Shown: piece after piece, positions 1-64,000 of the stretch
Numbering within the stretch: the stretch's first letter is position 1
Layout of the letters: the number at the start of each line of letters is the position of its first letter
Assembly (NCBI GenBank): GCA_015179045.1
Contig: WHUZ01000093.1
Coordinates: forward strand, 124,001 to 188,000
From: Kalaharituber pfeilii
Lineage: Eukaryota > Ascomycota > Pezizomycetes > Pezizales > Pezizaceae
DNA length: 64,000 nucleotides
Direction: 5' to 3'
The notes under the pieces: generated by a model
The model's input: only the letters and a program-made list of their open reading frames with translations
Databases searched by the model: none
What the model was told of the DNA's origin: nothing
Position numbers and translations under genes: made by a program

Positions 1-3
1 TAG

Positions 4-67
4 AAAGTCTTGGGGATTAGGCAATATTGGGGTAAGTGTATGATGCAAGTCTAATCCCCAAGACTTT
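4..67. repeat. Perfect 17-bp inverted repeat (hairpin)
   Basis: Bases 4-20 (AAAGTCTTGGGGATTAG) are the exact reverse complement of 51-67, with a 30-bp loop. It may be a small foldback element or the edge of a larger one cut by the window start. It does not match the TAGTCT family found elsewhere in the window. Confidence 0.7.
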
Positions 68-769
68 TTACGGGTCAACTGTATCTCTGGTATCGTCGAT
101 AAAACGCGGCATCAAAAAACACCTCGACAGTGTGGGGCCCTTCTTTTGGAGGGCCAGGATTAATGCAGTATCAGCCATCTCTTTTAAATACCTCAAAAAT
201 GCGTCCTTGTACTCCTGTCATGTGAGGCTGGGTTGTTCTGTGTGGACCCCATTATCTAATTGGTTCCGTCTCGCACTGAATCCCATGAATAATTGTCTCG
301 GGGTAAATCCACGACTTGGGTGCTGGCTGTGAACTCGCGCTGCGAATGCAACCTTTTGATAGCCCCAACCACCTATCAAACGTAAACGAGAAACCCAATT
401 CCGAAGTTCACGATTCCTGACCTAGAGTTCCAGGCGATGGAATCCCTTGTCAACAGTCAACCCCCCAAGATTTTAAGAAACCAGCCTGCTGATACTCTCT
501 ATAGGCAAAGAGCGATTCTGGACTGAGTTTGCATATTCGCCAACACCACTGGCCTGAAATGCCACCCGCAAAATTGAATCAATTGTTCGAATTGCATCTT
601 GTAGCAATTGCTGAATCGAGATGTTTTACCAGCAATGCCATGGCCAGCGCGCCGGAAGGATATAACTTTTGTAATTATCCTAAAGTAATGACACTTCATG
701 AAAATAAGGGTATTCATACCTCAGGATTTATTAAGACCTCGTAGCTGTTCAAAAAGCATGTGGACGGTA

Positions 770-779
770 TAGTCTGGTT
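770..779 (+). mobile_element. Micro-insertion TAGTCTGGTT with degraded 9-bp flanking repeat
   Basis: The ten bases TAGTCTGGTT sit between tggacggta (761-769) and tggatagta (780-788), which match at 7 of 9 positions. The insert equals the start of the family seen at 2204, 29953, 30414 and 30491. On its own this locus is weak. Confidence 0.45.
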
Positions 780-1313
780 TGGATAGTATTGTTTAGCAAC
801 ATCCCATTCTGAACCGTGTTGATGGATTCTCCGGAATTTGGGTTGAACTGTGATCCGCAGACCCATAATCCAGTGGTTTTCGCATGCCAAAGGAAGGATT
901 GGGGGTACCTCGAAACTCATTCACCGACCAAATTCTGCATCGTCCATCTTCAGCCTCGCTGACCAATAGCATCATGGACCTCTGCAACCTGGGTACGTAT
1001 CCCACTACCAACCGAACCGTACGAACCAGTCAAGGCTCATTACCGACTGTGATGGATCCTATCAAAACTCAGTAGCTTCTCATCCACACATAGAAGAACG
1101 TTATCACCGGTGGTATCATAGCAGTTGCCCAGGCTGAAGTGTCTGCCCATCTCCAGTGGCATCCTGTAGAGCATCCGTGAAATCCTCATGCCGCAGAGCG
1201 TAGTCGCTATGTCGAGAAAGCAGAGAGACCTCAGTACGGTGTTCATTAGTTGTTCTTTTATCGACTATCTTGGCGGTATTGCATTCTACTTATACCCGCC
1301 CTACCCCACCTCC

Positions 1314-1328
1314 TAGACTCGTAACCAG
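1314..1328 (+). mobile_element. 15-bp micro-insertion TAGACTCGTAACCAG with perfect 9-bp TSD
   Basis: The insert is flanked on both sides by cccacctcc (1305-1313 and 1329-1337). Its sequence is one base away from the first 15 bases of the 123-bp MITE at 22803. Only one terminus is present; the rest of the element is absent. Confidence 0.8.
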
Positions 1329-2203
1329 CCCACCTCCCATTTCAGAACCGCACTTGCACTTGTAACTTCTAGATGTATCACATTTTATGTCAACTATAAT
1401 AGTTGATCAAGAAACATACATTTGCATCCATCACCGAACCTGAACATCCTAGCTCTTCTTCCCTCCCCCGACTTCCCTGCAACATCGGCGGTCGGTCGTG
1501 TTTCCAAACGACAAGAACGGCTGATCGAAAATCAGCAGTACTAGACCCTCACCAATAAGAGCACAACAACCAAATAATATGAGAAAAGCGTATCAATATA
1601 TATACCATCAATTCCCCCATTGCCATTAGCATACCCACGTTTAACGTTCAGCGCGTCCCTCCATATATCTATAGCAAAAACCTGAAATATTTCACTATAA
1701 CAATAACCTATATATATAAATCTCTACCTAATTGCGATAGTAGCCAAGTGAGCGGTGAGATATTGTGCAGGTTGTTCGTATGAATAGCAAGCTAGGTACC
1801 AGAAGGGAGTTCAGTTATAGTCTTGGAGTGATAAATAAGTACACGATGATGTTAAGACCCAGATGAAGAGAAGGGAGAGAGCGAAGGGGAAGGGAGAGAT
1901 CATAGCAAAGGGGAGAGAGAGGGGTAGAGAGGGTATGTCGAGAAATGAATCCGCGAGTTTTTCTCAAGAGATATAGGTGCTAGTAGAATTTGCAGTTGCG
2001 GCAGGGCCCAGCGCTGAGATATGATCCTCGGCCAGCTCATATTACAGTAACGATAGGCTGGGCACCAGACTAAAAGATACTTAGGTATATGTTAAATGAA
2101 CTTGGAGACCTTTTTTTCTTTCCTTTTTATCCCTCCTAATGCTTGCCCCTGTCCATTTATCCCTCACGTGCACACCCACAAAAACACTTAACCTGGAACA
2201 TAC

Positions 2204-2226
2204 TAGTCTGGTTGGCACGACCCCCG
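2204..2226 (+). mobile_element. 23-bp micro-insertion with perfect 9-bp TSD
   Basis: The insert begins TAGTCTGGTT and ends CGACCCCCG. It is flanked by ggaacatac at 2195-2203 and 2227-2235. It closely resembles the 21-bp insert at 30414-30434, which has a different target duplication. Confidence 0.85.
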
Positions 2227-3408
2227 GGAACATACCACTAATTCGAATTCTCGATTCTCGATTCATCATCATTCTCAGATTCCGATTTATCAGCAACATT
2301 ATTCAGAATAACTCTAGATGGTATCCTGGTAGGGCTGGTCGCGCTTTAAGATTCATACACATGGTACTAGTACATACATGTACCCTTTACACATAGCACT
2401 CCAACATCCTCCTCATCCTCCTCTCCCGCTCCCGAATATGCTACTGATAAATCTCATGACGCTTGGTCAATGATATCCGTACATATCAACATACTTGCTA
2501 TATGTGTACTATGCAACAAGTAATTGCAAGGCACAGAAGTACACATAAAATTGCAATGTATGTCTTTCGCTAAAGTTAGGTCGAGTTTTCTTTTCTGACG
2601 ATCCCAACTTTCTTAGGGCTTTTCTCCGCGCAGTGCTCCGGGTCCCGAAACTTGAACCCCCTCCACTCGTACGGCTCAGCAATCTGCATGCTGCACCGGA
2701 AAAACTAAATTCCTCGAGCACGAGTGCAGAAATTTTCATAGAGCTCCATATATAGTAGCCTGGGAAACGGGGCTACACATAGAACGTACGTACTGTGGTA
2801 GTACTAGCGCCTTGGTAATACAAGCGGTGTGCACTGAGACGGTATAGCCTACCCCAAACCCGAATGCCCGATTTCTCACAGACACACCGGTTGGACAACT
2901 CGAGTAAAGTGTCGGTCATTCGCCCCCATACGTACTCGCTCTGGAACAATGGGTTATGTGTTTTCGTTGTGAACAGTTCCAAGAAAATGAGATGCCAGGG
3001 ACATGTAATGCATTATATATCCCCTGACTGCACACGTGATGCTCTTGCTGCAGTATCAGACCCCAGATTTTTCTTCGCAGTGCAGTATCGGAGGCCGACT
3101 GAGTACTTAGATGCTCCGATACGCCGGTTACCACCCAATTCACAGGCAAGGCTGCTTCTAGCCCCCCGGAAGCTAGCCAATAGAGTAGTAATAGCATAAT
3201 GACACACTCGTGATCACATATTGGTCATGAGAAGTTTGACTATTTTAGTTCAGTCCAGCTCCGTTATCAATATCATACGAGTACTATGTATCCCGTGTAC
3301 TTCTAACGCTGGTCGATATCGATAACTGGACCTACTTTAAGGAAGTACGCCAGGCAGCCGAACTGCCGTACCCGACCTTAATCCCCCACCTCTTATGATT
3401 CCCCATGC

Positions 3409-3434
3409 TAAGCAGTAGCCTGGTTCGAGACTGA
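3409..3434 (+). mobile_element. 26-bp micro-insertion with perfect 9-bp TSD
   Basis: The insert runs from TAAGCAG through TAGCCTGGTTCGAGAC to CTGA. It is flanked by tccccatgc at 3400-3408 and 3435-3443. A near-identical core lies at about 23142-23166 (TAAGCGG, then TAGTCTGGTTCGAGAC). A possible partner terminus, CCGAACCAGACTA, lies at about 3489-3501 without an obvious TSD. Confidence 0.75.
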
Positions 3435-4350
3435 TCCCCATGCACAGAATACATGCACCCCGCAAACGTATGCACAATGTGTTTTTGTCCGAACCAGACT
3501 ACTACCTTTATCCAGAAAAAACTACCGCAAGGAAGCCATTTCTTCCCAGGGGCTTTTGCTCAGGAACAAAATTTGACTCATTCTCCGGATCAAGAAGCGG
3601 ATAAAAGTTATTGATTCAACGTTTTAGCAGATGATGCCAGAGATGCATGTAATTCAAGCTGGAGCGTGGGGTAACTTTTCATATCCAGTAGACTCTCAGA
3701 CAACTAGGCCTGTCGCTATTTAGCTGTAATAGAAGTAGCTGTTATGCCCATCCCAGTTATGTGTACATGTGCCTGATTGGAAGTCGTTCCCTTGAGCTTC
3801 ACCATACTCACGGCCAGCTTGACCAAAAGTCCTGGGGTAATAAGGCACTAATATGTCAGTAAGACCGAGAGAGAGAGCTTGCACCCTCGTAAGTCGCTCT
3901 GTAGTTCTCTCGCTGGTTAGAAGGCACTCAAGCGTACTAGTATGGTTCGTAAATATTGTAGGCCCTGTTGTGCAACGACAACATCTCTCGATATTAGAGG
4001 AGTCGGACATGATGAATAGTTCATCCGAGAACACCATGCCGCACTAAATTTGCAAATATTGCTCCCCCTTGACCAAGCAAGCACCGCATTGGAAGTAAAG
4101 GATCCTTGATCCAGGGGCGCATGTATCCTGTTGAGGGGGAGGGGCAAATCTCGAGTGATTCTGCTGAAGCCATCCAGTCAGTCAAAAACTTCTCCACAAC
4201 TCATCAAGGTGTGCAAATCCTAACCTCCTCTGTATTCACCGTTCACAGCCCTTCTTCTGTCCTATCAAATATCCTTCCATTATCCTCTGGCCTGCCAACT
4301 GCGCTGCCGCGCCCCCAGCTTCAAGGTCAGTTTGCCACATGTTAGAGAGC

Positions 4351-4450
4351 TTTTTTCTTCCTTGCTTTTTTCTTTTTTCTTTTTTCTGTTTCTGTTTCTT
4401 TTTCTTTCTTTCTTTCTTTTTCTTTCTTTTCTTTTTTTTTTTTTTTTTCC
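4351..4450 (+). repeat. Polypyrimidine (T/C) tract
   Basis: About 100 bases are almost entirely T and C, passing through TTTTTC and TTTC units into a run of more than 20 T. This is low-complexity sequence. Confidence 0.9.
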
Positions 4451-5697
4451 GACTCCGTACCTAATTTTCCATTTGTTTCTTCTTCACGAAGGGTGAGCAC
4501 ATTCTTTTGGGTGTATGTTCTCCACAGTCTAGGCTCTTAAAGCAACTCTCAGGGTCCCGGGTCCACAAAATACGCTTCACATTCCCACATCCACACCGAT
4601 AGGCTGTCATCTTGTTGCCTCGACGCCCTTGGCGACTTTTCCAGCCGCGGCGTGCGGGGGAAGTCCAGATTGCGCTTTACGGCTCCTAGCGACTAAAAAT
4701 TAATCCCAGCTCGAAAATTCGATTACTGTACCGTACTCTTCAGTTAGCTTAGTTGATCAAAACACAGCGGCCCACCATCTTGGAGAGCTTGCTCAGCCCT
4801 GCTGGATAGTGCTTTACCCGCTCGTCGCACCCCAGGTAGGGCCAAACAGATAGGCAGCGGGAAGTGGGATCCGCAAGGTTGGGGGGTGGGCTGGCGAATC
4901 GAAATCACGATCACGGGTCCCACGCCATTGACCTCCATAGCAACCATCCCCAGCATCGCGCCCATAATCGAAGGACTTCACCACTCCCACCTCCCCACCT
5001 CCACCCGCAGACTTGGGGACTGAGAACTGTGGAATTGCCCCGTTGCTGTGCGCATGCACAAGCTTGCTCAACGTCCACAACAATACCCAACTGTCGTTAA
5101 TCTGCTCATGTATTACAGTAGTTAGCCAAGTGCACCTCAATTGCCATTGCCATCGAGTCTGCGGCTGTCCATCATCCATCCAATCTCACGCATCTCAGGC
5201 CCAGCTTCTCCAGCTGCGTATTCGCCTTGCGTCCTTTCACCTTTGAGTTTCTCTCCCACCGTTTCTCGCAAACACTCTCGCCATTGATAAACAACATTGC
5301 AAAAAATTAAAGGCTCACCAGCCCAGCATCCAGAATTTATATCAACGACCTGCTCTAAATTGAGCGACCGTTTGATGTTCATCTATGACCACCACCAACA
5401 AGCACTAGCCGAATCAACTCTTCTGCACTTACCCGCTAGGTTCTTCTGCTCTGACGAAATCTCAACGCCTCTCCCTCCCCCATACTGTATAGATTTTGTT
5501 GAAACAAAATAATTCGGATTAAAATAATAGAACATTTTGATCAAAGTGGGCTCCCGAACACCGCTGGGTCCCATCTCACCTCCAATCACCACTAGCACCC
5601 CGACCCCCGCAAACGGCCAGCGCATAATTTTATAGAGATAATTATAACTTTAGTCAGAGCTTGAGTTCACCATATCCACCCCATACTCAAAGGCCAG

Positions 5698-8313
5698 ATG
5701 ACGGAGGCGGATTCACAAAGTCCCCGAACGCTCGAAAGTCTGCCGGATGAGCTTCTGTTGCAAATCATCTCCTGTAAAGCCTCCCCTCTCCCATTTTTCG
5801 CTCAGTTCTGCTTCTCCATCTGAGTTCCGTTTCCGCACATCAATTGCTAGCTTCCCCTCTTTCCTCTCTTTGCCCCTTCCTTGCATTTTAGCTCGATCAT
5901 TGCATTTTGCGGGGTCATAGTAGCTTGAGACGTATCATCTCCGTTTCTCAAAATTACTACTCCATGCCCACCACAAAAATAACTCACTCTTTCTTTCCCC
6001 CCTCCTCCTTATTTTTACTTTCATATACAAAATCTTATACTCACCTCCATCCCCAGTTCTTAAACCCAAGGACCTGATACCCCTCCACAAGACATCGGCA
6101 CGCCTCCGCTCCCTGACTCGCGAAGACCCGCATCTCTGGCGCTATGCTACTATCGAGAGTCACAACGAAAAGACTGCGAACAGCCGTGAACGAGCGCCTG
6201 CATTAGTGAATCTGATCGGTCAATTGCCGACGCCCCACGCACAGGATCCTTCTGCACAAGTAACTAGTGCTGCTACGGAGGATGAGAACTATTCCCGCTA
6301 CCTACCTCCAGATATCATTGCAAGTGGAGGAAAGAAGATTGATTGGTATGAGGAATGGAAATGGCGGTTTGGGCCGCTCAGGATAGATTGGCTCGACCAT
6401 CATTACCCGAGGGGCACTTCCACCTGGGGAGCTTCCAGCGGGTCTGACTCAACAGATGAAGAAGACGACACTCCTGGCCTGTCAAACTCCTTCCCGTCGA
6501 CGTGTTCGTCCTCAGTAACATCTCTCACTTCGCTGTATGGTAAATGCAACTTAAAAGGCGGCGACCCGGATGTGGAAGTTCGTGGAATAACGGGCTTCTC
6601 CTCAACGCCATCATCATTTGAGAAGGATATGTTCTTATCGCCACTCTCGGATGGGAGTGTAGTCATCTTTGATTTGAGGAGGTTCGGAAGGCGACGGCTG
6701 GGCGAGGGTTGGGATGGTGAGGATCCTGATGGTGGGGACTGGGGGAGAATCCTGGGACGAAGTAATCCGAGATTGGTGTCTGTTGAAACGAGCACAGGTC
6801 GGGGAAGCTACCTTGTTGGCGGCAATGGAGGGCGTGGCAGTAGTGGCTTCAAGACGACGACGGCGCCAAATGGAGTTGTCGAGTGTGTTTCCGTTGACTC
6901 TTGGTCGGGTAAGGGGTATGTTGCTGTTGAAGGGAGATTGATTGAGATTGTAGGATTCCTCCGCTTATTCTTTTTCCCATTGACATGAAATCATATTAAT
7001 GTTATTAGGACCTTCAAACCCTTCGGAAGACCGCAATTCATCCCTTCGCCTTTAGCATAACCGCTCTCTCACAGACATCCTACCCCTTTCCGCTTACCGT
7101 CTGTACGTCGCACACGATTCACCTCCATGACCCCCGTATATCGTCATCTACTACTTCCGCTGCCCCACAAATGGCGCCATTACATCAAACCGGCGCGCTG
7201 AGTGTCCTGCATAGCAATCACGGGAAGACAACTAGCGGAGAAGAATCGATTTATGTTGCTGGACGATTCAAGGTCATTCTTGTGTATGAACGGAGAATGT
7301 TTCCAAAATTAAATTTGCCACTTCACACTGGTGCCAGATTGTGCACATTATCGTCGTTTCCCTCGCAACCGATAATTCCGTCCGGCTTTTCATTATTAGA
7401 TGAACAGTGTGAGGAAGTCACTAGACAGCCTATTAGGGGAGAGACACTGGTTGCAGGAGGAGAATATAACGGCCGCGGAAGCCTGGAGATATACCCGTCG
7501 AGCGTTCTTCAACGAACAAGTAACCGCACAATGCCCGAATCCAACGGCTCTCTCCCGACCATGACCCGTTCCCATCCATACCTGAAGCGCTACAATCACG
7601 GCGTGGTGAACCCAGACGTTCATCATTTGCAGCATGACATCCAACAATCGATTCTCACCTCCAGCTTGACAACGATGCCCCAGAGCCCTAGTGGGGTTAT
7701 TTATAACAGGCAGAGTGCTTCAAGGAGTAAAATATTGGCAGTAGATGCCAGCCAGGGGACGCGGTTGATTACTGGTGATGCGGATGGTATATTAAGGTGG
7801 GTGGAAAGAGACGGAAGGGCAGAGATAAGGAGGTTTGATATTTTCGAGGAAGGGAATAAAGAGGAGCGGAATTATGAACCTGTCGGAGAAGGAGAAGATA
7901 GGACTGGGTCGCAGTACCAACGCACGCAACACCGAACTGGTCGAACAGGGGGAGGTAGCAGATGGGGAGACGGTAACGCAGGTTACACCAATAGCCATCT
8001 GCGGAGCGAAGTCGTACGCAAGGTCATTGCTTTTGGAGACGGCGAGAGCTCAGGTGGAAGGGCGATTACTGGTGGAGGGGTTGTAGTGTGGACAGGGGAA
8101 CGAGTCGGTGTCGTCAGCGTGGGCCACAGGCGACCTCCACAGAGGGCGGTAAATGGCCGTATTGAGCGGAAGGGGGATATAGGGGTTGTCGATGGAGGTG
8201 AGATCAGTCCGTTGGAGGAGGAAGCTGAGAGGTACGAGATGGAGATCAGAACGGCATTGGAGCGTCAGTCGGATGAACTGAGAATATTGAAGGGGTTGAG
8301 TATGGTGCGATAA
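5698..8313 (+). CDS. F-box protein, three exons, 757 aa
   Basis: Exons are read as 5698-5773, 6057-6949 and 7009-8313, with GT-AG introns of 283 and 59 bp that keep the frame (phase 1, then phase 0). The N-terminus reads LESLPDELLLQIISF followed by LKPKDLIPLHKTSARLRSL and a conserved DPHLWR. That is an F-box (about residues 12-55) and predicts a substrate-recruiting subunit of an SCF ubiquitin ligase that binds Skp1. The middle is acidic and Ser-rich. A stretch near residues 565-582 (ITGDADGILRWVERDG) looks like a single WD40-type blade, so a weak beta-propeller may cover the C-terminal two thirds. The last about 40 residues are charged and helical. The first ATG in frame before the F-box was chosen. 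The substrate is unknown. The splice sites were assigned by eye and the F-box call is strong. Confidence 0.85.
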
Positions 8314-9198
8314 TATTTGTGTGATCGTAAGATCCCGTTCATCCTTGCCTTCCTCCCCTCCTGTGTTCAATGGGGGACTTACTGAGCTGGTCCACTCCAT
8401 TCTCCAACATCTCATTTTCCATGAGTTTTTAGGAACTCTGTACTTTTCATGTGAATATTGACCTGGTTCCTTGCGCTGTCTTTGTATATGTAAAGTTTGC
8501 GTGTATCTCTAAACACGTTATCTCTTATGTTCATTCAATTTTTTCACTTCTATTTTGGTGACATATCCGCTGACCTTATTGTCTTGATGTCGTTTTTAGT
8601 TAGATCTCTGTAAGTATCATGACTTATTTAGGGCTTTTTACGCACCACTGTTCCAAATCGTGTGGTTTCTCAGTGTTTTCTCTGTACATCTTTTTTGGTC
8701 CTTGCGTTGCCCTTCCTTTTGCATCATGCTCAAATAAATTCAAAAGGGAAATCAAGATGAATAGCGTCACAGAGAGGTTTATAGTGTCTGTTCTCTCCTG
8801 ACTCTGTTGGCACTCTGAGGGAAATAACTTTCGGTGGAGGTGCACATTGTATCAGTTTTTACACGGTGACATTGATTTCCGAATTTAGAGGCATCTGTGG
8901 GCTTGGCCTGCTGACTAAGTCTGGTCACGAAATCTCTCGATACGTCACGTCGATGCCAGCCTCGGACGGCAAAGCCCTTTGGAAAAAAGCTATAGCGGTT
9001 AGAGAGAAGGAAAAGGCTACTTCTTGACCGCTACTACCCCCCATATCCGTTTTGTGCTTCACATGGTAAAACTTTTGTTAGGACATCTTTGCACCTCTTG
9101 GCAGAACCCAATTTTCTCTATGGAAGTAGAAGATTTCTTCCAACACAGCTCCATTGTTCGAACTGTGAACTATTTTCGTTTGACAGAATCATCAAATA
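8314..9198. other. Intergenic, F-box gene 3' flank
   Basis: This AT-rich stretch has no coding signal on either strand. Short frames at 8619-8845 overlap each other on both strands and show no motif. Confidence 0.5.
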
Positions 9199-9925
9199 TG
9201 TTCAGACTTCTGAACCAGAAGGTCTTGAAACTTCTTCCCGGGACTGCTCGTGTTTCGGTTTCTCGCTATATTCATCGTTTGCAAGCGCCTTACTTCAATA
9301 GTCCAAGTTACCATACATCCGCCAACCCCTCTCTAGTACGACTGATATTCGGGCCTATTTCACAACGAAACGTGAACAAGAGGATAGAAACCGTGGCTAT
9401 ATGATTGATATTCACGATATTGGGGCGTAAGCCCATTGGATTTCGATCTCAGATATCATCGATGAAAAGCTACGAAGTGAAATCTCGGAGGAATTAGGCA
9501 TCGCATACCTCACGAAGGCATCTGAAGCTGATGCGCAAGAGGTGGCCCATGGTCATATATATGCGGAGAAGTTCCGGGCAATATTTCCACTTGTTGTTGC
9601 CCATGGCGACAAGGCTCATTGGGTGACATATCTGTCATCACAGGTGAGTGCTCATATATCTACGAAAAAAGAGTATACCTGCTAATTGCTCTAGGCAAGT
9701 AAGCTTGTTGGCGTTAGGAAAGGACAGCCTACTACTGTTAAGATCGGCGGATCTTATCATCCGGTGCACATGTCACCAGAGAGCTCACACTTCAGCGATG
9801 TCAATCTCCTTGGCGTCGACTTTTTAAATGCATGTGACGTGTTCCCATGGTATGACTATGAAAATGACAAAGTAAGATTGTATTTCGGCAAAGAATGGGT
9901 GGTGGTCAAGAAATCTAAGCTATAG
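9199..9925 (+). pseudogene. Decayed retropepsin-like aspartic protease-type gene
   Basis: A clear coding tail runs from about 9340 to the stop at 9925, through a 51-bp intron (9644-9694, GTGAGT to CTAG with a CTAAT branch-like site). Its translation has HDIGA near 9410, which could stand for the D-x-G-A active-site loop, and NLLGVDFLNAC near 9810, the typical second retropepsin motif. A stop directly follows HDIGA (taa at 9428). The upstream frame starting at ATG 9199 (MFRLLNQKVLKLL, mitochondrial-presequence-like) reaches this frame only through a frameshift near 9320. The gene is therefore probably broken. The protease assignment rests on two short motifs. It could be a host single-domain protein or a piece of a retroelement, though the intron favours a host gene. 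Confidence 0.45.
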
Positions 9926-12164
9926 CTCCATGAGAGGTCTGGTTTACGAGGCTATGCGCGCCATATCGCACAAGGTGTGATGAATTTCAAATGAAATAAG
10001 TCCCGTATGCTGGAATGTGCAGTGTGCTCGTGGTTCTTTAGGACATCCCAATGCATAATAGGACTTGGAACGCAGAGCCACAGACAAGGGTGACACCCAT
10101 CGCCTACAGTATGAAGTGCAGTAGGTAGTAACGCCCTTGTCAGTGATGAACCCTGCAGAGTTTAATTTTCTCCATAATATGAACAACTACATAATCAAGT
10201 GTCGGTACACCCTAGCCTGGGACCGACAGCCAACACTCACCAGAAAACGCACATGTACACCATCAGAGCTTAAGGCAAAGGGCTTTCTATAGAGTTCTCC
10301 AAATAGCAAATCGATCAATTATGGGGACGAAAAATCTGCTAATGATATGAGTTTTTGTAGTATATGTTTGAGTCGACGGAAGTGCCATGAACACTCCACT
10401 TGGTGCGTTCATTGTTTTAGGCATGGTTATTTGGGCAAGTGAGAACCGAAACAGCACGACCTCAAGAAAGATATCAAGACAGTTGATGAGAAAGTCGACG
10501 CTATATGCTTGGAACATGCTCAATCGATCGTACGTTTGTATTTTGTTCCTCAAAGGCGGAAAACAAACGATTCATTCTTTTGACACCTCATGACGAAATC
10601 TTTCGCCGACTTTCCACAATTCGGGAAACACAATCTTTAGACGACGTCCATTACGTGTTTATCTTTGCTGGGAGCATCCTATGCCACCCTCTCCGGAAAG
10701 AAGGGATATGGTGCATTAGTGGATACTGGACATTGACCAGTGTGTGAAGTCTGATGGCAAAAGATTGTGCTGCCGTCAAGAGTATTGCGGAGCTCTATAA
10801 AGAAGAAATCGAGTAGATTAAGAACTAAAGGGTAGGCATTAGGATTATTCCCTTGAGGTGCTAATAACAACCTCACAATATATAGCTTATTGAGCGTATC
10901 ATAGGGTTTACGCATTTGGGATCTCCTTGCTAGGGACCATGAATCCGAAGAAGACTGAGTTTCTTTTGGGGGGGGGGTCATGAGTTACCAGAGTTTGCTT
11001 GCAATTGTTTGCTGGTTCGAATAGGTGGTTACTACCTGGGAACTTGCATATGGCTATGGGCGTTTGTATGTGATTTATTCCAAATCGAAAGAGCTGACTT
11101 GCTTCATTACTACCAGAGTTGTTCAAGACTATACCAGAAGTCGGTGGTTTCACGAAGTTATTGGTTACCAAAATTTATCTTGTTATTCAATAATGGAGGG
11201 ATATGTAAGCCCAGAGCAGGGTGCGAGGCGGCAATCGCGGGTAATAATTATTTGGCGCGGGTCTGTGGCGAAGGATTCCAACAGCATTTATGGATCCCTT
11301 TTTTTCTTTTTTTCTCCCGGCACGGGATCTGCCGTGTCAAAAGCTACCGTTCTCCTCGCCCTAAGACTGTAAGTCCTCCTCCCACTTTGCATCCGCCCTC
11401 TTCAAAATTTAGATACAAACGTAGAACCCAATTAAACGCCACTAGAAATTACTTAACCTTTAACGAGAACCACCAGCGTATTGAAACCCAGTAACCATAA
11501 TCCCAATATATTTCTTGAATTCACTTTCTTGTATGTAATTTACTTGGATAATTTAATGACGCGGCTAGCTGCAGCTTCTTCCGCCTAAAAAAAAGGCGTT
11601 GGCGGTGTGCCAGCAACCCTTGTGTAGGCAACCAAAACGCTCCATTGAATTCAGCAGCTTAGATATCTGATTAGCTGATAACTATATAAAACAAAATATT
11701 TTACTTACAACGGAGCCTATCCAAACCTCCCACAGTACCAGGGAAGTTATCCACCTGAAGAGCTTCATTCAGGACAGTCCGGAGAGGATACAGCTGTGAC
11801 TCAGCTGTAATTGCAAGAGAATTATTGATGAGGCGAGCTATGGCATTATACTCTCTGTTTCGTCTTTTTAGTGGATGCCAGAAGGTATAAAGAGAGTTGG
11901 AAAAACGTACCTCGATTTAAAGAACTTCTTGGACATGAGGACTGACTGTAGTAGACCCAGCCATGGGTGGTAGTTGTTCTGCCTCTCCAACGAACAATTG
12001 ATCCGCATACACTTGTGAAGACAGATTTGTTAATGTCCTCCTCGTTAGGAGTTCCTGTGTATTTTGGTCCCCGCCATTCAATACGATGACTGGGGGTTAT
12101 AATTTGTGCAAAACACTCTGCCTCGAAACAAGAGCCTAGTTCAAGTCTTATCCCTTGGGGTCGC
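9926..12164. other. Intergenic, possible unrecognised gene relic
   Basis: No supported gene was seen. Around 10450-10560 the plus strand gives a Lys/Asp-rich helical stretch (DLKKDIKTVDEKVD) cut by stops, which could be a decayed coiled-coil gene. A run of nine or more G lies near 10970. Nothing else was recognised. Confidence 0.4.
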
Positions 12165-12221
12165 CCTGCCATGGCGAACAGCTGCAAGCGGGGTCACGTG
12201 AAAGAAAAAAAAAAAAAAATT
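12165..12221 (+). mobile_element. Short poly-A-tailed retroposon, family A, with TSD
   Basis: The unit is CCTGCCATGGCGAACAGC, then TGCAAGCGGGGTCACGTGA and an A-rich tail. The flanks are ccttggggtcgc (12153-12164) and cctcggggtcgc (12222-12233), 11 of 12 identical. It inserted into the left terminal inverted repeat of the MITE at 12222-12467 and duplicated part of it. Confidence 0.75.
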
Positions 12222-12467
12222 CCTCGGGGTCGCGAGACATGCATACGAGAAGACCCACTTGCGAAAACACAGCAACTCAAAGAAAAAAATCGCTTTTTTT
12301 TAGATTCTGAAAAGAGATTTCGGTTTTCTGATGTCCATTCATGTGGTGCACTATTTTTCTTTATTTTCTTTTTGCTATTTTTTTTGTTTTCTGGTGATGA
12401 TTTTGAAGGGGACTCAAAAGTCGTGCAGGGGGGATCCGCTCAGATGCTTGTCCCGCGATCCCAACGG
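12222..12467. mobile_element. MITE copy 1 with about 28-bp terminal inverted repeats
   Basis: The left end (GGGTCGCGAGACATGCATAC) and the reverse complement of the right end (GGGATCGCGGGACAAGCATC) match. The AT-rich interior aligns by eye along its whole length with 41771-42013, for example the shared CTGATGTCCATTC. It has no coding capacity. Superfamily unassigned. Confidence 0.7.
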
Positions 12468-12668
12468 AAACCTTCGATTTCGCCTCTCATATCATACCCC
12501 TGGGTTCAACCAAAGTCTGAGCGCCGTGATCTAAGGCGGGTACATTGGGAAGCACAGAGAATTGTCTGGCCAGCTCTGTGTAGCTTGGGCCACGACATTG
12601 GAGTCTGATTGTAGTTGTTGTACGTTTGCCGCCATTGTAATCGTTACCAATGAACGGTAATACCTGGC

Positions 12669-12700
12669 CTTTTTTTTTAATGTCATTACTCGTATGCTGA
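12669..12700 (-). mobile_element. Short LINE 3'-tail fragment, family B (diverged)
   Basis: A poly-T run followed by AATGTCATTACTCGTATGC matches the reverse-complemented 3' end of the LINE at 19785-20220. It was recognised from that match; no target duplication was established. Confidence 0.5.
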
Positions 12701-13159
12701 GACTCCAATTTAACCTCGGCTGTGGCTACTCCCAATTTTGATCTCAAAATCATCTTTAATCTCTTGAGGACCACTACACTCATTCCAGAAGAGACCCAAA
12801 CCGAGGACAGCAGTAGCAACTACCTCTGGATGTTTAGTGATATGGCCTAGAAACATGATATTCAGTTTGTGTCCGGATTTCTCATCAATTACCATGAATT
12901 TCGCGGATGAAGACCCACAGATAATTCCACTTACCTGGATTGCTACTCAGGGTAATCCAACAGCCAGTTACCGATCGCTCATTCACTATGCTCATTTGGT
13001 GAAAATTCTGCATTCGTTGCCATCCTTGCCGCCGCCCTGCCTTCGTATTGTGTTCCTTGGCCGATGGGCGCATTGTGAATACTAAGGACCCTATCTGGCC
13101 GTCTTGTAGATGATTCTTCCTTTCCTTGTCTGCTGTTCTGTCAATCAACTGACCTGTCC
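12701..13159. other. Intergenic, nothing recognised
   Basis: Short frames occur on both strands without motifs or conservation cues. Confidence 0.4.
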
Positions 13160-13260
13160 TAAGCCTGTCTCCGGGCTTTGAGGGCTTGCCCAGGGACCCT
13201 GCCATGGCTTGGCGCTGCAAGCGGGGTTACGTGATTAAAAAAAAAAAAAAAAAAAAAAAA
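13160..13260 (+). mobile_element. Family A poly-A retroposon, longer copy, with TSD
   Basis: About 75 bp of unique sequence ends in CCATGGCTTGGCGCTGCAAG, then CGGGGTTACGTGATT and an A run to 13260. The flanking tgacctgtcc is at 13150-13159 and 13261-13270. The extra 5' sequence relative to other copies suggests the family is normally 5'-truncated, as in LINE-type insertion. Confidence 0.8.
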
Positions 13261-13272
13261 TGACCTGTCCGG

Positions 13273-13363
13273 TCTGAACTCTTGAACCTCTGAACTCCTG
13301 AACCTCTGAACCTCTGAACCTCTGAAACCTCTGAACTTCTGAACTTCTGCACTCTTGAACTCT
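13273..13363 (+). repeat. Minisatellite of about 9 bp, CTCTGAAC-type
   Basis: About nine or ten imperfect tandem copies of a 9-10-bp unit (CTCTGAAC plus C/T). It directly follows the retroposon's downstream target duplication. Confidence 0.85.
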
Positions 13364-13587
13364 TACTTTTGGGTCTCCAGTCATTACTGTACCCTGAACC
13401 GAACTTCCGGAACGTATCCCTTGATAGTTCAGTCTGCCGTTCGTGACACCGATAATCATCAAGACCTACTGTGGAAGAGTGCTGCATGCTATATTAGCTG
13501 TCACTGATAAAATAACAGTATTCGGACTCCGACTTTTGGTTGAGGTTTTTTACAAAATCTCAACTAAATGATTGGCCTTGCTATGGG

Positions 13588-13637
13588 CCTATGGCGAATA
13601 GCTGTAAGCGGGAAAAAAAAAAAAAAAAAAAAAAAAA
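13588..13637 (+). mobile_element. Family A poly-A retroposon, truncated
   Basis: CTATGGCGAATAGCTGTAAG then CGGG and an A run to 13637. The downstream TTACGTGA segment present in other copies is missing. Confidence 0.6.
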
Positions 13638-15207
13638 GAATGTTTGAGGTACTCGCTGATAAAAAGCGGAGTGGTCAGTGTAGGAAAGGGAGCGTAGCGT
13701 AATGAGCTAGCCGAAGACGAAGGGAAATGTGAACTACTTATATAAACTAATGTCAAGCAGCAGCACGGCGTATGGAAGCGTGCCTTTCTAAATAGGCAAC
13801 TGTGCGTTCTGTGTGTGTGATGTGCTTTTTGATGTAATTGTATAAGGAAGGGACTTTTTATTTCTCCTAAGTGATAAAAATCCTCGTATAAAATGGGTGG
13901 AGAGGACTGAAGGTTGTTTATGATAGGTAAAGAAGGGGTAGTAAGTATATCTCGCAACACTGTTCTAGATACTTTCAACTTGAAGTCTTAGGCGTGGATA
14001 AGGATCTGAAGGATTACTCGCGTAGTACCCGCCACTCTAGTTACATGTTGCATCAATGCAATCCCTTCTTTATAATCTATTGTACTATACATGAACGATT
14101 CAATAGGCCTGTAAGTACAGTACTACAAGAATAGTTGCGCATTCTAATGTCACTGACCGGGATCCGGCGCATTACCGGGATCCGGCGCACTTCCGGAATA
14201 AAAACAATAGCCTCCTGTAAGGCCAAATCTTCATAGAAGATAACCAAATTGCACATACAGCTTGGAGAGGTATAGGGAAGTAACTTCCGCACCTCAGTTA
14301 GCCAATTGGAAATTTTGAATAATACTCTATGGTGGTAGTTGCCCAGTTAGGCATCTGAACCCTATGCAGGTGTAAAATGGCAAGATGGCTATTTAGGACC
14401 TTGAGCAAGTGCATATACCTTCTATAGTATGTATTCAAGAGATCTGGAATGTTTCATGATGATTGGATATATATGGAACAAGTGGTGAGCCAATATCCAT
14501 ACATATATTTTTACTGCTAGAAGTGAATTTTGATATTCAGTTTGTATATAATTCTAAAAATATGTGGCATGTTCAGAATGCTCTAGAATATAACTCTACA
14601 TATAGGAGAATATATCTTGAGTAGCCTATAGGTATAGATATTGACAGAAAGTAGAGATCAATAGGAATATCTATCTATATATACTCAATTAGGTAATATA
14701 TATTCCTTAATGCATCATATATGAATGGTGCAGTCCTGAGCTATGAAACTTTAGAAATATAATTTAGAAGCTTCTAGAATATTATATAGAAACTTTCAGA
14801 GTGACCTAATACTACTTGCTCAAAGTAGACATAATTATATCTCTTCTATATAAAGACATCTTAAATTTTAGTCTATATGTTATTGCAAGATGCATAAATA
14901 CTATCATTATGACCCAATAATAGCTAATACATTACTAACGCCTTACTTTAAGTGCATTGCACAAGTGTACTAGAAGGTTTATTACTTGTTTTTTATTTTT
15001 GTTACTTATTTCTACTCTCAATATACTATTGTATTTCTATAACTTTTTTATTTCCGTACTTAGCTCCCCACTATTCAACTCACTTATAAAGGGTAACTTT
15101 CTTATTTACTCTCTCACTATCTCGGCTATGAAGTAAATAGCATCTATGAATCCAACTGTTCTCTTCACTTTATCTAGTTCTAAGAAAATAAATAGACCAA
15201 ATTTAAG
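13638..15207. other. AT-rich intergenic DNA
   Basis: No genes were seen. The stretch from about 14400 to 15100 is strongly AT-rich, with many TATATA runs and no open frame. That composition suggests an old repeat, possibly mutated by a C-to-T process such as RIP; the mechanism is inference. Confidence 0.5.
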
Positions 15208-15350
15208 AAGGCCTGAACCGCCCTGAACCGGCCTGAATTGGCCTGAATGGCCTGAATGGCCTGAATCGACCTGAATCGGCCTGCATGTTTCAGGCCGGTC
15301 CAGGCCGGCCCAGGTCATCAAAAGCTCCGCCGGGGCCGCCCCAGGCGGTT
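15208..15350. repeat. GGCCTGAA-type degenerate tandem repeat
   Basis: About eight degenerate copies of CCTGAA(C/T)(C/T)GG lead into palindromic CAGGCCGG units. A similar tract lies at 21597-21662. On the minus strand the end reads CAGTGTTCCCAACCGGC, which resembles hAT-type transposon termini. The copia element inserted next to this terminus. Confidence 0.6.
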
Positions 15351-15382
15351 TCAGGCATGGCCGGTTGGGAACACTGGGCCGT

Positions 15383-15652
15383 TGTTGAAGATTATGCGAC
15401 ACATATGAACCGAGTCTATGAACCGAGATTATGAACCGAGATTATGGTATAAGGTTATTCCATGAGATGAGGAATCTACGTTGTGGATACGTGTTGTGAT
15501 AATGAGCAACCTTAATACTCGCACAATTTGCTAGCAGCTCATGTCTATAAATAGGTGGATGTTAGGAGCACATATCGCACATCTAATACACAAGTCATAA
15601 GAGTGAACAATACTATACGAAGTCTCCTACATAATTCTAATTATTTTCTTCA
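15383..15652 (+). repeat. 5' LTR of the copia element
   Basis: 270 bp beginning TG and ending CA, matching 18530-18799. I see two substitutions: ccatgag versus ccataag, and agctcatg versus agctaatg. Confidence 0.9.
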
Positions 15653-15667
15653 GGTTATGAGCCCGGA
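15653..15667 (+). promoter_or_regulatory. Primer-binding site (half initiator tRNA-Met type)
   Basis: GGTTATGAGCCCGGA directly follows the LTR. GGTTATGAGCCC is complementary to the anticodon stem-loop of eukaryotic initiator tRNA-Met, which is the priming mode known for Drosophila copia. The same sequence, preceded by the LTR's last bases, recurs at 15749-15774. Confidence 0.7.
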
Positions 15668-15748
15668 GTGCTAAATCATCTACCGCACTAAAGTCGCACT
15701 TCATCAATTTCTCGCCTTTTCACCTTACACTACAACCTCACACCTCAA

Positions 15749-15774
15749 ATTTTCTTCAGGTTATGAGCCCGGAG
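15749..15774 (+). repeat. Second copy of the LTR end plus primer-binding site at the inversion joint
   Basis: ATTTTCTTCAGG then TTATGAGCCCGGAG repeats bases 15643-15668. It lies exactly where the inverted gag segment begins: the minus-strand reading frame runs into it and ends KAPGS-stop. This points to template switching or priming at the primer-binding site during reverse transcription. Confidence 0.75.
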
Positions 15775-17314
15775 CTTTGACTGATGTGGTATTGACATGT
15801 CCAAGCCTTTGATGCCATAGGTCAAGGTTGGAGCTTGTAGCTGTAAGTGCACTATTGGCACTTACTTCCGATTTGGAGAGGTAGGTGACATTTAACTGGT
15901 ACATATTTCCTGTGTGTTTAGTTCTGATAAGTATTGACCGTTTGTTAGAATTCAAGATAGTACAAGCTCCTTCTCCAAATAAGACATAGCATCCAGCTAA
16001 ATCTGCCTTCAATACTGAAAAGAGATTACAACCCAGGTCAGGGACGTATAGAACATTAGTAAGGGTAATATCCAAGCCGTTATGCCCCTTTATATAGATA
16101 TCCCCAATAGCTTTAGCTAATACAATATAGTTGTCTCCTAGGCAAACCCGTCGAGGTTTTCGTAACGTTCTAACCGAGTGAAAGATAGAAAGAGAGCAGG
16201 CCATATGATCGCTTGCTCCAGAGTCGATGTACCACAGGTTTCGAGAGCATTGAGATAATGAAGCTCGTGTATGAGATGTCCTGGCTTTGGGTGTTTGTGC
16301 AACCATAACTCGGCTTATTCGGGCTGAAGAATCTTCATCAGTCTTTTCTGTTTTCTGACGCTTTTTATTTTGAAATCTCAATTCCTCCGCTCTTTTCTTA
16401 AGTCTACAATCCTCCTCTTTATGTCCTTCTTTGGTACAATGCCAACATGTAATCGTTTTCGGTATGTATTCATTTCTTTTACCACCACGTCCACGCCCAC
16501 GGTTTGACCTTCTTCCTCTGAATCTGCTGCCTCTTCCACGTCCTCCTTCTTGGTGGCTATCTGAAGTCATGGCGTTGGATGGATTATTTTGTAATAAGCT
16601 CTTCTCATGACTGCAGAGTGAGCTTAGTACGTAGGATCGAGTTTGCATTTCTGCTGGCTGGTTGCAAATGATGTTGACAATTGTCTCATATGATGTAGGT
16701 AAGGAGGTGAGGATGTGAGAGATAAAAGTATTCTCATCAATTTGTTGAGAAGTGTGAGCAAGGCGTTGTTGGTAAGTTAATAGATGAGAAATGTAGGAAT
16801 TGAGGTCTTTTCCCTCATCGAGACGTTGGCTATGGAATTCCCGAAGTAGTTGCGTTGGACCAGCACGGCTTTCTTCAGTATTAAGTTCTGATTTGAGAGT
16901 TGTCCATATTAATACAGGATCATGAAGACCAGTAACATATGCTTGTATTGATTCTGAAATCGATCCATATAGTGTGGCTGTTGCTCTGTTCCTGCGCAAG
17001 TGAAAGTTCTTAAGTTTTTTGTTATACTGAGCTTGTGCTTCAGCATGAGCTTTATCTTGAGCTTGAGTTTCAGGCACCGATGAGCCGCTAGTGCGTGTTT
17101 GCCTGCTGGGGCCAGGTTCTTGTGGTGCAATAATGGGTGCTTCTGGAGCTTTCTCTGTACCCATAACTATATCCCACGCAAGATCAGCATCAATAAGATA
17201 CCTAACTCCTTGACTCCAGGCATGATAGTTATCGCTTGTGAGCTTTGGAACTGATCCATGCTTGTTGGTGTAGATCTCAGCGGTCGGTGCAGGTGTTGCG
17301 ATTGAGGAGGTCAT
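15761..17314 (-). pseudogene. Copia gag-protease ORF (517 aa), inverted inside the element
   Basis: The N-terminal half is a copia-type Gag (UBN2-like; YHAWSQGVRYLIDADLAWDI). It is followed by a basic Gly/Arg-rich stretch and a zinc knuckle, CWHCTKEGHKEEDC (CX2CX4HX4C). Then come the retropepsin site YIDSGASDHM and the GAG-pre-integrase motif LWHQRLGHVN. The frame is open but stops at the inversion joint, just before integrase. The strand is opposite to the LTRs and to the downstream pol fragment, so the element's own promoter cannot express it in sense. Confidence 0.85.
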
Positions 17315-17317
17315 GTC

Positions 17318-18316
17318 GAGTAGATGATGTCCTTATATTTGCTCCCAGAGAGAGTATAGCAAGTTCACGTGTCAAAGATCAACTCCAAAAGAAATACAAG
17401 ATGACGCATCTTGGGCCAGCATGTATGTTCATCGGCATCGAGATTACTCGAGATCGTGCCAAACGTACTATACATCTTCATCAAAGCAGATACACCACTT
17501 CTATACTTGAGCATTATGGTATGCAAAACAGCAAAGGATTATCGACACCCATGGAGGCCAATGTTCGTCTATCTAGCACCATAAATTCTACACCTTTAAG
17601 CCCTGAGGATACTCGTACCTATCAGTCAATAGTTGGGAAGTTAATGTATGCTATGCTGGGAACACGACCTGATCTTGCCTATGCAGTATCAACTCTTGGA
17701 CAATTCAATGCATCCCCCTCTACTCTTCACATGGCTGCAGCAAAACGCACTCTACGATACCTACAGTACACCAAGCACTATGGCCTACTCTTTAATGGTC
17801 ATAAACATAAAGAGCTTACTGGTCATGCCTACAGGCAACCAATAGGGTGATTCAGACTGGGCCGGAAATCTTGACACCCGACGGTCGACATCCGGGTATG
17901 TGTTTATTTTAATGGGCGCAGCAATTTCGTGGAAGTCTCGAAAGCAACCTACAGTTGCACTTTCTACGACTGAAGCTGAATACATGGCCATTACAGAGGC
18001 CTGTAAAGAGGCGATATGGTTACGACGACTATACAATGAACTCCAAGGTAAAACAGAAAGTCAATCTCAGGTTATAAGAGTAGCCAATCAGGGTGCTATG
18101 AAGCTTGCAAAGAATCCTAAGTTCCATGACCGAACAAAGCATATAGCTATTCGACATCACTTTATCCGAGAAGCTATTGAACAAGGAACCATCATTTTGG
18201 ACTACATTGCAACAGCCGACAATACAGCTGATGTGTTGACAAAAGGACTGCCACGTGAACAACATGAGAAGCATACAAAGGATATGGGATTAATAGTGCT
18301 ATCCGGTACAGCATGA
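17318..18316 (+). pseudogene. Copia pol fragment: end of reverse transcriptase plus RNase H
   Basis: It starts inside the reverse transcriptase active site (VDDVLIF; the usual YVDD is clipped at the joint). It continues with LGPACMFIGIEITRD and the thumb and connection regions. RNase H follows ([44 protein letters not shown]). The reading frame shifts near 17830-17850, with a stop before DSDWAGN, so two frames are needed to read it. It cannot give a functional Pol protein. Confidence 0.85.
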
Positions 18317-18529
18317 TATTTTTTTTTATGGCATTTAGGGCGGCACTCTTTCTCTCCCATGATATGCATTTTTTCCTACGGGTTTTTTGCCATGGTGGAT
18401 GCAGCAGGCATCGAGAGTTTTAATGAGGCTGCAGGGCTGTATGTAGATAACATCTCGTTTGAGTGGGAGTTATTTATTTTGTGATTGAAAGCATCTGTTT
18501 GAATGTGCGAGCATACGGTTGAGTGGGAG

Positions 18530-18799
18530 TGTTGAAGATTATGCGACACATATGAACCGAGTCTATGAACCGAGATTATGAACCGAGATTATGGTATAAG
18601 GTTATTCCATAAGATGAGGAATCTACGTTGTGGATACGTGTTGTGATAATGAGCAACCTTAATACTCGCACAATTTGCTAGCAGCTAATGTCTATAAATA
18701 GGTGGATGTTAGGAGCACATATCGCACATCTAATACACAAGTCATAAGAGTGAACAATACTATACGAAGTCTCCTACATAATTCTAATTATTTTCTTCA
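18530..18799 (+). repeat. 3' LTR of the copia element
   Basis: 270 bp, TG...CA, nearly identical to 15383-15652. It is preceded by purine-rich GAGTGGGAG (likely polypurine tract) and followed by the target duplication gccgt. Confidence 0.9.
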
Positions 18800-18804
18800 G
18801 CCGT

Positions 18805-19773
18805 GTACTTGCAAACCACCATGTCCATAATCACTGCGAATTCCAGACCATTGATGCAAACCATACAATATATGTTTGTTTACACTATGCACATAGTTTT
18901 TCTCTAATTTTCACCTGCTCGCTTTACCAGCCAGCCTTGCACAAAGAAAGGCTGAAGATTACTTCAAGTTTAGGGTAACATTTTATGTCAGCTGCTCAAC
19001 TATATATCACTACACAATTCAAAACAAGCTAAATAAAAAGTAAGCAAAAAAAGTAGGGGATTTTCTTAGAGTTTTTATATATAAGTATTGCTTTTTCTTA
19101 TTCAATTTAATAATTCGATCGCTTAAGTTCTGGAATTTAAGTATTTAAAAGCTCATCTTTTTTCTGAATTTAAAAAGCTAAATAATAATAAGTAACATGT
19201 TTCTTTATTATCTACTACTGCAAAAAAAATACCTATATACCTTAGTAATTAAACTCTCTTTTGAAACCAAGAAAAGTCAATCAAAGCAAGTAAAAGTAAG
19301 TAAAAAATCAAATTTCGAAGATTAACTGCTATCTATTTTAAGTCTGCTAGAATCATAGATAAGAAAAATTAAAAGAAAAAAAAAAGGTTGTATACTAAGA
19401 TAATACTAGTTCACCTTCACTCTTCTCTCTTGAAAAAGATTAACTTAGGGTATTGACAAGGGGAAAGTTGTATAGAGGTAAGTACAGGAACAAGTCAGAA
19501 GTGATGATTGTCTATTGAACTGTGTAGCAATGATGATGGCTCTCCTCCTCGGAGTTCAGGAAGTCCCACTCCCTTCTATCTCATTTCCACATTACCCGAT
19601 CAGAACAGATTCCGCTTCTCCTTTCGGCCCGTGGCCCACCAATGGCTGCCGGCAATGGCTGCCACTCCCGCCCAAACCTTCCACCATGGGGGTTTGCGAC
19701 AGTATGCAAAAAAAAAAAAAAAAAAAAGAAAAGAAAAAGAAAAGAAAAAAAAGATCGATAGGGCCCAATCAAT
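18805..19773. other. AT-rich intergenic DNA
   Basis: No supported gene. Very AT-rich to about 19450, then mixed sequence ending in an A/G-rich run (19706-19752). GATAGGGCCCAATCAATATA at 19757-19776 recurs near 23324-23345, marking the start of a duplicated segment. Confidence 0.5.
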
Positions 19774-19781
19774 ATAAAATG

Positions 19782-19784
<3 letters not shown>

Positions 19785-19820
<36 letters not shown>

Positions 19821-20220
19821 CATTACTCGCTTGCCGCCCTAGGGGCTATGGCGAGGTTCTAAATACATAAAGAAATAAAGGGTAAGAAAAGGGAAGATAG
19901 TGCAGGAAAAAGAAGGAAATAGGGATATATGGAAAAGAGACTGGTAAGATCATCCGTCACCGCCGCGCTGTTAGAAATGTCGTTCCACCCAGTCCATCAA
20001 CTTGTTTACGTCCGTGTCCTTTGAGGGTCTTAGGAGATCCTCTTCGCCCCCCGGGCATTTGTCCTTCCAGATTCTGCATTCCCGGAGTATGTGTGTGGTG
20101 GTCTCTTCCTTCTCTCCGCACCACCTGCATTCCAGTCCGTCATCTTTGCCTAGTTTGTATCGCCACTGCCTTAGTCCTTTGCCCCCAGGATGCCTGCCAG
20201 TGCTGTTACCCAGTGGCCGA
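19785..20220 (-). mobile_element. 5'-truncated LINE retrotransposon with 11-bp TSD
   Basis: Minus-strand order: the C-terminus of a LINE polyprotein, a 3' UTR of about 110 bp, the family B motif (GGGCGGCAAGCGAGTAATGA) and a poly-A tail (poly-T on the plus strand). The protein end has the typical zinc motif CRWCGEKEETTTHILREC, with TGRHPGG before it, as in Tad/I-like fungal LINEs. The duplication ataaaatgcaa lies at 19774-19784 and 20221-20231. The frame ends at about 19971. It inserted into the downstream part of the small-gene copy at 20246-20633. Confidence 0.85.
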
Positions 20221-20245
20221 ATAAAATGCAAGAGTATATCCGTCC

Positions 20246-20633
20246 TTAACAATCCTCCTTCTTCTCAGTACATAGCAGAACGTTTTCGGCCGTCTTGGCG
20301 GATGTTCTCAATGGTTCCTTGTCGCCATCAATCGCTTTTGTTGTTCTAATAATGGTTTCCAACAGCAATCTATGCGTGAATCTCATCTCTGTTTGTTGCG
20401 CAGTTCTGAATTCTTGAACGCCCTTTTCAACCTTGCCAGTCCGCTTTTCAACCTTGTCAATCCGCTTTTCAATCTTGTCAATGTTGACACGGTTATTGGC
20501 AATTATTGCAACGCCTACAGCGACATTACCTAATGCTCTGGATGTGCAGCTATATATTCTAGAAAATACAAGACTTAGAAATTGTTAATTTTCGGAATGA
20601 GAACTCACGAGCGAGTTTGCTAAACGTAGACAT
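20246..20633 (-). pseudogene. Small membrane/coiled-coil gene, copy 1, frameshifted
   Basis: Paralogue of 23484-23729. Exon 1 is 20609-20633 (MSTFSKLA), with a GTGAGT donor. Exon 2 starts at 20558. A one-base deletion soon after the splice (CATTAG in place of the intact copy's sequence) gives an early stop. In the shifted frame the protein continues with VGVAIIANNRV, then Lys/Glu heptads (DKIEKRIDKVEKRTGKVEK), and ends near 20246 with ENVLLCTEKKEDC. The LINE insertion lies about 25 bp beyond its end. Confidence 0.6.
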
Positions 20634-20926
20634 TTGTCTATGTTTGTTGAGACCGCACTTCAATAAAGACCTGCCGACCGATCAATAAGTACTTGACTTG
20701 TGCCCAGATGTTCAAGTAATCTCAAAAACTCACTTGTCCGTCTATTCTGCTCAGCCTTGATTAACTTCTGGTTGTAGTAGTAGAGCAGTTGCTAAGAGGG
20801 GCTTTTGGAGATATGATATGTGTGTCCTTAATTTTCCAAGTTTGAGAGAGTGATGGGATGATGGGAGAAAGAGTGATGGGAGAAAGAGGAAACGGTAAGT
20901 GGACGGCGGAAACATAACCTACTCCA

Positions 20927-20937
20927 AATGGAACCAG
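20927..20937 (-). mobile_element. 11-bp micro-insertion with 9-bp flanking repeat (8/9)
   Basis: AATGGAACCAG lies between cctactcca (20918-20926) and actactcca (20938-20946). Read on the minus strand, CTGGTTCCATT matches the family core CTGGTT. The paralogous segment near 23998-24020 lacks the insert. Confidence 0.55.
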
Positions 20938-21389
20938 ACTACTCCAGAGAGTCTTTCCACTTCCCATTTTGGAATAGCTTCTCTTGGCGCATAATGCAAC
21001 CTATAGACTCTTATGCAACCTCCAATTTCAGTTGCATAATACAGTTCAGATATCCTACCGTATTACTCACTTAAGAGGTAAAACACAAACGCGCGCTATG
21101 GCGGTCTTGGCAAGCCTCTTAGTGTGTACTACGCAATGGCACGTGATGATCCCAGAATTACCGCGATGCTAACCTCAATACCACGGAGACTGATATTATG
21201 AAGGATCTGAGTGCTGAAGTAGGAGACTATTAGATTTAATACTCCTGGATACTTCCACTATCAGTAATTGACAGTTGCCCATTAGGTATCATTGAAGAAT
21301 TGAGTCCCATCTGTTGTATTGTCTGGAAGGTCTTTCATTTCTTAAATATTTGTTAGTATATATACTTGAATATAAAGTGTGAAACATAC

Positions 21390-21453
21390 TTTTTTTTTAA
21401 ATCATTACTCGTGTGCCACCCTGTGGGCTATGGTGAAGATTTAGGTATGTGAT
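21390..21453 (-). mobile_element. Family B LINE 3'-tail insertion with TSD
   Basis: A poly-T run then AAATCATTACTCGTGTGCC and ACCCTGTGGGCTATGGTGAA matches the 3' end of the LINE at 19785. The flanking duplication is acatac(tt), at 21384-21389 and 21454-21459. Everything except the extreme 3' end is missing. Confidence 0.7.
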
Positions 21454-21596
21454 ACATACTTGACTAAAGTCGTAGACCGCTGCTGTTTAAAATCCTAAAT
21501 ATATGGAAGATTCTACTCATTTAAATACTCGAATAATCTGGTAAACGCTGGCCTTGTTTTACCTGGATAGCTGTAGAGGGATTCGTTTAATTGGCT

Positions 21597-21662
21597 TAAA
21601 CCTGCCTGAATGGCCTGGCCTGGCCTGAATGGTCTGGACCGGCCTGGCCTGGCCTAGCCACA
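21597..21662. repeat. GGCCTGGCC/GGCCTGAA repeat tract
   Basis: Tandem GGCCTGGCC and GGCCTGAATGG units like those at 15208-15350. The DUF6589-like relic loses its coding similarity here. Confidence 0.6.
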
Positions 21663-22733
21663 ACTGTATGCTTGTGCAATACAGTTCGATTGGTCAAACT
21701 TTGTTCTCCAACATGATCCTTCTGAACCAAATTGTCATACATTATTGCAAATGCCTCTCCACCTCGTATCCGACTGCGGATTTCGTCTATTACAGCTGTT
21801 CCGTTTGCCTTGATTGCATTCACGATCGTGGGATAAGATACTGACAGCCCTATCTTATTTAGTACTGCTATCGGGCGCTTTGGAACTTTCATTATCTAAA
21901 TACTATTCAGCTACTCTGAATTCAATATCAAAGGAACTAGGGGTATTACCTCCAAATACATTCCCATGAACGTCTGAAATGCATTAATCTTTTTGAGATC
22001 GTCCAAACAATAATATAGAAACTGCAGCTGATATCATTAAATCCCTATTCTTAAACCGTCGCTTATTTTTGAGACCTATATATTCTGTATACTCCTCTGG
22101 ATCCATATTTGCCCTCTCATTTTCAATCTCTTCCTCATTTTCATTGTTTTCTGGATCATCCTTTCCATTTTGATTCTTAAATACCAATTCTCGAAATAAC
22201 TTGATTAGAAATGGCGCACGCTTAGTATATACTGTCATGAATCGATTCCATGTAAATGACCGACAATCCTCTGGGTTTATCGCCTTTGCTGGCTTCATCA
22301 ACTCCTTACATCTTGTAAGCTCCTCAAATTCCTTTTCTAATATCTCTTGAACTATGTCCCTAGTTGCCATTTGAATTGTTCTTTCGAGTTTGTTTCTCTG
22401 GAGTAGTGCTAACCCCCGATTGCTACTTAGCTCCCTTGCTCTGTCTAGTAGCTTCCGCAACACAATCTCAACCTCGTCTGGGTGCTGTAGAAAAACCCCT
22501 ACTCGACGTTTTATACGTTCATCTTCTTCGTTGAAGAATGCACATAATAAACTTCCCACAGTGAATCCCTGTCTGCTCGCATATACAAGTACCCGATGCA
22601 ACTTATCAGCTGTTGTATCTTCTGCATTCTCCGCCAGGTTCTGATTCTCCGCTGGAATGTCTCTTTGATTGCTTCCTCCACCTCGATTAATAATTGGCCT
22701 GCCTTCTGTAACTGCTCCTGGCCGCGGTGGCAT
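21650..22733 (-). pseudogene. DUF6589-like transposon protein relic (truncated, frameshifted)
   Basis: From ATG 22733 a 249-residue frame reads to FGRSQKD-stop at 21984. A one-base shift then gives INAFQTFMGMYLE, followed by a GT-AG gap and, from 21892, VPKRPIAVLNKIGLSVSYP, NAIKANGTAVIDEI and FAIMYDN. The order "RSQ-N-F---G-YL", "LN--GLSVSY" and "--YDN" is what I recall for the large fungal DUF6589 family, usually found as multicopy, transposon-associated genes. The C-terminal part is absent; the sequence dissolves into a GGCCTGGCC tract. Family assignment is from memory of motifs. Confidence 0.6.
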
Positions 22734-22802
22734 CACTTGATCGTGGTTTGGATGTCGTAATTGCTTAGAGGCCAGTTTCTATGATGAGTTGGAGTACAGC
22801 TC

Positions 22803-22925
22803 TAGTCTCGTAACCAGACTTAGTCAGCGTCGCATGAAATTGGAGTAGCGACGCTAGGAGCCACTCCATCGCGGAGCACATTCATGCATGAAACTCCGCT
22901 TAGTCAGCGTCTGGTTACGAGACTA
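22803..22925. mobile_element. 123-bp MULE-like MITE with perfect 17-bp TIRs and 9-bp TSD
   Basis: TAGTCTCGTAACCAGAC at the left and its exact reverse complement at the right. The target duplication gtacagctc is at 22794-22802 and 22926-22934. TTAGTCAGCGTC occurs near both ends, and GCGTCGC/GCGACGC can form an internal stem. A 9-bp target duplication is typical of Mutator-like transposons. This is the largest complete member of the micro-insertion family in the window. Confidence 0.9.
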
Positions 22926-22975
22926 GTACAGCTCTAGGATTGAATGTTGTCGCGAAAGGACAGTTTCATCCGATA

Positions 22976-23170
22976 CTATACTAGTCTATACTAGTAAGTT
23001 TCACTAGCGTCAGGCATGTCGGCGACTCCAGTAGGCCATCGCCGACATTTGCCCTTGGCTACTCTATGGCGTCGCGCACATTTTATTCCAGACGTTCTCC
23101 CACGAAGCAACCGCGTAGTGTGGAGTAGCTTAGTCAGCCACTAAGCGGTAGTCTGGTTCGAGACTGCTTT
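22976..23170. repeat. Diverged relative of the TAGTCT element family
   Basis: The segment contains TTAGTCAGC, GGAGTAGC and TAAGCGG followed by TAGTCTGGTTCGAGAC, all shared with the elements at 22803 and 3409. It also has the hairpin TGTCGGCGA/TCGCCGACA at 23016-23046. I could not define its ends or a target duplication. Confidence 0.4.
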
Positions 23171-23483
23171 TATATATAGTTCACTGTCGCTCTCTTTTCT
23201 TAAAAATATTGAAAAAGGTAACTAAACAAGCAACGAAAACAAAAGGGCAAGCAAAAACAGCCAATTCTCGTTATAAAATAAACAAACAAAGAAAGAAAAA
23301 GGGGCAAAAAAAAAAAAAAAACATTGATAGGACCCAATCAATATAAGGTACAAGAGTAAAATGCCTCTTGATCAATCCTGCTTCCTCTTCTCTGTACACA
23401 GCAGAACGTTTTCAGCAGCCTTGGCGAATATGCTCAATGGTTCCAACGGCCATCCATGCCTGAATCTCATATCTGCTTGTAGC

Positions 23484-23729
23484 TCACTTTTTGACTTCAT
23501 TAACCTCCTGTTCAACATCGTTGACCTCCTTTTTACGATTGTTAATCTGCTTTTCAATCTTGGCAAGGTAGACACGGCGATCAGCAATTATTGCAAGACC
23601 CATAGTGAAAGTAGCTAGCATCCCTGGATGTGCAGCCATATATCCTAGAATTCAAGAGACTCAGAAATTGTTAATTTCCACAAGATTCCCGAATGAAAAC
23701 TCACGAGCAACTTTCTTAAATGTCGACAT
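23484..23729 (-). CDS. Small membrane-anchored coiled-coil protein, copy 2 (61 aa)
   Basis: Exon 1 is 23705-23729 and exon 2 is 23484-23644. The intron (GTGAGT to TTCTAG, 60 bp) splices in phase into MSTFKKVARYMAAHP. There follows a hydrophobic stretch, GMLATFTMGLAIIADRRV, that could be one membrane segment or a signal anchor. A charged heptad-like helix (IEKQINNRKKEVNDVEQEV) comes next and the frame ends NEVKK. In another frame, similarity to copy 1 continues to about 23372 (ENVLLCTEKRKQD), so the ancestral protein was longer and this copy is probably C-terminally shortened by a frameshift. The two copies share about 700 bp including upstream sequence. Function unknown. Confidence 0.55.
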
Positions 23730-24880
23730 CTGTCAACGTTTGTTGAGAAATTTAATGAAGACCTGCCGACCGATCAATAAGTACTTGACTTATGCTCAGG
23801 TGCTCAAGTAGTCTCAAGTACTCACTTATCAGGGTATTCTCTCAGCCTTACAATGAGCTCTAGTGCCAGTGGTGGTGTTAGCAGCAGTTGGCAGCGGGGA
23901 TTCGTTATGTGTATTCTTGGGTTTTAGGTTTGACACTGGATTTCTGAATGATGGGATGATGGGAGAGAGAGGAACGGTAAGTGGACGGCGGAAGCATAAC
24001 CTACGGAGGCTTGTCCAGAAAGTTCTTCCACTTTCCGTTTCGGAATAGTGCCGCTTTCGTTTATCGTACGTTCTCGAATCATATGTTCTCGAATTGCTCA
24101 TACAGTACTCAGTTGTTTCGACTGTTAGAGCACCTGCAACGTAGGCCTGATTTCGTCTACTTGCAAAATTATGGTATCTTCAATTCGATAGAAGATCATG
24201 ACAATTTGGGTAACGTTAAAGAAATTCTCATAAGACCAAAGGCCGTTGGGAGCTATAGCTTTTCTCATCATATGTTCTGTGACTGAAATTTGGTAGTCCT
24301 CTTTTTGAAATGCAACATGTTCAGGTTTCGAGTTGACAAAATATGCTCAACAGTGCAGCATATGGGGGAACTGGCAGGAGCAAGAAGGTACTGGTGGGCC
24401 ACAGTCAATCACAGGGTTGACGACAACTAGCTCAGGCATGACAGGACAATCTAGATGGCGAATTGTATGCTCAATTGGCAGATAGGAGAGAATGCCTTCG
24501 ATGATGCAGCATATAGTAGGGTGGAATGCCAGCAGGAGGAATATGGATATACGACAGCATAGAAAATATCAATAAAGAAATCGTTATGGAAAATATGGCA
24601 AGGGTAGCTATATCCGCCTGGTGGAGTTAAGGAGGACTGTTAAGATGCTCAGAAGTGCCTGCTGTTTCAGGAGTGGTAAGCTGAGAGATGTAGTATTAGG
24701 ACGGTGAGGTGAGAGCGCTGCTAGCGAACATCGCGCAAGGATGATGTGAGGCACGCTCAGAACGACCGTAACAATGTCATGACACGGAGGCAGGAGAATT
24801 GGAAAGTCATATTAAGAATATATATACACACACACACACACATACATACAAGGCTTTTATGTGTATCCTTCTTTGGCTTT
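23730..24880. other. Upstream part of the duplicated segment, then intergenic
   Basis: 23730 to about 24060 aligns by eye with 20634-20985 (shared CCTGCCGACCGATCAATAAG, GATGGGATGATGGGAG and GGTAAGTGGACGGCGGAA). It is the conserved 5' region of the small-gene duplication. Beyond it, no gene was recognised. A CA microsatellite lies at about 24828-24842. Confidence 0.5.
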
Positions 24881-24881
24881 A

Positions 24882-24951
24882 TTTTTTTTAAAAATATTTT
24901 TGTATATCATTACTCGTATGCCGTCCTTTGGGCTACGACGAGAAATCCTAC
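24882..24951 (-). mobile_element. Family B LINE 3'-tail fragment
   Basis: A T-rich run then TATCATTACTCGTATGCCG and TCCTTTGGGCTACGACGAG matches the LINE 3' end at 19785 in the same orientation. Flanking duplication not identified. Confidence 0.55.
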
Positions 24952-25219
24952 ATGCAGTCTCAATGTACACTTAGTCAGTAATGAACTAACTGCGTTGGAT
25001 GGCCGCCTTCACCTCAGAGCTGTATTGACGCCTTGAGCAAAGCGAGTGGGGGAATTTCACCTCATACAGTACGACACTCTACAGAGCAGACAAAGAAGCC
25101 GGCACTCATACAGTATTAGGTTGTACAGTAGCTATGTAGCTTAGCCTCATGCCAGTCTGTGTTGGAGTCCTGGGGCTCGTGACAAGCTTAGTAACTGTAT
25201 GTTAATAAGTCAACGAATT

Positions 25220-25272
25220 ATTTTTTTCCTATTTCTTTTAGTCACATAACCTCGCATACAGGCTACTAGTTA
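25220..25272 (-). mobile_element. Family A-like retroposon tail
   Basis: A T-rich run, then AGTCACATAACCTCGCATAC and AGGCTACTAG, a diverged reverse complement of the family A core (AGCTGCAAGCGGGGTTACGT). It was recognised from the other copies. Confidence 0.45.
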
Positions 25273-26014
25273 CGGCAGGGAAATGAATTAGCTTGAACCC
25301 CTTCCGAAATGCAGCCTCGTTTCCATGAAAGATCCGTTCGGCTTTTGAGATTGCTCCTTTTGGATTCAAAGTACTAGAGGGTTCGAATCCCCCACTCAAG
25401 CAAAGGGGAGGGCACAGGTTTGACGTCATTCGGTAGGTGGCTGTCCTCGGGTATATATATATACTTGTCAAATCTAATGCTGTGCCAGAATGTAAGGCTA
25501 TATTTATACGCAAGTGGGCAATGTAAATGTACCATATATGAGTTTCCCAAAAATTCCCATGAACAACGTCCATTATTAAGAAGATATTATAGTCCTTTCC
25601 GACACCATTTACTCATTGTACCGTGGCCCGCAATGTTTATCGATGCCTTCGAATTACTTGGCTAGACCCGTGAAAAAGACAAGTCGAGATTCTACGATCC
25701 TTGTAATACCCTTCTTAGTCACCTGTTCCATTCGCAGAGAAATTCATACATTCCTCCACAGCACAAACGCCCAGCCAGCACAATCCGTTTTTGTTGAATC
25801 TTCATTGTGGGGCACCATGTAACACCCTGTCTTCCTCCTCGACGTCAAGGATTCAGAGCATGCCGACCCCAAGCTTCTTCCCCTTCAACAAGGTATCTGA
25901 GATATGACCATTCCGGTAAGTCTTTCGCGTTCTAGTATAAACATTGAAGCATGACATTAGCAAAATAACTTTTAGTTGTATGATAGTCCCTCCCCAGGTG
26001 TAACGCACGCTCTG
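25273..26014. other. Intergenic with an isolated tRNA T-arm-like motif
   Basis: GGGTTCGAATCCCCC at about 25379-25393 looks like a tRNA T-arm/B-box. No matching D-arm/A-box or cloverleaf was found upstream, so no tRNA gene is called. No protein gene is supported. Confidence 0.4.
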
Positions 26015-26048
26015 CCATGACGAACAGCTGCATGCGGGGTTACGTGAA

Positions 26049-26095
<47 letters not shown>
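26015..26095 (+). mobile_element. Family A poly-A retroposon with long A tail
   Basis: CTGCCATGACGAACAGCTGC then ATGCGGGGTTACGTGAAC, followed by an A tract of more than 40 bases. Flanking duplication not clear. Confidence 0.65.
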
Positions 26096-26096
<1 letters not shown>

Positions 26097-27928
26097 AAGG
26101 AAAAAAAGAAAAAACAAAAGCTCGTTAGGCCAAGGAACGGGAGACGGACAATCAAAAAGAAAAAGTCGCTTTCAGCCCTGCGTATGTAGGCTTTTTGTGA
26201 CAGGTGGATTCTTGGTTCCATGCATGTACCCTTGTGCCGTTTGTTAGCTACTCCAGAGATAAGGCACGTACATCCCATCGCCGAAGAATTGCTAGTGGCA
26301 AATCTTATGTCCAGCAGGTCCATGTCCCTCAAGCAACCTGAAACTGTCAACCTTCATTCACTTTTTTGGACAAGGTATCACAACAGATTACTGTCATCAG
26401 GCGGGTGAAAGCAACACAATCGTGTAATCGCTCGTACGTGCAAATGTCAGGGCAAGCATATGGGATATGTAACATCCCGTAAAAAGATCGACATTTGGAG
26501 ATAACCAGCCTATCGTATGTGTTGCCGGGAGTAATTAGAGGTAAGATTAGCAATGTCCATTGGATGTTTTGAAACCCCGTTTTTCCAAACTGGGCATGGG
26601 CCTGCGACAAACCTACAGAATGGCTATCTCTTTCTAGCAGAATCATAGTAGGAGAAGCATTAGCATCACGAGTAAAACAATAATTGATCATATCGTGACT
26701 GGAAGACAAGTCTGTCGCTGGCAGACGCCTGCCACGGCCTGGAGTTATAGTAATGCTCATTCTGAAGTACAGCGCTACCGGCAGGTCAAATAGCTGTCTA
26801 AGTAATCCCGCGGAGAGTTTGTTGGTCAAGTTGCCTGTGACAGTGAGGAAGCATATCAAGCATTGGCCCAACCAAATTTGTAGCACAATCAAATTTAAAG
26901 TCTGTTCAGTCATTTCAGGATTTTAGATGCTCAAGAATGCACCCATAGCCAAATAGTGATGCGGATCTATCAAGAACAGCTACGTCAGCACAGTATACAA
27001 CTGTTACCCACAGCACAAATGGTACGCGCACACATTTTATGCTTGCCTCCAAACAAACGATCTCACGCCATAATAACTTGTTGGTTCCTGTTGTGTGTGT
27101 GTTCTGTTGTTTGCGCAAAGCTGTGTGGGAGTGCTGGCGCCCATCACAAGAAAATATGATTCCTCAACAACGGAAATGTAGGCCTAGACTGCAGGTGTAA
27201 ATCAGAAGCATGTCATTCGATAACTTAAGTGGCTTAAATTGTACAGCCCCAACAGCCCCAACTAAATGACGTTTCCAATCAGTATTTCTGGAAGATAAGC
27301 TTTGAAAGGTGCATCACAGGGATCCTTACAGGATTCATGCATAGCTGTCTTAAAACCGAGTCGACGCCCAACGTCGTAGTCCCTGGCCAGGCTACAGTCT
27401 CTGCTATTGGCGTTTGGCGAGCTTCAATTCGGCCCAAGGTAAATGCATGGGTAGGGTCAATCCGACTTTGGTTGAGGAAAGAAAGAGTATATAAGAGTGG
27501 CAGAGGGCTCATGCCTTGCCTACATGGCTCCAGCGATGGCAGGTAAAGGTGCGAGCACAGCAGAGCGTCTAGAATAGTCCGATCCTTATATGGAGTGCTG
27601 CTTGCCTGGGACAGTAGATAGATGTACGAGCAGCAACATGCAGAAACTGGAGGGCGTTGGGCGCTGGAAAGGTTGCACACGAGGCGGCCCTGCCTCGAGG
27701 GCTGGGCTGGTGGAGCCACCGCCCGCCGATTCCACGGCATGATCCACATGCTGCGCGTTTGAGTCCTCGCCTTCCCCAGCGCTGCGCAGTCCTTACTTAA
27801 ACTCACTCGCCCTTCTCCCTCAATCAGCAACTCTCTCGCCCTGGCTCCTGAAAGCACCCTTGTATGCAGTATCGTGTCCCACAAACACCGCCTGACTATT
27901 CCTCCTGAGGATAGACAGCACACATTGC
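26096..27928. other. Intergenic with unsupported ORFs
   Basis: Two minus-strand frames (26347-26913, 188 aa; 27279-27923, 214 aa) are open but show no recognisable domain, and their composition looks like chance. 27279-27928 is more likely the 5' region of the gene starting at 27929. Confidence 0.4.
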
Positions 27929-29035
27929 ATGGCCAACCAACTATCGACCCCAGTTAACATGTTTTCGGGTCACGCGACTGCGACCCCGTCTGCGCAGCAA
28001 AGCATACGGGGCGCCCCTAGGCATCTCGTCGCTGGCATCAATCACTCGTTAAGCATATCAACCTTCATCAGCTCCAGGCAGTACAACTCTCTTCCACCCT
28101 TGGCTCTGCAAGCACCCATTTCCTACTCCCTCCTGCACCGTTTCGGTGAGATTGTCATGGCCTATGGCCTACAGGATGTCTTTGGGGCCCACCTCATCTA
28201 CAATCGATTCCACCCTGGAGGTATAGCAGATGGCAGCTTTGTAGCGACAACAAAAGTTCCATTAATTACTGGTGGCAGATCGGACGGCAGAGTTGGTGCA
28301 GGTGTGATTGGTGCCAGAGCCCCAGAGGTTGCGATATACAACCCGTCAACAACCTTTACAAGTCCATACAGCCCAGGCCCTGATTTCAAGAAGATGATAT
28401 GGCAGTCCGGTATTTGGGAACTTGGTATCGGTTCACCCAATCCAACTCTCAATGTGGACGTTAATCTGGTACATGGAAGATTAGTTTTGTTATCACCGGG
28501 ACCTCCACCTGCTGTACTTCAAACAAATTCTCAGCAACAATACCAGGCAATCATCGCAGCATCTCAGCATCAAAGAAGTGCTCAACAACAAGTAGAGCAA
28601 CCAAGGCGTGTCATACTAGGCATTACCCACCATTTCTTGTCCTACGAGTATGAATACGGGCCTCTCCCACCAACACTCGTCACCATCCCTGACTCCTTTT
28701 GGGAAGATATGGCTAACTTTATTATTGACCATGGCCTTGAGACACGGCTTGCAATTGAAATTCTCGATGCCCCAGACTTAGTGACTGGAAGAACTGGGGT
28801 TGGAAGGTTTGTAGTAGAAGAGTACGATCCTAGCAGGAGTCGAAAGGCAACTGTGGTTGAAGTCCCTGGGGGCAAGGAGCTGAGTTGGGCCTTTAGCCGA
28901 GGGCAGACAATGAACACTCACGAGGGTTTAGGTAGACTAGCGAGAGGTAGTAGCACAATGGAGGAGATGACGGGTGCATCACAGCCAGAGGTGGAAATTG
29001 AGGTGAATTTGGTACGACTTGGAACTGGGGTGTGA
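27929..29035 (+). CDS. Uncharacterised single-exon protein, 368 aa
   Basis: I do not recognise the family. The frame is a long, uninterrupted plus-strand frame with ordinary codon use, and no splice signals are needed. ATG 27929 was chosen; the next in-frame ATG (27959) would remove 10 residues. The N-terminus is Ser/Ala/Gln-rich. There follows a structured-looking region (residues about 70-190, with SPGPDFKKMIWQSGIWELG). A Gln-rich linker (about 200-225) comes next. The second half repeats a similar theme (ILGITHHFLSYEYEYGPLPP, PDSFWEDMANFIIDHGLE) and ends EIEVNLVRLG, which echoes LNVDVNLVHGRL at about 170-181. This suggests two related beta-rich halves. No signal peptide or membrane segment was seen. 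Function unknown. Confidence 0.7.
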   Translation: MANQLSTPVNMFSGHATATPSAQQSIRGAPRHLVAGINHSLSISTFISSRQYNSLPPLALQAPISYSLLHRFGEIVMAYGLQDVFGAHLIYNRFHPGGIADGSFVATTKVPLITGGRSDGRVGAGVIGARAPEVAIYNPSTTFTSPYSPGPDFKKMIWQSGIWELGIGSPNPTLNVDVNLVHGRLVLLSPGPPPAVLQTNSQQQYQAIIAASQHQRSAQQQVEQPRRVILGITHHFLSYEYEYGPLPPTLVTIPDSFWEDMANFIIDHGLETRLAIEILDAPDLVTGRTGVGRFVVEEYDPSRSRKATVVEVPGGKELSWAFSRGQTMNTHEGLGRLARGSSTMEEMTGASQPEVEIEVNLVRLGTGV

Positions 29036-29205
29036 TACTGCCTTATTGTGTTTATCTGATCTGATCAGACATCGCCGAGCACTAGGGACAGCCTTTTTCA
29101 GTCCCTTAGTTGTCGTTGTGTCTTGGCATTCCGCTATGCCTTTCATATTTGCGTTCCTTTCTTTTTAATTTCCTGAATTCTTGTTTCTTCAAGTTCAAAT
29201 AACCC

Positions 29206-29218
29206 TAGTCTCATACCA
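29206..29218 (+). mobile_element. 13-bp micro-insertion TAGTCTCATACCA with perfect 9-bp TSD
   Basis: Flanked by aaataaccc at 29197-29205 and 29219-29227. The insert resembles the first bases of TAGTCTCGTAACCAG. It lies about 170 bp after the stop of the 27929 gene. Confidence 0.8.
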
Positions 29219-29722
29219 AAATAACCCTAATCCTGCTTCGAGAATGTAGTTTCGTGCTGGTAGAACACCGAGACTAAAATGGCACAGTGATTCAAAATAA
29301 TACCAAATATTAAAAACTGTCTAATCGTTGTCAGATTCCTCCATGCAGTCGAACTTCCCCAGAGGACATCTTGATGCCTAATTGCTGCCTTAGGATTCAG
29401 GATGGGGCTGAGAAGCAAGGATGCGACTGGGGTTGTCATGCAGGATTCTTTGCCCTGAGTAGGAGCACGGTATGGTGGAGAATCTGATAAGTCGGTATTC
29501 CATGAAAACTGAATCATAATCTAACAGTAAGTGCATACTAATGTACTTACATCTATGTAGGTAGAGCTCACTTAACTCAGGAAGGAAATGTGAATTTTTC
29601 TCGACGCCCCAGTACCCAGACTACGGTGTTCGGGCTGTTTGAAGTAGTGCTACTAGAATCGTTCGAGAAAGGCTGGGTTTGCTTGCCCCACATTTACCAA
29701 ACTACTCATCTGTACTTGCATC

Positions 29723-30369
29723 CAGTCTAACCTGGCTATACTGGACCTCCCTACACCGGGAACCTTGCTATACCGGATGGCCTGTGATTTGGACAACCGT
29801 TTCCCATGCAAATTGTCCTTACTATGCCGACACCCTAACAATACTGGACCGGACAGAATGGACCGGACAGAAACCTCCAGACAAGTACCCCCCTGTCTCC
29901 ATACAAATAATATTAATACTAATACATCTTAGACTAACCCCACTTTACCACTTAGTCTGGTTCTTTACCACTCTGTTGCCGTCACTGGCCTGCCGCCACC
30001 GCTGTCGCCATTGCTGCTACCAATACTGCTGTCACCGAACCATGCTTGTAGAGTTTGAAGCTTTTTTGTGTGAATTGAGAGGCTTTTAGAGAAACAGTCA
30101 GAGTTACATGTTTTGGGTCTAGCCAATGCTTCCATATTTGATTGCTCCCCAAGAACTTTTAAGGCTCTACACTTTTCTAGATGGTGAGAGCAATGAATAT
30201 TGAATACACGTGGAATTGAGTTAATGTTTGCTACACTTGTTTATATTCCTACTCTTGTAATTTCTATACAAATTCTTGCCATCCCCCTTTTACAGCTGCC
30301 AAGCATTTTATTCTATACCGGAACCTTGCTATACCGGATGAAAAGTGCCGGATTTTCAAGGTTAGACTG
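29723..30369. mobile_element. Pogo/Fot1-like non-autonomous element (MITE)
   Basis: The left end CAGTCTAACCTGGCTATAC and the right end CAAGGTTAGACTG form inverted termini. Both ends carry internal CTATACCGGA units. A TA follows the right end; the left dinucleotide is TC, so the TA duplication is not intact. Pogo-type elements duplicate TA. No transposase frame remains. The element carries the 11-bp micro-insertion at 29953. Confidence 0.55.
29953..29963 (+). mobile_element. 11-bp micro-insertion TAGTCTGGTTC with perfect 9-bp TSD
   Basis: Flanked by tttaccact at 29944-29952 and 29964-29972. It is nested in the pogo-like MITE, so it inserted after that element. Confidence 0.8.
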
Positions 30370-30413
30370 TACGTAAGTACTTCTTGTGTACTGGTACATA
30401 AACTATCCCTGGT

Positions 30414-30434
30414 TAGTCTGGTTTGCGCGACCCC
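30414..30434 (+). mobile_element. 21-bp micro-insertion with perfect 9-bp TSD
   Basis: Starts TAGTCTGGTT and ends GCGCGACCCC. Flanked by atccctggt at 30405-30413 and 30435-30443. Nearly the same sequence as the insert at 2204, in a different target. Confidence 0.85.
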
Positions 30435-30490
30435 ATCCCTGGTAATAAGTTCATAACTTATTGCGTACGCTGGAGCGGGACCCGCTTCTA

Positions 30491-30529
30491 TAGTCTGGTT
30501 GCACTACGAGGGGTAGTGGAACCAGACTA
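30491..30529. mobile_element. 39-bp palindromic mini-MITE with perfect 9-bp TSD
   Basis: TAGTCTGGTT...AACCAGACTA, with inner GCACTAC/GTAGTG, makes an almost complete hairpin around a loop of about 8 bases. Flanked by ccgcttcta at 30482-30490 and 30530-30538. It has both termini, unlike the shorter inserts. Confidence 0.9.
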
Positions 30530-30674
30530 CCGCTTCTATGCGTGCGCGGCAGCCCCATCCGAGCGGTGCAATTTTGCGATGCGAATTTCGGCTGTATGAT
30601 ATGCATACTGTCCGGGTGCGGGTACCTTCGGAATATATGTGTAGGTTGGTTTTGTCGGTCAGGATTTTATATAC

Positions 30675-30749
30675 TTTTTTTTTTTTTTAAATTATTATAT
30701 ATACCTTATCACGTAACCCTGCTTGCAGCTGTTCGCCATGGGAGGGCAT
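30675..30749 (-). mobile_element. Family A poly-A retroposon
   Basis: A poly-T run and AT-rich stretch, then ATCACGTAACCCTGCTTGC and AGCTGTTCGCCATGGGAGGG, the reverse complement of the family core. No clean duplication found. Confidence 0.65.
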
Positions 30750-32919
30750 GTCTGTCGGGATGGGATATGTAGAGTACTCGTCTAGGTCGGATTCATTGAA
30801 AAGAGACCTTACCCTGAGGCTACATACCTCGTAACGCAAGCCAAGCCTCCAGGCATCAGTCCACGATCAATTTTGGACGGTCGGGCCTGATTTGAATTCG
30901 ATGACCGCAAGAAAACCTGCAGCCTCGATTCATCTACCTTCAGCCCTACTGTAGATATAGCAATTTTAAAACAATGCGCGGGTATGCATACCTATGCGAA
31001 AAATCTGACAATTAGTTTGCATGGGGGATGTGTCCAAGCAGGGTTAGCAGGGCTGACATACGTGAAACATACATTAAATAGTTAGCAAAACCGGTCCAGC
31101 CGCCCATTGAATTTATGAGCATATGAAAAACTACTTTTTTTTCTGCGTTAGCGATTGGCCGGAAGATTTCAGAGATGTTTTATTAGGAAGCTGCCCACCA
31201 GATCTCCCGCGGGGAAGCCTCATGACAATATGGGAAGGCGTCGATCTAGGATAGCATGTCAGTTTAGCAACTGCCTGCTGTGGCCGGTTGCGCGTACGCG
31301 CGCTTTTACAGCCTTACGTGGGATCTCACTTGGTATCGTGTACAACATCTTTGGTTTGGGGGGCAACCACAAACATACAGCTACAGCACACATGGCAAAT
31401 TCAACTTCATCTTCCAGGACCTACAACAGTCTACAGTTGCAATTCGGGTGAAGGTCTTGCCTATTTACCTGCAAGTTCTCAGAAACAACAGGGCCAGCAC
31501 AGCAACACGGGCCGTTTATGGTACAACATGTGAAAACCTATCTGTCTGGTCTCGCGTGCGGGAGGATCGTTTGTAAATATGGCTGTTGAAGAACAACGGT
31601 CAAACAAGCTTCATGGTGTCACAAATGTGCAACTCGATATCCTAGTATCTGCGAGAAGATTCAGGGCACTCGTACCCGGATTACAGTATGCAAGGGGATG
31701 CCGTGATATTGTTACGGAAGCTATGCTTGCGGTGAGAATGGAGGTGTTACTTAGGAAACCGCTTTGAGCTTGACCTTTCACCGTTCGCAAGCTCCTGAAT
31801 AGACCTTGTCTCCGGTGCGTCTTTCATTCATTGCATTGTTCTGTCGGATATCAAGTGCTAATATCAAGTGCGTCAAAACATAATCGTCATCTTGCAATCA
31901 GTAGCGCCAACTTTACCACATGTGGGGCCAGTCACTCTATAATAATCATGGGTCATCTTTGCGATATGTTCCGTGCTGCTAACCCGCTGTTTTATTGCGC
32001 TTGTGCCCTATTGTAAGCAATCGGTTAATCAGGCCAAATGGCCACTTAGCAACTTTATGGTGCACCTCGGGTGGATGTCCCTTCTAATATGTAGGTGCAC
32101 TGATGAGCATGGACTCGGTGCTTGCGAAGGACAACCTAAGTATTTCTCTAGCAGTGACTACTCACATCCTCATAATAACTGACATAATAACTGGACGGGA
32201 GTTTCGCCTCAGGCTATGGTCCGCGAGCCAGTTCACGGCGCAGGCAGTACCAACGAGCTCGCGACTTGGATCTCTCAGCGAAGCCCTATGGGCTTCTAGA
32301 GCTTGTGGTGGATCATGAAATCAGGCAATACTTACCGAAGCAGCGAGCAAGGAAAATCAGACATTAGGACGATTTGTTGCGCTAACATCTGCACTTCAGA
32401 ACCCACAGCCAGTCCTTTATCTATAGAATATTGACAAAGTACAAAGCCATGAACTGTTTCTGGCATCAGATTTAGTCGTGTGTGGCGTTAGGAGTTATTG
32501 TGTTCACTCCCTCCTAGGTTTGTTGACAGATAGGGTGGCCCTTGCTTCATACTGAGAGTGTGGAAATAGCTCTATAACCTTGCTAGTTATAGGATTCCTG
32601 TTCATGTAATGTCAAGAACTGGAGTCTCGAACAGGTATAAATTCATGACGTATTCCAGCTTGCAGGTCAAAGCGCAGTCGGAAATTTTCGATAATTGATA
32701 CCCAGGGAAAATCCATGTCAAACATAATTGCCCCAAAACTGTTGGATAATAGTGACTGGCCAATATAACCAGGGTGCCCGAGCTCAAAGTCTCGTGACCC
32801 TACAGGGAATGATTTAGAGATACCTAGGATGATGGTTTATTGTGCATTCCGGAGGCCATGGGAACAAGCATGGTACCAGGTATCTCCAATTCACTCAGCC
32901 GTCTTATCATAGATGGGCT
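30750..32919. other. Intergenic, weak coding-like relics
   Basis: Between 31280 and 31767 several plus-strand frames are open one after another (for example FGGQPQTYSYSTHGKFNFIF, and EEQRSNKLHGVTNVQLDILV at 31579), as in a frameshifted old gene. I recognise no family. The rest shows nothing. Confidence 0.3.
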
Positions 32920-32983
32920 TTTTTTTGTTTTTTTTTAATTTCACATGACCCCGCTTGCAGCTGTTCGCCATGGCAGGGCGTCT
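32920..32983 (-). mobile_element. Family A poly-A retroposon with perfect 10-bp TSD
   Basis: A T-rich tail, then TTTCACATGACCCCGCTTGC and AGCTGTTCGCCATGGCAGGG. Flanked by tagatgggct at 32910-32919 and 32984-32993. The duplication fixes the insertion at about 64 bp, far shorter than a typical SINE. Confidence 0.85.
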
Positions 32984-33488
32984 TAGATGGGCTGGTAAGC
33001 CTAGAGTATTAAGAATTTAGTTGCAATATTATTGTCTGCGGCACTGGATAGGTACTTGCGAATTAATGGACTGATCTCACATAGCGGGATATAGATAAAT
33101 ATGATTGAGCTCAAGGCAACCACTATGAGCCGCTTGGTAACACCAAGAATTAATTCTACAAGAAGTTCTCTAAATTGGAGAAACAAATTTCGTGTTGCCT
33201 ATAGGTTGGAACATAGTTCACTTACATACTGTAGCGTCTTTCTTCAAAAGGCAAATTTTATAATCCAGGCTAGGAACAGCCTCTTTGTGCAACGTAATTT
33301 GAAAACTCAGCCTTGAATGTGGGGAGACACTGCTGCAAGCGAGCACACCATTTCAGAGTATCATACTGGTTTGCCTGCCTCGATCTGGGGCAGCTGGGGA
33401 CAGAGGGTATTGGGTGCTCGAGGTGTGTATGTAGAATTTGTAGTTAGATGTTTCTAACCCGACCCGGGTATATGGGTCCCTACCGTAG

Positions 33489-33543
33489 GATGGTAGCCTA
33501 TGCGGCGTTACGTGACTCAAAAGAAAAAAAAAAGAAAAAAATA
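33489..33543 (+). mobile_element. Family A-like retroposon tail, diverged
   Basis: GCCTATGCGGCGTTACGTGA followed by an A-rich run. No duplication seen. Confidence 0.45.
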
Positions 33544-34055
33544 AATTACTACCAATTAGCGGCTGAAGTACCGCCTTGGCAACATATCTGTATTTATAGA
33601 ACATGTAATATACGTAATGATTGACTGAATTGAGTAATTTCCATTGTGGTACAGCCAGCACAAGGTCATCTTGCAAATAACCTCTGGGCAGTTCACAGAG
33701 TATTGTAGATGCGAGTGGAATTGAGGAGATAGTGACTGCGGAAAGTGGAAGGAGGATGTGGTATGCTATAGCAGGATGTGTGAGTTAGATTTGGCAGGCG
33801 CCCACCTCTACATAGATGATCAGAATGGAATAGGCCAATACCGGGTTGTCGCTCTGGCATGAATGGATCTTTGATTTGTTCTTCTTTGTTCTTTGATTAT
33901 TTGGACTTCTTTCATTAATTCGTTGACATAGAATCTTTCTTTACTTTGTGATTCGAGTTAACACTTTCTTTGCTTCCTTTGTTGACATGTAGATTAAAAG
34001 TATGATAGCATGCTTGTTCTGTAATGAGGAAAGCAAGCAATCCATCCTTTCGGCA

Positions 34056-34094
34056 GGGCGGTACGGGAGTAATGATATAAAAAAAAAAAAAACT
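34056..34094 (+). mobile_element. Family B LINE 3'-tail insertion with 8-bp TSD
   Basis: GGGCGGTACGGGAGTAATGA, TATA and then an A run, the plus-strand form of the LINE 3' end. Flanked by tttcggca at 34048-34055 and 34095-34102. Confidence 0.65.
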
Positions 34095-37000
34095 TTTCGG
34101 CACTCTTGCAATACTACACTTCGCACCCAACATGTGAAGACAAGCCTTGTGTGTCTATCCGCCAGTTCCCAACTTTCCGATCACTCTGAGGCTAGTAGAC
34201 ACTACCGCACTCCTCTCACATTTGTCCCTTCAACCGGAGAACTGTACTGTAGAATACATGCCAGGCTTGATACCACACTACACTCTGGGAAGCAGGGCTA
34301 CGAGTGCGGTAGAGATGACTTTTCTTACTCATACCAAGGCGGGGCAGCGCAAGTGCATTCATTCCCCAATGGAGAAGGTGATACGAGAATTATAATTCCA
34401 ACGGAAGGAACTCCAGTCTCCCAAGATTTTTTTTTTTTTTTTTTTTCCCTTCATGTTCTTGTGGATACAAGCTAACTACTGTATAAAAGCATCAAAGTCA
34501 AAGGGGCGGGCATTGCCCCATATCCTGTCAATCTTGAAAGTATCATAAATCTTGTAGAAACGGTTCCATCGGATGTCTGAAACATCTGCAAGTTTGTCGA
34601 AATTTAGCGGGAGTCGGATATCGTTGGGAACGGTCGGATATCGTTGGGAACGGAGCGGAGCTTGGGAAAAGCCGTTAGATATGAAAAATTAATGCCCACT
34701 TGAAAAAAAAAAAGGATTCCCTGGGTTCGTATGCTTTTAGTGGGGCATCAAGGCGTGCATTCTGACAGGGGACAGGGGCTTGATTCACTAAAATTGTGCC
34801 TAAAGCCGATCACACGCCAAGTCAGGTGAGAATGGAATGCAAAAAAGCAATTGATGAGTGGGGAATAAGTATGATTCCAGCTGCCTTGAGATCGAGAACA
34901 AATGTCATTTAGTTTACCGGTGCTATTGGCAGGCTCTAGTTCATATGATTTCCATATGAATAGTTTCCATACGACAAGCGGTACCAGGAGGGCATGGGTG
35001 GTTTTTCGGGAACAAGAGCCCTGCTTTCACGCAAGCTGGAGTTTCCTTTCCTGGCCTTTACCAAGGTAAACAGGGTCAATCAATTGAAAGCAGTGAGATT
35101 TACTATACTAACCCTAAGACCTTACCAATGTCCCAACCAGCACCCTCAGAACCGATTGGACAGTATGATTGTGAAAGAATCTCCGGATTACTCAGATGCG
35201 ACCTGCCACACTCTAGCATACTTTAGCTGGGACTGAGAGCACTGCTCGGTACCTGGCTTGCAAATTGGGCAAACATTCCTACCTTCCGGAAGCTATACTC
35301 TCCAAACTCACAAGTTACACAAATCATATGAAGGACACTCAGTCGCACGGTGGAAATCTGGAAACAAGCTGAGAATGGATGACTAGTAATTCAACTAGGT
35401 TAACAGTACTTTAATTTGCTTAACTGCCATATTCCCCGTCACAGAAAATTGGATATGAGCACGAGCCTCTGCGGTGTCCATTTCAATATGGCTTGCTCGC
35501 TTGGCGGATTGATTGAAGTTGGTTTTGCATCCCTGCCTTCCTTGCGAGACGAATAGAATGTACTCGAATACATTCCTCGACTGCACTCTCAGGTTCTGCT
35601 GAGACTTGGAATGAGCCAAAGTCATTAGAAAGTGGCTAATGGAACGGAAGATGCCGTTGTTCGGCCATCATATGATATGCATCAGGTCGGGGAACTGGGG
35701 AATGAAACTGACGAAAGCTAAGTTCAGGTAGCTTGCGACAATCAAACCAACCGGAAACTTGTGGGACTTCCCGTTAGCGCTGCTGCTGGAGATTGATTGC
35801 ATGCGGTTGGTTGATCGCCCCCCATCTTCAAATGCTACAGTCAGAATTTAGCTGACAACGAGGGGGTAGAAATCCCTAAGGATGAGTGCGCCAGTGAAAA
35901 TTTCTGTCTCAACACCTGTTTGGTGCAACCGCGCATCATAGGGATCAAGCGAGAACAATCGGTCGGATAATATTCTACGCCTTGCAGGCAGGGGATTTCT
36001 TTTTTTTTTTTTCTTTTTGTTTTTCTGGGGTAGATGGTATCAGAATGTGTGGCGCGGGGAGGGTGATCAAGCTTTAAACATTACTTACATGCCTAGCCTG
36101 CAGTAGGGCAGCGGATCGGAAAACCCGCGGTCGGGAGAGGCAGTGAAGGAGCAAACAACCTTACTTCACAGAGCCAGTTGAGATGCTATTTGATCTCTAC
36201 TAGGCAGCCATGAGGAAAGTCGACGTTGCTGCGCCTGTTTCCAGGGCAAGTGGAGAATGTTCCTGGATGATGTTTCTCCCCTCATTCCATTGGCTAGACG
36301 CTTGCTTTTCCCGTGAGGGGCGGACAGCCACAGACAGGCTAACCCCATCCAGGCGCTGGTTCCTTGTGGCAAGGGCGATAGCGCCTCAATCTCGGCGCCT
36401 GCGCTGTGTCAGCCGGGATTGCTCACTGGCATGTGAGTGCATGAATTTCGACCAATCAGGCTAGGGGGCGTCTCCGAAGCGCCACACTTCGAGCCCGGGG
36501 CTGTTGGTTTGAGGGGTAGGAAATGTCATCGAGCTTCAGACAACTGTGGCCCCTAACAACGGTGGTGAGCCAGCGTGCGGCTGTGCGTGTGGACGGAGGT
36601 GTCACGAATGACTGCTGCAAGTGGCTATCGGAGCCGATAAAGTGGCTCTGTGTGTGAGTGCACCGTCAGGATTCTTTCTAACGCATGCGTGCGTGTGCTT
36701 GTGTGTGTGTGTGTGTGGATTCTGCAGGATACATTCGGAAGCGTGATGGGGATGTGGGGGTCAGAATGCCCTAGGGAAGCTGACGGTGCCCGCCAGCCTG
36801 GCCAACAACGGACCAGTTAACGGAGGATTTTGAGCTGCGGACGCGGCGCCCCTGCTCCCCATCAATGTACTAGTACTTACATTGGCAGAACATTACCCTT
36901 GACTGTCGCAATCTTGTACTTGTACTTCTGGACCGTCCGACAATTTGACCTGTGGCCGCAGGGCAGGGGCAAACCGCAGCGCTTTGCCGTCAACCCAGGT

Positions 37001-38291
37001 TCATTCCCGTTGCCCCCCAACGAATGTCCCGTCTCCCGGCAATATGACCCCGGCACCAGCCAGACGCCAGCAGCCGGGCGTGCAGGGATCGCAAGGCGCA
37101 AGGAGCGAAAGGCCAATATTCGGAATCCATCCGTGCGTGCGCAGGTAGCTGCTAGGGGGAGGTTACCGTGCTGACCAGCTCTGTTGTGAGTAGAGGAACC
37201 TGGACGTACATGCATTTGCAATTTGCCAGATCGATGTTATGGACGAGCGCTTGACACCGTCAAGGTGGAACACAGGCGGTGCGCAAGCACACCAGCTCAC
37301 ACACCGCCCGGCACACCCACTCCACACCAGGTCTCTTTTTCCTCGCCCTTTTCTTTTTGCTCGCAGGGAAAGGAAATTTCTGTTCCAGAAAGAAGGCACG
37401 GGCTGGTGTGGGCTGGGAGGGTGGTGGCTGCTTGGAGTGTGCTAGGGTGCGACACGGTACACATCACATCCATTCCTTCGAGTCATAGCTCAGCGTCGCT
37501 GTGCGTGTGCGGTGTTTAGGCATGAGAAAAGAAAAGAAAAGAAAAGGGTGGTGGCCCTACCATGATCCCGGCTTTGCCACAGCGGAAGGGAAGGGGAAAA
37601 ATAAAAGCGGAATCGAAGGGCAGAAAAAGAGAGCACCGCTTTGATCTAGGCCTTCTTCTCTCGCTCAACTACTTCTTACCACCTTTTGGTTAATTAATTG
37701 GCTTGATAGTCCGTGTGATTAAGCTGCCGTTGCAAGCTGTCAGGAGGTGGTGCAGCTGCTCCCGTCAGTCTCACAAGCTTCCTAAGAACAACACACATCA
37801 GACTTGCGTTATTAGGAGGGCCTCGTCCGCTCGTTACCTCAGATTCGCGAAAGCATAAATTATTGCTGCAACTGCGAACCCGGTGTCCGACCTCTCGCTG
37901 CGCTTGCCTTTCCAGAACACAAACTAGAAACGCGCCGACCACCGCCGACCACGGGCCCACCGCAGCCCCGGCGCTCGCCCTGCGCACAACCACCCACACC
38001 GACCCGCGCCTGGACACTCGGCCACGGTACCCCAGCAACCGTCTCACGCTAACAGGGCAAGCAAGCAGACTAAGTGAAATAAATACTTAATTACGGCCGC
38101 GTCCTCCCCCCCCCCCACTCTCTGTTCCTGATCAGACCGATCTTCGATTCAGACAAACAAAATCGACAATCTGTAGCAGCAAAACAACGACCACAACATC
38201 ATCACTGCTCACGCATACATAATCACGACCGCTGCCACTACGATTCAATCCTCTATATAGCACCGTTGCAACACAGTAATCCTACACAGCT
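34095..38291. other. Intergenic, partly GC-rich, no supported gene
   Basis: Short overlapping frames on both strands, with no domains. Poly-T tracts lie at about 34428-34446 and 36001-36014. A GT microsatellite lies near 36699-36716 and an AAAAG repeat near 37525-37548. The GC-rich stretch from about 36800 to 38290 probably includes the promoter and 5' UTR of the 38292 gene; a run of C lies at about 38107-38117. Confidence 0.45.
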
Positions 38292-39245
38292 ATGTGCGAT
38301 TCTAGTCCATTCTCCTCTTTCTTGTCCGCTCATCCGGCATGGGCCTCACCACGCTCACCCTCATTATGCCCTGACTACTCCTTCCCACCCACATCGAGCT
38401 ACCGCCGAACATCCTCCACTTGCAGCTCCGTATCTCCTAAATCCAGCATCTACCACGGCCGCCGCGGCGCCGTCGTTGCATCCATGGAATCTGACTGCAA
38501 TTCGGACTTACCGACCCCACTAGAACAGATCCGCCGAGGCTCAATATCAACTGCTTTCAACACAATGGGTATCAACAATGCCCCTTTACGAGGCCTACCA
38601 ATGCCAGTGATGAGGCATTCTCAGACATACACCCAAAGCTTGCTGTCGCCACCGTCGTCGCCTAGGGAGCCACCGGCGATGGAGATTGAGGAGACTGAGG
38701 AAGAATTGGAGGTGGCGGAGGAGATGAGGGAGTATGATGACAGGAGATTTCAGAGACAGATCATGTCTAGGCTACAGGCATTGAACCGGACTCACGTCGA
38801 GGAGGCGGAGAGCGAAGGGATACCTTCGGTGACGGTAGAACCCACCTCGAAATTCACACCCCCTCCTTCCCCGCGCCCGTTCTCAAGCCTTGAGCTCCCC
38901 GCGCGACAATCAGACCGCAGCGGAAGCGGCATCGGCGCTAGGTGCAGAGCGCGCAGTTTGAAGCCTTCGCCGTGCTCTTCTGCCGTGCCTTCACCGCTTC
39001 CATCGCCAAGGCTATCAAAGGCAGGACGGCGTGTGTCATTGCCTGCTAACTCCTCAGCGGTTCCATCCGCGAGCACGGGCCACACGTCCGCAAGGGGAGC
39101 AGTCAAGAAGTCAAACTCGTCGATGGGAAGCAGGAGGGGGAGTGCAAAGGGCTGGGAGAGCTTGGTGGTTGCGGGTGGTTTGTTCAAGAGCGGGTGGAGC
39201 TGGGAGAGTGCGTATGGGAAGGGAGTGGGCGATGAGGGGCAGTGA
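38292..39245 (+). CDS. Ser/Pro-rich, probably disordered protein, 317 aa
   Basis: A single open frame from ATG 38292 with strong fungal-style codon use. M65 (38484) is an alternative start. It is almost entirely low-complexity: Ser/Pro-rich blocks (SLLSPPSSPREPP near 115-128, TPPPSPRPFSSLELP near 190-205), an acidic helix (EIEETEEELEVAEEMREYDD near 131-150) and basic Ser motifs of the R-R-x-S type (RRGSIST, RRVSLPA, SRRGSAKG) that look like kinase sites. The C-terminus is aromatic and hydrophobic (WESLVVAGGLFKSGWSWESA). It resembles many fungal proteins of unknown function thought to be regulatory or scaffold proteins. No enzymatic domain, signal peptide or membrane span is visible. Confidence 0.7.
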   Translation: MCDSSPFSSFLSAHPAWASPRSPSLCPDYSFPPTSSYRRTSSTCSSVSPKSSIYHGRRGAVVASMESDCNSDLPTPLEQIRRGSISTAFNTMGINNAPLRGLPMPVMRHSQTYTQSLLSPPSSPREPPAMEIEETEEELEVAEEMREYDDRRFQRQIMSRLQALNRTHVEEAESEGIPSVTVEPTSKFTPPPSPRPFSSLELPARQSDRSGSGIGARCRARSLKPSPCSSAVPSPLPSPRLSKAGRRVSLPANSSAVPSASTGHTSARGAVKKSNSSMGSRRGSAKGWESLVVAGGLFKSGWSWESAYGKGVGDEGQ

Positions 39246-41334
39246 AGAAAGCCTGCGTTTGTCACAGTGAAACTTGATGACCTCATAACCTATTCCAAAT
39301 CCGTTATCAGTCCAAACCTTTTCAACTTTGCATCAACGGAGCATTTGGTCAATGGCATTCATATTCGAGATTTAATTCTGCACAGCGTTCTTTCTCCTTC
39401 ACCGAACCATTAATTCGTTTACTGGGGACATTAAAAAAGTGGGATTGGATTCGGATTGGAGGAGTTTATCCTTCCTTGCCTTCCTTACCTCTCTTATTCT
39501 CATCGTCCTTGACACTAGTATCTTTCTTCACCCAATAGACTGGAATGGCAGCTTTGCTCATCAATTCCGCGATTTTTTTTTTCCTTCACAATATGCTTAC
39601 CTTTTTTACTCTTGAATTCATTTTCCTTTTGAATTTGATTTATGGTGGGAAAACATTCGAACGGCGGAACGAGCTTGGAGGGCTTTGGGGGATTTTCTAA
39701 CAACAGTCTCATCATTTCCGGTCGGCGCATCAAAGTATTCTTTGCTGTTTGAGCTTTTTTGTTTGTGTGACTTATGATTTATTCTCTTTTTGCCGGTTTG
39801 CTTGGGGTCCCTTTTAAGGTGGCATTTTTGGCATTTTCTTTTTCATTTTTTCCGCCTTTTCTTTTCCTGGGTTCATTGGTCGCGCTTTGGGGCTTTTATC
39901 ATCTCTTGTGTATTTTGTGGCTTTGCTTTCTTTTTTATGCTTTATGGAACGAAAGGGAGTATATACAATTTTGATATATATACAATTGCACCTAACTAAC
40001 TGGGAATTGTTTTGGGTTTTTATTCTTTATTTCTTTTTGCAAATTGGCAGTTTGTGGAGGAACTATGGAAGAGGGGGCGGGGGATAAGGAAATTGGTGAG
40101 AAAGTGATGAAAAGAGATGGAATTGAAGTTTGTAGTGTACGGATAGGGGTAGGAAAAAAGGTAGCCTCGTAGGATAAGGAAATAGTTGCTCTATCTACTA
40201 CAGCATAGTTGAACTGTGAGGATGGTGGAAGGGAGGATAAGAATGAATAAAAAGCATATATTTGAAAATAAATAAAATAAAAAACAATGCATGTGTGCTG
40301 AGCCTTTGTTCGTATCGTGGGGCTGGTTACGAGACTACCGTGGGGAAGTTTTTGTGATCCTCTCGTATATCTAGGTACAACCAAATGTGACTGAGAGACA
40401 GGGTACTAGTACAAGGCTATGCCCCCCCACCGCCCCCCACGGCGGAGGCGAACTACCGACTGAGGCGATTAAACTCTTTAAACTTATTGAGCAGGGCTTT
40501 TTTCTTCTTTTCTGTCCATGTATGATACAACTTGTATGTTATAATTGTAGGTAGCAAGGCGCTGGGAGGGGAAACAGTATGCTCTGGGGGAGCAGTGCCC
40601 TTCATTCGCCCCACCCTCCCCTGGCAAGCAAGGCTTTTTGAAAGCCCGTGCAGGGAATCGCAAACTCGGGTTTTGGTTGGGAAAAAGCCGGGGGGGCGGC
40701 GGCGGCGGCGGAGGAGGAGTCGAGCTGAGAGAGGGGGAAGGGGGGGCAATTGCAAGGATTGAGGGGGGGGCTTGGCTTGGAAATCCTTTTTTTTTTTTTT
40801 TTTTTTTTTTGGTTTCTCGAGGTGGGAGTGTATTTTGAATTATAAAGATTATTATAATTGATTTTGTATGTCTTTTCGGAGATGTCGGTTTCTGGGATAT
40901 AGTTTATGTAAGGTGCGTGTAGATATATGATTTGTTCCATTTTGAATTTTTTTTTTTTTTTTTTAGGGGGTTATGTAAACGAAGTAAGGAAATATGCCTT
41001 TTTTTTTTTTTTTTTTTTCTTTTTTTTCATATTGTTGTAAATGATAAAACTTTTCTGCCTGTGCTACTTCAAAAACGGGGGGGCGCGGGAAAGGGAAAAA
41101 AAAGAAAAAAAGAAAGGAAACAAAGCAAAACAAAAACAAAAGTAACTACAACTGCAACGCAAAACAAAAACAAAAAAAAATTTTTTGTTGAGAGAGACAT
41201 TCGGAGAATAGGACGCAATCTGATTACAGCGTTCCATCACAGTGACGAGGTGGTGGCACGAAGGAAAAGTTCTTGGCATTGTGAGACTATGTGAAGCTAT
41301 GAGTTTTATACTACAGCCAATCGTGCTCCCGAAT
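39246..41334. other. Intergenic with dense homopolymer tracts
   Basis: T, A and G runs dominate from about 39560 to 41180 (for example poly-T at 40788-40811 and 40999-41018). The open frames there are artefacts of these runs. No gene recognised. Confidence 0.6.
40323..40336 (-). mobile_element. 14-bp micro-insertion with 9-bp flanking repeat (8/9)
   Basis: CTGGTTACGAGACT is the reverse complement of AGTCTCGTAACCAG, the terminus of the 22803 MITE. Flanked by atcgtgggg (40314-40322) and accgtgggg (40337-40345). It is the opposite orientation to the copy at 1314. Confidence 0.65.
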
Positions 41335-41391
41335 TAGTCTCCGATCAATTCCGGAAGCTCCGCTTTTAGTCAGTGTCTGTTTACGGGACGA
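41335..41391. mobile_element. 57-bp diverged MITE of the TAGTCT family
   Basis: Starts TAGTCTCCGATC and ends with GTCTGTTTACGGGACGA, a mutated form of the right TIR (GTCTGGTTACGAGACTA). Internal CTCCGCTTTTAGTCAGTG matches the 22803 element. Flanks ctcccgaat (41326-41334) and ataccgaat (41392-41400) agree at 7 of 9. An older, internally deleted copy. Confidence 0.7.
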
Positions 41392-41770
41392 ATACCGAAT
41401 GTAGCTGGCAAACATACTTTGTTCAATACCAAGCATCGGTACTGTAGTTAGAGATAGAGAGTGGGGTGGATTAGAAAGATCTAGGTACTGTGGGGTTGAT
41501 GATCATAGAGAATCAGTCTAAGTCTATGAACATGTCCTTTTCCCCTTATACAGCCTCTGCCTTCCCTTCACTTCCTCCTACAGTCACCACACCTGACTCT
41601 GCTATTCACTCTGCGAAGCCTCTCATCTAACCATCCGCTCATGGGTTATTCATTCCCAGCTCCCCTTTGCTACTTACAGTACATGGGATTTCCTCAACTT
41701 CATGTTCGGCCATTAGCTCTAACCAGCCACGCCTGTCACATGCCAAACGCTGAGGCATAATATCCGTTAT

Positions 41771-42013
41771 CTCCTTGAAGTCGCGAGACATGCTTCCGAG
41801 AGGACCCATAACACAACAACTCAACAAAAAATGCACCTTTTTATATTTTGAAAACAGATTTCAATTCTCTGATGTCCATTCCTGTGGTCTATTATTTTTA
41901 TGTAATTCTTTTCCTATTTTATTGATTTTCTGTTGATTTTTTTGAAGGCTACTCAAATGTCGTGTGTCGGGGGAGGGGGGGTGCTCGGATGCATGTCTCG
42001 CGACTCCAAGGGG
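41771..42013. mobile_element. MITE copy 2, terminal inverted repeats with GTCGCGAGACATGC
   Basis: CTCCTTGAAGTCGCGAGACA then TGCTTCCGAG at the left pairs with CTCGGATGCATGTCTCGCGA then CTCCAAGGGG at the right. The interior is homologous to 12222-12467. No coding capacity. The target duplication is not clear. Confidence 0.75.
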
Positions 42014-45000
42014 TAACAAGGTGTGACACTGGTGCCAAGTGTTCGGCAAGGGATTCGCTATAGCGAGGTTCCTTATAGCAAGGGCAGATTGTACGCCCAA
42101 GCGCATAACGGTAGAACGGGATCACCTGTGAATGCAAGGAGGTCATCTCGACAGACCGGGTTTGCTTGCACTCCATCAGGGTAACGGCGATTGAGGTTTG
42201 TTGCTACATTCTGAATGAAACAAATCTCATAGGAAGTAACTTGTGCCTGTATTTTCTGGTAAGTACAAGAATGGCAATAGTAAATATATATGCATGAGGG
42301 TACAAACTCTCATAAGACTTGGTCAAAGCGGCGTCCCAGCTCTTGCATTCTCTTCCAGAATTATTTGCAGTATTACAGTAGCGACCATCACTACGACGAA
42401 AAGTGTCTCTGGGACTCCATGCCAATGCTTGGTGGACTTCGGCGGCCCGCAAGTTAAGTGTAAATGCGGAAGGCAAAGAAACAGATCGCTTCACCTAAAT
42501 GTTTTGTTGTTAGTATAACATTTGGATCATTAGGTGATTGGCTATTAGTGGGATTTGGTTTCCAAGAATTGGATAATGCTCGAGTGATTAGTTGAGGAGC
42601 TACTTGAGCCATTGAGAGCAAACTGGAGAGCAGAGAAAAGTTATGTGTTGTCGTTCGTTGCAGACTCGCCGTTCTTTGTTCTATTCAAAGAGATATAAAT
42701 GAGAATGATATCGAGGTTGTGGAAGTGGGAAGCGGAGGGTCTCAGCCCTGCCAAGGCCGCCGCCAGATTTCTCGGCATTGGAAATGATATGCTTACTCAG
42801 CTCTCTATGGTGGTTGTAATCTCATGCCAACGGGGAGGGCAATACCAGTAACCAAAGAGTACTCTACTAATTTTGCTTTCTACGGCATAGAAAAGTGGAC
42901 CCCATTTCTTTGAGCGATCCGAACGAATGCAACGCACCTGCTGAGTTTGTGTGCGCGTGAAGTAGGGGTGGGGCTCAGGTGGTGAGTTCAGTCGTGCGTG
43001 GGGGCGCATGAGGCTCTGGCTCTTGCTATTGAAACCTTTTTCACATGACGATGGGAATCAAGGTACGAGATAAGAGGGAGTCATTCGATGTCGTTATCAT
43101 GATATGATTGCCTCTGGGGAGTAACAGTTGTAGGTACCAAAGTCACCCTTAAAAAGGAATGACGAGATCTGCCATTACTTTATTGATCATACTTCAATAT
43201 AAATAAATTGATACGCACTCATGCCCAGGCCCAAGGCTAATGCCCTAGAAACAGCTTCTAGAACGTGACAATTGCTCATCGATTCAGTTAGTATCACTGC
43301 TTTATTTCCTCCGCCAAAAAAAAACTTGCTCAAGCCTGAATTGCAATATATCTATATTGCAGTTTTTCCATTGATGCATATATCGTCACTTCATTTATAA
43401 AAAACTAATCATCATATTCACTACATCAATCGGATATTTCAAAGCGTCACCACACACACACTCACACACATCTAGTTACCGGCGACTTGAGATTTACTAC
43501 ACTTAATTAATCGCACTTTAAAAATCGGTCGCCTATCCGCGATATATCCTATTATACCGGTTTTTTTTTATTTCGGAAATGTCAGACTGAAACTTGAATA
43601 CATGTAGGAAGGAAACAGTACGCCAGGCTGACTGGCTCATTTGCTCAAGCATTTTATTTTACTTCACCGGTCAGAGTGAACCCTTGAACGTAACGTGTAA
43701 GGTGATATTAGGTCAAAATCTTGATTCCATGTTTATAAAAATGTTTTTTGCCTTACTCTACATCATCGTTATTCTCTGGACCAAGTCATCAATGTCCTAT
43801 ATGGTGTTTTGGTGATACATATCTTGCATAAAAACTCCGTACTGGGCTGTACTGTTACAACCTTGCATAATTGTGAGTTTCGAACTGGCGGTGCTTGCCT
43901 CCCCACGTGTATGGGAAGAAGCGTTCTTTGGGTTCTGATAGGCTAGGCAGATCACACCCCCTTTCAATCCCTTTTCCGTCCCCCTCTTCTGCCCCGCTCC
44001 GCCCCCCTCCGCCTCGAGTAAAAACGAAGCCTCAAAAACACAGCAATGCGACCCTAGCTTCCTCCTTCCTTCTTCAAACCCGCGCGCTGTCTTCCGATAT
44101 ATTTTGATGAATATCGTTAAAGCACCGCGGCGGCGTCCAATACATTTTCTTCCCTTCCACCCCCCCACTCTCATTTCCCTTCCCCACCTTTTTCTAGAGG
44201 TACAGTACTAGGCTGATGCGACATATCTATCCGTCCAATTGAATCCCCATGTGCCTTATTGAGGTAACTCGTATTCAACAAAGGTCCCATCACATGCATA
44301 CGAGTCTTCTTTTTGGTCTAAAAATCACGCATTAGCCAATCATGATTTACTTTATGTATGGATGCTCAAACATAGGGAGCTAGAAATGCAAATTAATGAA
44401 TCAACGAAAGGGTAGGAGCGGATACTATGAACCACACTGCTATGAACCAGCCCAACCCTGTTTGAACCAAAATTTTTAGGGAAAAAGTTGGCTAAGTCTC
44501 AAATTCGGAGCTTTAGATCTGATGAAATCGGTGCTTGCTTTCTCTTCTCTTCTATCACATCTAGAGCCACACATATACTCGATATGCATTGGTTGATCCT
44601 TGTTACAACCAAAACCGGATTCCCATATTCGGCAACTTTGAACCTGGCTAATGGATTATCTCTTGACCATGTATATCACATGGCGCCAAAGAATAAAAAA
44701 CAAGTTAACGGGTTTGCCGTTCCAGCCTTGCAATTATTTGCAGCTGACCGCCAGGGGTTGCCTTAGAGTTACCTTTGGAGTAAGTCGCGATGAGAGGGGT
44801 ACGACTAACGCATCCGGACCAGTGGCCACTGGCCATTGAATTCACGTTGCAAATGAGTGGTAACAGTGGGAGCTGTACGTACATGTGAACAACTAGCTTG
44901 CAAGTTGTCACACGCCTCAGCTGACTTGCAAAGATGGCTACGTGGGTGAATCTGGAACGAGCGAGATTTCGATTATTCCTGCAGAATGCAGAAGCCACAA

Positions 45001-46475
45001 TGCATGTATAACGCATGCATGCGAGTATGTTCGGATGTGCAGGGGGGCGCAGTACTTCTGATACCCAGACTTTCTTCCTTTGGTTAAATGGACCATGTGC
45101 GGGAAATTGGTTAGTTCCAAATTTATAACCTGTAGATGTACTCGTATGCTATAATAACTTGCCATGTTCGACTGCACTTTATGCAGTCACGTGGATGGAA
45201 CTAATTTGTTCGGAGCATTGTGGAAAGTCATGTTACCTGCGGCGCATGACGTAGGCCCGGAACTACACCGTATTATCAGCTCCTTACCATATCTTCTGAA
45301 ACCGCATTGCGTACAAACCTCCTCACAGTCACTGTTGTGGATGATAACTAGAATTAACTAAATCACTGAGCCCCTCAATCAGTCCAGCGTACTGCCATCA
45401 CCTCATGTCCATGATCCTTGGTTTACCGAATAGTTCTGCCTTACCAGTTGGCAATCTATACCTGCATTGCTCAACCCCAGCACATCACGCCTTCTGCCGT
45501 GCCGTGTCCTCTGAATGGGGCCAGCATCCACTCGAAGTATATGAAAAAAATGCTGGCACAGGTGTATTCGCAGAGCTTTGTATTTCTTATGCCAGAAATA
45601 GGCTATATCGCCTATCGATTAACCAACGTGGTCTTCCAATATCCCTACCCTGCAAGCGATCGGGCCAACGGCAATGCCACATCGTTAAGGCGTGACAGGG
45701 GCAATTTGAGCGTGCCGAACATTCTCAAATAGACGACGAATCTCGCCTTCGGTGCATTCTACTCGAGTAGTAGCAAATCAAGATCGAGGGCGAGAGGGAA
45801 GCCGGATAACATGTGGGGCGGATAACAGTGAGGCGGATAGCGATGCGTCCCCGCCCAAGAACCGCGACTGGTGCGAAATGATGGACGCTTCAGGTGTGCA
45901 CCGCCTCGCATCATCCTTGGGAATCGATCTTGGCGCATGCAGCGCATATTGATGAGGCCTATAATCTATTGGTAGGCGGAGACCATATCACAATTTGCAT
46001 TTGGTGTGTGTTTCGCAAACTTTGCCTAACGGACCGTTGCATTCTAGGAGCTCGCTAATGCGGCATCCGTGACCTACCTCGGTGTGGAGTAGTGCGGCAC
46101 GGGGCCGAATTTGGAACCGAGGTCGAGAGTAGTCTGGGCCGAGAGATGATCCATAAAGTGAGCACCTCAAATCATGTGACATGCAGTGGAATCAAACTTT
46201 CTTTGAGTGGCATTATTTTTCATTGAACGCTCAGTGGGCATTTGCAGATGGGAAACCCCCCATAAGCGGCATACGGAGTCCTGGGCAGACATAATAACCT
46301 CGCCCATGTGCACATATTGTGAATCCAGGACATACAAAGACCCCAGGACTTTCAATCTCAAGTTTAGGTATGTACTGTTCTCATGCCTAGACTATTATTT
46401 TCGGCCTTCAACCGTAGTATGTACAATCCCTATGCGGTCTCCGGCATAACAGCTTATTTCAGACATCATCACCTG
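42014..46475. other. Intergenic, no recognised gene
   Basis: 42050-42093 (GCTATAGCGAGGTTCC, then TTATAGCAAGG) looks like a decayed pogo-type end. A CA/CT microsatellite lies near 43449-43470. Frames up to about 125 aa overlap on both strands without motifs. Confidence 0.4.
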
Positions 46476-46530
46476 CCCTGCCATGGCGAATGGCTGCAAG
46501 CGGGGTTACGTGATAAAAAAAAAAAAAAAG
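46476..46530 (+). mobile_element. Family A poly-A retroposon
   Basis: CCCTGCCATGGCGAATGGCT then GCAAGCGGGGTTACGTGAT and an A tract. No clear duplication. Confidence 0.65.
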
Positions 46531-47149
46531 AAAACTGTCATCCCCGTTACCATCCTGCTGTGCTTTTAGAGACCGGAATGCAGGAAAGGATGACCAAAGT
46601 GGTGGGAAGCTGTGAAGAACGGGAGAGAGAACGAGCTGGTGGTATTGCTTGCTAGAATCATTATGGGAGATTTCGTGTCGGAAAGTTCATTTTCACTTTT
46701 GGTGCTGAATGACTTGCCTAAGTGGGTGGCTTTCTATGGCACGCTGGATCAGCATTAGTAACTGAAAATGCGCGGCTGATGCCAAGTAGCATATGTTTGT
46801 AGGTATTCTTGGTGCGTGTCGGAGATGCAACTGCGAAGTAATAAACAATCATCATCCACCATCACTCACAGCACCGAAAGTGAACACGAAGGCTCTTAAC
46901 AAGTCCTCACTTTCCTTGCTATATATATCCAACAGTTTTGTGATTTTGCGCCACTAGTCATTTAAGATGGATAACCAGAGAGAGGGACGGCAAGGAGGGC
47001 GCCGTAGGAGAGGGAGACTTTTTATGGATAATCTGCTAGTCAGGTGGGTTTCCAAAATAATAATAGCGCTTCATTACTGGACTCCCTAGGCTCACCTCTG
47101 CCAATTGATAGACGTCCGCCTATGGGGGCCGGCAGTGACCCCCCCGCCT

Positions 47150-47275
47150 CCAGCTGTCTCCGTCCCAGCTGTCTCCACCCCGGCTGTCCCCACCCCGGCT
47201 GTCCCCACTCCGGCTGTCCCCACTCCGGCTGTCCCCACTCTGGCTGTCCCCACCCCGGCTGTCTCCGCCCCAGCT
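47150..47275 (+). repeat. 15-bp tandem repeat encoding Pro-Thr-Pro-Ala-Val units
   Basis: About eight copies of CTGTCCCCACCCCGG-type units. In the frame of the NACHT gene they encode a PTPAV repeat, a flexible Pro/Ala/Val linker between the N-terminus and the NACHT domain. All unit differences are substitutions, so the frame is kept. Confidence 0.85.
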
Positions 47276-48944
47276 AACAAACTTCGGCTTGCTACGGATG
47301 ATTTGTCTAGAGAGAGTAATGAAAGACTAGTTACACTCGGTATGTACAAGCTTTATCCCCTCTTACTTTGCACCAAGCTTTTGTTATCGTAGAGCTAGCA
47401 CGGGATCAACGTCGAACAATTGAATGAACACCCTTGAATTTGATCAGTAAGTCAAGAATGGCTATCTTGCTAAACATCAGCTGGAGTTTGACCTCAACCA
47501 CGCTATTCCTGCGGAGGGAATGACACATCCACATGACAGTAATCGTTTTGATCTACTGGAAGCTGTTAAGAAATTCCTTTCAGATGCTGTATCACAAAAG
47601 GTTTGCTTTTTTATTTAATAATAGGTGCTTCCAGCCTTGCCGGCTCTCGCTAAGATGTGTGAATTAAAAGGTTTGCCTAATTTAGGGTGCAGCTGGGTCT
47701 GGAAGATCAACCTTCAACCATCACTTTGCATACCAACTATGGTCTGAGTACGAGAGCGCTTCCGATCAAGCAACTGCAGTAGTCCCCATCGTCATTTCAC
47801 TCTTTAGAATATATACACCTGGCACCCATCACCAAGACCTAATAGCTGGTTTCTTTGCTGCACAAGGTTTTCGTGAAGAGCAATAAAAGCTAGTTCGGCA
47901 ACAACAACAGTTTGTGTTCATCTTGGATGGTTATGATGAAATTGAGAGGCGAGACCGCAATTTTTATACCGCAAACAAGCTTGACTCATGGAAAGCTAAA
48001 GTTGTCATTACCAGTCGACCAGAATATTTGCCCTCAGGATATCAGAGCAGATTTTACCCTCGTGGTCAGCCACAACTGTTACAAGAATACTACCTTGCAC
48101 TATTCTCGAAGTCCAGTATCCAGAGGTATATTTCGCAATATGTAAATACTAGACCTGGCCATTCGATTGAAGAGTACGAATACTATGTTTCGAATCCTGA
48201 TATGTTTACCTTAGTCAGCAACCCTTTCCTCCTCCGAATGGCTATGACTATGAGACCAGCTCAAGGTAAAGTCAAGCTTAAGCGTGGGGATTTATACGAA
48301 CATTTCATCGATTACTGGCTTGACCAGGCACATGAACGGTTGAATAATATTCAACTGCCAAAAGCTGAGCATGATGCGTATATCCAGTTAGAAAAGAATA
48401 ACTTCAGTTTCCAAGTACGATGCTTTTGTCAACAGTTTGCACTAGCCCTCTATCGTCATCAGGTGTTGGAAGCAAATTATACCCCTATTGGTATCTTTTT
48501 TGAATGATTTGCATGGCATACGGATTCCTAAAGCTAATCTAAGTGGTGGCTTCTTTGACCGAGCTCAGCTGCAAAAGGCAGACCTATATCAGGTTTGTAT
48601 ATTGAACTAGAACTTATTACTCCTATTAAACTTAATTCGCCAATTTCATCTGATGAGAAGGTTCGTATGCATCAGATTTGGCTTAGAAAAGCAGACTTAA
48701 GTAAAGCTAGCATGAGCTTTGTATCGTTTAGTGAAATGCCTTTTATCCAACTAAGACAGATTGTATTTACATGCTGATTCTCTCCTGATGGCAAGATGCT
48801 TGCCGCTGGCAGTGGTGATAATATACATCTATGGTCAATGCAGCCTCAACAAGCCATCCATACTTTTCAGGGCCATAGCAATGCGGTACGGAGTGTTGCC
48901 TTCTCCCCTGATGGGCAGCTGCTTGCCTCTGGCAGTTCTTACGG

Positions 48945-48961
48945 TATGTATGTATGTATGT
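48945..48961 (+). repeat. TATG microsatellite inside the WD40 relic
   Basis: Four copies of TATG directly follow the second WD40 blade and break its frame. Coding similarity resumes only as a short end, NRLVLTDVNIQGVTGLDPLN. Confidence 0.8.
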
Positions 48962-49121
48962 AGGGCAGGTGCAACGCAATGCAAGTGGCACGCTAGACAA
49001 CCATCATGCCTTAGAAATCATCTGTCTATGGGCAGTACCGCAAAACAGACTTGTCCTCACAGATGTAAATATCCAGGGTGTCACTGGGCTTGATCCGCTT
49101 AATGTTCGCCTGCTTAAATAA

Positions 49122-50492
49122 CACCAAGCAATTGGGGAGCCTGTATCTACGGTATAAAGGTTATTGTAGGTATTTTAGGACACCGTCCCGGGCCTCATAT
49201 GCTTTCATAGCTTATTAGCCCCTTTATATAGCATACTCTAGTGTGGCGTTTTTTTCCCTTCTCTTGCCTTAGTCTGGTTGCACCTATGCTATCTTTATAC
49301 GCTTAACAATCAATGATTATAAAATTGCATAGTATAACGTGCACTCTTTCTACCATGTCCTATTTGTTTCTATGTATTTCCATTTATTTCCCTCATGTTC
49401 TCTTTCTATGTTCTGTCTCTATGTCCACATGCCTTCGTTACACACGCCTTTGTTTGCCACAGATATTTCTAGCTACTTCCGCAACAACCATATGACTTAC
49501 ACATTCTATTCCTTATTTGGCAATATCTACCTTCACTTTGTATCTGAGACTTCAATTATGTATAGGTCTCGAAACGCCTTACGCGTAGTACTCTCCTCAC
49601 CAATTATCACTGTTACTCACCACTTGGTGGCACCCAGTAGTGCATTCGATGCGATCCCCTCAGTTGCGAGTTTGTCGAACTGCCCAATTGACATCTGTTG
49701 ACTCCTATTATCTTATGATACTTGTCCTTCATGTTTGATACTGATTGGTATCCTATTGTTTGGTGCCGTATTGTATGGCAATTTCTTGCGTAGCAACTAG
49801 TGGTGAGACCACCGTGACTAAAGTATTCTTATCATACCTGTTCTTGCACCTAGTGTTACAGTTTCTACGATGATGGTGTAACTTAAGACAACGCTTGGTG
49901 CTTGACCTTCGAGGGACCTGTCCTGCTGGCGCTTCTTATAGTCAACCCTGCGTGCCTTCTGTATATTGTAATTGCTATCAAGTATCTATGCTAGCTTAAC
50001 AGAGCTCCAGCAGCTTCGGCAGTCACATAACTCCATCCATAGCTCCGGTGCGGCCATAACTTCCCCTTATAACTCCGGCCTTAACTGTTTCTCCGAGGTG
50101 TGGCTGATTTTCCGAAAACTCCAGTCCGTGCCTGGGTCACTGTCTTACCGCTCTGACCATTCTGGCATTCCTTGTGATACACGTCCGTGCCCAACCCATC
50201 TTTCATTGCCAGACTGTAGCTATCAGTTGATCAGGCCGAATCTCACTAGCATCTTCACAGGTCAATATGGGTGGATTTCCGCTTCCCAGGTAGACTCTGA
50301 CACCCAGATTCGGAGTCACGTGTAACGATAATTAGCTAACGTAAGGAGAGCCTAAAACGAAACAACTAAGCTGAACTCATCCGTTTCTACCAGGTAACAC
50401 CGGCCAATCTTGGGACTGTGACGACAATAGTATTACACTCGGTAGCCTGGACGGGAGAAGACCTTTGTGTGCGCAGACATAATTACCTAGAA
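49122..50492. other. Intergenic, nothing recognised
   Basis: Mostly AT-rich with short plus-strand frames. TAGTCTGGTTGCACC at 49270-49284 matches the micro-insertion family, but I found no flanking duplication. Confidence 0.4.
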
Positions 50493-50541
50493 TCCCTCAG
50501 GGCGGCATGCGATCACTGATATTAAAAAAATAAAAAAAAAA
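50493..50541 (+). mobile_element. Family B LINE 3'-tail insertion with 11-bp TSD
   Basis: CCTCAGGGCGGCATGCGATC, ACTGATATT and then an A-rich tail. Flanked by attacctagaa at 50482-50492 and 50542-50552. Under 50 bp of the LINE 3' end was inserted. Confidence 0.8.
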
Positions 50542-51030
50542 ATTACCTAGAAGGTGTACTAGTACATTATGTAAGGAGACTTGGCCTATGCCTATTCTGG
50601 GTGTTTATCGATAAGAAATATCCCTGTGCAGCCCCCTCTCCATTCTGGTGCTGGACGATCGTGAGGGATCGGAGTTTAACGTAACTCGTCGCGCTGAATC
50701 TTGGACAAAAAGTGACGGCGTTATTGAAAGCAATTATACAGTAGTATCTCGGCAGTAAGGGTTGTGTTAACGTAAGTATGCCGCTGTCACCACCATTGTA
50801 CAACTAATGGGATGTACTAGTCGCAAATATTGCATCATTGCGAATGTCGACTGTTGACTGATTCAAATAGCCATGCCATCCCAGCAAAATTTACAGATGG
50901 AGAATCTTTGCGGTGCAGTAAGCCGGCCACACGAGCTACAAGTGCACCAGCCCGTTCAAAAGGTTTCCTCTGAGGCCTAGACAACATCGATGGTATTCTA
51001 TCTCGAGCTTCTGGGGTCGTGCCGCTAGGA

Positions 51031-51484
51031 CTTACATACTCCCAACGGGCCACGCCTGACGGACCGATGTCTGTGCTGGGCTGAAGGTCTCTGGACCGGT
51101 CTAGGCTTGGGCCTCATGTAAATTGGCCCGGACGTGCTTGAGCTTTCCTGGGCAGGTCCAAGCTATCCGTATGATAACTGTGAGCGAATATGTAATCTAA
51201 TGATCGAATTCTCCGCTTTCCTTTTCAGCATTCGATTGTGATCCCCGTATCAAGGCTTGTTTTTCATGATCCACAGTCATCAACTCATCGCGAAGGATGC
51301 AAGAAGCATGAATGTAGGATGTTGGCGTACTGAGAATTAGATTTTCCAATCTTCTGCCGGCCCACCCGGGCAGCCCAGTGTAGCCTGGAGCAGCCCCGGC
51401 CACAAGCTTCTCTCACTGGCCTGATTCTGCAAGCCAGATCAGGTCCATAATCTCAAAGGCCGGGCCGGCCCGTTGAGAACGCTG
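51031..51484. mobile_element. Possible hAT-like non-autonomous element
   Basis: The left CTCCCAACGGGCCACGCC and the right GGCCGGGCCGGCCCGTTGAG followed by AACGCTG form imperfect inverted termini. The reverse complement of the right end begins CAGCGTTCTCAACGGG, resembling the CAGTGTTCCCAACCGG end at about 15361-15376. No 8-bp duplication could be found. The interior has GGCC-rich repeats and no frame. Confidence 0.35.
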
Positions 51485-52151
51485 CACTGGGATCTACTGG
51501 ATTATAAAAATTAGTATACTATTCTGTACATATTTCTGGGCGGCGGGGTATTGGAGTGTATAGTTGTATTAGCCTGATCCAGTGGACGGGATTTCTCAGC
51601 TCATTATACCATTATCACTCATGTTTGTGAGAAGTCTAGTGGATGGAGGATAGGGGATGGGGAACGAGGGCGCGCGAGAGATTCGTTGTGATGTCGGGGT
51701 TTGTAGATGCAGATTAAGTTAGGATCTGAGGTACTGTATGTGGTGGGGTATGTTGGGTGTGCTGAGAGCTACTTAGTACTTAGTCATAGTAGAGTGCATA
51801 GTAAGTTAAGTAAGCACTAACTGCGCGAATGACAGGGCAGGAAAGAGGTTATGCTGGTACTTGGCGTGTTTGGACCAGGGCCCAGGGGAGACAAAAGCCC
51901 GGCCCGCCCCAGGATATAGACCTGCTGGGAGGGATTCTACGACCACATACATACTTGCAGTGCAGTTCGTCTGACGGCCGCATATACCACAGGTAGGTAA
52001 GTACTACGTCTTGGTATAAGTGTTATATACATAAGCATCTGTCTATCAACCACGCGTCCGTCCGCTCCTCGGCCGATGGCCCAAGTGAGAAGTAACTCTG
52101 CTACTTTATATTGAGAATGGATGTCAAGTGTGACATCGACATTTTAATGTA
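51485..52151. other. Intergenic, 3' flank of the CHAT gene
   Basis: No coding signal on either strand. Confidence 0.5.
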
Positions 52152-52190
52152 GCTTGTATGCGGAAAAAAAAAAAAAAAAAAAAAAAAAAA
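52152..52190 (+). mobile_element. Family A-like tail (TGCGG plus poly-A)
   Basis: GCTTGTATGCGG followed by about 27 A. It corresponds to the core (GCTGCAAGCGG) of family A, truncated on both sides. Weak alone. Confidence 0.4.
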
Positions 52191-52324
52191 ATAAGTTGCT
52201 AGTCGGCATGCCGAAGTCACTGAGGTTTCAAACACAGAACATCGCATTCTAATCAGCAATGTTCATCGGAATGAGACTAATACAAAGGAAGATACGTACC
52301 TTCAGTCCACAAACCTTGCTCCAA

Positions 52325-55300
52325 TCATGCGCCCAAATGCATATATGGCGCCCAGCTCAAAGGACGCAACAGAAAATCCTTTCGAGTCTTTAGAATTGCC
52401 TCACGGTATGCCCTCGCAATATCGAAATTGGATGGATTATGCGCTCCGTTCTTCCCTTCAACCAGTAGTCTGTAGAACTCCGTGGCCATCTTGATGCATG
52501 CCTTGTCATCTGTCTGCCACAACGACCCAATGACATGACGGAATCCTGCGAGCTGGAACGAGCTGGCGATATGTACAACCTCATCTAGAATTTTGGAGTT
52601 GGCGTTCAGCTCTGCGGTGCTGCATGCGGAAAGATAGGCAACCCTTGCAGTGCTTAGACGTAGAGAGGCAATCCTTTCCACTGAGAGTGCATCGGCTTGT
52701 TCCACTTCATCCGCAGCACCATGTTTAACAAGAAGTAGAGCGCTTTCCGAGGGATTCCGGGAGTTTGCGATGCCGTGGCAGGCAAAGTGAGCCATGGTCG
52801 ATCTTGGAAGCTCTCTCAGTACCTCCGTGACATTCGGGCGTTGCAGGACTCTACAGGATGGTACCAGGGCTTCAATCTGACTAGTTTCCTCCTCGACGTT
52901 CAAATCGTCTTCACCGGGTGTTGTAGGCATTGAGACTATAAGCAAATTATGGCGGTGCAATAATGACCCTGCCTCATTGACAAGAGCGGCCTCAACTTGA
53001 GTTCCTGCCGCCCGCTGAGCAGCAGTCTGACGAGAGTACAAGAGAGCCCTTATTGTAGGAGTATACGAAGGTATACAGTACTTGAGTGTCGATTCCGGAG
53101 CTTTTCCTGGCTTCAAGTTGCTGCCATAAAGCCCCGCCGCGTGAAGGGGGGCTGTCGCCATCAATCCCACGCCGATCCACCAGAGTCGACCGAGCTTTCT
53201 TCTTTGACAAGCTTTATCTCCACTAGCTGCAGTTTGCACCAGACCTAATGCCTGCAAAACTGGGCAAACAGCCGCCTGCCAAAGCCACGGAAGCCAGACA
53301 GCCCTCAATTTCTCGTTTATTTGGCCTTGGGTTGATTTGGAGATATTTTGTATAGCCTGGTTTAGATCGTGTATGTAGCTCTCTGCTGCGCGGTACTCTA
53401 GCGAGGGTAACGGAAGACTCTGAATAGAGTCCCGTGTGACTATGATAGCATCGCTTCGCAGCTCCGTAACGTTCAAAATCACGATAGGACCGTTTGCTGC
53501 GACAGACGCTGTCATTTCTTTCTCCGAAACAGTTTGCAAGAAGCCCTCAAATTTTGGGAGCCGTCGGATTTCAGCAATTACCTCGTCTAATTCTCGGAAC
53601 ATCTGTTTCCGCCGTCTAACATCATTGGCTCGTTCCGGTGAATCGGCCTCTGCACAAAGGGTTTCGAATCTTGCAGCAACCTCAGGATATGCGGAGGTCA
53701 ATTCCGATATATCGCTCCTGTAGTCCAAAAGATGACCGCTGGTAACACAGCGGCCAATCTCCAGCAGCCGTAGAGCTTCGAAAGGCGACCGTCCCACCTC
53801 TAAAGATACTGCAGCAGCTATAGAAGACATTTTCGAAAGCTTTTCCAGAATGTGCTGTTGGTCGCCTCTCCCAAGCGATCTCGATGTTGCTACAGGGATG
53901 AGTTCAACAGCTTTCCGAAGTACTGTCTCAACTTGGGTGAAATCCTGCTGAGGATGAGTGATGAAGGTTCCGGCGTAGAGTAACGCAGCTTGCAGCCGAA
54001 CTGGCAGTGGAGCTGATAAACAGCACCAAGCCCCATGATAGCTCTCTAATACTCGTTTCAGATCATCGATGTTTTGACGCACGAGGTACCGTCTATAGAG
54101 GGAGATCGCAAGATTCACCAGAAAGGTTGCGTAGTGGCGATCATTATCAGGGCAAACATCTACAGAATTCTGTGCATTTGTGATTGCCTCTTCCAGATTT
54201 TTGAGTTCCGCATCTGAGCCCGGAGTCGCGTCATTTAACATCAACGCTGCGTAGTGGCCTTGCATCACGGCTAGATTATTTAAAACTGCGGCTGCGTCTG
54301 GGTGATTCAAGTTTGGGACGGATTCTATGGCTTGTTTCGCCTTTCCAATCGCTGCCTCTAAATCGGACAAAGTGCCGCTTTTCGTGAAGTATTTATCCCT
54401 CATCATTGTGGCGAGGTTACTCAACAGGCAAAAACGTAGATACCCGTCAACTGGACCTGAAGGGTTGGCGGCATCTGTTCCTAGTGTCATCGCGCGTTCC
54501 AAATCCTCGGGGTTGCCCATGCGCTTATGCCTGGCTTGCAGAAAACCAGCCAAATGGCCAATGCACTTCGCATAAATTGGAAGAGACCGCTGCCCGGCTG
54601 GTGTTGCTGAGATGGCTTCCTGGGCTCTCGCGATTGCGCCTTCGAGGTCTGCAATGTCCATTGTTGCTTCATACCGACTGTTGAGGTGCACAGATAAGTC
54701 CAATAAACAGCTTGCATGAAGGGGGAGGTCCTCCAACGATGCTCGTACAGCTAGTTCAGCGTTGTCCACGGCAGAATCGAAATCAGCAGTCTTCCCAGTG
54801 CTAGTTGCACGATTTGCATATGATGAAGCCAGAGCTTGAAAACATCTAGCCCGGATAACAGATTTGGTTGGGATGTCTGCATTGCCATCGATAACTTCCT
54901 TGAGAATAGCAGCTGCGGCATCTAGGTCTGCTAGACTCCTCGTGTGCTCATATCTCCAATTCAGCAAACCCCCAAGTAGATATGCAACGTTTGGCTGGCG
55001 TACAGCGCAGTTAGGAGTTAGCAGTACTGCCTCCTCCATGGCTAAGATTGCACGTTGCAAATCATCCAAATTAAGAGTAGAAAAATATTTTGCCTCCATG
55101 CCGGTAGCTAACGCAACAAGGCCCCCTACTCGTCTGGAATTCTTTTCCGGAGTGAGCTTTAAAGACTCTTCTGCACAAGAAAGAGCCAGGTCTAGTTCGG
55201 GATCCAGTTGTGTTGCTCTGTAGCTATGAATTAGAATCATTGCAAGATTTGACAGATGTTTGTGGCGGTCATAATGGCCGGGCCCCAGGGTAACTGCCTC

Positions 55301-56170
55301 TGTCGCTCGAGCGATTCCTATTTTTAAATCCTTAGGATCTAGGAGTAGGCTATATCTATCTTTTAGAGCTGTTGCTGAATTGCTCAAAACGACTATACGC
55401 TCCGGATGGTCAATTGGAGTAACTTTCAAGGCATCTTCAAATGCGTTAATGGCATGGTCTAAGGCTTCTTTGGTCTGGGTGCCCTGGTACTTTCTATGCA
55501 GAAGAAGTCCATAATTGTGCAGGTGAATGAACCGTTCAGGGTCGCTGGTGGGAAACAATTCAAGTGCCTCACGCGCGTGGATAAGGGAAGCCTCTAAATC
55601 CGACAAATCCAACGTGAGTTTATATCGGTCTTCTAAGTGATTTGAAAGTGTGAACAGGTATTGTGGATAACGTGGATCCCCTGGAGACGTGATCGCAATT
55701 GCCTCTTTACCGCAACGAATCGCACCATCGAGGTCCGACAGTTCTCCCAGCATACGGTGTCGGGAACTTAGAAGTTGCCCAAACCTGGCTAGGTAGTCAG
55801 CTCGACGCGGATTACCACTCGGTATAGTCTGCACGGCTTTCTCGATATGAAAAATGGCTTCCTTAAAATGTTCATAACTGTTCGTTCTTTGACATCGGGC
55901 TATCCAGAAGTTTCCCATTGAGGCAAAGATCTCTGCCTGCACCACCGCCTGCTCTGTCGAATCTTGGATGTCCTCCAGATGGTGTAGACCGTACTCGCAA
56001 AGATCCAATATTCTTTGAAAGACAACACCGTCATCGCCTTCCGTTTGCAGGTAAGAATGAATCAATGTGATACGAGCAATCTCGCGCGCCGATTGGAACT
56101 TTGTTAACGAAATTCCTGCTGCCGCTTGCTCGGCTTGAAAGGTTGAGACTACGGTGTCGATGGGATCCAT
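52325..56170 (-). CDS. TPR-CHAT caspase-like protease family protein, 1281 aa
   Basis: A single exon from ATG 56170 to a stop at 52325. Residues about 100-760 hold a dozen or so TPR-like helical repeats of the pattern DL-x2-AI-x-A-x-EA(I/L)-x2-TP, separated by P-x-R/E-R turns (for example DLDGAIRCGKEAI, DLEASLIHAREALELFP). A helical linker follows. The C-terminal CHAT domain (about 960-1281) has the expected pair: His1132 in AHFACHG and Cys1183 in YLSACSTAE, 51 residues apart. QLAGFRHVIGSLW follows, and ARAYREAI and WAPYMHLGA close the fold. CHAT proteases are caspase relatives; in bacteria TPR-CHAT is the protease of type III-E CRISPR (Craspase) and cleaves partner proteins. In fungi CHAT genes are reported beside gasdermin-like genes. 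The TPR array probably senses a ligand or binds a partner. The neighbour at 57429 is divergently transcribed, 1.26 kb away. Both catalytic residues are present, so it looks active. Confidence 0.9.
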   Translation of the reverse strand: MDPIDTVVSTFQAEQAAAGISLTKFQSAREIARITLIHSYLQTEGDDGVVFQRILDLCEYGLHHLEDIQDSTEQAVVQAEIFASMGNFWIARCQRTNSYEHFKEAIFHIEKAVQTIPSGNPRRADYLARFGQLLSSRHRMLGELSDLDGAIRCGKEAIAITSPGDPRYPQYLFTLSNHLEDRYKLTLDLSDLEASLIHAREALELFPTSDPERFIHLHNYGLLLHRKYQGTQTKEALDHAINAFEDALKVTPIDHPERIVVLSNSATALKDRYSLLLDPKDLKIGIARATEAVTLGPGHYDRHKHLSNLAMILIHSYRATQLDPELDLALSCAEESLKLTPEKNSRRVGGLVALATGMEAKYFSTLNLDDLQRAILAMEEAVLLTPNCAVRQPNVAYLLGGLLNWRYEHTRSLADLDAAAAILKEVIDGNADIPTKSVIRARCFQALASSYANRATSTGKTADFDSAVDNAELAVRASLEDLPLHASCLLDLSVHLNSRYEATMDIADLEGAIARAQEAISATPAGQRSLPIYAKCIGHLAGFLQARHKRMGNPEDLERAMTLGTDAANPSGPVDGYLRFCLLSNLATMMRDKYFTKSGTLSDLEAAIGKAKQAIESVPNLNHPDAAAVLNNLAVMQGHYAALMLNDATPGSDAELKNLEEAITNAQNSVDVCPDNDRHYATFLVNLAISLYRRYLVRQNIDDLKRVLESYHGAWCCLSAPLPVRLQAALLYAGTFITHPQQDFTQVETVLRKAVELIPVATSRSLGRGDQQHILEKLSKMSSIAAAVSLEVGRSPFEALRLLEIGRCVTSGHLLDYRSDISELTSAYPEVAARFETLCAEADSPERANDVRRRKQMFRELDEVIAEIRRLPKFEGFLQTVSEKEMTASVAANGPIVILNVTELRSDAIIVTRDSIQSLPLPSLEYRAAESYIHDLNQAIQNISKSTQGQINEKLRAVWLPWLWQAAVCPVLQALGLVQTAASGDKACQRRKLGRLWWIGVGLMATAPLHAAGLYGSNLKPGKAPESTLKYCIPSYTPTIRALLYSRQTAAQRAAGTQVEAALVNEAGSLLHRHNLLIVSMPTTPGEDDLNVEEETSQIEALVPSCRVLQRPNVTEVLRELPRSTMAHFACHGIANSRNPSESALLLVKHGAADEVEQADALSVERIASLRLSTARVAYLSACSTAELNANSKILDEVVHIASSFQLAGFRHVIGSLWQTDDKACIKMATEFYRLLVEGKNGAHNPSNFDIARAYREAILKTRKDFLLRPLSWAPYMHLGA

Positions 56171-57428
56171 TGAATTCTGCTCCCATTATAGTTGTTAGGC
56201 ATCAGTCTCAATCAATACGTCCTTCAGAAGTCCAGACACTACCAAGAGCTCTCAACAATTTAGAGGACTTTGCATCTACCTTTGAAGCTGTCTTTGACCT
56301 TTTGTGGAATATACCATAAAAAAAGGGTCAACGGAACTACTGGATGACGCTCTGTCATCACGAAAAGACATAAGTCTACTGTTCATTAGCCGTAAGATGC
56401 ACGTTGTCATACCTTGATTGTTCAGCTGAACGAGAATACTCGCACTTCGGATGATAGGTGGGAGAAAGCTGGGTCCGCAAACCTTTCCAGGATATTGTTT
56501 AAGTGGAGTTGAGCACCTATTCCTGGATTGCACCTAAAATGAAGGCGAAACCATTCTGAGATCTGTGAAACATAACCGAAGTTCGGGACTGGAAAAGCAA
56601 GCTTCCCATTCAGCCGCAGTTTAGATTATGGCACGCTGCAGGCTGTGGATAGCCGATCCCCAGTTATTCTGCATAGAACACCACGGTATCTGAAGCCAAT
56701 TGGCCAGCTGTTATCTACTAGCTCCCTACTTGGCTTGCCACTGTGGGCCAGAGTATGCCCGTCTGGAAATCGATATCACATTACGAGCCCGTCCAGTCAG
56801 CCTTGTTGCGGGGGACGATGTTCTGCAAAGCGCCATTAGTCATGATCAGTACACTCTTTAAAATTTGACCGTGTATCACAGACAGTCCAGTTAGAGCCTC
56901 CACTGTATCTACCCCGCTCCAGCATGCCATTCTGCTTCCTTCCTCGTAGCTTTGTACAGATAAAAACGTTGCATTTTGTCTAAAATACAGTTGCGGATAG
57001 AAAGCCAGAGTTTAGCTTTCATTTCAGAGTGTTATTGCTAGTGGACAATCGCTTTAAAGTGCTGCCTACAATTAGCTTAAGTCTCATATGTGATTGGCTA
57101 TGGTATGGGGCCGCGATCCTAAGATAATACTGTACTATGGGATAGAGTACTCTCAGAATCTCAGGTTAAGGACCAAAAACTCTTACTAAATTCTCAAAAC
57201 CCTTGCAATTTTCGGTGCAGCTGAAAGCTGGCGGCCGAAACCATGCATATATTTGCCATCGAAAAAAGCAAACCTGTCATATAGTGATTATATGGAATCT
57301 GAGCGATACCCTTGGAACATCTCGATGAGTGGAGGAAACATTTCTAATACTAATGAGCCTCACTTTAGCAATGGTGTAACCCCAAAACGGTTATAAGGCT
57401 AGGTCATGGACATTTCTTAGCGGCGGCA
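56171..57428. promoter_or_regulatory. Shared divergent upstream region of the CHAT gene and the acidic-tail gene
   Basis: 1258 bp between two divergently oriented start codons, without a supported gene. Short frames here show no motifs. It presumably holds both promoters; I can define no specific binding sites. Confidence 0.5.
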
Positions 57429-58385
57429 ATGATATTCCTGAAAACCAGAGGTTCAAAATCTCAGAGTACGCATATGGCTGCAGTCAATCCCATCTTGCTC
57501 CTGAACAACTTGATCCTCGTCCCAGATGCTCTGCAACTCGGGCGTTTTGTTCGTAGCATTGAGCAACCGCACCAAGATTTCTGCTCCGTTCTCGACTCCG
57601 CGATTCCCCCAACAGCAGTTATCGACAACACGTTGTCGGACTTCCAGGCAGCAACCAAGCACAGCTCCTCGTCGTCATTTCTCGCAAAATTGACAAAGCT
57701 ATTTTCTAGCACTTTTAGCAATGAAAACACAACAAGTCTAGACTTGAGTGCCAAGATCCTGCGGACGTACCAGCTGAAGAACTCTCGGACCTGGTTCTAT
57801 GAGGCACTCAAGCACCGCGAAGCAAAGGAATGGATCGAGAACGCAATTAGGGACGGGGTAAACGCTTATTTCATTGTGGGTTATCATACCGTTCAGGAAC
57901 TCAAGGTGTGCCACCAGGGCGAGAATAAAGGCATAGTGGCTGGAGGGGTGTCTTTGGAACCCAACATGGCGCTTGGTCTCGGGGTAGTTCCAGATACGTT
58001 GAACGCTACAGTTTCGGGAACCAAGAAAGACGAGCACTCTGGTAAGTTAAGCTTTACGGCCGGTACATCGTCCGAGCACGCGTTCGGTATACAGTATCGA
58101 AAACTCAAATTTAGATGGTTTTCAAGCAAAACAGTGGAACAGGCTAAGCTGGAGGAAGGGAACAGCTGGAAGGTCCTGTGGAATTTGCGAGGGTCGAAAA
58201 AGGATGAGGATGATGTGGTTGAGGTGGAATTTGATGAAGGGGACGACGGCGAGGGGGGGTTGGGTGATTGGAAAAAACAGGTGCTGGAGAATGGGTTTTG
58301 CTATGTATTTCAGGAGGATGATGGCTCCGGCGAGGATGAGCAGGAGGAAGATGAGGAAGATATGTATGAGGACGAAGAGCAATAA
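57429..58385 (+). CDS. Candidate gasdermin-like cell-death effector with acidic tail, 318 aa
   Basis: A single-exon frame. ATG 57429 gives 318 aa; ATG 57474 (MAAVNPILLLNN) gives 303 aa and may be the true start, since the first 15 residues are basic and unlike the rest. Layout: a hydrophobic amphipathic start (NPILLLNNLILVPDALQLGR, residues 20-39), helices to about 145, AYFIVGYHTVQELKV (146-160), and alternating polar/apolar strands to about 255 (GGVSLEPNMALGLGVVPD, SFTAGTSSEHAFGIQYRKLK). A strongly acidic tail runs from about 257 to 318, over half Asp/Glu in its last 25 residues. A two-part protein of about 300 aa with a short tail, next to a CHAT protease gene, fits the reported fungal gasdermin arrangement, in which the protease removes an inhibitory C-terminus and the N-part forms pores. 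The family call rests on length, layout and context, not on a diagnostic motif. No signal peptide or clear membrane helix was seen. Confidence 0.5.
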   Translation: MIFLKTRGSKSQSTHMAAVNPILLLNNLILVPDALQLGRFVRSIEQPHQDFCSVLDSAIPPTAVIDNTLSDFQAATKHSSSSSFLAKLTKLFSSTFSNENTTSLDLSAKILRTYQLKNSRTWFYEALKHREAKEWIENAIRDGVNAYFIVGYHTVQELKVCHQGENKGIVAGGVSLEPNMALGLGVVPDTLNATVSGTKKDEHSGKLSFTAGTSSEHAFGIQYRKLKFRWFSSKTVEQAKLEEGNSWKVLWNLRGSKKDEDDVVEVEFDEGDDGEGGLGDWKKQVLENGFCYVFQEDDGSGEDEQEEDEEDMYEDEEQ

Positions 58386-58449
58386 TGGGGCGGTTTCAGG
58401 CTTTGTTGGTTGGATTGGCTAGCGTTGGGTTGTTTGACTAGGGCTTCAA

Positions 58450-58535
58450 GCAAAGACAGGTAGATACTGTGAAGAGAGAGAGGTAGAGAGAGAAGGAGAG
58501 AGAAGGAGAGAGAGAAGGAGAGGAGAGAGAGATGA
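58450..58535 (+). repeat. Polypurine GAGA/GAAGGAGA repeat
   Basis: Nearly pure A/G tandem units (GAGAGAAGGAGA) just downstream of the acidic-tail gene. Low complexity. Confidence 0.85.
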
Positions 58536-60388
58536 GAGTGAAGAGGGTGGGGTGCCGTACTTCCTATGATGCTGGTACATCCTACATCCGGCTCAGGTAC
58601 TGTTACTCAATTAGCGTTCAATGCTGTAAAACCACATATAGGACTGCAGTCTTTGACACTGAACATCGGAAAATGCCTATGCGGTTTGATAGTCATCGCC
58701 ATAATAAAAAGCGGTTCTTTCACAGCTTCCACAGCGTGCAAACTATCAATCTTGATCATCTTATAAGCCTTTTTGGTTACCAAGTTGACATTGCCTTGGC
58801 ACAATTTTAAAGCGGCTAACGTACTTATTCAGGTCTTGACAGGAGACTATACTTATTTGAATAAGTAAATTTACCTCGTCGCGGCACCGTAGTTTGCCAA
58901 CGACGACTACATTTGTTGCAATACAACCATAACTGCTCACAACAATCGCTTCCTGAAGTCAATGGTCTTGCGTATTCCCTGGCATCGTTTACGGATCAAT
59001 CAACCTTCCAAAGATTTAGGCTCATACCAAAGATATCAATTTCCTGCAAAAAATGGGATGAAGATTCCAGCAGCCCCAGGGGCAACCGTGTCCCCCTCCG
59101 CCACTTCGTCCCTCCCGCCCTCACCTCCACCGCCGACAGCTCCTCCGACAGTCCCCCCGAGAAGCTATAGCCAATCGGGTTTTTTATGGTACGTGGAGTA
59201 CCATATCGGTCCCAACCTCTCTTTTACGGTTAGATCTGGGACGCCACCCCTGTCGTTCCCTGACTGCCTACCTTGGAAAGCAAGACACTGTGGTACAGCC
59301 GGTCAGCATCAATCCCCCATAGTCCCACATGTACTTTACACGTCCATTCGTTTCGTTGCTGTCAATCTCTGTCCGATCCACACATCCACACATCCACCTC
59401 TTGCCATCATCAATCGCCCATAGTTCCATACTCTCATACAGCCCTAGAGCACTCTCCGTGATTCCACATATTCTTCCCTCCGCTTCGTCTGATTTTTGTT
59501 TCGGTGTAAGTCCACTATATCTTTCTGACAAGTGAGTTCAAGTTTAGTTGCCGAGATGTAAGCTAATGACGTATTAATCGTCGGTTGGCGAGCAATGGGA
59601 TTGGTAATGTCTATATCAAAAATTATCAGAGGTTGTTTCCGTCATTCATTCAGCTCTACAAAGACAAGTCTCAAGTTGTCAACTTTTCTAATAATTTCCA
59701 TAACTAAACGGCTTTACAGAGAAGTTCTGTCGAAGAAATTGACAAGGATATCCGGGGTGACGGGGGAGGGGAGGGGGGCGGGAATAGGATTCCCGATGAA
59801 GGGACTATTGCTGGGAAATTCATTGCCATAGAAGGGGTAAGTGGTTCGAAACATACTTTCGCTCGCATAGAAGTATACTAGCTAGGTAGCAGAACATCAA
59901 TATGCAGCAGGTTCAAATGGTCGCCATCTAGTCAAAAGTTGACGAAGGCTACTACAGGATGGAGGCAGGCTTTAAGGGCCTGAATGACTGGATCAGGCTC
60001 CTCTTAGGCAGTTGTTTGTTCGGTGTTTGTTTTATAATTTAGTGTTTAAGGCTTATTTTACTGATATCTTTATTAGATCGGCCTCAAATTTTACTACGAT
60101 GGGAAAGTCAACCAACAGTTCAAGACGGAGATTCGGGATGCCAGATATGCGCGCCGGCCCGACGGGGGCTGAGAGATAGCTATGGGGGTTAAAAAGGAGG
60201 GCCAATGCTTCTTTCCGCGTTTTCATGCTATCAATTGGGTTGGCTTCGAGTGTCGTATTGGCGGCGTTTGGTCCTCCTTTGCTAAATTTCTTTTTTTTTG
60301 TATGGGTACAAAAATTGGATGTAATAAAGTGGGTTGAAAATAGTATGCTGCGATGGTTCAACTAACAGGACGGACAAACCTAACTAAA
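58536..60388. other. Intergenic, nothing firmly recognised
   Basis: A plus-strand frame at about 58962-59423 has a Pro/Ser-rich stretch but no family motif and overlaps frames in other phases. Overlapping frames around 59268-59535 carry CACATCCA repeats. I do not call a gene. Confidence 0.35.
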
Positions 60389-60432
60389 GACTTTTTTTTT
60401 CTCTTTTTTGATCACGTACCCCGCATACAGGC
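60389..60432 (-). mobile_element. Family A-like retroposon tail
   Basis: A T-rich run, then TTGATCACGTACCCCGCATA and CAGGCTAATA, the diverged reverse complement of the family A core. Confidence 0.5.
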
Positions 60433-60469
60433 TAATAATATTACCAGATTGAGATAATTGACTCCTCTA

Positions 60470-60700
60470 AAGATATCAGGTATTTTAGGTATATTAAGTA
60501 TATTAAGCATATTGACTACTTGCATAGAATACTAGGCATATTGAGCACATCAAGTATATTGAATATATATATGAAATATTAGGTATATAAAAATATTGAG
60601 TATATATAATAAATAATTTATTCTGGGCATATTAAGTATATCAAGTGCTTATATATGTGGGATATTAGATATATTGGGTACATGTAGTATGTTGAGTAAG
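60470..60700 (+). repeat. AT-rich degenerate minisatellite of about 12 bp
   Basis: About twenty degenerate copies of a unit like ATATTAAGTATA / ATATTGAGCACA / ATATTAGGTATA, without coding potential. Confidence 0.75.
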
Positions 60701-62807
60701 GGTATAGGATAGCTATTTACATTCAGAAGGGCTATTTTTTCCCCTTTTTCTATTTTTTCTGGGAGGGGGGAGGGGAGGAGAAATGCCACCAACGTTTCCC
60801 CATCAATAATATGCTAAAGATCACTGGAAGGATGACAACGAGTTCTTCAATAGAGCCAAGGGATAACCTCCGGATGAACCTCCCAGCGACCCTCACGATC
60901 ATATGAAAATCGGCGCTGCATAAATAAAAACAAAAGGAAATGAATTTGGGACCATTCAAATGGAGGATAAAAGTAAGTGTCCTTGTTTGTCTACTTATGT
61001 ACCGGTACGTACAGAGGGAGCAACAGAATTAGAATAACGATCATATATCGAAAATAAGATCATTTTCCACTCTCAGCCATGTATAACCACTTCCGAGCCT
61101 CACCATTCAACTTCCCACACCGGAACCCTTGTTATACCGGATATCCACAGCATGCTACAAAGGATCCAGTGACTATGCAGCACAACGGCATAGCTCTATT
61201 TCTTCGGTATAGCGAGCTTCCAAGCGCGATGATGCAGGCTACAGTTTGTGGTAAAGGTTCACTCGACTAAACCCTGTGAGTCTGAGTTGCTGCGATAACG
61301 AGCGACTGGGGACATCGATATCGGGGATCCAGAAAGCTGTGCAGAAGGGTGACGTTAACAACGCGGGAAACAGCTAGCTCTACTGATTGTTATCAAAATG
61401 GAAGAAAGCCGGTGATGCGATGGAATGCCCTTTATGGTGGGAAAGCTGCTAATGAAGCGATTGTGTGTACTTGGTCGCAAATGAGGTGACAGGCTCAGGG
61501 CATTCCCGAATGCGAGAATACGAGGTAATAAATAAGCAAGCAGTTACTGAGGGTAGTCATGAACTTTTTATACAATCCTTGAAAATGTAAATGCACTCGG
61601 CAAAGTTAGTCCACCATACCTAGTTTGGAAAGGTACCACACATTGAGAAGGATGCGATGGTGACCTTAAAATGACATTTGCAGTTCCAGAAAGTGGATAT
61701 ATGAATGACGAATTAGGGTTTGAATATACTGTATCTCAGGCCACTTCGACAAGCAATACTAGTCAAAAAGAAGCTCAAAAGTTCCAGAAGGTGGGGGGTA
61801 ATCATCGTATATTGTATTGATTGCTGACCGTCATTCTTCCCATGCCTTATCGAGTGGTGGAATATGTGTCAAAATTAATATACCCATATGATTTGCTCAC
61901 CTCCTCATAGCACTAATTTCATGCAATCTCTTGATGCGTTGTTACTGTATTCTCCAGTGACGATATCAATGGCATCTCACAGATTGGTTATATCTACATC
62001 CATTTGACAGTTTACATAAACCAGATTTCTGGGAGATATTAGCAAGGTTTGATATGATTCATATAATATTATCAACATCACTGCAACCTGTAAAGCATCT
62101 GACATCCAACAAATCCTAGGGAAGTGGTTCGAGTTGACATCCCCTCTTCCGATAGCAAAAACAACTGATACTCCACATCAGCTACGTGTCATATCAATAA
62201 TATCTAACTTTTCATATGTCAAAGAGTCTTAGCAGCATAGTTTAGGAGCTTAGTATGAAACTATAGCAGTCATTAGCTGAGTCTGCGGCCGAAAAAATCA
62301 CTTGATCTCAAGCAAAAACATTAAAACTTCGATCTGACAAAGGAAATTTCACCGCTCCTAGTCAGAATTTACTTGCGAAAAGGAGGAGTACTAGATAGAG
62401 CTCGAAAACTAGATTAAGTGGGGTTGCTGGCTGCAGTAACAATGGCTGCTGTTGTACTGATAACGCTGACTAATGACATTGCTTTAGCTGGTTGGCTACC
62501 AATATAGAGAATACAACTATTGATTATTCGTTTCAGGAGGGATTAGTAGAATAGAGTTAGCAAACTGAAAGAGGAACAAGACTAAACAATAATATTAATA
62601 GTTTCCAAAGATCGAGTATACTGTACTACCTGTCTCTAAGACTAGGTAGCTAATAGCTTCTGTGAATTATAACTCTAGTTAGAAATGTGGAGTCACTACA
62701 TACCTAGTCAGAGCCCCTTCTGCTTCCATATTCCAAACCCCATTTTTTCGAACAATGTCCATACTTCACGATATATGTCAATGCAAAAGTTGCTTCCCTT
62801 AGGATCT
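60701..62807. other. Intergenic; pogo-type fragments, otherwise nothing
   Basis: ACACCGGAACCCTTGTTATA then CCGGATATCC at about 61118-61147, and CGGTATAGCGAGCTTCC at about 61206-61222, resemble the ends of the pogo-like MITE at 29723. A 49-aa frame from ATG 61672 has no recognisable family. Confidence 0.4.
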
Positions 62808-63058
62808 AAAATCTAAATATTGCAGCTAATACACCTATCACCACCATCACAATCAAAATACTTCCGATACTAAACCACTTTGACACCGCCGCAAAAAAGT
62901 GATTCCACCCGTTATCCATGTTTGTAGCAGCTGATACCGCCAGGATAACTTGCATTGCAGACAGCAGTACGCTTCTGGTGCCAAATCCGAAAAGGAATAC
63001 TTCCATGAATCTGGCTGCTGCAATAACAGCTCGAATCTGATCTGGCTCTAATTTATGA
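62808..63058 (-). pseudogene. C-terminal fragment of a membrane protein, unknown
   Basis: The minus-strand frame reads CHKLEPDQIRAVIAAARFME, then two hydrophobic segments (VLLSAMQVILAVSAA and GSILIVMVVIGVLAAIF) and ends near 62808. It is open but begins without a convincing start, after stops near 63075, so it is either a last exon or a broken copy. Family not recognised. Confidence 0.3.
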
Positions 63059-63430
63059 CAGAAGCTGGTCTTTTCTTATTATATCCCACTCTTTTGAAGC
63101 TTTTCGTTTAGTATAGTTTAATCTTTAATACGCTGTACATCAGCGCATAAAGTAATAATTCGGATATGCTCATCTCGAGTAGTTTTTCGATTGTGAATTT
63201 CATAACAGAAATCTTTGCTTGCGCCTCAAGATTTCTCATTTCGCAATTGTATGCAGGCTTCAAGACCGGAGATGGACTTCTTGTAAGCGGGTTGAAAACG
63301 AAGGTTGAAGCGTGTGACTATGCAAAGTGTGTAGGAAACTATGCGCGTAGAGTAGGAAGTACTACTCCGTACACATATCATGACAGCTGGACTCCATCCT
63401 ACTAGTAGCAACTATTCCGTAACCGTGATT

Positions 63431-63470
63431 CAGTCACCACTGGCCCAGGCCAGTCACCACTGGTCCGGGC
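63431..63470 (+). repeat. Two tandem copies of a 20-bp unit
   Basis: CAGTCACCACTGGCCCAGGC is repeated with two changes; a related GTGGTCCGGGCCAGCC occurs at about 63960-63975. Looser CAGTGAAATACT-type repeats follow at about 63615-63695. Confidence 0.7.
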
Positions 63471-64000
63471 TACTCAGTAGTACCACGATCCACAATTTTT
63501 TTCTCTGTACAAAGCACTATGCCCTCACTACATTACCTACACGCCCACTACACGTCTACTCTACAGTTAACTTCGAACCCAACCAAACTGCCGTTAAGAA
63601 TGCGGAACCTTCTTCAGCGATATGCTTTAGCGAAATACTTTTCTCTTCAGTAAAATACTTTCTCTTCAGTGAAAATTCCATTCCAGTGAAATACTCCTCT
63701 ATAACAAATTGTGGAGAATCATACTGCAATACAGATGTATAAAAGAAGATTCAAAATTATTAAAAGCATGTAACTACCAAAGAATAGAGAGTATATGAGT
63801 AAATAAACATGTAATAAACAAATACTCTGAAAAGTTGAATAAAATTTCAAGTATCATAATGTGGCAGCCGCAATAATTTAGCGACTAACCTGTTCTATGG
63901 TATTAGTTTCTGTAGTGAAGGAAGGTCAATACAATGTTGTACAAGTACGCGTGTTGTGAGTGGTCCGGGCCAGCCATGAACTGTAGTGTTACTGAGTAGC
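63471..64000. other. AT-rich intergenic end of window
   Basis: No gene or element recognised apart from the short CAGTGAAATACT-type repeats. Confidence 0.5.

What the first reader, a model, noticed from the sequence alone, without database searches (positions are those of the whole stretch)
770..41400. A family of tiny insertions (10-123 bp), each flanked by a 9-bp direct repeat
Twelve loci (770, 1314, 2204, 3409, 20927, 22803, 29206, 29953, 30414, 30491, 40323, 41335) carry inserts that begin or end with TAGTCTGGTT or TAGTCTCGTAACCAG. Eight have perfect 9-bp flanking repeats (cccacctcc, ggaacatac, tccccatgc, gtacagctc, aaataaccc, tttaccact, atccctggt, ccgcttcta); the other four match at 7/9 or 8/9. 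A given 9-mer match is a 1-in-262,144 event per tested pair, so chance does not explain eight. A 9-bp duplication is the Mutator-like hallmark, yet most inserts are 11-26 bp with only one terminus, too small for two binding sites. Either a transposase integrates aborted end fragments, or full elements are lost leaving one terminus and both duplications. I know of no description of this system.
Basis: partly seen in the sequence, partly recalled or inferred. Interest (0 to 1): 0.87.

Follow-up and report, generated by a model that had tools for sequence, protein, structure and literature searches.

The report
Excision scars of helicase-bearing transposons
The tiny insertions look like scars left behind when a little-known kind of fungal jumping gene cuts itself out, and their near-fixed length hints at how its cutting enzyme works.

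Summary
The eight perfect 9-bp repeats are real. The genome is that of the desert truffle Kalaharituber pfeilii. The terminus TAGTCTCGTAACCAG occurs 777 times, reversed control 0. Of the first 100 listed copies, 38 have an exact and 17 a one-mismatch 9-bp flanking repeat around an insert of at most 45 bp; shuffled flanks give 0.56 and 0.48. Lengths cluster: 15 bp (25 copies), 25 (12), 19 (7), 14 (4). The same terminus bounds 9.6- and 10.1-kb elements with exact 9-bp duplications; the 9.6-kb one encodes a DUF6589 protein and a RecQ-like helicase. Helicase plus 9-bp duplication fits AcademH, not Mutator (0 of 71 MULE hits lie inside a listed terminus). The window's 123-bp element is an internally deleted copy of the 10.1-kb type. 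Best reading: excision scars keeping both duplications and about 15 nt of one end, consistent with a P-element-like staggered cut. Shown: duplications, length classes, parent elements, one empty-site comparison. Inferred: staggered cut, strand-wise joining, helicase role. The transposase fold was not confirmed; 45 of 100 copies are not such scars.

The parts
1314..1328 (+). 15-bp single-terminus scar TAGACTCGTAACCAG between two CCCACCTCC
   Evidence: same length as the main class
2204..2226 (+). 23-bp single-terminus insert (TAGTCTGGTTGGCACGACCCCCG) between two GGAACATAC
3409..3434 (-). 26-bp insert ending in a related terminus (reverse strand TCAGTCTCGAACCAGG...) between two TCCCCATGC
20927..20941 (-). 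probable scar of the GGTT-type terminus; best fit is 8-bp CTACTCCA around 12 bp
   Evidence: weak
22803..22925 (.). 123-bp two-ended non-autonomous element (MITE) flanked by GTACAGCTC twice; its first 44 and last 55 bp are identical to the right and left ends of the 10.1-kb C314 element, so it is an internally deleted copy of that type
29206..29218 (+). 13-bp scar TAGTCTCATACCA between two AAATAACCC; this 13-mer occurs 260 times genome-wide (control 2)
29953..29962 (+). 10-bp scar TAGTCTGGTT between two 10-bp repeats CTTTACCACT
30414..30434 (+). 21-bp single-terminus insert between two ATCCCTGGT
30491..30529 (.). 39-bp two-ended palindromic mini-element between two CCGCTTCTA
40323..40337 (-). 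15-bp scar, reverse strand TAGTCTCGTAACCAG, duplication imperfect
770..779 (+). candidate only: TAGTCTGGTT with 7/9 flanks
   Evidence: of chance quality
41335..41391 (+). candidate only: possibly a decayed element with 7/8 flanks
   Evidence: of chance quality
41810..41899 (+). empty-site paralogue (one copy of the target, no insert) of the 11-bp scar at L008:1501
   Evidence: 80% identity, 0 gaps across the junction

Best explanation
The tiny inserts are excision scars of AcademH-type DNA transposons. An element (long copies of 9.6-10.7 kb, or short non-autonomous copies) inserts and duplicates 9 bp of target. On leaving, its transposase cuts the strand that will be transferred at the duplication boundary and the other strand about 15 nt inside the element. 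Each flank is left with a roughly 15-nt 3' tail that is the element's outer end. Joining the tail of one flank to the intact duplication of the other leaves duplication + 15 bp of one terminus + duplication. The 25- and 19-bp scars fit pairing of GACTA or AGAC(T) inside one end with the outermost bases of the other end before joining. Shown: duplications, fixed lengths, parent elements with the same ends, one empty-site comparison. Inferred: the staggered cut, the strand-wise joining, and any role of the element's RecQ-like helicase in opening or processing the ends.
For: Genome-wide: 777 copies of the 15-mer, control 0. Of the first 100 listed, 55 have a 9-bp duplication (at most 1 mismatch) around an insert of at most 45 bp, control about 1; 25 of the 55 are exactly 15 bp; 53 distinct duplications. 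A second family (TAGTCTCGTGCCCA, 165 copies, control 0) gives 5 scars of 14, 14, 14, 15 and 16 bp (3 exact, 2 with one mismatch) among the first 22 listed, control 0.15; one of the 5 (L018) was known before. Its terminus lies about 1.65 kb upstream of another DUF6589 match at C35. Parent elements: C296:305408-315023 with GCGGAATAA twice, DUF6589 E 8e-70 and DEAD/Helicase_C domains, best NCBIfam match the RecQ family; C314:259697-269824 with CTCGCTACG twice; C335:172919-183625 with GAGGTCGGG twice, interior not read. At C296 and C314 the DUF6589 match starts 1462 and 1461 bp from the terminus. Empty sites for an 11-bp scar. Nine of 17 single mismatches fall at positions 1-2 of the duplication, next to the joint. 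AcademH makes 9- or 10-bp duplications (PMC10045372, passage). P elements cut with a 17-nt stagger giving 3' extensions (PMC7776569 and PMC10983969, passages).
Against: 45 of 100 copies have no duplication within one mismatch in the tested range; 8 of these hits are in five two-ended elements with a duplication of at most 2 mismatches, the rest are longer than the stretch read, decayed or unexplained. A 15-nt tail alone does not explain the 25-, 30- and 31-bp classes. Inserts that begin TAGTCTGGTT have 10, 11, 21 and 23 bp in the window and L008, so a fixed length is shown only for the first two families. In the second family 17 of 22 are not scars by this test. No site was seen in both filled and scarred state, and no second strain was available. 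Empty sites were found for one scar only, with two further copies aligning with gaps; a second attempt found three copies of that locus, two read and both scarred, the third not read. The fold of the DUF6589 protein was not resolved (mean pLDDT 39.3), so a DDE transposase core is not shown. The Academ assignment rests on duplication length and helicase, since the defining paper was not held.
Confidence: 0.72

Rival explanations
1. The transposase inserts short end fragments produced by aborted cutting, so the 15-bp pieces are insertions in their own right.
For: Both duplications are intact around a piece with one terminus; short pieces outnumber short two-ended copies in the sample (55 against 8 of 100 hits).
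Against: A duplication needs two joined ends a fixed distance apart, and a 15-bp piece has one terminus; nothing in this model fixes 15 bp with the inner end at CCAG.
Confidence: 0.12
2. Short non-autonomous elements lost their middle by interrupted gap repair or by slippage between short direct repeats.
For: All 12 inserts of 25 bp end in GACTA and 6 of 7 of 19 bp end in AGACTA, repeats of the opposite terminus; short two-ended forms of 36-42 bp exist; the window's 123-bp element is an internally deleted copy.
Against: The largest class (15 bp) and the 30-bp class have no such repeat at the joint, and random internal deletion would give a spread of lengths and keep both ends.
Confidence: 0.25
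3. Mutator-like element (MULE) footprints.
For: 9-bp duplication; 71 MULE domain hits in the genome.
Against: 0 of 71 MULE hits lie inside any of 100 listed termini, 3 of 34 DUF6589 hits do. The MULE Muta1 in yeast excises precisely in about 90% of events when a duplication is present (PMC5225508, passages).
Confidence: 0.03
4. Chance repeats around a common motif.
For: 770 and 41335 are of this quality, and matches with two mismatches are mostly background.
Against: 38 exact and 17 near-exact duplications against 0.56 and 0.48 in shuffled controls.
Confidence: 0.01

Closest known systems
AcademH DNA transposons (Kojima 2020; paper not held, known here through passages of PMC10045372 and PMC10799480)
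   Same: 9-bp duplication, inverted termini, element-encoded helicase (RecQ-like here)
   Different: No account of AcademH excision scars showed up in the searches made (listings, and passages of two papers). The putative transposase is matched only to DUF6589.
Drosophila P element
   Same: Works alike in the proposed cut: a long stagger inside the terminus leaving 3' tails (17 nt there, about 15 nt here)
   Different: Duplication of 8 bp; THAP and GTP features were not looked for here
Mutator-like elements (Muta1, Os3378)
   Same: 8-10 bp duplication
   Different: Different genes; Muta1 mostly leaves precise excisions, with a terminus remnant of up to 13 bp only occasionally, in donors without duplication (PMC5225508, passages)
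MITEs
   Same: Two-ended non-autonomous copies such as window 22803-22925
   Different: The 10-15 bp inserts have one terminus and are not MITEs in the usual sense

Membership tests
AcademH | 9- or 10-bp target duplication | tested here: met
   Exact 9-bp duplications at the C296, C314, C317 and C335 elements and around 38 of 100 short inserts
AcademH | helicase gene inside the element | tested here: met
   DEAD and Helicase_C domains and RecQ-family match in the C296 element, the only one read whole for genes
AcademH | inverted termini | tested here: met
   First 44 bp identical and inverted at C296, first 17 at C314
AcademH | Academ-type DDE transposase | tested here: inconclusive
   Protein is DUF6589; fold prediction failed; no Academ reference sequence was available
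Mutator-like element | MULE transposase between the termini | tested here: not met
   0 of 71 hits within 9 kb inward of 100 of the 144 termini
Mutator-like element | 8-11 bp duplication | tested here: met
   9 bp, but not exclusive to this family
P element | P-type transposase gene | not tested
   No search for THAP or P transposase domains was made in the genome
P element | long staggered cut inside the terminus | not testable with these tools
   Inferred only from scar length
MITE | short copy with two inverted ends and duplication | tested here: met
   Window 22803-22925 and five two-ended loci; the 10-15 bp inserts lack a second end

The most novel reading that the evidence does not exclude
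AcademH transposases cut with a long stagger about 15 nt inside the terminus, like P elements. The two non-complementary 3' tails are ligated strand by strand opposite each other, and replication turns this mismatched patch into single-terminus scars. The element's own RecQ-like helicase takes the part that the host Bloom helicase takes in P-element repair.
Probability: 0.35. Interest if true: 0.78.

Novelty: new variant of a known kind. Interest (0 to 1): 0.64.

Why it matters
No description of how AcademH elements excise was found in the papers searched here. Many scars of fixed length give a natural record of the cut position and repair route: 55 of 100 copies of one terminus that occurs 777 times. 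They also show that 10-25 bp indels flanked by direct repeats can be transposon footprints that ordinary annotation would miss, and they suggest a testable reason for a transposon to carry a RecQ-like helicase.

Tried and rejected
MULE origin: rejected on gene content. Simple chance: rejected. A blunt or filled-in cut at both ends predicts a 30-bp palindrome: the pattern with 0-12 bases between the two 15-mers occurs at 4 places genome-wide, with 11, 9, 9 and 6 bases between and none with 0; such palindromes may also be unstable, so this is weak. A 10-bp instead of a 9-bp duplication for the 15-bp class: the base 10 upstream is G in only 9 of 25, so 9 bp holds there, while the GGTT type shows 10 bp in two cases. 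Empty-site search for the L035 locus found three copies, two of them read and both scarred. Structure prediction of the DUF6589 protein gave no usable model, so no fold search was run. Three protein searches found three proteins of the same fungus and one unnamed protein; in each only about 8,000 candidates were scored. A profile search of the PDB with the DUF6589 alignment gave one match at E 0.1, not taken as meaningful. The AcademH paper is not held, and no held paper links DUF6589 with transposons.

Limits of the samples: the 100 copies examined are the first listed in contig order (C1 to C24), not a random draw, of 777. The shuffled control does not exclude a 9-mer drawn back to its own locus. 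Two-ended copies longer than the stretch read (141 to 301 bp for most) could not be recognised. The 22 of the second family are the first listed of 165. The terminus list set against MULE and DUF6589 hits is 100 of 144, and those hits are pieces of genes (4 of the 34 DUF6589 hits are below the cut-off).

Full report
OBSERVATION. The eight loci with perfect 9-bp flanking repeats are present as stated. Two of the four weaker loci (20927, 40323) are plausible; 770 and 41335 are of chance quality. A random window position has an exact 9-bp copy 8-150 bp downstream with frequency 0.0064, and the window has 39 TAGTCT motifs, so about 0.25 cases are expected; 6 were found. Ranking all hexamers at the edges of such inserts puts TAGTCT first in the window, tied in one of four settings. 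Over the 288 kb held the exact matches were 14 against 0-5 at shifted places, but with two mismatches 195 against 93-142, so loose matches prove nothing. In a 200-kb sample of contig C1 only one exact case was found.

GENOME-WIDE TEST. The window lies in a genome of 78.0 Mb in 360 contigs. The 15-mer TAGTCTCGTAACCAG occurs 382 + 395 = 777 times, against 0 for the reversed control. I read the surroundings of the 100 listed copies. The best 9-bp match for inserts of 8-45 bp is exact in 38 and has one mismatch in 17 of 100; shuffled upstream 9-mers give 0.56 and 0.48. The 55 cases have 53 distinct duplications. Their lengths are 15 (25 cases, 19 exact), 25 (12), 19 (7, of which 6 end in ACTA), 14 (4), 30 (2), 31 (2, sharing one duplication and similar flanks), and 17, 20 and 23 (1 each). 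The other 45 include 8 hits in five two-ended short elements with duplication; the rest are longer than the stretch read, decayed or not explained. The duplications have a weak symmetric preference, G at position 1 (27 of 55) and C at position 9 (25 of 55).

PARENT ELEMENTS. Pairs of the longer terminus (144 places at up to two mismatches, 100 listed) led to three long stretches that I read and one of which I read the ends. C296:305408-315023 is 9616 bp with GCGGAATAA on both sides. It encodes a DUF6589 protein (PF20231, E 8e-70) and, on the other strand, DEAD and Helicase_C domains whose best NCBIfam match is the RecQ family; the best PDB matches of the DEAD part are RecQ helicases. The DUF6589 protein is BDZ91DRAFT_828583 of Kalaharituber pfeilii, on a contig of the same length (555,395), which names the organism. 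C314:259697-269824 has CTCGCTACG on both sides, and its DUF6589 match begins 1461 bp from the terminus, as at C296 (1462 bp); its interior was not read. Its left end has the form TAGTCTCGTAACCAGACGCTGACTA and its right end, read inwards, TAGTCTCGTAACCAGACTTAGTCAGCG, so the two forms seen among short inserts are the two ends of one element. The window's 123-bp element at 22803 is identical to that element over 44 bp at one end and 55 bp at the other, so it is an internally deleted copy of it. C335:172919-183625 (10.7 kb) has GAGGTCGGG on both sides (interior not read). C317:369236-372479 (3.2 kb) has the same ends and TGTAAAACC on both sides; no domain search was made there. The C112 stretch holds two elements in a row with three copies of one duplication. 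Another DUF6589 gene, at C35, has the related end TAGTCTCGTGCCCAGACGCTGACT about 1.65 kb upstream; its other end was not sought.

NOT A MULE. Of 71 MULE domain hits none lies within 9 kb inward of any of the 100 listed termini; of 34 DUF6589 hits three do, one of them a below-cut-off piece, and 31 do not (other families would have other ends). A helicase-bearing element with a 9-bp duplication matches AcademH, stated to make 9- or 10-bp duplications (PMC10045372, passage). The defining paper was not held, and the attempt to model the DUF6589 protein failed (mean pLDDT 39.3), so the transposase part of the assignment is open.

MECHANISM. The 15-bp scar keeps the duplication on both sides and ends at a fixed inner base. 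That is expected if one flank keeps a 15-nt 3' tail from a staggered cut and the other flank begins at its duplication. P elements make such a cut with 17 nt (PMC7776569 and PMC10983969, passages). Ligating each tail directly to the opposite flank would give a mismatched patch that replication resolves into single-terminus scars; this is inference. In the 14-bp class (4 cases) the first base of the right-hand duplication is lost or coincides with the last base of the scar. The 25-bp class (12 of 12) ends in GACTA and the 19-bp class (6 of 7) in AGACTA, repeats of the opposite outer end, which fits pairing before joining. The 30- and 31-bp classes fit neither and are unexplained. A second family gives 14-16 bp (5 scars among 22). 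Inserts beginning TAGTCTGGTT have 10-11 bp at 29953 and L008 but 21 and 23 bp at 30414 and 2204; the CATACCA type has 13 bp at 29206, and that 13-mer occurs 260 times with control 2. So a near-constant length is shown for two families and is open for the others. P-element break repair involves the fly Bloom helicase homologue (passage; its kinship to RecQ is recalled); that AcademH brings its own is a hypothesis.

EMPTY SITES. The 11-bp scar at L008:1501 (CCAAAAGTA twice) lies in a dispersed repeat. Copies at window 41810-41899 (80%, 0 gaps), L013 and L019 run through the junction with one target copy and no insert; copies at window 12222 and in L009 align with gaps and are less clear. A second attempt gave no empty copy. 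No second strain was available.

PRIOR ART. Muta1 in yeast excises precisely in about 90% of cases when duplications are present, with terminus remnants of up to 13 bp seen occasionally without them (PMC5225508, passages). Searches on AcademH or Academ, some together with excision footprints or scars, showed no description of such scars (listings, and passages of PMC10045372, PMC10799480 and PMC12730594).

Noticed in passing
L061 (C2:713430-713680), L089 (C112:2209600-2215800), C68:728557 and 728585: Triple duplications: two inserts in a row sharing three copies of one 9-mer (a 15-bp scar twice at L061; a long element then a 69-bp MITE at L089). At C68 two 19-mers lie 28 bp apart, which suggests the same but was not read. 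Re-use of one target or tandem duplication is undecided.
   Followed up: partly
L033 (C1:393040-393260): A 15-bp scar nested in a 13-bp TAGTCTCATACCA scar, showing successive events at one place.
   Followed up: no
L156 (C18:153261-153311): A short two-ended form of the second family (TAGTCTCGTGCCCAG followed closely by an opposite end) with 7 bp of duplication before the stretch ends.
   Followed up: no
L089:1900-2900: Frames that look like a broken Tc1/mariner transposase inside one long copy (by eye, no search made).
   Followed up: no
L090 and L091: Arrays of tandem repeats (about 30-34 bp units in L090; repetitive frames in L091) inside the long elements.
   Followed up: no
window 15761-17314 (-): ORF that looks like a Ty1/copia-type retrotransposon protein with a zinc knuckle (by eye, no search made).
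   Followed up: no
window 12222-12361 and 41810-41899: Copies of a dispersed repeat also present in L008, L009, L013 and L019.
   Followed up: no
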